From assembly GCF_963675165.1 (NCBI RefSeq), contig NC_087377.1:13450198-13514197 (forward strand): DNA of 64,000 nt. The letters run 5' to 3'. Numbering within the stretch: position 1 is the stretch's first letter; each line of letters begins with the position of its first letter. The translations under genes were made by a program, and so were the position numbers. This DNA is from Halichondria panicea. Its lineage: Eukaryota; Porifera; Demospongiae; Suberitida; Halichondriidae. The notes below the pieces were generated by a model. That model was not told the origin of the DNA, made no database searches, and saw only the letters and a program-made list of their open reading frames with translations. Shown here piece after piece: positions 1 to 64,000 of the stretch.

Positions 1-514
1 AATGGACCGCAGACTGTGAAACAGCATTTCAACACCTTAAAAAAGTATGTCCTTGTCTCACTGGGTTCACAGGTCACCTACCACTGTGACGAGGGACTGT
101 TCTTCCCTGATGTAAGGACCAGCACATGCACTGATGTGGGGGTAGGGGATAGTGGGTGGAGAATCTTGAGAGCTTGGGTGTGCAGGGAGAGGCCAGGTGA
201 ATGTATATTATAGCTGTGTTGAGTCAGTGCATTTTGCAAATGTATAATTATGCATTAATTTATGAAGTACACCTTTTGACAGCATACACAATTACCGTCG
301 CATGGATTATCAATTATGTTTGAGTGCAAACATGAATCACTGCTTTGACTGTCAATAATAGTCAACTTTCTGCTCTCTTCTTGCTGAGCACTGCAATGAT
401 TGAACGAGACAGTGTTAGAGGGAACAGTGCTGACTTACCAATGTGACAATGGACTCTCACTGACTGGACCCAACACCATCACTTGCACTAATGCTGGAGT
501 CTGGACTTCAAACT
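1..514 (+). pseudogene. left-edge remnant of a type I CCP receptor gene
   Basis: Two CCP (sushi) exons related to exons 5 and 6 of genes A and E. The first runs from about 49 to a GTGAAT donor after base 196 and keeps the CCP cysteines (YHCDEGLF, STCTDV, WVC), but its middle has compensating small indels: where A has GEWVENPGS, this copy reads SGWRILRA. The second (about 361-514) begins after a degraded acceptor, lacks the first CCP cysteine block, is open from LNETVLEGT to TNAGVW, and then stops at TGA (513-515) instead of continuing to the last cysteine. No transmembrane exon follows; a hairpin, a small satellite and a LINE remnant come next. The upstream half of the gene lies outside the window. 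Almost certainly dead. Confidence 0.75.
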
Positions 515-515
515 G

Positions 516-553
516 ATTATACACACACCATTGGGTAATGGTGTGTGTATAAT
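516..553. repeat. perfect 17-bp inverted repeat
   Basis: Arms 516-532 and 537-553 are exact reverse complements (ATTATACACACACCATT) around a 4-base GGGT loop. It sits exactly where the CCP exon of the left-edge pseudogene is cut off. Confidence 0.85.
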
Positions 554-590
554 TAGTAATAATTAGTAATAATTAGTAATAATTAGTAAT
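551..590. repeat. 10-bp tandem repeat
   Basis: Four exact copies of AATTAGTAAT, followed by a partial fifth. It continues straight out of the right arm of the hairpin. Confidence 0.9.
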
Positions 591-644
591 AATTCAATAC
601 TAGAGGATTAACATCTAATACAACATTGCCCAATCTCAATAAGG

Positions 645-1463
645 CAGTGGGGATTTATGCGTGCACGCTCAACTGTCTCTGCACTAATACAAGTTGTGGA
701 TGATTGGAGCAAAGCTATTGACAACAAAAGTGAGGTCGCTGTTGTTTTTCTGGACATACGTAAGACATTTGATACAGTACCACATTTACCACTACTTCGT
801 CTTCTTCAAATAAACAGCTACCTCTTGAAGTGGCTTAAAAGTTACCTATTGAAGAGAGAGCAATTTGTAGTTGTGAATGGGCAAGCGTCTACCACTCTCC
901 ATAACTATGTCAGGTGTGCCTCAAGGATCAGTCTTAGGCCCATTGCTCTTTATCATGTACATTAATAATGTCTCTGATGTAGTCTCAAGCGACACCCATC
1001 TAAATATGTTTGCAGATGACATGGCTATTTATAGAGTCATTAAATCCATTAAAGACTACGATACACTTCCGGAAGACATAAACAGTGTTGCTGCTTTCAT
1101 GTCTGGCAAACACCTTCATTTCAACGCATCAAAATGTAAAGTGATGTTAATATCAAACAAGAGAAGTAGGTCCATCGAGCCACCCACATTTACAGTCAAT
1201 GGCTTTTCCCTGGAGCGTGTGGAGACGTTCAAGTATCTAGGAATCCAATTTTCATCGGATCTCTCTTGGCATTCCCACACTAAGGCACTTTGTAAACAAT
1301 CGAGAAAACTTGTTGGACTGCTACACAGCAACTCATTCTCCCCCTACTGTTATGCTGAAACTATACAAATCTTTCATTAGACCAAATCTAGAGTATGCTT
1401 CAATTGTTTGGAACCCACACTTGAAATGCATTATCAAGGATATCCAGAAGTTTGCAATAAAGG
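645..1463 (+). mobile_element. non-LTR (Jockey/CR1-like) reverse transcriptase remnant
   Basis: Frame 657-900 carries RT motif A (VVFLDIRKTFDTV). After a one-base shift near 900, the frame 877-1380 carries the SGVPQGSVLGPLLF block, YINN, the catalytic FADD box and the thumb-like FKYLGIQFSSDLSW region. A second shift near 1350 opens a third frame that reads KLYKSFIRPNLEYASIVWNP and ends near 1463. The order and wording of motifs match LINE reverse transcriptases of the Jockey/CR1/L2 group. There is no endonuclease domain and no complete 5-prime part, so this is a truncated dead insertion. Confidence 0.88.
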
Positions 1464-2406
1464 TTTGAACTATACTCTATCAGCTATTTGGAACTTTTGA
1501 AACAAGCAGCAATCAATTATTGCAGCATGCAGAATAGCTGGAATAATTGATTGCTTCTCCTGGCTGCTCTAAGCCACACCCACTTCGTGAGCCAGCTCTG
1601 ATTCGATTCGCTGGTCAGAAAGGGGGGCACATGCCCCTTGTGCCCTGCACTGGATCCGCCACTAAGCTACACTGAGTCTGACAACTACCATTATAATTAT
1701 GGAGATATTTGCTCAAACCACTTAGACAACAACTCAGTTAGATGCTCCTTCCCTTTATGTGCTCCTGCTTCTAGCGATTTGTAATTATGTGGTTTCGCAC
1801 ATTGTTACTAACCACTGGCTTATCACTGCAAACAGTCACTGAGACCGCTGCACAAGTGGCGCTATAGCTATTTGCTATACAAGAGTCACAAAAAGAGCTG
1901 AAAGCTGCATGCATGTACTTCCAGAAGCAAGCCCTTGTGAACTCTGACCTCATTTCAGATACACACCTTTTCGAATTCATTGAGCGGAAACGCAAAATAC
2001 TTATTAAAACTTCTACATTGTATACGTAGATCTACATAATTATGATTCAGTTCTATTCTTGAAGATCATTCATCAACCCATATCAGATGTAGACTTCTGT
2101 GCTGCTCTTCTATATCTTCTATATTAAATGTGTGTTCGTTCAATTGCAAACAACAACAACAATTACATGATTTTACAAAGCAAACTAATTATACCTCTTC
2201 TTAAGCGAAAGTAAATCATGGCGAAAGCATTAGCCCAGCACAGTTTGTAACACTCGTTGTTCTGGCATTAATTTTGTTTATACTTGTGTATGTTGACTTC
2301 AATAACATGACTTGTGGTTTTTCTGACTTCCTCAATAGAGGGTGTGTTCAATCATAGGTGCTGTTGTTGTGTTGTACCAGCTAGTTATATAGATCTAGCT
2401 CCTGCA
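1464..2406. other. spacer upstream of gene A
   Basis: No convincing gene. Bases about 1560-1665 resemble a repeat tail (a GGGGGGCACATGCCCC stretch and GGATCCGCCAC). From about 1780 the sequence matches 47640 onward, marking the left end of the A/E segmental duplication. The block GAGCGAAAGTAAATCATGGCGA near 2203 recurs near 48028 and 61600. Confidence 0.6.
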
Positions 2407-5398
2407 ATGCAAGTACACACAGTTCTTATTATCAGCATACAGCTGTTTTCTCTTGCTGCAGGTAAGTTAAAATACATATATGCATGTGTTCACTGGAACA
2501 CACAATTTTTCTCAGCCACACTGACATCTAACTTCTACGTGGCTTGTCCTGATGACACTGTCACCTTCACTTGCACTCTGCCTGGGAGTAGTTTTATTCA
2601 ATGGGCAATCATGCAAGGAAATGTTATAAGCACTATAACTTTAGATGCCTCATCAAGAGACAGGAATGAAGGTGCATTCCGTGGTGTTCTCACTGACACA
2701 AGTGGAGGAATGCTCACTGCCACTCTCACCTCACTGTCTGAGGCCTCCACTGTGGAGGGTACCATGGTGGAGTGTGTGGGAGTGAGCTCACGAGAGGGTC
2801 CTCTCACTATCACTGTGGCTGGTGAGTTTTTTGTTTGTAACATAACATTGTAGAATAAGTAATTAATACACCCACGTGCAGATCCACCCTCCCCTCCACT
2901 CAACCCAAGAGTATCCTCTACTCTAAACCAACTCAGTTCCACTATTATCACTCTGGACTGGGACCCTCCCTCCTCCACTGGTGGTGTGTCTGTCAACTAT
3001 GTCCTCATCATCTCCCCAACACCTCTCTCCGTGTCACCAGTCACCGTGGAGACCACCTCAGCACAGATAAATGTTTCCTACAACACTCCCTACAATGTGA
3101 CCATTAGAGCTGTCAACTGTGTTGGAATGAGTCAAGAGAGTTTAATTGAGGATCTGGGTAAGCCATTTCATGGTCATATACAAAAATAATGTACTTTTAA
3201 TGCAGTGGTGTGCCCTACTCCATCTACTGCTACTGGTGTGACTATCACCAACACACCTCCGGTCACTATTGGTGGATCCATGCTCACCTTCACTTGCAGT
3301 GGAGACAATGAAGTGAGAACCTCAACCTGTGGCAGTAGTGGATGGTTTCCTGACCCTGGATGTAGCAGTCCAGTTACAGGTATCATACATGGGCAATTAA
3401 CTCTCTAAAAGGAATGTTGATCTCATGCATTAGATCCCCTAGTCACCTGTGGCTTTCCTGATGCACCATCCAGAGGTATTGTGGACATTAGTGGTGGGAC
3501 ACCACCCTTCTCACTGGGTTCACAGGTCATCTATCGCTGTGACAATGGACTGTTCCCCTTTGATGTGAGGACCAGCACATGCACTGATGTGGAGGATAGG
3601 GGAGAGTGGGTGGAGAATCCTGGGAGCTTGGTGTGCAGGGAGACACCAAGTATAGTCTACATTCATTTTCTGTTCATTTTTGCCGTGTATAATTATAGCT
3701 ATTATATACAGTGAACGGACTGCACTGTACCTACTGCATGTTAGTGCTGTACCATCCAATACTACTATATAGTACCAAATGCATGTGTAACAACGGCTGG
3801 TGCTACAGTATAATTTTAGTATACCCTACATTTCACCACAGTCAACTGCTCTCTACCTGAGGAGCCCTCCAACGGAACTATATTGAACTATAAGAGGTTG
3901 AATGAGACAGTGTTGGAGGGAACAGTGCTGACTTACCAGTGTGACAATGGATCCTCACTGACTGGACCCAACATCATCACTTGCACTAATGCTGGAGTCT
4001 GGAGCAATGAGCCTGAGGCAATAATGTGTGTGTCACCAACTGAAGGTGAGGGTTATTAACCTGAGGCACATAGGCAACCATGGGAGTTACGAGTTACGGT
4101 AATCCCTATAGGTTTGTTGTCTGTGTTTTTAAGTCTGCTCATCTGGTTGCCATAGCGCCTTCGTTTACAGTACGGATAGCCTCAACGTAACAAGTTATAA
4201 TTAGTGGCATGCATGTTGTGACCTTGATTGAAAGCAAGCAAAAAAAGCTAAGAAGGTATACAATATGGATATGGAATTATAGTCACAAGTCGTACATGAT
4301 TGTGTATACGGAGTCATGCAGCCATGTGGAGCCTTATTTTTCACGGGAAGAATTCTTTGCTGGCTCTAGATCTACTGTGAGCCTATACTCTGGTCCCATG
4401 CACTGCATGTCAGGTGCCCTATATATACATGTACTTGCTCTAGGCCTCGATTTTTGCTAGCTGTGATCCTAACGGTCCGGGACTCCCATTGCATTTTCAG
4501 GGTTTATTTCAGTGTGCTAGTCTTAGCGGGTGATATTTCACCTGCTTAAAATGTTCTGTCACCCATTTGGAGCATGTAAATTGTGTACCTATCAACCCTC
4601 AATTGCAATTAAATTTCCTACTTAGTAACTTGTAACAACAATGTGATTATCCCTAACAATAATTATGTTTGCTTAGACAATCAGTAACCACAATGATGTT
4701 ACATCATGTAGCTGGTACATTGTATACCCGAGTAATCATTGTGAATTTCTCCTTTGGCGACCAGCCACCCAGGAGTCAGGAGTCAGGGGGCTAATGCCCC
4801 GGCCCATGTTTTGTCCCTGAAATTTGGCTGGGGAAGTTGGCACCTATGCAAATGGCTCATCCGCCAAATATTTATTTTAATTATTTGTATAATTATTTTA
4901 TTACTTGTTTTGCGAGCGAGGATCAATAATTATAAAGAACTCAAAACCTAAATTAGACCTAGTACTGGTAATTATCCTTGATAGAACGCAATAGTTAGAT
5001 CGTATGAGGTCAATTTTTCTGCTGATTTGGTTCACCCCAAAATATTCTAGTAACAGTACAACACAGTGTATACTCTAGGTGTGGTATACAACTGCCTCAG
5101 GCTTCTATCTCAATATTAATTTTATTGCCAATCCTCCACAGCTGCCACCCTATCAACTGGTGTAACTCTTGCCATCAGTGTTACTACTACTTTCGTTGCG
5201 TCTACTATCCTTGGATTTCTCGCTGGACTCCTAGTGATGTATTGGTTCAGGCGTAAGAAGGCAGTGTACTACACAAGAAAAACAGCATTATCTGTTATAG
5301 AACCCACTAAACCAGTTGAACCTGTTTATGAGGAGGTGTCACCCAAAGAGGAGATTGAACTGAACACTAACCAGGCGTACGGACCATTAGGACGGTGA
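2407..5398 (+). CDS. gene A: Ig-FN3-CCP3 transmembrane receptor, type I
   Basis: Seven exons join in frame to 495 aa: 2407-2461, 2516-2821, 2882-3157, 3206-3379, 3434-3649, 3842-4045 and 5142-5398. All introns are phase 1 with GT-AG ends. Exon 1 is a signal peptide (MQVHTVLIISIQLFSLAA). Exon 2 is an Ig-like domain (CPDDTVTFTC, W, VECVG). Exon 3 is an FN3 domain (LDWDPPSSTGG, YNVTIRAVNC). Exons 4-6 are CCP domains. Exon 7 has the membrane helix (TTFVASTILGFLAGLLVMYW), a basic stop-transfer RRKK and a tail with VYEEV and NQAYGPLG. The first CCP lacks the GTFDC segment found in E and reads DPGCSSPVTG. The last residue is Arg where other copies have Leu. The protein probably sits in the plasma membrane; ligand and function are unknown. 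AATAAA follows the stop by about 220 bases. Confidence 0.9.
4901..5053. mobile_element. MITE with TTACTAGAATATTTTG ends, in intron 6 of gene A
   Basis: The right end is the inverted form of TTACTAGAATATTTTG and the left end is a diverged TTACTTGTTTTGCGAG. Related copies are at 13408-13618, about 44200-44345 and 50906-51051. All share an internal AGTTAGATCG...GTCAATTTTTCTGCTGATTTGG core or a recognisable version of it. Confidence 0.7.
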
Positions 5399-6857
5399 AT
5401 TAAACTTTGTGCTACTAACTTTTGAACTATCATTATGCATACATGTTTTCTAGCCAGTATTATAAGTGTTTCACCTGCTATAGTTTGCTAACCATTTAAA
5501 CAGTTATAATTATAATAACATAATAATGTTTGTTATATAATTATAATCTATATATATGCGCAACATTGAGGGAAGTTACAGTTACTGTTCTGTCAAACTG
5601 TCCAGATACCTGCAGTTAATAATAAAGGAAGTGCATTACATCTGCCATATGAAGTTAGGAAAGTAAGTGTAAAATATTGATTTGTTATAAGAGACATTCC
5701 ATGCAAGTCACCACACACAAAATAATGTGCACCCTCTCAGATTTCAACAAAACTTGGCATAAATTATATGTACATACCTTTCGACAATAAATTATATGAA
5801 TCAGCCACACCTTTCAGAGAGGAACATCTGAGTACTCTCTAAGTAATGTCATGTCACAATGGAATGTACGACGTACACTGTACAAGCTGACAAAACCATA
5901 AAACCATGATTATTATAACAGTGCCACATCCGCTATCTGTTTAGCCACAACATTTGCTTGCTGCTCAACTGCAAGTAACGTTTCATTATTTGCTGCCTCC
6001 TATTCAAGTCACCTGATACTTGTGAGCAATCTTATTGGTCAGACAGTCTCGTTTAGGAAGGGCAACTGATTCATGAGACACACGTTGCCAATTTTATCCC
6101 CATAATAATGTAATATGGCTTCTTAGTTCATAGAACACATTAACTTTTGATGATTCAGATAAAAACTGATTAATTCACCGTACTCCTTATGATATATAGT
6201 CTTTCAGATGACACGTTTAAAGGGGGTGGGCACTCAAAAGGTTAAAGGGTCAAAGCTTATTGTTGCAACCTTTAATTACTCAAAAATGGTGTCTTTAGTT
6301 ACTATTGTCCGCCTCAGTTTACAACTTAATTTCGTGATGGGATCAGAAGATATGGACATTGAAATATAAAAGAGAACTGCAGTTATTGACACGACTGTGG
6401 GTCATTCCATAGGAATTGCCTATAGCTAAAGGGTGACCTTTCAGAATTCTCCAAAGCATCACGTATAGATAGAGCAAATAATTAACACACATAAGAATTT
6501 AAGGTTATTATAATTATTGCTTCTGAGATAAGGCCACCTCTTAAAAAAGAAAAACAACTTATGATTAGAGTGTTTCCAGAGTGTATTCTTGTAGCTTATG
6601 TAACAACTAGGGTTTCACAATGTTGTGTGGCCAGATTATGGGATAACATTTAACAATTTGGTTTGATTGAAAGGTATACTGTACAGCGGATAATTTTCGT
6701 TGGTGCAATTTTCATACAAACTACCTATTTGTATTCGTACAGGTCAGGATGGTGACGTGATGAAAGTTTTAATTTTTGTAGTCACTGATACGAAAATTTC
6801 CACCATACAAAAATAACCCACTATAAGGTAATTGGCAGAAATTATGCTCTATAGCAT
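5399..6857. other. 3-prime flank of gene A
   Basis: No gene recognised. The stretch is almost identical to 51406-52885. Bases about 6681-6830 form a diverged MITE of the CCGTATAGCGGGTAATTTTCG family (ACTGTACAGCGGATAATTTT at the left, ACCCACTATAAGGTAA at the right). Confidence 0.55.
5621..5626 (+). terminator. probable poly(A) signal of gene A
   Basis: AATAAA 223 bases after the stop codon, in a stretch conserved in the duplicate behind gene E. Confidence 0.55.
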
Positions 6858-7365
6858 CATAGATAGAGTAGAAGAGGGATTGGAAACGGAAGTACCCTCG
6901 AAGTACCATCCGTGTATCTCCGCGGTTTTAATCGAGGATTACTTTTTAACACGAGGGCTAAACATGAATAATTCATGAGAATTGTTTTGCTCTCTGTAAG
7001 AAGTCCACGAGCAGTTCTGCTGCTAAGCATCAACTTTCTCTAATACTTGAGGCCATTTGGGACACAGCTATATCAAAGGTACTATAGGAACACAAACATG
7101 AAAAAGCGCTCTGTGTACCTCTAGCTACTTCACGACAATCGAGATTATATTTTCGTTGTTTTCAATTGATACCTACTATCAGGGGGCATGTGATTCAGTA
7201 ATGGGGGTAGCTCTGAGATGTACGCTTTGGACACAATAAGTTTCCCGGGCTTTTGCGGGAGTTATGAAGAGATACACGGATGGTCCCAGAGCCACTACGT
7301 AGACTTCATTGTAAAACATCACGTGAATCACTTCCGTTTCCAATCCCTCTTCTACTCTATCTATG
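6858..7365. mobile_element. 508-bp MITE, 36-bp terminal inverted repeats, 7-bp target duplication
   Basis: Ends CATAGATAGAGTAGAAGAGG at 6858 and its exact inverse ending at 7365; the arms match over 36 bases. The direct repeat ATAGCAT flanks it (6851-6857 and 7366-7372). No transposase frame. A near-identical copy with the same flanks is at 52886-53392, so it was present before the segment duplicated. Confidence 0.85.
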
Positions 7366-7763
7366 ATAGCATATAGGTGGCCGAGTCACCAACATTTTGG
7401 TGAATTTTGAAGCACTCGTAAATAATTATGATACATGGGGCTAAAATTGGGTGTGGTTATTAGTATGTATGTTTCGTTGAAATCTGAGGGGGTGCTCATT
7501 TTTTGTGGTGACTAAATTGAGGAATGTCCCATAAACGAAGTAAGTACTTTAAGTGACACAAATTCACACAATGTACTGTACATGGTATACAGTGGAGGTT
7601 TAGCCTAAGCTGAGTGGGTTTGGCTGTGAGTTAACTTAAGGGTCGTACTGAATGACACAATAAACATACGTGGGTACAGTAACAATCGTCCTGTATAAGG
7701 AAAGTTAGACTTGAGCTTATGTCATGCCATACAGTGCTATCATGATATTACGCAAAGACTCAC

Positions 7764-10700
7764 ATTGGATTATGTTGTTCTATTCTCCCTCTGAGGATCA
7801 TTCTCCCCAGCAGCTGACAGAGTGAGGTGAGACAGTCCACTCCAGCAGACTGCACCACCAGGGCATTGTCACTGCTCTGTGGTGGATGGTGGATGTGGGT
7901 ATATGATATGGAGTATGTAGATCTACATTATCAATATTGGAAAAAAGGACACAAAGTGTTTTGGAACAAACCTATGATATTGAAAGTAATGGCTCCTACA
8001 CAGTCCTAATAATAACTCACCAGTCCATAGAAGATACAACTCTAGGTGTCTCTTAAACACTTTCTCACCTAGTAACTTGGCAAACACTGGAAACTGTGGA
8101 CAGAGAAAGGGAGAGAGCAACATTGAACACATAATTATGCATTCAAAAAGAAGTGTGAGAGAAAATTTCAAGGGAACTGGAGGAGGGAAAAGGATTTAGT
8201 TAATTATACGTCTGCCTCAATTTACATCGTACTCAACACTTGGACACTTGGATCCTTGTGTATCACTAGTGACCACCACATTTATACCACATGCACATGT
8301 ACATCTACAAAAGTACTCTTATCACATACATTATTGTACATGATCAGTACACCTAATCTACATAACATCAACATACCTTTATCCCATACCCCACTACACC
8401 CTCAATCACATAGCATACCCACACACATCTCACCCAGTAGAGCCTTGCCATTCTCTTCTCACTCTTGCAGCTACCAATTAATAGCTAGCGTCCTAGTGCA
8501 GAGCTAACTACTAAGTAGAGTAGCAACACTCGGTAAACAAGTTTGGCTACGTGCTCCTCTGAAAGGCTGCAATGGCATTCCAAGTAAAGGCACAACTAGA
8601 GAACGGAGCATTATTTTGCAAATCCACGAATTGAAATCCAAGAAAACGTTACTAGAAGCCTATACAAACTCTTACTTACAATTCATTGATCCTTGAGCAG
8701 CTGTAGCAGTCTACACACACAGACAAACAAACAGACACACAAACACACTACTGTATACCTCGCTTGCCATGCGCACCGAGGCATAATTATTATACTCTGC
8801 CTCAATTTACATCACACAACACATTCACAAACTGCACTCAACACTTGGACTTGGTATCACTATAATTATTTATACCACATGCACATCTACAAAAGTACCC
8901 TTATCACACACATCTTTGTAGTACACCTAATCGACACAACATACCTTTATCCCATACCCCACTACACCCTCAATCACATAGCATATCCACACACATCACA
9001 CACCATTCATTCTTCTCCCACGGCTTTCCTGGCTTGTGATAATGTGAGTCCATACATCCTCCCCTCCACATTTTGGGGGCCAGTAAACCACACGAGTACA
9101 TCTGCTGGTCTGGGTCGTCATGGATACGATGCATCATCTCAAATACACCCGGTCCAGGATCAATACCAGTGGAGCTGAGGAAGGAGGGAAAAAAACAGTT
9201 GAATATAATTCATCTAATTTGATTTTTACGACACAACATCAAAGAATATTACACAATCTTTCAAACAGCTGTTCAGATAGTAACACAGTTAAAATAGCTT
9301 TAAGTGCTCAATGTACAACAATATTGATTGCCAAGCAGCAGCTTACAAGGTTATAGAAAAAGATAGAGTGCTGTACAAGTAAAGTACAAGATGGAGATAA
9401 AATAAGGAATGTAGTGGTCACCCACAACTTGGTGATCTGTTACAGAACATAAAGGATTCGGAAGGTGGTACACTTCATAAGGATTGTAAAATAAAACCAC
9501 AGCCAGTTAGGTCCCATAATACCGTGCAGCTATAGAATCTTTAAAGGTTTCATAATGGGGCTTTCAAACTAGTAGCATTATTTTCACACAGTCAGCTCTA
9601 TATATATATAGCTGACTGTTGAATAGTCGTGCTCTTTGAGTTCACTAGAGTAAACTCAAAAAGCATGACTATTCCTCCACATACAATTACAATGAAGGTA
9701 ATATGAGCTGGCAAACAAAAAAATCTTGACAGTACACCTCAAATTATCAGCACAGTCTGTAGTCTGTACAGTGTCTCACCATATATAGGCCTTGGTGACG
9801 CTGGTGAGAGCAGCAGCTGCCCCTTGTCTAACTGAGGGTATGCTGTCCTTAAGGTTGGCAAAGAACAGTTCATCCAGTCACGATCTGAGGAGAGTGGGGG
9901 GAACATCAACAGCCAGTCAGTCAGTAGTCGTACAGTACAATCAATCAGAGCACAAAATCAAACAATTTTATGCCCTCAAATAAAAGTTCCTGTTACGTTT
10001 GCGTTGCACGTTTTTATGGAGCCAGAAAAACACAAACGTTCATTCATAAATGCACCATAATTACGTATAATTATTGTTCTATGGAGAAATTGCTGAGGTA
10101 GCAATATTATTCTGTATGTAGCTAGCTAGTAACTTTACTAGTGTGTGTCCAGGGGCACACGAGCACATGAAAAGCAACGGGGAGACTGCAGAATTAACTC
10201 AATATATGCAAGGCTGGAAGAAGATGAGAAAGTTGGCAGTAACGAATCAACTCAATGTTCTACTCAAACTATAATTATAACCTCCAAACAAAAGGAAAAC
10301 CTCTCTATCATATCCGTAAATATAATAATTGTAGGCAGTATACAGAGGGTTTGTAAAATGGTAAGCATCAGTCAACCAATAAAAACAATCTGTACTAGGG
10401 TGGGTTGATTTGGTAAAGGCTTCAGAATAATAAGCAACAATCACTCTGCATGATCCAAACAGACGGTAAAGACCCACTACACTAAAAACATTAAGTGAGA
10501 CAACAATTAAGGATTGAACTGCCATGCATGTGTGTGTGTGGGGAGGGGGGGGTAGTAGTACTAGTATTAAATCAGTCAATAAATGCATTAAAATGAAACG
10601 AAGGAAGATTCATGTATGCCTGTGGTTGCTTAATTATAAGTAGATGTTGTTAGAATGAATAGCTTGAATAGCATGGCTTGTATACAGTCCCACTTACTCA

Positions 10701-10835
10701 TTACCACTAGATCTACCACATGCCGTATATATCTAATGTACTGACTGCATACTCACCAGCCTCAGGAGCTCCTCGTGATGGTCTCCCAGCTCCCTCCAGG
10801 TTGGTCGTCCAGAGCAACTCTTCATCATCCCACTG
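7764..10835 (-). pseudogene. HEAT-repeat gene, copy 1 (decayed)
   Basis: Separate minus-strand exons can be recognised by comparison with the other copies. 7764-7876 reads NALVVQSAGVDCLTSLCQLL up to a GTGAGT donor. About 8020-8095 reads VFAKLLGEKVFKRHLEL. About 9775-9890 reads DELFFANLKDSIPSVRQG and continues AAAALTSVTKAY. About 10757-10835 reads WRELGDHHEELLRL. The leucine/alanine-rich helical pattern with VRQGAAAAL is typical of HEAT repeats; I do not recognise the specific protein. The 9.8 kb exon has TGA where copy 3 has TGG and lacks three residues (PPF) present there. The stretch 9000-9180 keeps a long open frame (FEMMHRIHDD) whose relation to the gene is unclear. It is convergent with receptor A. 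Probably not functional. Confidence 0.6.
9589..9674. repeat. pair of adjacent inverted repeats
   Basis: CAGTCAGCT (9589-9597) pairs with AGCTGACTG (9610-9618) around a TA tract. Then a 22-base arm (9621-9642) pairs with 9653-9674 with two mismatches. The equivalent places in copies 3 and 4 (about 24460 and 54710) have only one arm. Confidence 0.7.
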
Positions 10836-11150
10836 GCACAAGTATAATTATCATTTCAGTCAAGCAGCTGAGAAAAAGCATACGGTAAAGATCCACTACA
10901 ATAAACATCAAGTGAGACACGTGTATACTAGAGTAAATTACCAAAGATCGGCGACCACGTATAATCGATCACTGCATGCTATCAGCGTTGTTAAGGACAA
11001 CTACAGACTCTTTTGCCTATCAAAATGTAGCTCCTTTTTAGCGCTGTAAGTTTGATTAGCTATAACTAACTCTATATATAACTAACTGTCGTCATGTTAT
11101 AAGCGATACTAGAGTGACTACCGAATTTCATTGAAGTCACTCAGTCACTA

Positions 11151-11319
11151 CCGTATAGCGGGTAAGTTTCGTGGGGTAAAAAATTTGTTCAAATTTCGTG
11201 GCTGCACGGCATTCCTATGTTCCGATAAGCCACGCCTACGTTAAAATTTCGTAGAGGTCAGCCTGCTCACGAAAATAACGAATATATATTTTACCCCATG
11301 AAAATTACCCGCTATACGG
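11151..11319. mobile_element. 169-bp MITE with CCGTATAGCGGGTAA ends and TA target duplication
   Basis: Left end CCGTATAGCGGGTAA, right end TTACCCGCTATACGG, each next to TA. Related copies are at 32741-32949, 44576-44750, 48154-48355 and, more diverged, 6681-6830. The TA duplication and lack of coding sequence suit a Tc1/mariner-type non-autonomous element. Confidence 0.8.
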
Positions 11320-11353
11320 TACTCTATAATGAAGTACCAGAGCTCAATCAAAT

Positions 11354-12050
11354 CATAGATTGAAAAGGAAGGGGATTGGAAACGAAAATTTTTGCGTGAA
11401 ACACTCCGCGTTATAGGGTGTGGCTAAAACTGCAAAGGAATAAATTTATAGTCAGCATGCTCATTACCTGTCTTGACTACTCTACAATGTGCTGTACATA
11501 GAAGCAGTGAAATTGATCACTTTTAATGTAAAAACTAAAGAGAATTTAGCTCTCGACTAAGCCACGCAGCCAATACAAGAAGGAATAGCTCTTACTATGA
11601 AGTCGTGGGAGGTCAAGCCGTGGTGTGTCTAAAAGTATACTAAAGCAGTTTGAAGGACTGTACGGCAAACGTTTATGAACAGTACAGCTTATCCATAGCA
11701 TGAAGCCATTCTATGTAGCACTTAGATACATAATAACCAAGTCAAGCAATGTCTTTTGCTGTTTTGACTTCACAGCAGGGAAAGAGGAAAGTTGACATAG
11801 AGTAATTCAAGCTAACTCAACAAAAATTGGAAACAGAGTAAAGACAACGGACTTGAGCTTGTCAGTGGTATAAACTCACCTCCCAGCTTCTGAGTGATCG
11901 CTAGTGGATAGGAGAGCTAGAAACAGTTAAAATACAACACAGAACGTTCAGTCACGAAAATATTCGCGAGCGCGAAATATAACGCGGAGTGTTTCAACAA
12001 TTATACAGGAAGGCCCGTTCGTTTCCAATACCCTTCCTTTTCAATCTATG
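11354..12050. mobile_element. 697-bp MITE, CATAGATTGAAAAGG ends, 7-bp target duplication
   Basis: CATAGATTGAAAAGGAAGGG at the left, its inverse CCCTTCCTTTTCAATCTATG at the right. ATCAAAT flanks both sides (11347-11353 and 12051-12057). The terminal pattern CATAGATnGA...GGGATTGGAAACG links it to the 6858-7365 element. No open frame of note. Confidence 0.8.
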
Positions 12051-12174
12051 ATCAAATACAATCCATACAGACAAAGGGATCGAGTGTTTCTTACCGGGAA
12101 TTAAGCATTTTAGGAAGTTACCGTCTAAAAGAGGTGAGTGAGACATATGAACTGATTTAACCCTTTAACCGTCA

Positions 12175-12194
12175 CGGGCCACGATCGTGGCCCG
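12175..12194. repeat. 20-bp perfect palindrome in the piggyBac left end
   Basis: CGGGCCACGATCGTGGCCCG is self-complementary over its whole length and lies 14 bases inside the transposon end, a usual place for subterminal transposase-binding sites. Confidence 0.8.
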
Positions 12195-12373
12195 CAATAA
12201 GTGACTTTTTTTGCGAAATTCTAATTCTGCGATACTTAGGAAGTAGCTCGAACTACGCACATCCCTGTATAGAGGAAGAGCTGTAGAATCACGTGCAATT
12301 TAGTCTAGAATTTTCCAAGCCACGTTGCTATGTTAAAATTTCATTAGCATCTTACCGCACGAAGTTTATAGCT

Positions 12374-12620
12374 ATGGCTAGGTTGTTTACTTGTGCTGAT
12401 GTGCTTGAACAGCTTGAGGACAGCAATGGCGATGTCTCCTCTGGTGATGACAGTGCCTATGAAGGAGAGGGGATAGTAGGATACCTCCCAAAGGCTACCA
12501 GCTTTATGCCAGACGCTGATGAACTGTCTGGGACTGAGGACATGCATGACATAGACCTAGACTCTAGCGCTATGGACCAGGACGGTGAAAGACCAGGAGA
12601 GGGCTCACTGTGTGACTCTG
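12374..12620 (+). pseudogene. piggyBac transposase N-terminal exon remnant
   Basis: ATG at 12374 opens a frame of about 82 residues that runs into a good donor (CTCTG then GTAAGT at 12621). It starts MARLFTCADVLEQLEDSN and is very acidic (clusters of D, E and S), as in the disordered N-terminus of piggyBac transposases. No DDD catalytic domain follows before the right end at 13075, so the rest was lost by internal deletion. The start is the first ATG after a region with no frame. Assignment rests mainly on its position inside the element. Confidence 0.6.
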
Positions 12621-13407
12621 GTAAGTAGTATAGTATAGCTAGAATATCAGTAGTAAGTATAGTATAGCTAAAATAGAATTAGCAGTAATGAACAGTCTTT
12701 ATGTGAGCTTGTAAATTTCATAGATCGTTCACCGAGCCCCACTTTCTCTCTGATGTCAAGATATATCTTAGCACTGTTACATTCAAATGATGTGAAAATC
12801 AAGCTCAGTCAAGCCTTTATACTATATGATAGGATGATCCATAAAAAAAAATGTTTGGATTTTATCTCACTGCTGGCCGGGCATTTAAAATGATAAAAAC
12901 GGGTGGGCGCAATAACCGTGGTTGCTATGGCAACACATGTTGCACCATTTTATTCCTTGTTGTATGGGCATTCTATTGGTATATGGTTGCTAGGCATTTT
13001 ATTGCTCTGGAAACCCGATAGAGAATTTACAGACATTTCACTTCACTGTTAATTAAGAATCCGACGGTTAAAGGGTTAAACATTGGACGTTAGTAAGCGA
13101 CATGAGACCTAAAAAAAATAGGTAAGCCACTTGATCTAGAGCACTGCATGCATGGCTCTGGGAGAGTCGATACATGTATTACGTAATTATTGTGAAGATT
13201 GTGAGCAGGTATATTTCGAGGGTATAACTTTAATGCGTGGAATGACCGGTTTTCGCAGATTTAATTTCGGTGGAATAGCAGCCTTTTGCAGCATTCATGA
13301 ATGCGATTAGGGTAAATATTATATTATAAATTTTTCGCTTAATCAGCGAGAGAACAATTATACCCTCGATTAAGCCTGGTCTGATGTATTCTATTGTCTA
13401 TACCATA

Positions 13408-13618
13408 TTACTAGAATATTTTGCGAGTGAAAAACCTTTGTGAATGAGCCAAATCAGTAGAAAATTTGACCCTTTGCGATCTAAATATTGCGTTCTGGAA
13501 AGGATCATGTGTATTTACTAGTGATAATTAATTTTAGGTTTTGCGGATTTAATTGTTGCGAATTGATCAATCCTCGCAAAGTTCGCAAATGTTTGATGCT
13601 CAAAAAACATTCTAGTAA
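13408..13618. mobile_element. 211-bp MITE with TTACTAGAATATTTTGCGAG end and TA duplication
   Basis: Left end at 13408, inverse end CATTCTAGTAA finishing at 13618, each flanked by TA. This is the best-preserved copy of the family also found in the sixth introns of A and E and near 44.2 kb. Confidence 0.75.
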
Positions 13619-13735
13619 TACGGTACGAAAACAGGAAGTGTATTAAAAAAGCTCTGAATATAAAGGAAGTAAACAATTGCAAAGTAGGTTGTCTAGTCAG
13701 CAATCACATTAACCTTCTGACTGTCAATAAATAAG

Positions 13736-14850
13736 ATGACACTAATAGAGATAAAGCTCATTAGAGTTCTTCTAATTTGCTTTCTGGCTGGCTTCAGCAC
13801 TGGTAAGACTGACTGTTCAATTATAGATTTCCTTACATTGCTGCATGTTTCATAAAGCACAATATTCAGTGAGTGTGGAGAGACCATGTCCAATGGAAAC
13901 AGTCACTTTCACTTGCACTGCTCCTGGAGATTCTTTGAGAGGGGAACTGTCAGATGATCCTCGCATCACTGTCCGTACTACTACCTCTCCTCTCAATGTA
14001 CCCATGGTTCTAACAGATTACACGTGGACACTGATCGCATTTGATAACAATACATTAACATCTACTCTGACAAGAACAGCAAAGATTGAGAATGAGATCA
14101 CTGTGTCCTGTGGGGTTACAATGCCTCCTCTAACCACTATAGGATCTTCAACAATTCAATTGATTGGTGAGTAAAAGTGTCACTTGATGTCTCGTCCATT
14201 GATGTATGGTAAAACATGTAGATCCACCAGGATCACCTTCTACCATAAGACACTCCATTGCAAGTAGCTTAGCCTATGAAGTTAATGTGACTGTTGGTTG
14301 GGACCCTCCTACTGAGACTGGTGGTAGAGATGACCTCACCTACACAGTGACCGTCTCACCTCCAGCCCAGCTCTCTGCTAATGTTCTCACATCCGCCTCT
14401 GTCACTGTGACTGCTCAATACAATGTGGACTACACTGTCAGTGTTGTGGCTATCAATTGTGCTGGGAACAGTACGACTACTGAGTACAACTTTAGGATTG
14501 GTGAGTATTATTATTTGGACACAAATTGTCAACTCAGCTAGATCCTTCTCAGGTAACTGTCCTGTGTTGACCGACCCCATGAATGGAGCCTTTGGACCAG
14601 TCTCCAGCAGATTACCAGGATCCACAGTAAACATCCAGTGTGATGCTGGGTATGTATCTGCTGTTACGACGGTAACATGTGAGGATACACTGATGTGGAG
14701 TCCAGACCCTGAGGCTATTGAGTGTACATCACTAACCACACCTACTCCCACAACTCGTGAGTTATAAGCTTTTGGTTATTATATAGTTATGCCTCGGTGT
14801 GTGCATGCGAAAGCGAGCTAGGTATAAGGTAGTGTGTTTGTATGTCTGCA

Positions 14851-14882
<32 letters not shown>

Positions 14883-15687
14883 GTGTATACAGCTGCTCAA
14901 TGCTAAATGAAGTGAAAGTAAGAGTTTTTATATAGGCATGTTTCTTGGATTCTTGCAATTAGTGGATTTACAAATGAATGCTTGGTTCTCGAGTTATGCC
15001 TAATTTTGCTTACTTGAAGGCTGTTGCAGACGCGTTAGAATTCTATGTAGCAAAGCCTATAGATATAACTTACTTAGTTTGCACTAGAACGCTAGCTATA
15101 TATAGTGTACGTAGCTACAAATGGATAATTAATGCAATCTCTATACACAGCCCCTCCAATGAACTGCACAGCTCCACTACTCTCACCACGAAATAGCACC
15201 ATCAGTGATCATTCAGTATCATCTATTCCCGGTACACAAGTGACCTTCCAGTGTGATGATGAACTGTTCCCTGAGGGGATAATGACTGTTACCTGTCTAG
15301 CTACAGGAAAGTGGGACAAAAATCCAGAGGAGATCGTCTGCAGAGGCAATTTTAAGTGTATTCAGTAATGTTTTTTCACACTTCTCTCTTGAACCACCTA
15401 CAGCTGCTCCTTGTAATTGTGCCAGCCTATCTGATGGGAGTCGATTTGATGAAGCTGTCTCCATCAGTGTGGTTGTCACGGCAGTTCTATTCATAATCAT
15501 TGGATTGTTGATGGGACTCTTGATCATGTTTTTGCTCATGCGTAAGAAGGCAGTGTACTCCCCAGCAGCTAAAGAGCAAGCTAACGTAGGACCCACTGTA
15601 CCAGCTTGTCCTGTTTATGAAGAAGTGTCACGCAAAGAGGAGATGGAACTGAACACTAACCAAGCGTATGGACCATTAGGACTGTAA
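13736..15687 (+). CDS. gene B: Ig-FN3-CCP2 transmembrane receptor, type II
   Basis: Six exons join in frame to 445 aa: 13736-13802, 13858-14166, 14222-14500, 14553-14756, 15151-15345 and 15404-15687. They encode a signal peptide (LIRVLLICFLAGFSTG), an Ig-like domain, FN3 (WDPPTETGGRDDLTYTV), two CCP domains, a membrane helix (VVVTAVLFIIIGLLMGLLIM) and a tail with KKAVYS, VYEEV and NQAYGPLGL. Three oddities stand out. The Ig exon has Gly (SLRGEL) where D has the core Trp (SLRWEA). It lacks the third CCP exon of C and D. Keeping frame from exon 5 to 6 requires a GC-AG intron (AGAG then GCAATT at 15346), because the nearby GTAATG would be phase 2. Probably a functional gene, with some doubt from these changes. 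Confidence 0.85.
14788..15080. repeat. dispersed repeat with GT microsatellite in intron 4 of gene B
   Basis: TATGCCTCG...(GT)n...CAGCTG...TTCTCGAGTTATG recurs at about 47340-47600 and 60700-61050 (there TATGCCTCGAGGCGTAGCCG). The pure GT run is about 14853-14882. Confidence 0.6.
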
Positions 15688-16750
15688 AACTTCTGGTAAT
15701 TTTCATCAACAGCTAATGTAGACGTACTGTAAAAAATTAATATAGCACTACAACCGTTCATTATCAACAACTCAAGAACAACGTAAACAATAACATTGCC
15801 ACTATATGTTTTGTTCAATACATGTACCCGCAGATGATAAAAGCATGTGGCATAAAGTTATAAGCAGCTGTAAATAAAAGACACTGTTTAGTGTCTACGA
15901 TGGGGTTTTAGAAGCCTCAGAATCTTAAAGGCACATAGTATCCTAGCTGAGTGCGGTATAAAAAGTGCATACTTGGGGTTTTTTTAAATCCCATGGACAC
16001 CAACAAAAGTGTGTCAAACTCATTTAGATACTAGTATGCGTGCGCAATCTCTCTTACATGGCTTCTATAGAAACCGTGATAAAAGCAAGTAAACGCTGTG
16101 AACGCTATGTCAAACCTTCACTGAAAGAAACTCCACACAATCTCAAACATAGAACAATAAAACAGCCACTCCCACTTTCTATATGTAGTACACAATTACC
16201 ACCTCTGAGGCACTTTTCACATGACTTGTAGATCACATAAAAGTTAGACACTGTTTTGGAGGTGTCTATGGGATTTAAAAAGAAGCCCAAAGGCACTGTT
16301 TAAGTATCCCGAGCGTAGCGAGGGTACTACAAGTGGCTGAAGGCTTCTAAATCACATGAACACCGACAAAACAATGTCTCTAAATACTAGTGCACATGCG
16401 CAAACCTTGACTACAATACAGCAAGTTTATTTTGCAGGATATACTAAGTACGTAAGTTGCAGATATACTAAGTCCCACAGTACACCTCATCTGAGGTACT
16501 TTTCCCATGTACAGTTAGGTACGTCTCTTATTAACTAATGTCTAATGTCTAGTATATGCATGCAAGTACAAAGGAATCCTAAATGACATAATAATATGTA
16601 CACAATTACCTGTACAGATGTTTAGGAGAAACTGCATGTTGACATAATTATACTATATTTGATTTGACATGCATGCAGTTGTCTTGAGTTGTTGGCCTAA
16701 GTCGTATTCGTTATACAAGCCTAAGTCATGTAGCTACGTATATAGATATT
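15688..16750. other. spacer after gene B
   Basis: AATAAA at 15873-15878 is a plausible poly(A) signal for gene B. The stretch about 15900-16350 has partly repeated and inverted blocks (for example TTTTTTAAATCCCATGGACACC near 15980 and GGTGTCTATGGGATTTAAAAA near 16260). No gene seen. Confidence 0.5.
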
Positions 16751-17086
16751 ATTCAAAGACTCACATTGCATTGTGTTGTTTTACATAGTGAGGTGAGACA
16801 GTTCACCCCAGAAGACTGCACCAGCCTATTGTCACTGCACTGTGAGGGGGGGGGGGAGTACATGTACATGTAATAAGTGGAGTATGCAGATCTCATTGAA
16901 ATAGGAAACAAGGACAGAGAAACATTGAAAACGTGCACTAAAAAAAGTTAAATACATGTAGTCACAGTACAATTTACGAAAATGTTATGTGGAATCTACT
17001 TTGAAAGTTTCTTACAGTGTCAGCTTTTGAGGAAATTTAGGTGAAATAGCTGGCTAAGAAATTTCAACCCAACCTATTGATAGTAC

Positions 17087-17729
17087 CAAGGGCGTATGAA
17101 GAGAAGAGGGCATGCAACTCACAATGTAAACTGTGTATGTGTCAAAAAACTGATGAGTCAGCAGGATACGCTATATTTAGCCAACCGCCCACTAGAGGAG
17201 GTTGGTCACGATTAAGTAAGATTCACGTGAGCTTATGTTTTCTATGTAAAAACTCCAAACCCATCCAAGCTGCTGAGTCGGCACTTTTTATCTACTTTCT
17301 TCCATTAGCTCGTTTATCTCTCTTGTATAACATCTCCTGTTAGTTTTTGAGTCGTAGTAGTTTAACACTATACCTGCTACATCAAGACAGGAGTCAAAGA
17401 AACCAAGAATTTGAGGCAACAACTCAAAGTTTGTGGTTTATGGCTTGTTGCTTCTAGTACAACTATGCTACTCACTTTCTAGTGTCACTGAGCATTGTTA
17501 GCATTATTTACTACTAGTATAGAGAGCTACAATCATCTGCAGTATGTTAGCTTAGCTAGCTTAGCTAGAATAGCTACTTTCTCTGTAAGTTTCCATATAT
17601 CTTCACCATGCACGCACAAAAACGGTGCACGTGCAATGCATTCTTTACTATTTTTATATATAAGACCCCGCCCATTTGTTTTCTGATAGATAGTATAGTT
17701 GCATGCCCTCTTCTCTTCATACGCCCTTG
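17087..17729. mobile_element. 643-bp MITE, 33-bp terminal inverted repeats, 7-bp target duplication
   Basis: CAAGGGCGTATGAAGAG begins the left end; the exact 33-base inverse ends at 17729. ATAGTAC flanks both sides (17080-17086 and 17730-17736). No transposase frame. Confidence 0.85.
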
Positions 17730-18386
17730 ATAGTACAACATACATCACTAAAGCAACTTTTTAGACATGCGTGCATAAATAATTACAAGTGCTAGAGTAT
17801 TTTTTGGATCACACAATGACATCAATGCACTGAACTTATAGTGATTCGTGCATGTATGTCGGACCTTCTCTGGGGTCATACTGAATGATACAATAAGTAT
17901 CCTTTATTCACCCATCTCACCAGTTTGAGCAGTGTCTCCAGGAGGTTGATGTGTTGAGGGTAGTGTCTGTGTTGTAGTGTCTCAGGGGAGAAGGGAGGAG
18001 GGAGGACACTCGGTCACCACACCCACTCACACCACTCAGCTCTCCAAGCAGGAGAATGGAACTGGAGGGTGTACAAGATTAGATTTGGTTAAAACTGCTA
18101 TTACGTATAATTATTATACTCTGCAGTGCCAATTTACATCACAACACACAGCACATTATTCATAAGCTCACTTGAGGATTCTCTTGTACACTGGCCCACA
18201 TTTATCTACCACAACATCTACAAAAACACATACCTTTATCACAAACACCTTGTACATGTACATAATTATAAGCTAGCATACCTTTATCCCATACCCCACT
18301 ACACCGTAAAGCTCCACACATCGTCATGGAAACACTACAACAGTACCACCCACCAGTCATCCCACGTAGGGTTCCAGACAATCCTT

Positions 18387-18390
<4 letters not shown>

Positions 18391-18465
<75 letters not shown>

Positions 18466-18486
18466 ATGTGTGTGTGTGTGTGTGTG
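18391..18486. repeat. GT microsatellite, about 95 bp
   Basis: Nearly pure (TG)n with one CATG interruption near 18465. Open frames across it are artefacts of the repeat. Confidence 0.95.
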
Positions 18487-20207
18487 GGTTGGTGGGTAGG
18501 GTTGAATTGTTGAGCTGTAATGTGTAAACATAATAAATATTATGTGTGCTACTGAACACATGATATCGGACTTTAGGTGATATAGGTTACACAGGCACTA
18601 TCACATGACCACCCACACACCTTAGTGCCCAGCTCTGCAGTGCAGATGCAGACTACATGCCTCTCTCACTGCATGGTTGGCTGCCTGGCTCTGGGATATG
18701 TAGAAGTCCACCTGCACACACATGCACCAACATCACTGAGACTGCTTCAATAATATTAATTTTATGAAAATTGTGAACTAAGGCCACACAAACTTAATGA
18801 CTTGTTTCTCAGGCCCTCGTGCTTCGATTTTTTGACCTCTCTTAAATCCTTTTATATACTCTGCTACTTTAATATTATGGTAATAATCGCCAGGTTTAAA
18901 ATTAAAATTGCCACATGATGGCACCTCGTGCCTTTCCTGACTTGTGCTTGACAGCTGAGTGTGTATTTTTTGTATGTGTATTTTTCCTAAAATGGTATTT
19001 TGTATGTACTTTTCCTGACATGTATGGAGGAGTGGCCAAGGTGTGGCCGGAAGTTTTTGCCCCACACACACAAAAAAAGCCTCCTCCTCCCCTCCTCGAT
19101 TGTTAATAGAATATGCCTGAGCAAGTGATCAAGTTTGTGTGGCCTAAGTATATATTGCTAACCTGCTGCTAATTAAATGATTGTAATGTCAGAATCGATC
19201 TTAAAATACCGCTATTTGACCCGCCAAAGAGTGTCGTTCTAACACACTGTCCATGGAAACACTCTTAGACTACTGTATAGCCAGTAATTTACGTGGGGTC
19301 AAAACATTCGAAGCTGAGCAATATTTATCAGTTCGTCGGATGAATTGCACAGACACATCAACATCACAACAAGATAGTTATTATAGTGATTACATAACGA
19401 TAGAGATCTTAACTAATTTAAGTGCTGCAGAAATATCATGTAGCTCGTCCACATTTGTGTGTTCTAATCACCCACTCACCACTTTGTGGATGTGCTGCTC
19501 GACCAGCTGCACTCCCCTGGTCTGTGTGACTACCCTCCAGGTCTCCTGAGAGTAGAGCCTCACACCCTCAGCCACATAGTACCTGAGGGGGAGGGAGAGA
19601 TAGTGAAATACAGTGTAACAATGAACAAAGGACCCTCGGAAAAACCGTGACACACCTCAACATTATTGAATGTGATAAATACGCGTAGCGAGGTTTCACT
19701 GCAGTGTATCCATAGTTACAGCAAGGACAATCTCGCTACCATTTATCAAGTGGTGAAAACCTACTGAACAATAAAGTACATAGGAGTGCAAATGGTAAGC
19801 ATCATTCAACCAATAAACACATTCTGTACTAGGGTGGGTAGATTTGGTAAAGATGTCAGAATGGATAAGCAATAAACACTCCGATTCAAAACAGAGGGTA
19901 TAAGATCCACTCTATAACTAGAGCACCGAAGTGCAAACCCTTTGGACATGGTGCCTACAACACAAAGATGGTTAAAAAAATTAACACTATAACGCCTAAT
20001 ATAAGTTAGAAGTTATAATAAAAAATATAAATAAATATTATTATACCAATCAAAACAGGCACCAACACGCGGTTAATACATGTACTCTCACTAGTGACTG
20101 CTACTGAACACATGCACACACACTCAACAGATTAGGATTAAAAACTAAAACCGGCTAAAAATAATGTTGACCTCAAAGACGAAGTAGACCTATATAGGAA
20201 TGCTGCA

Positions 20208-20640
20208 TCCACCATAACGGTAGGTTTTCATGTAGGTCCTATATATAAAAGTTATAAAAGAAAAAAACGATGTGTTTCTAGGATGTTTGTAGAGTTGCAG
20301 GTTTTGAATGCTTTTTGTAGTGGAGCATAATTTTGAAGTTAGCGGGAGACGGTTGTAGTGCAGAGCACCTGAATATTCAAAACTCCTTCGGTAATGTTCG
20401 GATTTTGGCTGGCCTATGTTTCCTGATCCACGGGTCCCACTGTACAGTGATGAATTGAGCTTGAACTTGTTCGTCAGGTAGGGAGGGGAAAGGTTCAGCA
20501 GACATTTGTGCACTTGGGTGAGCATGAATCTTTGGTGCCTTTCATGGAGTGTGATCCAGCCAAGTTGGTGCCTGAAGGGTGAGCTGCTGGTGCGTGGAGG
20601 TTTTGCCAATATCACACGTACGTATTCCATAGTTCTGGAA
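20208..20640 (-). mobile_element. LINE reverse transcriptase C-terminal remnant
   Basis: Minus frame reads LGWITLHERHQRFMLTQVHK, then LNLSPPYL, a TRGSGNIGQPKSE block and RSFEYSGALHYNRLP. This is the cysteine/arginine-rich tail common after the RT domain of CR1/L2-like LINEs. Neither the catalytic RT motifs nor an endonuclease are present, so it is a 3-prime fragment upstream of gene C. Confidence 0.75.
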
Positions 20641-20998
20641 CTACTATTGTCGATAAATGGTATCCAATGCATACAATTATACACTCACAAAACTAGTTAA
20701 CTTGATCAATGATGATATTTACTTCAATACATGACTGTATCCAGACTCTAATGTATGTCAAAAAGTCACTCAACACATGCAGTACGTATATTAATGTTGT
20801 TTTTTGTTTCCAACACCCCTATCTATTTTGTTTTCAACACCCCTATACTAACTCATTTGTGGGTGTAGATCAACAATGCAATGAGAACCCACCTTCTAGT
20901 TGAGAATTTAATAGGTTAGTGTTTCACTATAGGCTATATGGTGAGAACTGATCTGGCAGTCAAGTCATTGATAAAATACCTTTGTCCTGCCTCCATGC

Positions 20999-23097
20999 AT
21001 GATGACACATGCTGAGACTAGATCTATTTGGGTTTTAGTGGTTGGTAAGTCACTGTTTATAACTTGCATGCCAGTTGCTGTACAGTAACTAGTCTATCGT
21101 TTTGCTAGAAAGTTTCATGTTAGTGTCATGCATGCTTGCTCTCTTCACTATACAGGTGTACCATTGGTGTTTGGTAGTCTGACTCGTGACTACACTGAGA
21201 CGCCCTGTGTTGGGGATGTGATATCCGTCACGTGCACAGTGCCTGGAGTTTCCTTGGATTGGGACGTGCCTGATCCAACTAGGAATATACGAATTATTGC
21301 GTCAACCGAACCATTCCAACGAGATCAGTACTCAGTCACATTAGTGATACTCAACTCCACTAGTTCAATAATCACCTCCAGTTTGAGTTTCCCTGCAGCT
21401 GATGCGATCACTATTGGATGTTTTCCTATACTACAACCGGAGTTGAGGGAAGAACTCATCATACTGACAGCTAGTGAGTCTATTAGCCTGGGCTTTTTAC
21501 AATGCCATAAACCTCTTACTTTACAGCTACTCCTTTACCACCGACTGGATTCAGTGACTTAATTCTGAGCAGCTCAGCCATTGAAGTCAGTGTATCTGTG
21601 CAGTGGGACCCTCCTACTGAGACTGGTGGTAGAGATGACCTCACCTACACAGTGACCATCTCACCTCCGGCCCAGCTCTCTGTTACTGTCCTCACATCCA
21701 CCTCTGTCACTGTGACTGCCCAATACAATGTGGACTACACTGTCAGTGTTGTCGCTACCAACTGTGCTGGGAACAGTACAACAGCTGAATACAACTTTAC
21801 GATTGGTGAGTCAATATGGTCTTTATAAATAGCACACTATATTATTATACTGACCCCCTCTTATGCAGGTGGCTGTCCTGTGTTGACTGACCCCATGAAT
21901 GGAGTGTTTGGACCAGCCTCCAGCAGATTACCAGGATCCACAGTAACCATCCAATGTGATGCTGGATATGTATCTGCTGTTACAATGGTGACATGTGCGG
22001 ATGCACTGATTTGGAGTGCCGACCCTGAGGCTATTGAGTGTATATCACTACCCACACTCCCTCCCACAACTCGTGAGTTGAGTTCTTGATTTTACAAAAA
22101 CTTATTTGTTCACCTCACATGCAGCTCCAATGAACTGCACAGCTCCACTATCCTCACCACAGAATGGTACTATCAGTGATCATTCAGTACCAGCTATTCC
22201 CGGTACACAAGTGACCTTCCAGTGTGACGATGGACTGTTCCCTGAGAGGATAATGACTGCCACCTGTCTAGCTACAGGAGAATGGGACAAGATCCCGGGG
22301 AAGATCGTCTGCAGAAATGAGTCTAGTAAGCTATACCTGCATGGTTTATGGTTCGGTGTACTCAGATCAAAAGTTCGAATTACTAAAATTCAAATGAGCG
22401 TATAATTATAATGTTCAATTTTTACATCAATCATATTCCTTGTACCCAGTTTCCTGTGTTCTGCCTGCTCCTCCACTTAATGGAGCATTACTCACTAACT
22501 GTCAGAACACTAACCTAGTCGAGGGCTCAGTCATTACCTTCCAATGTGATCCTGGGTTTTCACTGGTGGGTGAAGCAACTGTCACTTGTAACAACTCTGG
22601 TCTGTGGGATCCCGACCCGGCTCTATTGGAATGTGTATCTAGAAGTTGTACGTACACACAAGTATACTATAATCATATAATTATATAAGCTGATACAAGA
22701 ACACACTTTTAGTAAAAATGAATAGCTATAATCATAGTCTTACTCTTGTGATGCACGCCCTCCCATTGTTTATTGGAACTCTCTATACATATATTTTTCG
22801 CTCTAAAAATGTTGCCTCCTCCCATGCACAGTTCAATCACCCATCCTATTTACCGGAGAGGTTCTTTCTATCAGTGTGGTTGTCACTGCAGTTGCTTTCA
22901 CAGTCATTGGATTCCTCACTGGACTCCTAGTGATGCACCTTTGCTCTCGTAAGAAGGCAGTGTACTCTCTAGCAACTGAAGGACAAGCTAACGTAGGACC
23001 CACTGCACCAGTTGGTCCTGTTTATGAGGAGGTGTCACCACCCAAAGAGGAGATTGAACTGAACACTAACCAGGCGTATGGACCAGTAGGACTGTGA
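20999..23097 (+). CDS. gene C: Ig-FN3-CCP3 transmembrane receptor, type II
   Basis: Seven exons join in frame to 503 aa: 20999-21044, 21156-21473, 21527-21805, 21869-22072, 22125-22325, 22450-22647 and 22832-23097. The start ATG at 20999 is chosen because the ATG four bases earlier runs into TGA. The signal peptide crosses the first junction (SIWVLVV then GVPLVF). Next are an Ig-like domain (CVGDVISVTCTVPG, LDWDV, GCFP), FN3, three CCPs, a membrane helix (VVVTAVAFTVIGFLTGLLVM) and a tail with KKAVYS, VYEEV and NQAYGPVGL. All introns are phase 1. The Ig domain is the most diverged in the array, while FN3 and CCP1 are almost the same as in B and D. The third CCP carries DPDPALLEC. Confidence 0.88.
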
Positions 23098-25232
23098 AAA
23101 TTATAACATTCCCACAGGCCTAATTATCGGTTATAACTACGTATAGTATAGTGTATAGCGTTTTTTGTACGATTTATTAAATTTTTGCCACAAAAACATT
23201 TGCAATGTGAAAAGTTGGTAGAATTGGCCCGGGGAAATACCAAAAAGCGTGGAAACAAGAAAGCAGGCGCAAGCATAACGACAATTCGTTAACACAATAA
23301 TTATATGAATTGATATGGATATATATATAGATGCAGTCGTCCTAGGTTTTGAGTTGTTAGCCTAAGTCATGTAGCTACGTAGATATTCAAGACTCACATT
23401 GTTCTATTCTTCTTCTGAGGATCATTCTTCCCAGCAGCTGACAGAGTGAGGTGAGACGTACATTCCACTCCACTGTAACGGCTCTGTGCATTGGTGTGGG
23501 TACATGTGGACATGCATGTAAATAACTGGAGTATGTATAGATTATCGATACGTAATTATTGAATGTACATGTAGGAAACCAGGATCGACACAAAGTGTTT
23601 TGGAGCAAACCTCTACATGTATGATGCAGAGCAAACCTCTACAGCAATGACTTCTACAGTCCTAATAACTCACCAGTCTAGAAAATGGAGTCCAGGAACA
23701 GCTCGAGGTGCCTCTTGAACACTCTTTTACCCAGCGACGTGGCAAACACTGGCAAATTAACTGTGGACAAGGTAACATTAAACATAATGTACAGTACACA
23801 AAATAGTTAGCTACTATATAATATTATGCCCATCTTACCCATCTCACCAGTTTGAGCAGCTAGTGTCTCCAGGAAGTTGATGTGTTGAGGGTAGTGTCTG
23901 TGTCGTGAGTGTCTCAGCACAGAGGGGGAGGAGGGAGGACACTCGGTCACCACACCCACTCACACACACGATAAAGACACTGGAGGGGGAGGAGGGGGAC
24001 GATCAGATTCAGTTAAAACTGCAACTATATTTTACTCTATCACAACACATATTCAAAACTTAGGACACTTGTATCACTAGCTGTATTGACTATACTTGAC
24101 CATTCTATTCAAGCACAATCTTTCAGACAGCTGTTTAGGTAGTATAAGACAGTCAAAAGAGCTTTAAGCGCTCAATGTACAACAATATAGATTGCCAAGC
24201 AGTAGCTTACAAGGTTAGAGAAAAAGATAGAGTGCTGTACAAGTGAAGTAAAAGATAGAGATAAGACAAGGAATGTAGTGGTCACCCACAACTTAGTGAT
24301 CTGTTACAGAACATAAAGGATTCGGAAGGTGATACACTCCATACTAGCTAAACTATAACAGGATTGAAAACACAACCACAGCCAGCTAGGTCCCATAATA
24401 CAGTGCAGCTAGTATCTTCTTAATGGGGCTTTCTTACTTGTAGTGTTGTTTACACACGGTCAGCTAGTGAACAAATTAGAACATGACTATTCTCCACACA
24501 CAATGAATGAGCTGAGCAAACAATACAATCTTGACAGTACATGTCAAATTATCAGCACAGCCTATATAGTCTAGCTAACTGTACGGTGTCTCACCATAGG
24601 CCTTGGTGACACTAGTGAGAGCAGCAGCCGCCCCTTGTCTAACTGAGGGTGTGCTGTCCTCAAGATTGGCAAAGAACGGTGGGAACAGTTCATCCAGCCA
24701 CGATCTGAGGAGACCAGCAGTCACTCAGTTACAAGTCACTAACAAAGCTCCAAATCAAAAACAATTTTATTATTTTATAGTGTAGTGATATCGTACAGAC
24801 AAAGGAAGTGAGAGCACAGTGCCATACACTTGATTGAATAAAAGTTGATGGATAGCTTTTTGAAAAAATGTATTGTCACTAATCAATTAACATGTACTAA
24901 AATTAGTTACAGTGTTTTTCTCACCTTCACTCATCTAGGAAGCATCCCAGGAAGTTATATATATACCACAGGCGACTAAAAAAGGGGATGGGATATGAAC
25001 TGATTTAAACAATGATATACTAACAATCGCCTCTCACTGGCCAGCTATCGTCATGGAAACACTTCAACAGTACGGTCTCAGACAATCCTTGTTCACCTGT
25101 GTGTGTGTGTGTGTGTGTGGGGGGGGGGGGGAGGGGGGTTGCTGAGCTATAATGTGTAAAATGTGTGCTACTCAAGAAATAAAAAAAGGAGTTTAGGGAA
25201 TATAATTATGTAATACTTCAGTAGGTTACACA

Positions 25233-25374
25233 CAGAGGAGGTACGACAGGCGCGGTGCAGCTCAAACAATTAACCTTTGATTATCCGCCCATGCCCCACC
25301 CACGTCGTATGTTTTTGCCTGGTGTAATCAGAGGCTAATTACTTGAGCTGCACCGCGCCTGTCGGACTCCTCTG
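25233..25374. mobile_element. 142-bp MITE with GC-rich TIRs and 9-bp target duplication
   Basis: Ends CAGAGGAGGTACGACAGGCG and, inverted, CAGAGGAGTCCGACAGGCG. GGTTACACA flanks both sides (25224-25232 and 25375-25383). The equivalent spot in HEAT copy 2 (near 18585) has a single GGTTACACA, that is, the empty site. Confidence 0.88.
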
Positions 25375-26148
25375 GGTTACACAAGTACAGGCACCAGTAT
25401 CACATGACCACCCACTCACATTAGTGCCCAGCTCTGCAGTACAGATGCAGGCTGCCTCTCTCACTGCATGGTTGGCTGCCTGGCTCTGGGAGATGTAGAA
25501 GTCCACCTGCACACACATGCACCAAAATGCATCACAGCAAGATTGGGACTGTTTCAATTAATAGCATACGTAAATGTATCTTAAGCTAGTCCATATTGCA
25601 TAAGATTATATTATTAGTCTAAGCACATCATCTTTATTAGGCACTCAAGTGAAAAATCTACACTTTAATGATCAAAGATTAATTTCACAGCATGCAAAAA
25701 TCCTATCACCCACTCACCACTTTGTGGATGCGTTGCACTCTCCTGGTCTGTGTGAACACCCTCCAGGTCTCCTGAGAGTAGAGCCTCACACTCTCAGCCA
25801 CATAGTACCTGAGGGGGAGGAAGAAATAGTGAAATACAGTGGAACAATAAACAAAGAATCTTCAGAGAAAAGGAACACTGTAATAATAAGGACAGTGCTT
25901 CTGTCCCCGAAATTTCCTATATCCTCCGAACAAAAGGAAAACCTCTCTCTCTATCATATCAAGTGCCGTAAATATCAATAACAATAGACAGTACGTAACG
26001 TTTGAAAATGGTAAGCATCAGTCAACCAATAAACACATTCTGTACTAGGGTGGGTAGATTTGGTAAAGACTTCAGAATGAATAAGCAATAAACACTCTGA
26101 TCCAAACAGCCGGTAAAGACCCACTATACAATAAGTGATATTATTATA

Positions 26149-26449
26149 CAGTAGAACCTCGATTATCCAGCCCTCCATTATCCGGAACCTCGATTATCCG
26201 GCTTGGCAATTTTCTTTTTAATCAGATTTAATAATTCAGAAAATGAGAGTGTCTCTTAAATGCGCATGTGCTTTGCAGCTGTTACTATGGAGACATGCCT
26301 GCTTATCTTCTGCGCATGTGCAGACAACCATGTGGCACTGCTGTTTATCAAATAAAGTGGGTGGATCAAGGCGTGGTTTATCGATTCAATTATCCGGTTA
26401 TCCGGCCTGCCCCTGGAACCAAGGTGACCGGATAATCGAGGTTGTACTG
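26149..26449. mobile_element. 301-bp pogo/Tigger-like MITE, TA duplication
   Basis: CAGTAGAACCTCGATTATCC at the left and CGGATAATCGAGGTTGTACTG inverted at the right, with TA on both sides. This is the standard terminus of pogo/Tigger elements. No transposase. Confidence 0.85.
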
Positions 26450-26829
26450 TATAGTTTTGGTAAAGGTCATACAACCTAAAACCATGGACATAAAGTAGGT
26501 GACTGCTTTTAAAGCACTAGACATGCACTGATTGCATACTCACCTGCAATCCTTTGCCATCTTCACCACTTTTGGTAAAGACTCTAGAGTGGACAAGTAA
26601 TAATCACACTGAGCCAAAAAACAGACGGTAAAGATCTGCTATACAATAAACATTACGTGAGACAAGAATTAAGGGTCGTAGCTCTGATGAAGGGTCATAC
26701 AACTTACAATCATTATTTGATGGACATAATTACCAACGGCTGGTAGCAGTGTGAGTAGGTGTGGTTGTCTCTCCCCTGAGGGGAGGTGGACCAGGAACTC
26801 CCTCGTAGCTGCAGGGGGGGGAATATAAC

Positions 26830-29390
26830 AGGTGGGTATATATCTCAATGCTTGGCACAGTGGAACCTCTATACTAACAGTGACCGTAATAAAGAGGTGG
26901 TTGCACAATATATTTTGGGGGCTTCTGGCTGCATGGTCAACCTGGCTGTATGAAATGGGTGACCACAAAACTCTTTTGAATGCTGTAACCTCATCTTCAT
27001 CAGAGCATGAAATACACCACAGCATGGAAATGCTAGATATACACCATTAAACATTATAGTGTTAATGGATATGATGGTACACCATGAAACATTGCAAGGT
27101 GTGTGTAGGGAGGGGGGTTAGTAACTCAGTCAATAGATGCATTAAATTAATGTGACCAAATTATTTATCTATCCAACAAGAATTGACGACAAGGATGAAG
27201 GGAACGACAACTCGAAAAGAAACCAAGGATAATTCGATCATGCATGCAGGCGAATCGTGTACTCTACTGTGGTGCTTATGTGGTGCTTATAATGTATGCA
27301 TGTATGTCCCACTTACTCATTATACCACTAGGTCTACTACATGACAATATCTAAGGCCAAACAAAGTTAATTCTTAGTTTCTCATCATAGTCCGTGCGAT
27401 TTTAAACCTACCATCCCATCAAATTTTATTGCTGACTGTGCAAAATTTTGTCACGTGACTAGTGGTGCCAAGTCCATGTCACGGTTGCTAGACAGTGAGT
27501 GTAGCTTACCTGCAGCTTAATTTTGTCCTGCATTGTGCATTGATACTAATAGCTAACTACTACTCCATTGTATATGACTGCAAGATCTGTTGCAAAGTTA
27601 GTGCATTTTCTTGCTGAAAATGAAATGCCTACCGTCTTTCTTTAATTACAGCACCCACTAAAAATTACTTATAACTTTCCAGTGGCACACAAATAAAACA
27701 AGAAAAAAACTATAATTCCAGTTGGGCGCTTATATTAGAGTGGCACTTAGCAATAGAACACAGAGTACTAGTACTAGTGGCTGTTTCCACGAGGCTATCA
27801 TCATTAGTTGTACGTGTAGCCTCGATTTAAGGCCATGTTATTCTAGTTACTGAAGTGCCAGCAACAAATAATTCTAGAAGTTACTTCTCAATTCGCTTCT
27901 ATAGAGTGGTGCTGTAATAAAGAAAGACAGTCTCCCGTTCCAATTTTTCAGATCCAACTTATTAATGAAACTAACTGTACTATAATTGCTGTAGCAGTAG
28001 TCTAGCGGGCCAGACCTAATACATGTAGCTTGGGGGCAAAATCAAGTAGAGAGCTAAGATTAGTCTCCTCTCTCCCCTCCCCCCCTGAGAAATCAAAAGG
28101 TCTGACCCCCAGACTAGGTAGCAGTGTGGGTTGGTTGTATCTTCTCTGGGGAAGTGGACCAGCTGGGAAATCCTTTTCAATCACAGAGACTGGCACACGC
28201 AATTGGAAGGGAGAGGAATTAGGAACAGAAAATAAAATATCGCATTTGATATGGGTGGAGCGTCTAGCCTTGATTCCATGTTTTTTGTATTGTAGTATTG
28301 CGACTTGGAATTGAGGCTAATAAGAGACTTTTTAGACTACAGAGACTGTAATAATGAAGGTAATTGAAACATAATTATTACGGAGGCTTTGGGCTGGTCA
28401 TGCAATCTGACTGTATGAAAATATAATTATGGTGACCGCAATAGACATATTTCTGATGCTGTAACCTCAGAGCTAGCCTCATTCCCACTTCCTCTGAAAG
28501 ATGAGCATGCAAAAATTAATATTAACAACTATAATATTATTTGACTCAGATTTTACAATGTATTAAGTTTCAACGTACCTTAAGTTTGTCGATTATAGCT
28601 AGATGGATACGCAAAAAATCATGCAATCAGTCTACAGATTATTCAAAGGCTCAAATATCCTCAAGAGCTAAAAGCCCGTCAGACAAAGGCTAACATCTAC
28701 AACACGAGAAATAGCTAGTAGTGTACAAGTTACATCTTCAGTACATGCACATGCAGTACTAGTAATCGTTATGCAGTAACATATTTATTTTATTAAACAT
28801 GTTAAATAAAACACATCTTTTGAAATTTAATGTAGAAATCATACATTTCTGTCATTTTAACACTAAAATACAATGATGCATCTCATAATAATAACATAAG
28901 CTGTGTAAGAGTCACTTATGTAGCTATACGTACATGAAGTGGTGTTTAATTCATTTTAGCTGGCATGTATAATTATGCCATTATATAAATGTACTTGAAT
29001 GAATAAATGGCTTCTACGCAATATCCCACTTACTCACCAGTATAAAAGATGGAATCTGCAGGAACACTCTTACCCAGAGATTTGAAAAAAACTGGCGGCT
29101 GTGTAGTTACGGGGAGAGAAAAAGAGCAAATAGGCCTGGAAAATATCAAGAGGTTAATTGTAAAGCTACAAAGCATAATACCTTCAGAATAATTATAGAA
29201 CACTCATTGAATTACCAACTACAAACTACAACTACAAGAGTGATCTTGTACAAACTACAAGAGTGAACTCATGCATGCATGGTTGGGTTAGGACAACACG
29301 TGAATAGATCTACATTTCCCAGCTTTGTTTAGATCATGGTACACACTCCGAGTCACTGGCTCAAAGAGAAGAGCTCGTAAAATAGTAGCA
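26830..29390. other. spacer with scattered HEAT-gene debris
   Basis: Isolated decayed pieces: about 28120-28175 resembles the PAATREFLVHLPSGE exon and about 29040-29100 resembles the VFKRHLEL exon, both minus strand. About 26865-26960 has a CAGTGGAACCTCTATACTAA end resembling mariner-type termini, also seen near 57262. No intact gene recognised. Confidence 0.45.
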
Positions 29391-29399
29391 CCTTCATCA

Positions 29400-29575
29400 T
29401 AGATCAGCGAGTACCCTCAATGTATGAAAACACACCTTCATAAGATCAGCAATGATCACCCTCACCGACAGAAAATACACCCTCATAAGATTAGCAAGCA
29501 CCCTCACTGGTAGAAAGTACACTCTCATTATACATTAGCAAGCACCCTCACTGGTAGAAAAGACACCGTCCCTCA
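29400..29575. repeat. minisatellite, unit about 45 bp
   Basis: Four imperfect units built on CACCCTCATAAGATTAGCAA and GCACCCTCACTGGTAGAAA. A displaced unit (29790-29835) interrupts the transposon fragment downstream. Confidence 0.75.
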
Positions 29576-29633
29576 TTGCAATATTGCAATCACCCTAATT
29601 TTGACCCTACTATGATCACACCATAATTTATAT

Positions 29634-30020
29634 CCCGTTTAGAATCGATTGGAATGGCTCTTAGCTGAAGCTTTTATCTTCCCTATAAGCTTAGAAAACA
29701 TATTCTGAAGGCAGAACAATTAAGTGAAGACTGAGGCTATATAAAGCTTTGTCAAGCTTGTCAAGGTCAGATATGTTTGTGTGGTTTTGAAAACACACCT
29801 TCATGAAATCAGCAATGATCACCCTCACTGACAAAAAATACATAATGGTGGATCAAGTGAAGAGTGTGAGCTAGAGGACTTGGTGCTACCATCATCAGCT
29901 CGAACAGAGGGATCGACAATAACACTATATAAACCTGTTTAATTAATACAAGAAATTTAGTATGGCTGTATACACGTATAACTACTTCTCTACACAGGAG
30001 CAATGGCTATTATCCATGCT
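29634..30020. mobile_element. internal fragment of the Pack-MULE-like element
   Basis: From GAATCGATTGGAATGGCTC (about 29642) to GGAGCAATGGCTATTATCC (about 30015) it matches the interior of the 62461-63540 element in the same orientation, interrupted by one minisatellite unit. Neither terminal inverted repeat is present. Confidence 0.7.
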
Positions 30021-30208
30021 ACATGCACTACATTATCTTTATTATCATGTCACCAGCCGAGGGTTTTCACTTTAGTGCTCTAGTTATAGTCATTGCTTTG
30101 TATATTGATAAAATGAAACTAGAAAGCAATGCATGTATACATTTGCAATACTGAAGAACACATTACAATGTTAGTACCTACAATTATTGGGAATTGTCTT
30201 GTAATGAT

Positions 30209-32554
30209 TTACTGACTTAAAGGATCCACGTAGTCGTACTCGTGTAGTAGTTCACATCCCCCTATCTGACCCACAACACCTGTTAGCTGACCATACGACT
30301 GGTTAGACTTCAGCAATATCTGCTCCTGCTCAATATTTATTAGCTCAGGATGCTTACTCATTCTCTTTGCTTTCGGTTTCACTTTGATTTTGCTGTACTG
30401 GTGACTCAATGATAAATCTTTTTGGCTGTTGCATTCTGGAGTAGCATATGCTGAGCAAGCAGTCGTAATACTCTTGTCTGTGTGCCCGTAAGACTCGTTA
30501 GCTTTCAACTCAACTTCTATCATATCCGAGACATTGCCTTTGACTTTTGCTAGACCAACCTCATCGTACAAAACACTGTTGGAATGCTGACCTGATTTAC
30601 TTTGTTTGGGAAGTGTGGAGGGTGGACTTTTTCTGCTAGGTGTCGTAACTATGCTGTTGAGGAAAGCCTTGTGATTTAATTACTGAAATAACCAACATTG
30701 TATGAAAGAAGTAAATCTGTATACAGAATGCATGTATCACATAGGGCTTACCAAGTATCTTTGTTTTCAAATTGCAATGTGAATTCTGAACAACACATGT
30801 ACAAAGTGTAGTGTTCGAGACAAAGTTGCAACATAATAATTACAGACATTTATGAAGCTTTAATGAAAGTGAAACTTACTATGATGGTTGTACACTCCGT
30901 ATCCGATAAAGCTCCAAATAGTAATCAAAATTATTATTCCCAAACACGATATTACCAGCATTGTACCAAGCATATTGTCGTGAAGTGTCATCCTAACCTG
31001 ACTGCATTGTGTACCTATGGGGAATTTTTAAGAATAACTTTACTAGTTAATGAAAACATTGTTTACCATAGAAAATGATCCCAAAGACAAATAGTGAAGA
31101 AATGCAAATGAAAAGCAGTACGAGTAGGATCACCATAGAAACAACAAGAGATTTCTTTCTAGAGACAAATGCCTTCACCTTACAAAAAGCTGCATGTTCA
31201 ATTATTATTATCAGAGGAATTTGCATAGATAATTTTTAATAGTGACTCACATCCTATAAGTAGTAGCAAGAAATGAATGACCGTACACAGAAGGAACATT
31301 GAAGTTGTGCTAAGAATGGCAGTTGATTTTAACCCAAAAGGGATTCCATCTACATAATAACATTAGAGAGTGATTATTGATTCAAACCTAACCTGTTACA
31401 GAGAGATTTTCTTTAACATGTAAATTTATGTTTGCCTCCATTGAAAACTCAAATTTGTGGACTGTACCAGGGCCTGAATGCGGAATATTCAACATAGTTA
31501 TGTCATTAATAGGCTGATCACTTGGTAGATCTACTGTGTGTCGTATAGAACATAATTATAGAGCCTTCTTGAACAACTGTGCAACCAGCCGAGTGGAGAC
31601 AGTTAGTTGAATTTACTTCATTAGAAAAGTACAATCTGCTTCTGCGGCCTACATAAATAATCGTATGTATATGTATATAGTTAACGCCAATTACTGTATC
31701 TTACCTACTGGAAATCTGTACACCAGTATACGTTTCTTCACAGTAACAGCAAGTAAAGTCAGCTCAGTGTAATCTCCTGTAGCTGAGGTTCTTACGGAGG
31801 AGAATTTGATCTCACAAAATCGACCCACACAATTTCTTACAACCTTCGCTTCGTCTGATCCATTAATTATCATGGTGTACAGCAGAATTGAAGAACACAT
31901 CAGCTAAAGAGATTGTACCATGTATAAATGCATATGGTTGTGATAATTATGACTATACATATAGATCACCCTACAACAACTTACTAAATTTCTTAGTCGT
32001 ACTTCTATGCTAGTTAGAACTCCAATCTGGTAAATGGCAGTTATTTTCGTATCGACAAGATCCCATATTATATCAGTTACTAGCTTTTCTTCGTATACAC
32101 TGGCATCACCACATGTTACGCTAGTTATGTTATGATTTTCTAGCTCCAACAGATCAACAGTAAGCACCGATGAAAAATTTGCGGATGCGTTTGACTCAGG
32201 AGAACGAAAAATAGTGACCAATTGAACAGTCAAGAAAGCAGGGTTGTGGTTATTAATAGTGTGAGAAAAATGTTGTAGAGAATTATCAGCAAGGAACGGC
32301 ACACCAAGTGTAAATCTTTCAGCAGAATTAGAACTCCTATAACTCCACCGCAATTCTGCAAGATTCACTCCTTCACAAATTAGCATTACGCTGAAATTCT
32401 CTGAGCAAGCCACGTTCACTTCATTTTTGACAATTATGTTCACTTTTCCCTCTGGAAATATGCTATAAAAATAATCATAGCTCACGTAACACAGCTCACC
32501 TTCAACAGGAAAACTAGCAGCAGAACAAATAAAAAGACAGATAAGAAGAAGCAT
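30209..32554 (-). CDS. gene G: minus-strand Ig-type membrane receptor with tyrosine-rich tail (possibly damaged)
   Basis: Proposed exons: 32500-32554 (signal peptide MLLLICLFICSAASFPVE), 31985-32451 (Ig-like: VACSENFSVMLICEG, LRWSYRS, ITSVTCGD), 31705-31903, 31393-31648, 31251-31349, 31067-31189, 30880-30997, 30752-30785 and 30209-30653. The 31.2, 31.1 and 30.9 kb exons each encode a hydrophobic helix (FLLCTVIHFLLLLIG; VILLVLLFICISSLFVFG; MLVISCLGIIILITIW). The last exon is a cytoplasmic tail with LYDEV, VELKANESYG, LLKSNQSYG and HEYDYVDPL. The exon at 31393-31648 is one base too long for its phase, and the junction into the 30.9 kb exon is also out of phase. The gene is therefore either recently broken, alternatively spliced, or carries assembly errors. 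Its domains differ from the plus-strand array, but the tail motifs match. Confidence 0.6.
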
Positions 32555-32740
32555 GGCAGACTATAATTATGCTATAATTGTACGGTGTGCATCAGCTGCT
32601 TTTTCCTCTATATATATATATATAGCCATTGTAACAAGATCTGTTTAATTAACAGCCTTCATGCAATTAACATGTTTTTATACTGTACATATACATCAAG
32701 CATGCAGGAAGTTCACTAATTTCCTTCCTATATAGCTATA

Positions 32741-32949
32741 CCGTATATATAGAAGGTAATTTTCGTGGGGCAAGATATTCGTGCATGGTTTTCGTGTTGA
32801 AGGTCTGACCACGAATGAAGCGACCTTGCCTACTTTTACCTACATGCATGCAGTGCAAACAGCAATCATGAAAATATTATAATTATCCACTATAATTATT
32901 GCTTAATTACGAATATTTTGCCCCTGAAAATTACCCGCTATAATGTGGT
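32741..32949. mobile_element. MITE of the CCGTATAGCGGGTAA family
   Basis: CCGTATATATAGAAGGTAATTTTCG at the left, GAAAATTACCCGCTATAA at the right, with the family's central ACCACGAATGAAGCGACCTT core. It lies between gene G and its dead copy. Confidence 0.7.
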
Positions 32950-33042
32950 AATAGATCTAACTTTATCACAGGTAGAGCATGTTTTTTGGATTAACGTTAA
33001 CATTATGTCATTGCAAAACATGTAGACTAGACCATGTATAGT

Positions 33043-33600
33043 CTATATTTGACAGGTCTCTTGAAGTGTCGAGTTGTCTATAGGGGAAAAATATAAAAAT
33101 ATAAAGCTGCAAAAGTGAACCAGTATCCTCTTATAGGTAACGACATCGCCACACGTTCTGCTAGTAATGTTCTGCTTTTCTAGCGCCAACAGATCAACTG
33201 TAAGTGGATGAATAATTTGCCATGTTTGACTCAAGAGGGCGAGAAATATTTACGAATTGAACGCTTAAGAATGCAGGATTGTTGTTATTAGTGATATTGC
33301 TAAGAAAAATTTGCCAAGAAGTATCCACAAGAATTTCGAAGATGTTCACATATTCGGTAGAGTTAGGGCTACTGTAATGCCAACGTAATCCTACGAGATC
33401 CACTCCTTCACAGATCAGCTTCACTCTATAGCCTTTTCCGAGCAAGCCTCACTTTTGACATTTAGGTACACTTCTGATGCTGTGCCAAATTTAATACGTG
33501 CGGTAAATAAACTAGCTGGCTGCACAAATGTACTTACCTTCGACAAAAAGAACAGTAGAAATTACTCAGAGAGAAGTAAAAAACATTATCATGGCAGTAG
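33043..33600 (-). pseudogene. dead tandem copy of gene G (Ig exon)
   Basis: Minus frame 33194-33445 reads VKLICEGVDLVGLRWHYSS and continues to SVQFVNISRPLES, matching the Ig exon of gene G. A 2-base deletion near 33210 (TCATCC-ACTTACAG against TCATCGGTGCTTACTG in G) shifts the frame; the other frame resumes TVDLLALEKQNITSRTCGD. A damaged signal-peptide exon with an in-frame stop precedes it near 33545-33590. No tail exons follow because gene G starts to the left. Confidence 0.75.
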
Positions 33601-34390
33601 ATTTTGCTTAAGAATATTGATAGAATTTGGACTGTTAATATTAAGGTTATAATTATATTTATATAGGCCGTATAGCAAGAATGCAGGAAACTGGCTCTTT
33701 GTTATTTGTTGCCTCCAAAATAATTATGCCAACATTACTAAGCATAATTATGCTGAGTATAGATCGATGTAATTTATAGATCATGTCTATTATTATTCAA
33801 TAAAACAGCAATGGATGCGTACAGTCTTAATTCTCGCAGCAGATCAACAAATTAAACGGTATTACGAGTATGCTCGAGATAATTTAAATTATTTATTATT
33901 ACTATTTTTTTATGCAAGTTAACAGCCTATAATTATTTCCACATTATTCCTCCAAAGCACAACATAGACCGGTCTATTAGACCCCATGTCCTTGCACAAG
34001 ATTAACATCAAACTATAAATAATAGCCACATGACTCTATCTAGAACGCCAAGGAGATACTTAACCACCAAGTATTTCCGGCCAAAACCTGCCTGCCTGTT
34101 ATTCTCATAATTGTATGCGCCCATTATGCCAGCATGTGCCTATTATGCTCAAAATTATGCCAACATAATCTACCAACCCCTCTACTAAGTTAAAATTGCT
34201 AGGATTGGCTGAAGGAAACAACCCAAACTGGAAGGATAAATTAACTCTGGTTGAGAGGCAGGGGGTGGGGTTTGGCCACACATGCGCACAGCCAGACATA
34301 GGAACATGAGGTAACACGCATGCGCATTGGTCAGTAGCGGCATCGTGCATCTGCATGTGCACTGTGCTCGATAACTGTTTCATTCTCTGA
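33600..34390. other. spacer between gene G copies and the retrotransposon
   Basis: AT-rich with repeated ATTATGCCAACAT / ATTATGCCAGCAT blocks (33726, 34120, 34150). No gene seen. Confidence 0.45.
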
Positions 34391-34408
34391 CATATCCAAG
34401 AGAATCCA

Positions 34409-35984
34409 TGGCTACATCAGTCTTCAACGGTCAGAACAGACCCAACTACGGCGACAGTGACCACTGTGGCAGCGGGAATGACTACAACATCCCCATCGGG
34501 ATCGGGAGCAGCAACAGCCACTATGCTGCTGCAGACGTTGGTCACTAATGCTGTGGAGGCAGCAATAGCGACGGCCCTCCCAAGGGTTGTGGCCTCTCTG
34601 GACTGATTGCTGGTAGAACTATCCCCACAATGGTCCCCACAACGGTCCCAGCAGGACCAATAGCAGGTGGGTACCCTTCTACCAGTAGCTAGGACCCCAC
34701 TCTCCATTCTTACGAATGTGATCCTTTGCTCAGGTTCTAGTTAAGGGCCAGTAGGTAGAAGCAATAGGGCAAAGGGCAGGGGCCACAGAATGCAGCAAGT
34801 ATCATAGGTACAGGTCGGATACACCTCAAAAGCAGGAGGGCAAAGGCAGGCTTTGTGTGTAGCTTTGTGTGTATGTCAACAGGGTTATTCGACCATTATA
34901 ATTCGACCAAGAGTCATAATAATAGCAGAGGGCGAAGGTGCAAAGAAAGGCTTTGTGTAGGTGGGGTGCATATGAAGGGTCAGACGACCAAACGGCAGAA
35001 GGCAAGGGTAGCTTTGTGTGTATATTAAGGGTTATACGACCAAAGACCAATGGCAGAAGGCGTTGGGTGTATCAAGGTCATACGACCAAGGGCGGTTTAT
35101 GGCATGGCAGAAATCAGGGCGGTCGACCAAGGTCAAAGCAAGGGTCAGGGTGAGTTGTAGGGATACCCAGGGTCTAACCCACAGCAGGCAGAGGGAGGCT
35201 TGGCGAGCTACCGACAGCTCGTTCACTGGCTCACCTGAGAGAGGCAATAGCAGATCGAGGTCAGCGAGCCGCCAAGCGTAGGGCCAGTGCGGTCATCACC
35301 ATGCAGCATCGGTGCTAAGCATTTAGCACACCCCCAAAGAGCTCGACAGTCAACTGCTTAATAGCACCTGGGCTACCAGCAATGAAACGATGGCTGCTGG
35401 AAAGCATATTGGCAAATGAATGCATCGACCTAACTGAGTTGCCTCCAGAAAAAGGGCGCAGCAAAGTAATGCCAAACTCGTTGGAGGGGCAAGATACTTT
35501 TGCTGCACGAAACAGACTTCCAGCAGACTAAACAGCTAATACCAGACATTAACACTTGGATACAGTGTTTCTCTGTGTACACGGCTATTGTGGTACACTA
35601 TTTCCCCGAAAGAGCAACATCAATGCTAATGTACACAGCCTCCATGGGCAAACTGAGCCAGAAGTTCAGGTGGCCATCCTGGGTTATATATGACCAGGCA
35701 TACCGCCAAGAAGCAGCTGAATCTGGCAAAGTGGACTTGTCGCGGGTAGATGCCAGCATACATGCTCAGTGCTTCAATGGAATGGCCAGAAGTACGGAAG
35801 GTTGGTGCTCCGACTGCCACTCCCTGGACCACATCTCAGAGTCATGTCCTTGGAGACCACCAAGCAAGAGGCTGTCTGTATCGACTCCCACAAATGTAGG
35901 TTTAGCCATGTGTGCAGCAAGTGCCGGGGAACTCACCCAGTAACGGCCTGTCTCAAGCCGGGAGAACACTCGGTAAGACCCTGA
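34409..35984 (+). pseudogene. gag-like region of the YR retrotransposon
   Basis: A Thr/Ala-rich frame ends near 34605 (TTATVTTVAAGM, AAIATALPRVVASLD). After a low-complexity, GC-rich stretch, the frame 35500-35943 encodes a helical domain ending in a zinc-knuckle-like CSDCHSLDHISESC (CX2CX4HX4C). A shifted frame (to 35984) carries a second C/H cluster, HVCSKCRGTHPVTAC. Two such clusters at the C-terminus fit gag proteins of DIRS/Ngaro elements. At least one shift separates the clusters. Confidence 0.6.
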
Positions 35985-36329
35985 CTGGGGTGCCTAAGAC
36001 AAACAACTGAACTCCTCTCTATATTAACCATGCTGCTGAGGCGGGGTGACAGTGTTGCAACTGTATGATTTATCACTTATGTCATTAGGTTGGTGTGTAC
36101 GTGTGTGCTATTGACGTTTGGTTAAAAAGCAACGTTTTGTTTCAGATAATTATTGGACGCATGCGCGTGGGAGGCAGAGCTAAACAGTATACTCGATGGA
36201 TAACTGCGCTATTATTTATCGTTACATTACTGGTATAGGTATAGAGTGTTAATGTAGTTGACAGCAATCTAGCAGGCAGAAAGCATGCATAAGTCAATAC
36301 TCCACTATAGTGTGATATAATTAAAGGGG

Positions 36330-38001
36330 TTGACATTTTCTCTTGATCACAAAGGGGCGAGCAGATACCCGTACATGAAGCAACTGCAAGCACTAGCAGC
36401 CTGTCGACCGAGCAGGCCTCCAAACATACCAAGGCATCTGCAAGAGATCATAACGCCGTTAAAATTCTCGGCCTGGGAACAAGAACTCAAAAACCACCCA
36501 GATGACCGATTTGCCCAGTACGTACTATCAAGCATAAAAGACGGTTTTCGAATCAGCTTCGATTACAGGTCAAATGCCCTATCAAATTGCAAGGGGAACA
36601 TGGCGTCAGCGCTGGGACACCCGGAGGTGATAGACTCGTACCTTCAAAAGGAACTGGAGCAGGGTCGCATGAGTGTCTTGTCAAGTACAGACCTGACCAC
36701 AGTGGGATGCCACATTAGCTCATTCAGGGTAATCCCTAAGAAGTCAAAGCTGGGCTCATAGAGGCTTATCGTTAACCTGTCAGCACCATACGGGTGCAGT
36801 GTAAACGATGGTATTTGCAAGGAACTCTCCAGCCTAACCTACGTGTCAGTGGACGAGGTCGTGGATTGTTTGCTGACATTGGGAAGAGGGGCTCAGATGG
36901 CTAAGATAAACATCAGACAGGCTTATCGTAATGTGCCCATACACCCAGAGGACCAACCCCTACTCAGAGTGAACTGGAAAGAGACGATCCTATGGGATAA
37001 CGTATTAACGTTCGGGATGCGGTCAGCTCCTCCGATCTTCACAGCCGTGGCAGATGCACTGCAATGGATCATGCAACAGAGGGGAGCCGGACCGCTATTC
37101 CATTACCTAGATGATTATATCACGCTAGACCCGCCAGGACAGGACGGCTGTGCGAACAACCTCGCAATAATCAGGCAGGTTTGCAGAGACACAGGGACAC
37201 CGGTGGAAGAAGACAAGTCCGTACGGTAGGCCCAACAACTACCATCACCTTCCTTGGTATATTGAATTGGAGTTAACTATCCGCTTCCCAGAAGACAAGC
37301 TAAAAAACCTTAGAAAGATACTGAAAACATGGAGGGGTCACAAAGCTGATAAAAAAAGAGAATTGCTGTCTCTGATCGGATCACTCCAGCATGCATCAAA
37401 AGCAGTTTGCCAAGGAAGGAGTTCCTTCGCAGGCTGATTGATTTGTCTATGGCCAGGAAAGGTTTAAACGACGACATACGACATAAACAAATCAGCCCAA
37501 TCAGACATTCGCTGGTGGTGCGAAATGGAACGTCCATGTTATGCAGGTTTGACAGATTGAACCCTACTATCTGGGCCACTTCAGACGCATCAGGGAATTG
37601 GGGCTGTGGCGCATATGCATGGGGAAGAAGCCTGGTTTCAATTTCAATGGCCGCCTACGCCTAGCATGCTGAGGTGTCACATCACCATCAAGGAATTGAT
37701 CTCCGTTGTCTTTGCAGCAGCAGTGTGGGGACACTTGTGGGAGGGGAAGTCAGTACGATTTCGCTGTGATAATGTGGCAGTAGTGGCAATCCTCAGATCA
37801 GGGACGAGTAAAGATGAACTCATTATGCACGTCATGCGATGTTTGGCATTTATCACAGCTCGTTTTAACTTTGTAGTCTCCGCCTCCCACATCAGGGGAG
37901 TAGACAATACAGATGCACTTTCAAGGGACAATGCTATCCTATTTCATTCTCTCCACCCACAGGCTCTACCCCAGGCAACCCCTATACCCCTCCCGCATTA
38001 G
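36330..38001 (+). pseudogene. reverse transcriptase-RNase H of the YR retrotransposon
   Basis: The frame 36330-37229 has RT motifs INIRQAYRNVPIHPEDQPLL, FGMRSAPPIFTAVADAL and HYLDDY. It is interrupted by TAG at 36759-36761 just before RLIVNLSAP, where related proteins usually have Trp. A shift near 37225 leads to TTTITFLGI, another to a frame reading KRELLSLIGSLQHASKAV (37280-37436), another at about 37407 (FLRRLIDLSMARKG, WATSDASGNWGCGAY), and another to the RNase H end (37606-38001: ITIKELISVVFAAAVWG, FRCDNVAVV, LSRDNAILF). At least five lesions, so no active product. Confidence 0.85.
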
Positions 38002-39026
38002 TGGAGCTGCTCTTAATTGCTAGCCAAACCAGACTGGGCATCGCAGCATTGGACCAGGCTGTGGAGTTCTATTTTCGAAATTCGTTAGCTCCATTCACCC
38101 AACGAACTTATGCTGCAGCTCAACTTTGTTACAGTAATTTTTGTAGCCTATATAGTTTTGCACCTCTCCCAGTTTATGAATATCAGTTATGTCAATATGT
38201 GTCATTTTTGTCAGGAAGTGGTATTTCGCATGAGTCCATTAAATGTTACTTGTCGGATTGCACAAGACATGCCAGACCCCAAAATAAGCTCAATGCCTAA
38301 GCTTGAGGGGGTGATTAGAGGCATCAGAACTTACCAATTGAAGCATGCGAATAAGCAACCTAAGATTCGGTTGCCCATTACTCCGGAAATCTAGCTGAAG
38401 TTGCGGGCAATCTGGGAATATGATAAGTCAAACTCCGACCATATCATGATATGGGCAGCTTGCTGTGTGGCGTTCTTCGGCTTTTTTCGGTCGGGGGAAA
38501 TCACTGTCCCTTCAGACGCAGGGTACGATTCGGCGGTCCATATGAATTTAGCAGACGTGTCGATAGACAGCTTGTCCAACCCCTCCATCCTAAAACTACG
38601 TCTGAAGTATCGAAGACAGACCCCCTTCGAAAAGGGGTAGATATTGTGTTGAGGCGAGCCGAAGGTCCGCTCTGTCCAATAGCAGCACTCTTGTCTTACC
38701 TAGCTATTCGGGGACAAAACCCGGGGTTTTTGTTCAGGTTTGCGGATGGTCGCCTATTGTCAAAAACTCGGTTCATGGATACAGTCCAGGAGGCTATGAC
38801 AAAAGCTGGGCTGCAGGCCAAAGACTATGCAGGGCACTCGTTTCGTATAGGTGCAGCAACGACAGCTGGGGCACGCGGGGTCCCTGACTCAACCATAAAA
38901 ATGTTGGGTAGATGGGAGAGTTCAGTGTACCTGTTGTGCATTCGGACTCCCAGGGATCACTTAGCTTCAATTTCGGCAGTCCCCCGTGAATGTCAATCGA
39001 TACGAAAAAAGTGGACAGTGGACTAA
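38001..39026 (+). pseudogene. tyrosine recombinase of the YR retrotransposon
   Basis: The N-terminal SAM-like part reads FTQRTYAAAQLCYSNFCSLY (38001-38300). A shifted frame follows with a TAG at 38392-38394, then FFGFFRSGEITVPSDA (38401-38640), which carries the first catalytic Arg region (FRSGE). After another shift, 38640-39026 has GHSFRIGAATTAGA (the HxxR box) and LGRWESSVYLLCIR (the nucleophile Tyr region; other members read YIR where this has LLCIR). Family-typical R...HxxR...Y is therefore visible but split over three frames. Confidence 0.82.
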
Positions 39027-39589
39027 AAACTCTAGTTTGCATTGGGAATTGTATTAATGATTATGTTGAGTTGTAGCTTAGCCCTTGTTATTTTGTTATG
39101 TCAGTGATTTGGTAGTTATGGTTTCCTATAGAATTAGTTTCGTTTATGGTTGAGGGATAGACGTCTAGGGAATAAAGAATAAGGAGGAAGTGCTTGGGCT
39201 CGTTTGGGAGCCGGGTAGTCAGGGTATTACCCTTCGTGCTCACCCAAGCGGTAAGATCTCATCAATTAGGGCATGGTAATAGGCGGGGCCATGCGCAAGG
39301 GGATCTTGCCGGCGAAAGGGTAATTAATTCCCTTATAACATAACTGTGGTTACTGCGGTTGTTACTACAGTTGCTAAGGGAATTAGCGAAGGAACTAGCT
39401 GCATACCGGGCTGCCTATCAGTGTGCCGGCTTCCTCGGCCAAACTGTAGTTAGTAAATAAATTGAGCTCCGGGCAGGTCAGTTAGGAGCAAGCAAGCAAT
39501 CTGGCGACACCGAACTGTTAAATTGCTGAAAACGATTATGTCTCGAGAAAACACAACTTTCTTATTTTGAGCGAGTTACCCGGCAAAAT

Positions 39590-39705
39590 AGCCTCGTTGA
39601 TAGGGCGTAACGCGGATAGTTTTCGAGGTTTTACTGCAGATTCAATGTAAAATAATCACATGAACTGCTTCTGTTACCAATCCCTCTTACTCTTCTATCT
39701 ATGAT
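39590..39705. mobile_element. truncated right end of the CATAGAT-type MITE
   Basis: TTACCAATCCCTCTTACTCTTCTATCTATG at the end, preceded by CAATGTAAAATAATCACATGAA, matches the right end of the 6858-7365 element. No left partner found. Confidence 0.6.
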
Positions 39706-39826
39706 TGAACCTAGCACAATTATATAGCCTCGCTTCGCTCGGAATTACACATATACCAGACCGTATTTTAATCGACCTGGATTCGAAGCTAAACATCTAG
39801 CTATATGCTTGTAACAATGCAGGAAC

Positions 39827-39930
39827 AGCAAGTGACCTCTTAACTAAACAATGAATAACGTTAAAATTTGCATGTTATCAAGGGCGACGCCCTTGATGTT
39901 ATTCATTGTTTAGTTAAGAGGTCATTTGCT
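39827..39930. repeat. 104-bp foldback just upstream of gene D
   Basis: A 33-base arm (39827-39859) and its inverse (39898-39930) differ at one base. The centre contains a second perfect palindrome, ATCAAGGGC-GAC-GCCCTTGAT. It ends 85 bases before the gene D start codon. Confidence 0.85.
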
Positions 39931-40015
39931 ATTGTTAATTGTAACATTGGTGCATGTGATACACTGACCGTTCTCTTCCATAGTAGGCAGAAGTCTACTG
40001 ACTACATAATTCAAG

Positions 40016-43000
40016 ATGACATTAGAGATATTAAAATTAAAGCTCATTGGAGTTCTTCTGATTTGCTTTCTGGCTGGCTTCAGCACTGGTAAGACTAACT
40101 AGATCTATTTATATATACTCTTTACTTTTTTCCTACTTTGTAAAGCCCAGTATTCAGTGAGTGTGGAGAGACCATGTCCAATGGAAACAGTCACTTTCAC
40201 CTGCACTGCTCCTGGAGATTCCTTGAGATGGGAGGCACCAGGTATACAGACAATCACTATCCGCTCTACGTCTGGTCTCAATATACCAGTAATGCAGTCA
40301 GGTTACACTGTAACACTAACTGCATTCAATGACAGTACATTAACATCTACTCTATCAAGAACAGTTGAGAACGGGATCACTGTGTCCTGTGAGTATGCAC
40401 TGCCTGTTCTAACCACTGTAGGATCTTCAACCATCATTTTGGCTGGTGAGTATCTCAACCATTCACTAGAAGTAAAATACCAACCAATGTACTGGTCGTA
40501 GATACACCAGACCCACCTTCCAATGTCAGACAATCCGTTCTGAGCAGCTCAGCAGATGAAGTTAGGGTATATGTGCAGTGGGACCCTCCTACTGAGACTG
40601 GTGGTAGAGATGACCTCACCTACACAGTGACCGTCTCATCACCGGTCCAACTCTCTGCTACTGTCCTCACATCTACCTCTGTCACTGTGATTGCTCAATA
40701 CAATGTGGACTACACTGTCAGTGTTGTGGCTACCAACTGTGCTGGGAGCAGTACAACCACTGACTACAACTTTACAATCGGTGAGTCCGACGTATATATA
40801 ATTATAGTCTTTATACCCCGTTGCTATAATTTTTACTGTTGCTATGTGCAATATATGCAGCATATTGTGCACTGTATCTCATATTCTGCACTGACCACAA
40901 AGCCTTGAGGGATTTAATGATATGCATGGCAAAAAATTAAATGTCGCGCAGCATGCACAGGACAGTAAAAATAAGGTTTGTCCAGTTCTTTACTGTCTGC
41001 TTGAACGATCAGAGTTGGGAGTGGTTTTTTTCAGCAGAGTTTGAAGTGGGGGCTGCTTGAGTTGCTCTGTATGTAGCCTCGATCCCAGGCCGAGTTTTCG
41101 CTTTTATAACGGTTAGGCGAACAACTGGGCCTGGTACTAGTTGTCTGCGCATGCGTCAAATTTTCATTGTATTTGTGGTCGGCAAAAATATTTGAAATGA
41201 AAAATGCACAGAGTGAGTGCACAAAAGTGCACATAGGGAGCTGCTTCACAAAGGCCAGTTGCCAGTTGTGCTGCAGCACGATTACAGTGACCCAGGGCAA
41301 CTTCAGGATGATTGAATGCCTTCAAATTACGTTTCAAAAAGATTTAGCAGGCTGCTGGACTTCTCTGATTCTAGCCAACTCGTGACTCAATTAAATTTTG
41401 CTTGAGAAGACGTAGATTCTCTTCATGCCTCTGAGATACCCAGTAACGCTCGAACGAGCAGGTCATACTCCAGTCCTGTGAGTATAGGACAATATTAAAA
41501 GAAACCAAAGACGGTTAAACCCTTACCTCAAACTGTCCAGTCTCGTCCGTTAGTATAGCCAAGAGGAGCACTGTTGGGATAGCTGGATAGTAGCCATTGC
41601 TCCTGTACAGAGAAGTTGACATTCTAAATACGTGTAGATCTATATAAATATTAAATTTCTCGTATTAAACAGGTTATAGTGCCATTGTCAACAAGCTGAT
41701 GATGGCAGCACCAAGTTCTCTAGCTCACACTCTTCACTTGATCCACCATATTATTAAGGTTATTAAGATTATCTGATTAAACTATATATAGTCTACCTAG
41801 ATCTTGCCAAACATGAACAAGACTTGATAGCATAGGGCACACAAAAATATCTGACCTTAATAAGCTTGACAAAGCTTTATACCTCTTCCCTTGTTGTTCA
41901 GTCTTCAGAATAATGTTTTCTAAGCTTCAGAGAAGACAGAAGCTTCAGCTAAGAGCCATTCCAATCGATTCCAATAATGATAAAACGGGAACTGACTTCG
42001 TACACGATAGTACACGAATATAAATGTCACAAAAGTGAACGAGAATACACTAATAGCCAGAAATGGGCTAATTGGTTGACGCATGCGCAGACAACTAGTA
42101 CCAGGCCCAGTTGTTCGCCTAACCGTTATAAAAGCGAAAACTCGGCCTGGGATCGAGGCTACTCTGCATGCAGCTTTGCCTGTTTTGCAGCAGCAGCGTT
42201 GAGAAGAGAGTGTTTTTGCAGCGTTCAGGGGGTGGGGCTGCTTTACTTTTGTCTAGCATCGAGCGAGCGAGGAGCCCAACGTTTTGTGAGTCAAGCCATT
42301 TGTCGTGCCAATGATAGCTAATCTTGAATGGTGAGATACCGGTGTCTTTGAACAGAGATGCAAGCAGCTGGGAACAGTAATTTTTGTAGAAGCTGTGGTG
42401 TATTTTGTGTTGCTAGAGATATATAAACTAGTTATAACACATGCACTCGGGATGCAATATTGCACTCAGCCCTCAGGGCTGGCGCCCTTGTGCTTCAGTG
42501 CAATACACACCATACAATCCCTCGTGCCTATGTTATAACTATTACTTAAACAGCACACTATTGCCTCCCTCTCGTGTAGGTGGCTGTCCTGTGTTGACCA
42601 ATCCCACGAATGGAGCGTTTGGACCAACCACCAGCAGATTACCAGGATCAACAGTAACCACCCAGTGTGACGCTGGGTATGTGTCTGCTATTGCTATGGT
42701 GACATGCGAGGGTACACTAATGTGGAGTCCAGACCCCGATATTGAGTGTATGCTAACCACACCTTCTCCCACACCTTGTAAGTTTTTTGGTTGTGCATGT
42801 GGATGAAATTTAATTTTTAATCTTCCAGCTCCTACAATGAACTGCAGAGCTCCACTATCCCCACCGTGGAATGGCAGTGTCAGTGATCATTCAGTACCAG
42901 CTATTCCCGGTGCTCGTGTGACCTTCCAGTGTGACGCTGGACTGTTCCCTGAGGGCATAATGACTGCCACCTGTCTTGCTACAGGAGAGTGGGACAAGAA

Positions 43001-43661
43001 TCCAGGAGAGATCGTTTGCAGAATTGAGTCTAGTAAGTTAGTACTTCATTATTCATGTGCATCCTCCATCTCTTGTGCTCAGTTTCCTGTGTCCTGCCTG
43101 CCCGTCCATTCAATGGAGTGTTACTCAACACCAACTGTCAGAACACTAACCTAGCCGAGGGCTCAGTCATTACCTTCCAATGTGATCCTGGGTTCTCACT
43201 AGTGGGTGAAGCGACTGCCACTTGTAACAACTCCGGTCTCTGGGATCCTGACCCGGCTCTATGGGAGTGTTGTACGTACGCATATGAGTATACTCTGATT
43301 GTGATATATAATTGCCTAAGTATATAAATTATACAGGCTTCAGTTAGTGCGCTCTATTTGTTGCCCTAATAATTATTGTCAATCTTTCACAGCTCCGACT
43401 GCTACCACCACCCTATCAACTGGTGTAACTGTTGCCATCGGTGTTACTACTACTTTCGTTGTGTCTACTATCCTTGGATTTCTCGCTGGACTCCTAGTGA
43501 TGTACTCATTCACGCGTAAGAAGGCAGTGTACTACACAAGAAAAACAGCATTATCTGTTATAGAACCCACTAAACCAGTTGGTCCTGTTTATGAGGAGGT
43601 GTCACCCAAAGAGGAGATTGAACTCAATACTAACCAGGCATACGGACCAGTCGGACTGTGA
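40016..43661 (+). CDS. gene D: Ig-FN3-CCP3 transmembrane receptor, type II ectodomain with type I tail
   Basis: Seven exons join in frame to 503 aa: 40016-40088, 40146-40445, 40502-40780, 42580-42777, 42829-43032, 43083-43271 and 43393-43661. All introns are phase 1. They encode a signal peptide (LIGVLLICFLAGFSTG), an Ig-like domain with intact Cys-Trp-Cys (FTCTAPGDSLRWEA, TVSCEYA), FN3 (WDPPTETGGRDDLTYTV), three CCPs, a membrane helix (TTFVVSTILGFLAGLLVMYS) and a tail with KKAVYYTRK, VYEEV and NQAYGPVGL. The ectodomain is closest to B and C, but the last exon is nearly the same as in A and E. Intron 3 (1.8 kb against about 50-60 bases in B and C) holds the 1088-bp Mutator-like insertion. Confidence 0.9.
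41074..42161 (-). mobile_element. Pack-MULE-like element, copy 1 (intron 3 of gene D)
   Basis: TIRs of about 85 bases begin TAGCCTCGATCCCAGGCCGA and end with the inverse. The 9-base flanks are CTCTGTATG (41065-41073) and CTCTGCATG (42162-42170), one mismatch. Long TIRs and a 9-bp duplication are typical of Mutator-like elements. No MuDR transposase is present. Inside, on the minus strand, two exons with proper splice sites make an open frame (listed separately). Copy 2 is at 62461-63540 in the opposite orientation. Confidence 0.85.
41371..41602 (-). CDS. host-like exons carried inside the Mutator-like element
   Basis: Minus strand: an exon at 41527-41602 follows a strong acceptor (CTTCTCTGTACAG) and reads NGYYPAIPTVLLLAILTDE, then TGQFE and a GTAAGG donor. 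An exon at 41371-41475 follows CTCACAG, reads DWSMTCSFERYWVSQRHEEN, then LRLLKQNLIESRVG and stops at TAG. The junction is phase 0 and both exons are open. In copy 2 the first exon has a TAA and the second ends early at TGA, so this copy is the better preserved. I do not recognise the parent gene. The exons look like the 3-prime end of a captured cellular gene; whether they are expressed is unknown. Confidence 0.55.
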
Positions 43662-45304
43662 AACTTCGTGCTTCATAATACAGTGCATGGAACCTATAAT
43701 TATATATATATAACGGACATCTTTGGGGAACAATGTTGAGAGGTTGTTTTGTACACAAACTGTTCATTTGGGACTGGTCATTATATAGCAGCTGGCCTTT
43801 ATTTAGAGGTGGTTGTTAACAGAGGTTTCACTGTCTAGCCAGTAAGTATTACGTATCATAATTATTACTACTGTGTAACGCAAGCTAAAAAGGAGGAGAG
43901 GCTGTCAGTAGAATATCGTATGCGCACTCACTAGCTCGCTGAATCAGCAATAATTCCACTCAATACCTCACTCAATACAATGGCCACTGCAAAGAAAACG
44001 AAGGAGAGCTTATAATTAATCACAAGACTCACTATAGTATTGGAGAGAAAGCTTCCCTTCTGGCCACAGTAATATCATAATACATGTACACAATTAAAGT
44101 GTCTTCCTTAATAATCAGTGAATGACATTAATTTTGAAGTTTCATATATTCGGATAGGGTCTGGTCCGGCTCGATTTGGATTAGCGAGGTTCTGCTGTAA
44201 TGTTTTGCGAGCATCAAACGTTATGCAAACTTTGATATCACAAAACCTAAATCTAAATTAGGTAATTAAACACGATCTTTGCAAGAGCGCAATAGTTAGA
44301 TCGCAAAGTGTCAATTTTTTCAGCTGATTTGGCTCATTCGCAATCTACAGTATACTGTAAAATTAATATGTTTTTATAAATAAATATAAACTTTGTATAT
44401 ACACTGGGCAAAAAGCCAAATTTCCTGAGATGTACAGGACAGGGCTCAATCTACAGGAAATTGTGCCCTATACTGCTACAGGACGGGTCAGGAAATGTGA
44501 TGTTCTTCGAGAAAAGTGCAGGATTTCAGGCCTGCACTGTAGCAGGAAATTTAACTTTTCGTCCAGTGGCACATACCGTACAGCTGGTACAGGCACAAAA
44601 TATTTGTCGTTTTAGGTTGGAACTCTGACCACAAATGAAAGGACCTTGTCTACATTTACCTGCAAGCAGCAGCCACGAAAATTATTATTATCCGCTAAAT
44701 ATTGCTCAACCACAAATCCCCTCCCCCCGAAAATTACCGGCTATAAGGTGTACAACAGTTAGCTCTAGCTGTGTAGTTTGGCAAAAACGGGGATCGGTAC
44801 GTTCTGATGAAAATCGAAAAATTCGGTAGTTTTTTTTCAAGTTATCACTGCTCAGACTGGAAGCGACTTGGCCTATCCAAGTTTTCGCTGGATAATAGGC
44901 CCATGCATGGCCATCTGTTAGTGTGTGTAATTAGTTTGAATCAGTCTTGTTTTGTTTGTGCGTTACACGCCCTTTTACCTGACGCACTTTGATGTCTGAC
45001 AGAGTTCGGCGACTTACGATCAGGCTCAGCATGCAGTCAGCACTAATCAACCACAAAATGCATTTAAGAAATATGATTCTTACCAATCATTCTTGTGTGG
45101 ATATGCTATAAACTGGAATGGATCCATCTAACAGTAAACTGTTTTGTTTTCAAGGGATGTATTTAATTTTCAGTCTCAGTCTATTGATTTCTACAGTCTC
45201 TAGTATAAGTTAAGAATCTACTGAGTAATCTATGCAGATATTGTGTGTTTAGCTATTGAACAAAGAGGGAAATTAGGCAAGCTTTTTATCACACATGCCT
45301 ATTT
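43662..45304. other. spacer between gene D and the next pseudogene
   Basis: Contains a diverged TTACTAG-family MITE (about 44200-44345) and a CCGTATAGCGGG-family MITE (44576-44750). No gene or HEAT-gene exons recognised here, unlike after A, B, C and E. Confidence 0.55.
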
Positions 45305-45308
45305 TTGC

Positions 45309-46559
45309 AGCCATTCAGTTGACATCCAGCAGTGGTGATGGTGCGGCATGTCCAAATGACCCTGTTGTCTTCACCTGCTCTGTTAGTGGAACTGTTCTAT
45401 AATGGATAGCTGATCCTCCACCTGGCTATGTCGTATCTGGGCAGGTGAGACAACTTTTATTCTCTATTTCTGGTACTTTACTGCCTGCTGGAGTTGAAGC
45501 CTGCACTAGTAGGATCAACACTAAGCTTCACGTGCATGCAATGAAGAGACGGTACCAGCAAGAGTAATGGACGATGGTTACCTGACCCCACCAGATATAA
45601 CTGTCCCTCAGGTTAAGTAGATCACTTTCATGACTGTTACTATCTGCCCCCTTCCTTAGAGGTCACCTGTGGGCCTCCTGTCGCACCTTCCAGAGGCAGT
45701 GTGGACGTTAAGGGCCAGACATCACCCTTTTTGATGGACTCAGTGATAAACTTTCGTTGTGACACGGGACTTTTCCAGCTGGTGATATGTCCAGTACATG
45801 TGACAGTGTAGGAGGAGTGGGAAGTTGGAGACCAGACACTAATATCATTTGCAGAGACATACCTGGTGAGCATACCGTTAACTAATAATATTATTTGCAG
45901 AGACATACCTGGTGAGCGTACCGTTAACTAATAATATTATTTGCAGAGACATACCTGGTGAGCATACCGTTAACTATAGTATAATTATAGTTATGTTGCA
46001 TTTCACCACAGTCAACTGCTCTCTACCCAAGAAACCATCCAACGGTATTATTATTGTGGACTATGTGCTGTTGAACGAGACAGTATTGGAGGGAACAGTG
46101 CTGACTTACCAGTGTGACAATGGACTCTCACTGACTGGACCCAACAACGTCACTTGCACCAATGCTGGAGTCTGGAGCACTGAGCCTGAGGCAATCATGT
46201 GTGTGTCACCAACTGAAGGTGAAGGCAATCATGTGTGTACTTGAATGTGAGTTATGGTTTGTAATCTCATATAATACCTCGATTTTACAGGTCCTACTGC
46301 CACCTCCCTATCCATTGGTGTAGTTGCTGCTATCAGGGTAATTATTACTTTCTTTGTTGCTGCCATTCTTGGATTCCTCACTGGACTCCAAGTGATGCAT
46401 GTTTTCTCTCGTAAGAAGGCGGTGTACTTCCCGGCAACTGAAGGACAAGCTAACGTAGGACCCACTGCACAGCCAGCTGGTCCGGTTTATGAGGAGGTGT
46501 CACCTAAAGAGGAGATGAAACTAAACACTAACCAGGCGTATGGACCAGTGGGACTGTGA
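45309..46559 (+). pseudogene. gene F: broken type I receptor with B/C-type tail
   Basis: The Ig exon (from 45310, IQLTSSSGDGAACPNDPVV, FTCSVSG) has TAA just before WIA. A CCP fragment (about 45500-45612) and a second CCP (45661-45871; VTCGPPVAPSRGSVDV, INFRCDTGLF) are frameshifted. The third CCP exon (46012-46218; NCSLPKKPSNG, YQCDNGLSLTGPN) and the last exon (46291-46559) are intact and in frame with each other. No signal-peptide exon was found. The tail (KKAVYFPATEGQANVGPT, VYEEV, NQAYGPVGL) resembles B and C although the CCPs are type I. A 46-base triplication lies between the damaged and intact halves. Dead as a full receptor; a shorter membrane product is conceivable. Confidence 0.8.
45841..45980. 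repeat. 46-bp unit repeated three times, each with splice-like borders
   Basis: GCAGAGACATACCTGGTGAG recurs at 45851, 45897 and 45943, exactly 46 bases apart. Each copy has an acceptor-like ATTATTTGCAG and a donor-like GTGAGC around 11 exon-like bases. Confidence 0.85.
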
Positions 46560-47089
46560 ACTGTGCATTTTGTTTTCGACCCAACGTATACATTGTCGTT
46601 CAGAATACATGTATAATTATAGCTAGCTTTAAGGTATAGTTGAGTTATACATCTGTTTATTAAAACTATCACATGTTTTGTATCAGTATTAAAATTAAAA
46701 TAAGCAACAATTAAGAGAAGTCAAACTTGTCCTAAAGGAAGTGAATCACACAGCACATACATAAATATTGGTACTGAAACAGCATAATAATTATTATCAT
46801 GAAGTTAGGATAATTAAGTGACTGCATGTATGTACATGTGAAACCTCCAGGTTTCAATATACATGTAGATCTATATGCTTTATGAGTCCATTTTGCAATT
46901 TGTACGTATGTTTGTTTGTCATGGACCACCGGCACACGATAGTATTTGTTTTTGGGACTCGAGATCCGCAAATTCCGGCTACGTGATTTTATTGCGCATG
47001 CATGTGCACAATTAGCGCTATAAATATTATGTTAAATGAAAGTAAAATTTTGGATCTGAGTAAGCCAGTATATATTCCTCAGAGGGCTC

Positions 47090-47290
47090 TGTTGCTGTGT
47101 GTCCCACACCATATCATGTGTTTTAACCACATCACCAACACACCTCCTGTCACGATTCATGGATCAATGCAATGCTCACTTTCAGTTACTTGCCATGGAG
47201 ACAGGAATGAAGAACCTCGGCAGTATAGTGGGTGGTCCCATAACACTGGGACTTTTGATTCACTGCTATACATTATCATCTATTCATCTC
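47090..47290 (+). pseudogene. isolated relic of a type I first CCP exon
   Basis: GTGTGTCCCACACC...ATCACCAACACACCTCCTGTCACG...TGGATCAATGC matches exon 4 of genes A and E (NTPPVTI, GGSM, then GWS-like and GTFD-like pieces) with several indels. No neighbouring receptor exons remain. It lies just before the copy 2 segment. Confidence 0.7.
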
Positions 47291-47338
47291 CAGGTGGCAG
47301 TGCTGCCTTTGGACCTATAGTTGGAAGTGTTGTTAGCG

Positions 47339-47373
<35 letters not shown>

Positions 47374-48153
47374 TATTCTAGCTGCAACTGCCCAACGGCT
47401 GCAATAAACAAAAAATAACAGGCCAGTCACGTTCTTGATTCGTAGATTTGCAAACTAAAGCTTCTTTCTCGAGTTATGGCTAGTCTCGCAGAAGCCAGAT
47501 GGGTCTGGCCAATTTCACCGTACAGAGTTGTTTTGTCTGTGCCATAAATATAGTGGTGCTCGAAGTAGGCTAGCTGAATAAGTGTTTGTATAAGCCGGCT
47601 GTGAAACCACACTGTCGACACACAGCTGCACCTTCTAGCTAATAGAATTATGTGGTTTCGCACATTGTTATTCTAACCACTGACCATTAACCACTACAAA
47701 CGGTCCACTGCATGCATATGTAGATACAATTATCTGTTAGCTACAAGCACCAAAAGAGCTGAAAGCTGCATGCAGTACTGGAGGAAAATGCTTATATAGA
47801 GGCCATTCCATGAAATATAAAGTGCCTCGAACATTTCGCGCTATACAGTACTTATTAAAACTTCTACATTGTAGATCTATACTAGTATAGCTAGCTACAT
47901 GCTAGTTCAATCCTTGAAGATCATTCATCAAGCCATCCATATCAGATAGACTTCTGTGATGCTCTTCTATATTAAATGTGTGTGCGTTCAATTGCAAACA
48001 ATAAAGCAAACTAATTATACCTCTTCTTGAGCGAAAGCAAATCATGGCGAGGGGCATTAGATCTAGCCCAGCGCAGTTTGCAACACTCGTTATTCTAGCA
48101 TTTTGTTTGTTTTATAGTTGTGTATAATTGTTGACTTCTTCAACATTTACATA

Positions 48154-48355
48154 CCGTATAGCGGGTAATTTTCGGGGGACAAAATATTTGTGGTTCAGCA
48201 ATATTGAGACATTTCGTGGGTAATATTTTCGTGGTTGTGGCTTGGATTGTAGGTAAAGGTAGGCAAGGTCGCTTCATTTGTGGGTAAAATATTCGTGGTC
48301 AGACCTCCAACCACAAAAACCATGAATATTTTGCCCCACGAAAATTACCCTATTC
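48154..48355. mobile_element. MITE of the CCGTATAGCGGGTAA family upstream of gene E
   Basis: CCGTATAGCGGGTAATTTTC next to TA at the left; CACGAAAATTACCC at the right. The matching position upstream of gene A (about 2310) has no such insert. Confidence 0.75.
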
Positions 48356-48450
48356 TGATGTGGTATTTCTGACTTCCTCAACAGAGGGTATTATCATATT
48401 ATAGGTGATCAATAAAGTTGTTGTGTTGTATAGGCTAGCTAGCTCCTGCA

Positions 48451-51405
48451 ATGCAAGTACAGACAGTTATTATTATCAGCATCCAGCTGTTTTCTCTTGC
48501 TGCAGGTAAGTTATAATACATATAGAACTGATCTGTACATGCATATATAAATTATGTTCACTGGAACACACAATTGTTTCAGCCACATTGACCACCATCC
48601 CCACTGTGGCCTGTCCTGGTGACACTGTTACCTTCACCTGTACTCTGCCTGGTACTCTCATACGATGGGACGTCACTCCACCACAAGGTGCCCGATTCAG
48701 TATATCTTTAAGGACCAGCAACACTGATGAGACACGAGCTAATCCAGCATTCCGAGGTGTTCTCACTGACTCCAATGGAGCAATGCTCACTGCCACTCTC
48801 ACCTCACTGTCTGAGGCCTCCACTGTGGAAGGTACTATGGTGGAGTGTGTGGGAGTGAGCTCACGAGAGGGTCCTCTCACTATCACTGTGGCTGGTGAGT
48901 TTTTTGTTTGTAACATAACAGCTAGTGCCGACAAGTATCATACACCCACAGATCCACCCTCTCCTCCACTCAATGCAAGAGTATCCTCCACTTTAAATCA
49001 ACCCAGCTCCTCTAATATCACTCTGTACTGGGACCCTCCCTCCTTTACTGGTGGTGTGTCTGTCAGCTATGTCCTCACTATCTCCCCAACACCTCTCTCC
49101 AAGTCACCAGTCACCGTGGAGACTACCTCAGCACAGATAACTGTCTCCTACAACACACCCTACAATGTGACTATCAGAGCTATCAACTGTGTTGGAATGA
49201 GTGAAAGTTCAATTGTGGATATGAGTAAGCTAATGTACTCCTTCATACAACATTGACGTACTAGCAGTAGCTCCTTTTCTGTAAAACAGTTGTGTGCCCC
49301 ACACTGTCTACTGCTGCTGGTGTGACCATCACCAACACACCTCCTGTCACTATTGGTGGATCCATGCTCACCTTCACTTGTAGTGGAGACAGTGAAGTGA
49401 TAACCTCAACCTGTGGCAGTAGTGGGTGGTCTCCTGACCCTGGGACCTTTGACTGTGGCACCCCAGTTACAGGTATCATACATGCATGGGCAATTAACTC
49501 TCTAAAAGGAATGTTGATCTCATACATTAGATCCCCCAGTCACCTGTGGCTCCCCAGCTGTACCATCTAGAGGTAGTGTGGACATCAGTGGTGGGACACC
49601 ACCCTTCTCACTGGGTTCAGAGGTCATCTATCGCTGTGATGAGGGACTGTTCCCCCCTGATGTGAGGACCAGTACATGCACTGATGTGGAGGGTAGGGGA
49701 GAGTGGGTGGAGAATCCTAGGAGCTTGGTGTGCAGGGAGAGGCCAGGTATAGTCTACATCAATTTTTCTGTTCATTTTTGCTGTGTCTATAAGTAAACGT
49801 ACTGCACTGTACCTGTCATACCACCGGTGCTATATAGTATATCCTATGTACGTTGCATTTCACCACAGTCAACTGCTCTTTACCCTCGGAGCCATCCAAC
49901 GGAACTATAGTGGACTATGAGAGGTTGAATGAGACAGTGTTTGAGGGAACAGTGCTGACTTACCAGTGTGGCAATGGATTCTCACTGACTAGACCCAACA
50001 CCATCACTTGCACTAATGCTGGAGTCTGGAGCACTGAGCCTGAGGCAATAATGTGTGTGTCACCAACTGAAGGTGAGGGTTATTAACCTGAGGCACATAG
50101 GCAACCATGGGAGTTACGAGTTACGGTAATCCCTAGGTTTGTTGTCTGTGTTTTTAAGTCTGCTCATCTGGTTGCCATAGCGCCTTTATTTACAGTACGG
50201 ATAGCCTCAACGTAACAAGTTATAATTAGTGGCATGCATGTTGTGACCTTGATTGAAAGCAAGCAAGAAGGTGTATACAATATGTGGCTAAATGTGGCTT
50301 TAATTTGAGGCACGCCATTATTTACTTATTTTTCACAGGAAGAATTCTTTGCTGGCTCTACTGTGAGCCTATACTCTGGTCCTATGCATTGCATGTCAGG
50401 TGCCCTATATATACATGTACTTGTATAACACTCTAGGCCTCGATTTTTGCTAGCTGTGATCCTAATGGTCCGGGACTCCCATTCATTTTCAGGGTTTATT
50501 TCAGCGTGCTAGTCTTAGCGGGTGATATTTCACCTGCTTAAAATGTTCTGTCACCCATTTGGAGCATGTAAATTTTGTACCTATCATCCCTCAATTGCAA
50601 TTAAATTTCCTATTTAGTAACTTGTAACAACAATGTGCATTATCCCTAACAATGTGTTTGCTTAGTCACAATCAGTAACCACGATGATGTTACATCATGT
50701 AGCTGGTACATTGTATATCCGAGTAATCATTGTGAATTTCTCCTTTAGTGGCGGCCAGCCACTCAGGAGTCAGGAGTCAGGGGCTAATGCCCCCAGCCCA
50801 TGTTTTGTCCCTGAAATTTGGCTGGGGAAGTTGGCACCTATGCAAATGGCTCATCCGCCAAATATTTATTCTAGTTAAACATTAATTATTTGTATAATTA
50901 TTTTATTACTTGTTTTGCCAGCGAGGATCAATAATTATAAAAACCTAAATTAGATCTAGTACTGGTAATTATCCTTGCTAGAACACAATTAGTTAGATCG
51001 CAAGAGGTCAATTTTTCTGCTGATTTGGTTCACCCCAAAATATTCTAGTAACAGTACAACACAGTGTATACTCTGGGTGTGGTATACAACTGCCTCAGGC
51101 TTCTATCTCAATATTAATTTTATTGCCAATCCTTCACAGCTCCGACTGCTGCCACCCTATCAACTGGTGTAACTCTTGCCATCAGTGTTACTAGTACTTT
51201 CGTTGCATCTACTATCCTTGGATTTCTCGCTGGACTCCTAGTGATGTACTCATTCACGCGTAAGAAGGCAGTGTACTTCACAAGAAAAACAGCATTATCT
51301 GTTGTAGAACCCACTAAACCAGTTGAACCTGTTTATGAGGAGGTGTCACCCAAAGAGGAGATTGAACTGAACACTAACCAGGCGTATGGACCATTAGGAC
51401 TGTGA
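48451..51405 (+). CDS. gene E: Ig-FN3-CCP3 transmembrane receptor, type I
   Basis: Seven exons join in frame to 502 aa: 48451-48505, 48583-48894, 48952-49224, 49290-49472, 49531-49746, 49869-50072 and 51140-51405. All introns are phase 1. They encode a signal peptide (VIIISIQLFSLAA), an Ig-like domain with Cys-Trp-Cys (CPGDTVTFTCTLPGTLIRWD, VECVG), FN3 (LYWDPPSFTGG), three CCPs, a membrane helix (STFVASTILGFLAGLLVMYS) and a tail with KKAVYFTRK, VYEEV and NQAYGPLGL. It is the close duplicate of A but with an intact GTFDC in the first CCP and a normal Leu terminus. The Ig exon is the most changed exon between the two copies (for example LIRWDVTPPQGA here against FIQWAIMQGN in A). AATAAA at 51635. 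Confidence 0.92.
50906..51051. mobile_element. TTACTAG-family MITE in intron 6 of gene E
   Basis: Same insertion as 4901-5053 in the duplicated segment. Confidence 0.7.
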
Positions 51406-51634
51406 ATTAAACTTTGTGCTACTAACTTTTGAACTATCATTATGCATATAATTATGTTTTCTAGCCAGTATTATAAGTGTTTCACCTGCTATATAGTTTG
51501 CTAACCATTTACTTCAATCATAATTATAATAACATAATAATGTTTGTTAATAAAAAAAAATAATATATATGCGCAACATTGAGGGAAGTTATAGTTACTG
51601 TTCTGTCAAACCTGTCCAGATACCTGCAGTTAAT

Positions 51635-51640
51635 AATAAA
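51635..51640 (+). terminator. probable poly(A) signal of gene E
   Basis: AATAAA about 230 bases after the stop, at the position matching the gene A signal. Confidence 0.55.
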
Positions 51641-52885
51641 GGAAGTGCATCATAGCAATTAAATACATCTGCCATATGAAGTTAGGAAAGTAAGTGTAAA
51701 ATATTGGTTTGTTATAAGAGACATTCCATGCAAGTCACCACACACAAAATAATGTGCACCCTCTCAGATTTCAACGAAACTTGGCATAAATGATATGTAC
51801 ATACCTTTCGACAATAAATTATATGAATCAGCCACACCCCTCAGAGAGGAACATCTGAGTACTCTCTAAGTAATGTCATGTCACAATGGAATGTATTACA
51901 ATGTACACTGTACAAGCTGACAAAACCATAAAAGCATGATTATTATAACAGTGCCACATCCGCTATCTGTTTAGCCACAACATTTGCTTGCTGCTCAACT
52001 GCAGGTAACGTTTCATTATTTGCTGCCTCCTATTCAAGTCACCTGATACTTGTGAGCAATCTCATTGGTCAGACAGTCTCGTTTAGGAAGGGCAACTGAT
52101 TCATGAGACACACGTTGCCAATTTTATCCCCATAATAATGTAATATGGCTTCTTAGTTCATAGAACACATTAACTTTTGATGATTCAGATAAAAACTGAT
52201 TAATTCACCGTACTCCTTATGATAATATTATAGTCTTTCAGATGACACGTTTAAAGGGGGTGGGCACTCAAAAGGTTAAAGGGTCAAAGCTTATTGTTGT
52301 AACATTTAATTACTCAAAAATGGCGTCTTTAGTTACTATTGTCCGCCTCAGTTTACAACTTAATTTCGTGATGGGATCAGAAGATATGGACATTGAAATA
52401 TAAAAGAGAACTGCAGTTATTGACACGACTGGGTTATTCCATAAGAATTGCCTATAGCTAAAGGGTGACCTTTCAGAATTCTCCGAAGCATCACGTATAG
52501 ATAGAGCTAATAATTAACACACATAACAATTTAAGGTTATTATAATTATTGCTTCTGAGATAAGGCCACCTCTTAAAAAAGAAAAACAACTTATGATTAG
52601 AGTGTTTCCAGAGTGTATTCTTGTAGCTTACGTAACAACTAGGGTTTCACAATGTTGTGTGGCCAGATTATGGGATAACATTTAGCAATTTGGTTTGATT
52701 GAAAGGTATACTGTACAGCGGATAATTTTCGTTGGTGCAATTTTCATACAAACTACCTATTTGTATTCGTACAGGTCAGGATGGTGACGTGATGAAAGTT
52801 TTAATTTTTGTAGCCACTGATACGAAAATTTCCACCATACAAAAATAACTATAAGGTAATTGGCAGAAATTATGCTCTATAGCAT

Positions 52886-53392
52886 CATAGATAGAGTAGA
52901 AGAGGGATTGGAAACGGAAGTACCCTCGAAGTACCATCTGTGTATCTCCGCGGTTTTAATCGAGGATTACTTTTTAACACGAGGGCTAAACATGAATAAT
53001 TCATGAGAATTGTTTTGCTCTCTGTAAGAAGTCCACGAGCAGTTCTGCTGCTAAACATCAACTTTCTCTAATACTTGAGGCCATTTGGGACACAGCTATA
53101 TCAAAGGTACTATAGAAACACAAACATGAAAAAGCGCTCTGTGTACCTCTAGCTACTTCACGACAATCGAGATTATATTTTCTTTGTTTCCAATTGATAC
53201 CTACTATCAGGGGGCATGTGATTCAGTAATGGGGGTAGCTCTGAGATGTACGCTTTGGACACAATAAGTTTCCCGGGCTTTTGCGGGAGTTATGAAGAGA
53301 TACACGGATGGTCCCAGAGCCACTACGTAGACTTCATTGTAAAACATCACGTGAATCACTTCCGTTTCCAATCCCTCTCTACTCTATCTATG
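52886..53392. mobile_element. 507-bp CATAGAT-type MITE, duplicate of 6858-7365
   Basis: Same TIRs and the same ATAGCAT flanks (52879-52885 and 53393-53399). It arrived here by segmental duplication, not by a new insertion. Confidence 0.85.
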
Positions 53393-53789
53393 ATAGCATA
53401 TAGGTGGCCGAGTCACCAACATTTTGGTGAATTTTGAAGCACTCGTAAATAATTATGATACATGGGGCTAAAATTGGGTGTGGTTATTAGTATGTATGTT
53501 TTGTTGAAATCTGAGGAGGTGCTCATTTTTTGTGGTGACTAAATTGAGGAATGTCCCATAAACGAAGTAAGTACTTTAGTGACACCAATTCACACAATGT
53601 ACGTGCCGGGTATACAGTGAAAGTTTAGCCTAAGCTGAGTGGGTTTGGCTGTGAGTTAACTTAAGGGTCGTACTGAATGACACAATAAACATACGTGGGT
53701 ACAGTAACAATCGTCCTGTATAAGGAAAGTTGGACTTGAGCCTATGTCAACAGCTGTTCAGATAGTAACACAGTTAAAAATAGCTTTAA

Positions 53790-54395
53790 TGTTACGGTAT
53801 ACTAATTGCTCATGAATAATTCATAAGATATTTATTTTCTTTATTTCTCATCACAACATTATTTTTGTAACTAGCAATGATTATCAATGAAAAGAGAACA
53901 TGAAACAATGCTAGCTATTATTGTAGCTAAAAGTATCTATGTCTTGTAATCCAAGGGAGTGGTGTGAGGTCAGCTGGAAAAAACTGAAAATTTTGGCGTC
54001 AAGTTTTGTTGACTGCATAGCTTCCAGGTTGTCTTTCTGACCAGTATTCGATGCCTAAAGACTTACTGGAGGGCGGCTCGAAGAGATCTTGTTCATAGAG
54101 ACCTTACAGCAAAAAATATATCCTTGTTACTACTCTACAGTCGCCATATTGGCCTACAAAAACAGCTAGAAATGGCAGTAACTTTGTTTCAACTTACTCT
54201 CTTGAGAAAAACTCTTCGAGTCGCCCTGCCCCTTTATTCGTATAATAAGAAACAGCAGAGTATACGGTAAGGAGGGGTTTCCTGATGCTTAGAATTGACG
54301 CCAAGTGACCATTGCCAGATGAGAGCCATTTTACTAGTGTACTGCATTGAACACCCACGCAAATTTGAGCGTGGGTGGAATAGTATACCGTAACC
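53790..54395. mobile_element. 606-bp element with TTAA target duplication
   Basis: TGTTACGGTATACTA at the left and TAGTATACCGTAACC at the right, TTAA on each side (53786-53789 and 54396-54399). HEAT copy 1 has a single TTAA in the same context (AGCTTTAAGTGC, 9300-9303), the unoccupied site. No transposase frame. Confidence 0.85.
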
Positions 54396-57215
54396 TTAAG
54401 TGCTCAATGTACAACAATATTGATTGCCAAGCAGCAGCTTACAAGGTAGAAAAAGATAGAGTGCTGTACAAGTAAAGTACAAGATGGAGATAAGATAAGG
54501 AATGTAGTGGTCACCCACAACTTGATGATCTGTTACAGAACACAAAGACAAAACAAAAAAATACTAGCTAAACTGTAACAGGATTACAAAATACAACCGG
54601 CACAGTCAGTTAGGTCCCATAATACAGTGCAGCTAGTATCTTCAAAGGTTTCTTAATGGGACTTTCATATATACAATCATGTATGCTTGTAGTGTTGTTT
54701 CACACGGTCAGCTAGTGAATAAAGAGCACGACTATTCTCCACACACAATGAAAAGGTAATAATGAGCTGAGCATGCAAACAATTTTGACAGTATACACCT
54801 CAAATTATCAGCACGGCCTATAGTCTGTACAGTATCTCACCATAGGCTTTGGTGACGCTGGTGAGAGCAGCAGCTGTCCCTTGTATAACTGAGGGTATGC
54901 TGTCTTCAAGATTGGCAAGGAACAGTGGGAACAGTTCATCCATGCAGCTACGATCTGAGGAGAGGGGGAAATACTAAAAGTACAACTGATCAGAACTAAA
55001 AAAATACCAGAAGGCAAGTGCTTAATCCAATTGAAACTGATGGATATTGTCATAAGTATGTACACATGTAGTTTAATAGTTAGGGTATGTAATTCTTACC
55101 TACCTCATCTGGGAAGCATCCCAAGAAGTTACCACAGGCCAGACAGGCGGCAAAGGGGTGAGTAAAATAAAGAATAGATGATTTACTTGACTGACACTAA
55201 CCATCTCTCACGGGCTGGCCAGTTATCGTCATGGAAACACTCTAACAGTACACTCTAACAGTACACCTGCATACAGTCTAAGACAATCCTTGCTCACCTG
55301 TGTGTGGGGGAGGGTGGATTCCTAAATATGCTTGGGTACAAGTGAGAAATAACGACAAGGTGCATGTAGTTCGAGTTTAGGGGATATGCAAATCTCAAAT
55401 CAATCAAACAGCTCGTTATTCAGCCAGAGTTTCATCTAGTGGGGGGGGGGGCTGGGGTGAACCTTCTCTCCCAAAATGTGTGTATAATAATGATATCATC
55501 ACAATAGTACTGTCTATGATGTGCAATATGTAACTAGCTCTACTGTGATGCACTAGCATGTAATAGGGGGTGTGGTAAACAAATGTGGGAGTGGACAGAC
55601 ATTTTGCGGTGTGGTAAACCTTCCCCCCCAAACTTTTAATCCTAGATGAAACCCTGTCAGCCAGTACGTAGGTTACTCACCTTAGTGCCCAGCTCTGCAG
55701 TACAGATGCAGGCTGCCTCTCTCACTGCGTGGTTGGCTGCCTGCCTCTGGGAGATGTAGAAGTCCACCTGCACACACACACACATTGACATCACATGCTT
55801 TAATATTATACATAGAATTGCTTCATTAATATTAAATATTGAACATTGTGAGCTAACCTGCTACTAAATATTGCACTACCAGAATCGATCTTAAAATACA
55901 GCTACATGTATTTGACCCACCAAAGAGTGTCGCTCTAAACATAATAACTGGTAGATTTGGTAAAGACTTCAGAATGGATAAGCAATAATCACACTGAGTC
56001 CAAACAGACGGTAAAGACCCACTATACAATAAGTGATATACAGCTTTGGTAAGGTCATACCATTATTTGACAGACATAACTATAGGAGCATGCAGAGCAT
56101 TTTGGGGCGAGTATGTGCGAATTGTGTATCGGAGTTACGTTGTATAATGTATATGATTTTAATGCTAGCCATTTCAATTACAGCAGTATGCTAAAAGAAT
56201 TGAGTGCACAGCCCAACAGGAGGAGCAAGGTTATCACAAGAACTCTTGCTGGATCCAAGTACAAGCAGAACAAATTGATAAAAAAACTTCCAAGTGTGCC
56301 TGTGTGACCTCATGAAATTATTATTGATGATAAAAACAATCTTCTACTTACTAGGAGTTCTAGCAAGTCATCTGCTGCAGGTGGCCTCAAGAGTCTTAGT
56401 TGTGTCTTGTCTGAGCTTCATTGTAGCTAGCTATAGTTGTGCCCATGCACAGCAATTCACGTAAAAGTTGGTAAAAGGTCGTGAGTACAAAAAACAAATA
56501 TCGTGCCGGTCCATGACAGATAGACACACAGACACACAGACAAAATTGCAACGTTGAGCACTAGGTAGGGACTCGTTTCGCTCGCCCTAATTATTTACCG
56601 GTTGAGAGTGTTTCAAAACGAATAGGTGACTTTTTTTATAGCAGTACTACAATTCCATCAACCACATCATCATATGCACTGATTGCTACTAGCTCACCTG
56701 CAATCTCGTAGCTGGTCTTAAGTTCCTTTGCCAGTTGCTCTTCTCTGATCTTATACTGAGATGATCAGCCAGCTCCCTCCAGGTTGGTTGTCCAGAGCAA
56801 CTATTCATCATCCATTAATCAATCACTTCAGTCAAGCAATTAGCATTATCATTGCAACATAAATCTTCAATCTAGTGGAGAAAATGAGATATAATTGAGT
56901 GGGTAGTATGATTAAAAACAACATAACGGCACATGTATCTTATAAAACCATTCAAAGTAGGTAATGAAAAGTCACCACTTTAGGTAAAGACTCTAGAGTG
57001 GACAAGTAATAATCACACTGAGCCAAACAACACAGACGGTAAAGATCTGCTAGGCAATAAACACTACAACAATAAAAGGTCGTAGCTTTGATAAAGGGTC
57101 ATACCATTATTTGATGGACATAATTATTACCAAATGGCTGGTTAGCAGTGTGTGGGTAGGTGTGGTTGTCTCTCTTCTGGAGGGAGGTGGACCAGGAACT
57201 CCCTCGTAGCTGCAG
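54396..57215 (-). pseudogene. HEAT-repeat gene, copy 4 (decayed)
   Basis: Minus-strand exons: about 54838-54960 (DELFPLFLANLEDS then TAAALTSVTKAY, but a stop lies in the upstream part where copy 3 reads SWLDEL); about 55100-55160; about 55205-55300; about 55682-55770 (FYISQSQAANHAVREAAC, open); about 56697-56815 (pieces of the WRELGDHHEELL exon); about 57125-57215 (REFLVHLP-like, shortened). Order agrees with copies 1-3. It is convergent with receptor E. Decayed. Confidence 0.55.
56177..56307 (+). other. possible terminal exon of an unknown gene
   Basis: After a good acceptor (TTTCAATTACAG) the frame reads SMLKELSAQPNRRSKVITR, then TLAGSKYKQNKLIKKL and a stop at 56305-56307. It is basic and open, but nothing upstream supports it and I do not recognise it. 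Confidence 0.2.
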
Positions 57216-57219
57216 GGGG

Positions 57220-58340
57220 GAGGGGATATAACAGGTGCTGGGTATACATGTCTCAATTTGACACAGTGGAACATCTAGACTAACAGTGACTGTAATAAAG
57301 AGGTGGTTGAAGTACATGTTTTGGGGGCTTTGGGCTGGTCAACCCGGCTGTATGAAAATGGGTGACCACAAAACTGAATGCTGTGAACTTTATCAGAGCA
57401 TGAAATACACCTCAGCTATACATTATTAAACGTTAATGGTACACATCTATGAAACATTGCAAGGCGTGTACATGTGTGTGCGTGGGAGGGGGATTAGTAT
57501 TAACTCAGTCAATAGATAGGAACGTCAACTTAAAAATAAAACCAGGGATGATTCATGCATGGAGGTGAATTTACTGGACATGTACTCTACTGTGGTGCTT
57601 ACGTAGATGTACGTACGTACATGTATGCTTGAATAAAAGTTTTTATACAGTCTCACTTACTCATTAGGACTCCAACTTAGAATTTAATTTCCCATCCTGG
57701 ATTCTCAGAATTTTGATGAGGACAAGCTCTTCATCCATTATAATGATATAATGTACGTAACAAGAGGCCTAGATTCAAGGCTATAATGATTAACTGATAT
57801 TAGAGTAAATAATAATGGAGTAAAACGTTACCGAGGTTAATAGAGTAGGCTACAGAATTTCGTTAGATGTCAATAATCGTTAGTTAAAAGTGCATATAAT
57901 GCACAAACAAAACGAGATTGATTCTAACTGCCTGCACACACCAATAGGTGGCTAAGGGACTACTAACCAGCGAACATTTAGATGGGCCAAGTTACTTCCA
58001 GTTGGAGCTGTGATAGCTAGAAAAAACTGTCCAATCATTCGATTTTCGGCGAGTGTAATCTATTTCTGTTTTTGGCAGAACTAGAGCTAACTGACACATA
58101 GCTACTGGGCTCAATCTAGATAGAATACAGTACATGGTGGAGCAATTGCAGAGTCAGTAAACCTGAGCTAGAGTAGTTTGTGCCTGACGAATGTGAAGTG
58201 CTGAGTCAGCATACATTCATATATAGTAACACATGCTTGATCAGATGGTGCAAAATATACATTTTTATCACTGCTTGTTTCCTTAGAATGAGTGTCTGAA
58301 CATACATTGTGTCTGATTATAGATGCCTTACTCTAGCTGA
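57220..58340. other. spacer
   Basis: A mariner-like end similar to 26865 (about 57262). No gene seen. Confidence 0.4.
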
Positions 58341-58344
58341 CTGC

Positions 58345-60084
58345 ATACTCACCAGCCTCAGGACTTCCTTTGCCTGTTGCTATTCTCCATCTTACTGAGA
58401 TGGTCCACTACCTCCCTCAGCTCAATAGCAGCATATCATAGGTACGAGAAACTTTTCCATTGGCACGGTGACAATCCAACAGCTGATGCAAATAAAAAAC
58501 AAAGGGTAAAGACCCCATACACAATAAACATTAACTGAACAAGGGTACTGCAACGGTGGAAGTCGGCAAGGATCATGAGTCCCAAAAGCAAATCATTGTG
58601 CCGGTCCATGACATAATTATGGCATACAGACAAAATTGCAACGTTGAAGACTAGGTAGGGACTCGCTTCGCTCGCCCCAATAATAATGGGTTGTATAGTA
58701 GGTTGCTTACTCCCTTCATGTACTCCAGATCTACAGTTTGCAAGCTTGCTAAAATTAATTCCTATAAAATTGGTATCTATGTATCTGTCAGTTTCAACTT
58801 TCAACACTGGCATAAATATATAGGTATCAATAATATTATTGACAACAAGCGCACAATAATTATTATTAATAAGGCTGATATATCACACAAGTCTTCTTTT
58901 GTCAATGATAGTGACCAAATCTTTCATTTTTAAGGCAAGGTATATCACATCAGTTTGTGGGTGCAAATACAATGACTTCACACCTCACTGCATGACAAGT
59001 TCAGTTTGTAATTTGGGAGACCACATTTCTGGACGATAAGATAAATAAATAGATAGTTGCATGGCTGATTTTCCTAATCCCAAAATAAATGTCATGTCAT
59101 AAAATAATTATTCATAACACCAAGATAATTATATCAAAATGACAAATACCGGGTGGTAAAGTACAGATAATTATAAATAATATTACTAACTTCCAAAGAG
59201 ACATCTCCTGCCACCAGTCTTAGTCGCATAGCTGCAAATAAAATTCATGAACGTACATGCATCATGTGATATGAACATTTGGTTTGACTGCATACTTGCG
59301 ATGTTCTTTACTCTATTCTGTGAGGCTTCCTTTGCTTTTTTCTATAACATGTTTGCAATCATGTAATTATTATACAGCATTGTCAAGTAATCACTCACCT
59401 TTTTTAGTATTAGGGCAATTACACTAATGAAAGCTAAACCGGCAAGAAAAATTACAATAATGGCGATCCCCCAGTAGCCCAGTGCCTGTAGAAAAGGTGT
59501 GCACTATGCATAATCATCAAAAATTGAGATTATCTTGTTTGAGCAGTAAAGCTGATACGGTCAACAACTTGGAGGCTGCTATTGACCAGCAGAGAGAACT
59601 CAAAGTAGTACGTTGTATCAGCATTATAAGTTCTGGTATGCTAAAAGGTGTGTCAAGCATTGATGTAATCTCATCCGACAGATCTCTGAACAATGGGTCA
59701 GTTGTATAACGCACACTGCAGGTCTGCCCACTAGCGCTTAGAGCTATAGATTTGCACTCAACCTCAAACTGATTATCGGTAATTAAAAGACAGTCGAGGT
59801 GTGAACCGGACTGTATTGTGTACCTGTGAAGAATTTTTAACTACTAAGCAAAATATTTTATTCTAAGCACACCGTCCACGAGCATTTTTGATTAGGCACT
59901 CAACTATGGCACATCCAGTCAAATCTACACTTTAATGGTCACAGATTTCACTGCATGCAAAAATCCCATCACCCACTCACCACTTTGTGGATGCGCTGCT
60001 CTACCAGCTGCACTCCCCTGGTCTGTGTGACCACCCTCCAGGTCTCCTGAGAGTAGAGCCTCACACCTTCAGCCGCATAATACC
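58345..60084 (-). pseudogene. HEAT-repeat gene, fragmentary fifth copy
   Basis: About 58345-58425 is a damaged WRELG-like exon. About 59973-60084 is a fully open exon reading RYYAAEGVRLYSQETWRVVT and on to QLVEQRIHKV before GTGAGTGG. The stretch between belongs to another minus-strand gene remnant (59296-59830). The clean exon may belong to a gene that continues outside this arrangement. Confidence 0.45.
59296..59830 (-). pseudogene. remnant of a minus-strand membrane protein with FN3-like domain
   Basis: About 59520-59830 reads HLDCLLITDNQFEVECKSIA, then TCSVRYTTDPLFRDLSDEI; a one-base shift near 59640 is needed to reach TYYFEFSLLVNSSLQVVDRI. 59399-59485 is a phase-0 exon encoding a membrane helix (GYWGIAIIVIFLAGLAFISV) followed by LKK and a GTGAGTGA donor. 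59296-59334 continues with a basic stretch (KKAKEASQNRVKNIA). The pattern is of a single-pass receptor, apparently broken. Function unknown. Confidence 0.45.
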
Positions 60085-60350
60085 TGAGGGGGAGGGAGAG
60101 ATACATAGTGAAATACAGTGGAACAATAAACAAAGAACCTTCAGAGAAAAGGGATACTGTACTGATAAGAAAAATGCTTCCGTGTCGTAAATATCAATAA
60201 ACATAAAAATATAAGTGTCGTACTATAAGAGAGAGGAGGAACAATATAAGAAGGCTAGGCTTAACCAATTATGATAACACAGTAATTTAAATAATAGCGA
60301 AAAATATTTGGGTTCTATAATAACAGGCCTATAAGATGCAAAAATATATT

Positions 60351-60442
60351 GTGTACACTGCATGGCATGTATGGTGATGTTGGTGTGTACACTGTATGGT
60401 GGTGATGGTGTGTACACTGTATGGTGATGTTGGTGTGTGTAC
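60351..60442. repeat. short minisatellite
   Basis: GTGTACACTG(T/C)ATGG starts at 60351, 60385 and 60410, followed by TGATGTTG or TGATG. Confidence 0.7.
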
Positions 60443-60699
60443 ATAAAAAAGCTGTTTAAGCAAACTAGACGCTATCAAGGACTGCTTTCACTGTAATGAG
60501 ACAGTGGTTGAAAAATAATAGGTTAAAACTTGTAGGCGATTTTCGAAGGCGACAAAAAACACTGTTTTCTAATCGATATAATAATTGCTTTATATATATA
60601 TAGCTTCACGATCATGATGTTATAATAAAGTCATTACAGTAACGGTGTATCCGTTTTGCCACTATGTGCGGGATGAATGCTCTCTATTAGCATCTTGTT

Positions 60700-61050
60700 A
60701 TAATTATGCCTCGAGGCGTAGCCGCACGAGGGATACGGTAAAGCTGACTGTGTGTGTGTCTGTGTGTGTGTGTGTGTCTGTTCCAGCTGTAACTGCTCAA
60801 CGGTTGCAATGCGACGAAAACTAACAGCTTCTATAGGCTTCTAGCCACGTTCTCTTGGATTTTGATTTGTGGATTAGCAAACTAAAGCTTCTTTCTCGAG
60901 TTATGGCTAGTTTGACTCACATTGAAGGCTGTTGCAGTCTCTTCAGAATCTTTCATAGCATCATCTGTCCGCACAAACTTTCTATTCAACATATGAGTTA
61001 GCCTTGCACTAAAGCGCTAGCTTTTTGTTAGCTACAAGACTCAGAAAATA
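60700..61050. repeat. dispersed repeat, TATGCCTCGAGGCGTAGCCG type
   Basis: Related to 14788-15080 and 47340-47600; contains a GT/CTGT run (about 60748-60780) and TTCTCGAGTTATGGCTAG. Confidence 0.6.
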
Positions 61051-61169
61051 CCTGTTAAAACAGCTAGCTAGCAGTAGCCATTTGTGAAATTGATCTCTTT
61101 GGACACACCCTTTAATTATTCCTATGGATGTAATGCGCATGCGCGCTCATTCCCCAGATCCAGATCCTC

Positions 61170-61540
61170 CTGGCAGAATCATATTTTTCTTGAGGGCCTG
61201 GTAAGCCACAAAACACTACTATAGATAACAATATGCATGTACACAAGTCTTTTCTTCTTAAATATTATAATTATACACTGCATGAACTACAGATCCAATT
61301 TTTTTCTTTCTTGAGGTCCTGGTATTAAAGCCACATAATACAACAATAGATGCATGTAATAAGTCTTTTCTTCTCAGTGACTTTATATAGATAAGCTAAC
61401 TTTATGAAATAATTATGCACTTCCGCTTATAATTAATTGAAAACAAAATCTTCTTCTTTGTTGCTTCCTAGATCCTTGAGGTCCTGGTATAAGCAGCCAC
61501 AAAACACAACAATGATACCATAATTATACAATTGCAAGTC
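61170..61540. repeat. three imperfect tandem units of about 130-150 bp
   Basis: TTCTTGAGG(G/T)CCTGGTA...GCCACA...ACA followed by AAGTCTTTTCTTCT recurs at about 61186, 61308 and 61470. Confidence 0.6.
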
Positions 61541-62460
61541 AGTTTTAGACAGATTATTTTATACACTTTTCCTCTTCTATACTTTCTCTTCTATACTTTT
61601 GAGCGAAAGCAAATCATGGCGAGAGGCATTAGCACAGCGCCAGCTTGAACACTAGTTTCAACAGCAATTAGCCAAGTATATATATTGGATCAGAAACGCA
61701 GTGAGTGCATGAGTCAATGGAGTTAGGTCATTGCATGGTCAACGCATTTTCCAAGCATGCATGCAGGATAATGGTCTTTTCATACAAAATTACCTGTATT
61801 GAAAGTTGTATCTATACAACTTTCAAGAAGAAGCTTTATGCATTGTATGTGTCCAAACACGCACGCTATGTGCAAGGGAGTATAGCCATTGATCGTCTTT
61901 AGGTTGATTGTGCATGTTCAGTACATGCATCATGCTTTAGTAGTTCCTTTATTAATTAATTGTGAGTTGTTATTGCAGCATGCTTTGTGAAGTGTGCTAT
62001 ACCTAGTAGGTGATTCTGGAAAGATATAGTTTGGATTAGCTCCTTGGGCTAAGAGAAGTACAGTAGACTCTCGTTAATCCGGTCACCCTTGGGACCATGC
62101 AGCTTGGCCAGAATAGCGAGGTGGCTGCAGCTCAGGAAATAGCCGCGGCCTAAAAACGACCTTACCTCGAATCTAATGACTATTTTTGCGGTTCTTGTCT
62201 CGAGGATAATGTAGGATAATGATCATTCTGTTATATTGGGTGTGGTTGAGCAAATAAAATTGGATCTTGGCTAGTGTTCTTCAAAACGCTGTATCTGATT
62301 CTCTGCATTCGCTTGACCAAATTGTTTATCCAGTTGCCTAGAATGTGCAAGAGATAGTATACACATTATATAACATAGGAGTTAGAAGCCGCAAAAACGA
62401 AAATTGATCTATGTAAACGTCATTAACCACACGCTTCCGTTGCCAACACTATCCTTAACC
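61541..62460. other. spacer
   Basis: GAGCGAAAGCAAATCATGGC (61600) repeats the block found upstream of genes A and E. Bases 62063-62090 resemble one end of a pogo/Tigger element (CAGTAGACTCTCGTTAATCC) without a partner. No gene recognised. Confidence 0.5.
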
Positions 62461-63540
62461 TAGCCTCGATCCCAGGCCGAGTTTTCGCTTTTATAACGGT
62501 TAGGCAAACATGGTACTAGTTGTCTGCGCATGCGTCAGTCGTTCGTCAGATTCTGACCAATGGATATTCTCGTTCACTTTCGTGACATTTATATTCGTGT
62601 ACTATCGTGTACTAGAAGTCAGTTCCCGTTTTATCATTATTGGAATCGATTGGAATGGCTCTTAGCTGAAGCTTCTCTCTTCTCTGAAGCTTATTCTGAA
62701 GACTGAACAACAAGGGAAGAGGTATAAAGCTTTGTCAAGCTTGTTAAGGTCAGATATTTTTGTGTGGGCCCTATGGCCGGCTATGCTATCAAGTCTTGTT
62801 CATGTTTGGCAAGAATGTAGGTAGACTATAGTTTCATCATTAATATGGTGGATCAAGTGAAGAGTGTGAGCTAGAGAACTTGGTGCTGCCATCATCAGCT
62901 CGTCGACAATGACACTATAACCGAGAAATTTAATATGTATAGATCTACACGTATTTAAAATGTCTACTTCTCTGTACAGGAGCAATGGCTAATATCCAGC
63001 TATCCCAACAGTGCTCCTCTTGGCTATACTAACGGACGAGACTGGACAGTTTGAGGTAAGGGTTTAACCGTCTTTGGTTTCTTTTAATATTGTCCTATAC
63101 TCACAGACACAGGACTGGAGTATGACCTGCTCATTCGAGCGTTGCTGGGTAGCTCAGAGACATCAAGAGAATCTACGTTTTCTCAAGCAATGAGTTACGA
63201 GTTGGGGCCTAGAATCAGAGAAGTCCAGCAGGCTGCTAAATCTTTTTGAAACGTAATTTGAAGGCATTCAATCATCCTGAAGTTGCCCTGGGTCACTGTA
63301 ATTGTGCTGCAGCACAACTGGCAACTCCCCAGGCCTTTGTGAAGCAGCTCCCTATGTGCATCTTTTGTGTACTCACTCTGTGCATTTTCTGTGTACAAAT
63401 TTCTATTATTGATTTATTAAATATTTTTGCCGACCACAAATATACAATGAAAATTTGACGCATGCGCAGACAACTAGTACCAGGCCCAGTTGTTCGCCTA
63501 ACCGTTATAAAAGCGAAAACTCGGCCTGGGATCGAGGCTA
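62461..63540 (+). mobile_element. Pack-MULE-like element, copy 2
   Basis: TAGCCTCGATCCCAGGCCGA at the left and its inverse at the right, exact 9-base flanks TCCTTAACC (62452-62460 and 63541-63549). The captured exons are on the plus strand: 62980-63055 (here with a TAA, so broken) with a GTAAGG donor, and an exon from about 63113 that stops at TGA 63191-63193. No transposase. Confidence 0.88.
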
Positions 63541-63796
63541 TCCTTAACCTTGCAAGTTGCTGTGAGTCTGACCTCCTGCAGGCGTGCCTGTGTGATCTCA
63601 GGCTCAGAAGGTCCCCACCTGAGTTCCTCTGACCTGCTGTAGGTGTACCTGTGGCCTCCATGCAGAGTCTCTGCATGTATCTTGTCTAAGCCTTTGTTGC
63701 TGAGTGTCTGAGTGTAGCTATACAGCTCTTGTGTAGGTCCCTATATATAGTTGATAGTTCATACATGATAGTTCATTGGCAGCATACTACCAACTG

Positions 63797-63846
63797 CCTA
63801 GTCGGCAAAGATGCTGAAGTATACATCAGCATCTTTGCCGACTAGG
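63797..63846. repeat. perfect 21-bp inverted repeat
   Basis: Arms 63797-63817 and 63826-63846 pair without mismatch around an 8-base loop (AGTATACA). No promoter or gene nearby explains it. Confidence 0.9.
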
Positions 63847-64000
63847 ATACTTACACAATCATGCAATTAACTATTATAGGTATAATCCCACGAAATTTAC
63901 CAGTCTATATACGGTATATATAGTATAGCTAATTACTCAACATGCACTGCGTACTAAAATCAAGTCTCATGCATGTAACAAACCAGGCAGATATAAAAGT

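Follow-up and report, generated by a model that had tools for sequence, protein, structure and literature searches.

Which receptors allow a sponge to tell self from non-self is a long-standing question, and excerpts of a 2025 review describe invertebrate allorecognition as mechanistically a complete mystery, and the candidate proteins for it as lacking conservation across sponges, cnidarians and ascidians (PMC12065747). A tandem array of receptor genes in the sponge Halichondria panicea supplies a specific candidate with a known map position, in one of the most ancient lineages of animals, and raises the question of whether its genes serve recognition and, if so, recognition of what.

Receptor genes in the window

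The window, the whole 64,000-nucleotide stretch of DNA that was analyzed (C1:13450198-13514197, in a genome of 131.5 Mb in 39 contigs), contains five + strand open reading frames obtained from spliced models, here genes A, B, C, E and G, which lie head to tail. They share the domain order signal peptide, Ig, FN3, two to three CCP domains, transmembrane (TM) helix and tail, with one exon per domain and phase-1 introns; the modeller picked phase-1 splice sites throughout, so that the common phase is partly a choice, and the pattern is independently borne out by gene E (= P0001) and gene G (= P0036). Two ectodomain subfamilies occur in the window, type I (A and G, with 89% identity over 5.5 kb) and type II (B, C and E).

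~1-513 (+): remnant of an upstream copy, with CCPb to ~195 and a CCPc piece at 400-513 (tblastn of exon queries)
2407-5398 (+): gene A, spliced model, 495 aa, type I ectodomain; signal peptide exon 2407-2461, Ig exon 2516-2821, FN3 exon 2882-3157, CCP exons 3206-3379, 3434-3649 and 3842-4045, TM and tail exon 5142-5398
10778-10825 (-): short Death-domain exon remnant, 16 residues
13736-15687 (+): gene B, spliced model, 445 aa, type II; signal peptide, Ig, FN3 and two CCP; TM/tail exon 15404-15687; GC donor required at 15345
20999-23097 (+): gene C, spliced model, 503 aa, type II FN3/CCP backbone; third kind of Ig exon 21156-21473, TM/tail exon 22832-23097; exon 1 is the least sure
40016-43661 (+): gene E (LOC135348714), spliced model, 503 aa, type II ectodomain; A/G-type TM/tail exon 43393-43661; repeated DNA inside the large intron 3
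45346-46556 (+): gene F, broken (tblastn of exon queries); Ig piece with stop 45346-45450, truncated CCPb 45662-45864, open CCPc 46008-46217, open TM/tail exon 46293-46556
47131-47259 (+): orphan CCPa fragment (tblastn of exon queries)
48451-51405 (+): gene G (P0036), 502 aa, type I, segmental duplicate of A
56675-56871 (-): degenerate Death-domain exon piece with in-frame stop, of the alternative tail type

A sequence-only reading of this DNA had proposed five full-length genes, each with signal peptide, ectodomain, membrane helix and tail, accompanied by broken paralogs. Both proposals are borne out, the first by splicing and by the agreement of E and G with NCBI models, the second by tblastn of exon queries, which recovered the remnants at the left edge, gene F and the CCPa piece at 47.1 kb. 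Gene E, spliced from DNA alone, is 100% identical over 503 residues to P0001/LOC135348714 of Halichondria panicea, and gene G matches P0036 over its full length. Gene B is 99.7% identical over 352 residues to the NCBI model P0021, which then ends at a stop; because the paralogues P0012 and P0014 run on into TM and tail at this place, the GC donor was used in our model; unless it carries such a GC-AG intron with a non-canonical donor, gene B encodes a truncated, secreted form. Among the 75 proteins listed, none matches A or C exactly (best 82% and 71%, respectively).

A hydrophobic N-terminus and a membrane helix are present in all five genes. In the four scanned with Pfam (A, B, C and E), Sushi was found in every one, fn3 scored 15.1-24.7 bits, short of its 25-bit cut-off, and Ig models gave no match, so that the Ig call rests on fold. 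The N-terminal Ig models as a V-set domain, a V-type beta sandwich with the B-F disulphide and the C-strand Trp, with pLDDT from 91 down to 49 across the five Ig models. With Foldseek alone, no Ig match fell below E 0.001, and the PDB is rich in V domains, which favours fold matches of this kind; a separate Ig model was used since the VIA-align list for the full model consisted mostly of FN3 pairs. Structures of Alr, FcoR and the aggregation factor are absent among the fold matches listed, which excludes nothing. Beyond the canonical Ig pair, the extra cysteines C35 (Ig) and C204 (FN3) of gene E are retained by 90% or more of the 31 copies aligned and may bridge the two domains.

The window also holds elements of other kinds. 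A further receptor-like gene at 30212-33448 (-) has two related Cys/Trp-bearing exons without a Pfam match and a tail (LYDEV, ELKANESYG, LLKSNQSYG) that follows the tail grammar of the main family; no significant similarity was seen between its ectodomain and that of the main family. Between C and E, at 35319-39023 (+), lies an element that we take to be DIRS-like; it has a reverse transcriptase, and its match to a tyrosine recombinase is weak and does not reach the cut-off (E 0.0011), and a second reverse-transcriptase ORF is located at 877-1377. An exon-like piece, VDFYISQ...NHAVREAACICTAELG, is repeated at 18618-18726, 25414-25518 and 55675-55770 (-) and at several flanking places, with several copies in 164 kb, and serves as an alternative end of P0034. 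The ORF at 25342-25557 (-) was rejected as a Death exon, being a separate repeated element shared with that alternative end.

Extent of the cluster and exchange of exons

The tandem array of paralogs was confirmed, but it is not confined to positions 2407-51405, where it had been placed, and continues far outside them. A query with the TM/tail exon returned 306 candidates genome-wide, and all 150 that were scored match (E 5.5e-51 to 2.9e-21), 149 on C1 and one on C7, 147 of them without an internal stop. Of the 149 scored on C1, 145 fall within 11.2-14.0 Mb (2.8 Mb), 122 of these on the + strand, with same-strand neighbours in 124 of 144 cases vs ~106 by chance. These figures count exons rather than proven genes and are a lower bound, as 150 of 306 candidates were scored, and they are possibly inflated by recent block duplications or unmerged haplotypes. 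Similarly, scoring 150 of the 188 candidates for the Ig exon of gene E gave at least 133 matches, 132 located on C1 and one on C32, although some represent pieces of a single exon. The pattern N[QK]AYG occurs 295 times in the genome and its reversed control 18 times. Eight tail exons stand head to tail within 40 kb at 11.82-11.86 Mb, with types I and II mixed and several copies broken, and the tandem birth and death proposed for the locus is supported.

Several features of the surrounding genome are recorded here as observations. Tail and Ig exon scores are identical in blocks of C1 near 11.80 and 12.04 Mb, and also at 11.79 and 13.22 Mb, which suggests recent large duplications or unmerged haplotypes in the cluster. 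The sole tail exon outside C1 among the 150 scored (C7:3600062-3600316, 75% identical) is possibly a founder or an escapee. Separate dense arrays at C1:16502770-16567942 and 14631233-14754402 carry a longer, P0018-like tail type (YEEVGLA...NEAYG...NQAY), and other FN3-rich tandem clusters are found on C3 (6.68-6.72 Mb), C4 (4.38-4.43), C6 (7.25), C7 (5.01), C8 (6.57-6.66) and C11 (0.73).

Exons of the cluster assort independently, as gene E, with its B/C-type ectodomain and A/G-type tail exon, illustrates. Its ectodomain exons share 78-90% DNA identity with those of B/C, although its Ig matches only that of B, and 43-51% with those of A/G, whereas its TM/tail exon is 94% identical to A/G and 68-73% to B/C. 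The tail match to A/G ends at the exon edges: over 150 bases and all columns, the flanks are 38-42% identical to A or G, compared with 87-97% between A and G and a random baseline of 31% (95th percentile 41%), and in aligned columns only they reach 70-72% upstream and 42-58% downstream. Gene C has B/E-like FN3 and CCPs (83-90%), but its Ig is only 45-47% identical to the B/E Ig. Over 204 kb, 36 exon pairs are at least 88% identical; both flanks are below 60% in five of them, three of which involve gene E, and both are at least 75% in five. Exon-limited transfer is indicated, as one process among others.

Proteins from other records bear on how far the cluster differs between individuals. Fourteen were compared with the listed RefSeq proteins and six searched against the reference genome. 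The top reference match is 74% for P0043, 77% for P0037, 80% for P0042 and 84% for P0065, with shorter parts up to 88%, and the two parts of P0032 share 94% and 92% identity with gene E. P0030 was rejected as another individual's copy; it is 100% identical to C1:13393535-13394746 and silent on polymorphism. Excerpts on a second H. panicea individual describe an assembly in short scaffolds (PMC8994243), which may be the source of short NCBI contigs. The pattern fits gene-content variation, without proving it.

To date, the cluster is known from Halichondria only. Protein searches with the whole protein, the TM/tail region and a 31-row profile gave 60, 40 and 73 hits, respectively, among which there is no named relative with the same architecture outside Halichondria, no cnidarian-named protein and no Hydractinia- or Botryllus-named protein; these searches need shared 5-residue words, and remote kin can be missed. 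The named hits from other genera comprise one Sushi protein each from amphioxus, a shark and a bird, and the remaining non-Halichondria hits include three FN3 proteins. That no sponge complex of this kind has been described, as had been supposed, agrees with the excerpts of the literature matches listed.

Signalling tails and the variable Ig face

The two tyrosine motifs noted earlier in the tail are real, but the label ITAM-like does not hold, their spacing not being that of an ITAM: none of 72 distinct C-termini fits YxxL/I-x6-12-YxxL/I or its V-relaxed form. These C-termini are the last 62 residues from 95 rows, a scope that leaves long Death-type tails outside; seven of the 72 are not of the tyrosine type, and eight of 60 proteins (read-through ORFs, non-sponge hits) and loci with an early frame stop were left out of the counts. 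The usual form is YEEV...NQAYGP with a spacing of 13, exactly 13 residues separating the YxxV and YxxL/V motifs in 59 of the 72, YEEV and NxxY each present in 65 and NQAYGP in 62. With simple patterns of our own, the ITAM, hemITAM, ITSM and NPxY readings of these 72 tails were rejected or rare (hemITAM in none), and the ITIM pattern was seen in two. The sequence pYEE[IV] is a classic Src-SH2 ligand, and NxxY recalls PTB sites. A GxxxG-like helix motif is present in 73 of the 95 rows. Elsewhere, P0057, a close TM/tail relative with three NQAYGP modules and an ectodomain of I-set Ig and FN3, is a case of the tail exon moved onto a quite different receptor.

A second cytoplasmic tail occurs in seven listed relatives (P0011, P0013, P0025, P0033, P0034, P0049 and P0056), combining tyrosine motifs with a Death domain and, except in P0034, whose model is cut within its Death domain, with SH3-ligand-type proline-rich ends. 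Pfam detects this Death domain weakly: six proteins have a hit (E 5.6e-5 to 8e-3), which passes the cut-off in three of them. Exons of a Death-tailed gene lie just right of the window (65.8-71.4 kb on the window scale), a presumed copy of P0025 lies ~56 kb to its left, and the first Death half-exon has 17 stop-free genome matches at C1 11.41-13.81 Mb.

Closely similar ectodomains are joined to different tails in this one cluster, as seen from the pair P0011/P0012, the AU test and the Death exons within the interval. An ectodomain tree was built from 29 Ig-FN3 rows, 24 of them type II, picked by string rules from 49, and five regional genes, leaving out P0056 (model without Ig), truncated models and read-through ORFs of other records. 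Six of its 26 inner branches are well supported. The AU test rejects a single clade of genes with Death tails (p 0.0045). On this tree five changes are required to explain the six Death rows, close to the chance expectation, 154 of 500 shuffles giving a number as low. P0011, with a Death tail, pairs with P0012, with a tyrosine tail (support 100/97), and identity between the two is 97% in the Ig, 86% in FN3 and 78-79% in the CCPs, a gradient expected from recent transfer of the Ig exon. Similar V-set exons on tyrosine and Death tails would be a new link from recognition to outcome. The scale of the cluster, the exchange of modules and the Death-domain tails go beyond the sequence-only reading.

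That reading had set a divergent N-terminal Ig against conserved membrane-proximal parts. Its first half stands, in that the Ig is divergent and fast-evolving and dN drops from the Ig to the CCPs; its second does not, as the TM/tail exon, of several kinds, is equally variable or more so. Mean entropy among type II proteins is 0.81 in the Ig, 0.56-0.74 in FN3 and CCPs, 1.44 in stalk/TM and 1.10 in the tail, the last two being high because several tail kinds are mixed. Variation within the Ig lies on the GFCC' face and the C'-D edge, leaving the ABDE sheet conserved. A dN/dS analysis of whole domains gave no sign of positive selection: the mean is below 1 in every domain (0.61 in the Ig), with values of 1.07-1.19 in a few single pairs of FN3 and CCPc. 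On the variable face dN/dS is raised but stays under or near 1, and its bootstrap ranges are broad (0.63-1.09 and 0.50-2.30), compared with 0.15-0.59 for the rest, in an analysis of seven of the 13 Ig exons that excluded C and type I.

Candidate role and known systems

Taken together, these data suggest that the cluster is probably a megabase-scale, fast-evolving complex of recognition receptors whose recognition and signalling exons can be exchanged. The receptors are likely to serve in recognition, immune defence or self/non-self discrimination is the most likely role, and the locus stands as a strong candidate for self/non-self or microbe recognition. In such a complex, ligand would be bound by the N-terminal V-set-type Ig, whose GFCC' face and C'-D edge differ by copy, with FN3 and CCP domains holding it off the membrane and the GxxxG-type helix of most copies probably supporting dimers. 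Binding would lead to phosphorylation of the conserved tail, in which YEEV may serve as a Src-family SH2 site and NQAYGP[LV] as an NxxY/SH2-type site, as the motifs are generally known. The germ-line repertoire would be diversified by tandem duplication, decay and, in at least some cases, single-exon transfer, as exon identities indicate, and closely similar ectodomains do stand on different signalling tails, Death-domain tails included.

Two of the alternatives are narrower forms of the recognition-complex reading. A serious possibility, though short of an even chance, is that the genes encode a germ-line set of receptors that detect microbes or microbial products, comparable to sponge SRCRs or to vertebrate families of the CEACAM/TREM type. 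Death-domain tails, which fit cell-death or NF-kB type outputs, speak for it, as do excerpts of a study of H. panicea, a species kept in aquaria for experiments, in which most putative pattern-recognition receptors are expressed in an individual-specific manner and Sushi- and Ig-domain genes are among those responsive to LPS, although the cluster family is not singled out there (PMC8242945). The other is that these are allorecognition determinants like Hydractinia Alr, with individual-specific V-set faces that bind in trans and decide fusion or rejection. The genomic layout resembles that of Alr in excerpts reporting 40 Alr and Alr-like genes on one chromosome (PMC11876637), and four of the six proteins from other records (P0037, P0042, P0043, P0065) have top matches of only 74-84%; some copies are nevertheless shared (P0030 identical to a reference gene, P0032 92-94% identical to E), the source records of the six may belong to another species or population, and we consider this reading rather unlikely. 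More specifically, and only as a tentative proposal, the cluster could be a germ-line combinatorial recognition complex that arose in a sponge separately from those of cnidarians and chordates, with well over 100 V-set receptors in a multi-megabase cluster, exon-sized gene conversion between phosphotyrosine and Death tails, and haplotype-specific paired self/non-self receptors that "bind and spare" or "bind and kill".

Ordinary adhesion receptors, expanded in tandem without selection for recognition diversity, would account for the resemblance of the Ig-FN3 pair to NCAM Ig5-FN1 (3mtr, Foldseek E 3.8e-8) and for mean dN/dS below 1, but the concentration of Ig variation on a single face and the exchange of tails among ectodomains would not result from neutral expansion alone, making this explanation unlikely. 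Membrane complement regulators, suggested by database names (membrane cofactor protein-like, complement receptor-like), are a very improbable reading: the CCP part does match CR1, CD46, CD55 and beta-2-glycoprotein I in sequence and fold, but the names probably follow the Sushi match only, and those proteins are generally described as CCP chains without the N-terminal V-set and FN3 of the cluster genes. Least credible of all is an assembly artefact in which unmerged haplotypes or mis-joined repeats inflate copy number, since, even with distant places that score identically (e.g. near 11.80 and 12.04 Mb), there are 72 distinct C-termini and adjoining copies on one 18-Mb contig at a median spacing of 7.4 kb.

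With the recognition-complex reading preferred, the cluster can be set beside known systems. Sponge aggregation factors are a family with Calx-beta and Wreath domains, neither of which was found by Pfam in A, B, C and E up to E = 1, where the matches besides Sushi and fn3 were weak ones to other domains. The SRCR and cytokine-receptor-like sets of H. panicea likewise form a large putative recognition repertoire, with Sushi and FN3 in SRCR proteins, and the excerpts of that transcriptome-based study describe no such cluster (PMC8242945); unlike the SRCR repertoire, the cluster proteins scanned have no SRCR domain. Vertebrate paired receptors (CEACAM, LILR, TREM) similarly join highly similar ectodomains to different tails (PMC3533184, PMC5112662) and form small gene clusters (PMC2803305), as excerpts of these sources describe. 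Paired receptors give opposite signals through ITIM vs ITAM or adaptor, whereas the sponge contrast is between a two-tyrosine and a Death-domain tail.

The ectodomain of Alr is generally described as consisting of Ig-like domains only, and the sponge family differs in that each of the five window genes includes exons for FN3 and CCP and in its profile matches to CCP proteins. Membership in Alr, to which the locus had been likened, is not supported: the Ig-FN3-CCP order and the lack of cnidarian-named hits argue for convergence. The cluster is a tandem one of paralogous IgSF type I membrane proteins, as in Alr, and excerpts on Hydractinia describe clustered IgSF transmembrane receptors in a non-bilaterian (PMC11876637) that signal through tyrosine motifs of the ITIM/ITAM kind (PMC12065747). 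Alr proteins are also reported to be polymorphic and to bind homophilically.

Botryllus schlosseri FcoR/fester, of the fuhc locus, has in excerpts a V-type Ig and Sushi ectodomain on a single-pass receptor with a tyrosine tail, the sponge proteins having FN3 between Ig and Sushi, and comprises tens of clustered loci (53 for FcoR) whose ectodomains are joined to different signalling motifs (PMC12065747). FcoR differs in carrying a pair of C2-type Ig domains, canonical ITIM/hemITAM and, in some cases, SH2 domains, and gene-content variation is described for FcoR/fester (PMC12065747). In the sponge cluster there are hints of such variation. The sponge family for its part has FN3, two to three CCP domains and Death-domain tails, and hemITAM in none of 72 C-termini. 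Collectively, these comparisons suggest that V-set clusters with tyrosine tails arose repeatedly, and that Botryllus FcoR/fester and Hydractinia Alr are, by probable convergence, the closest analogues of the sponge cluster, with FcoR/fester the nearer in architecture.
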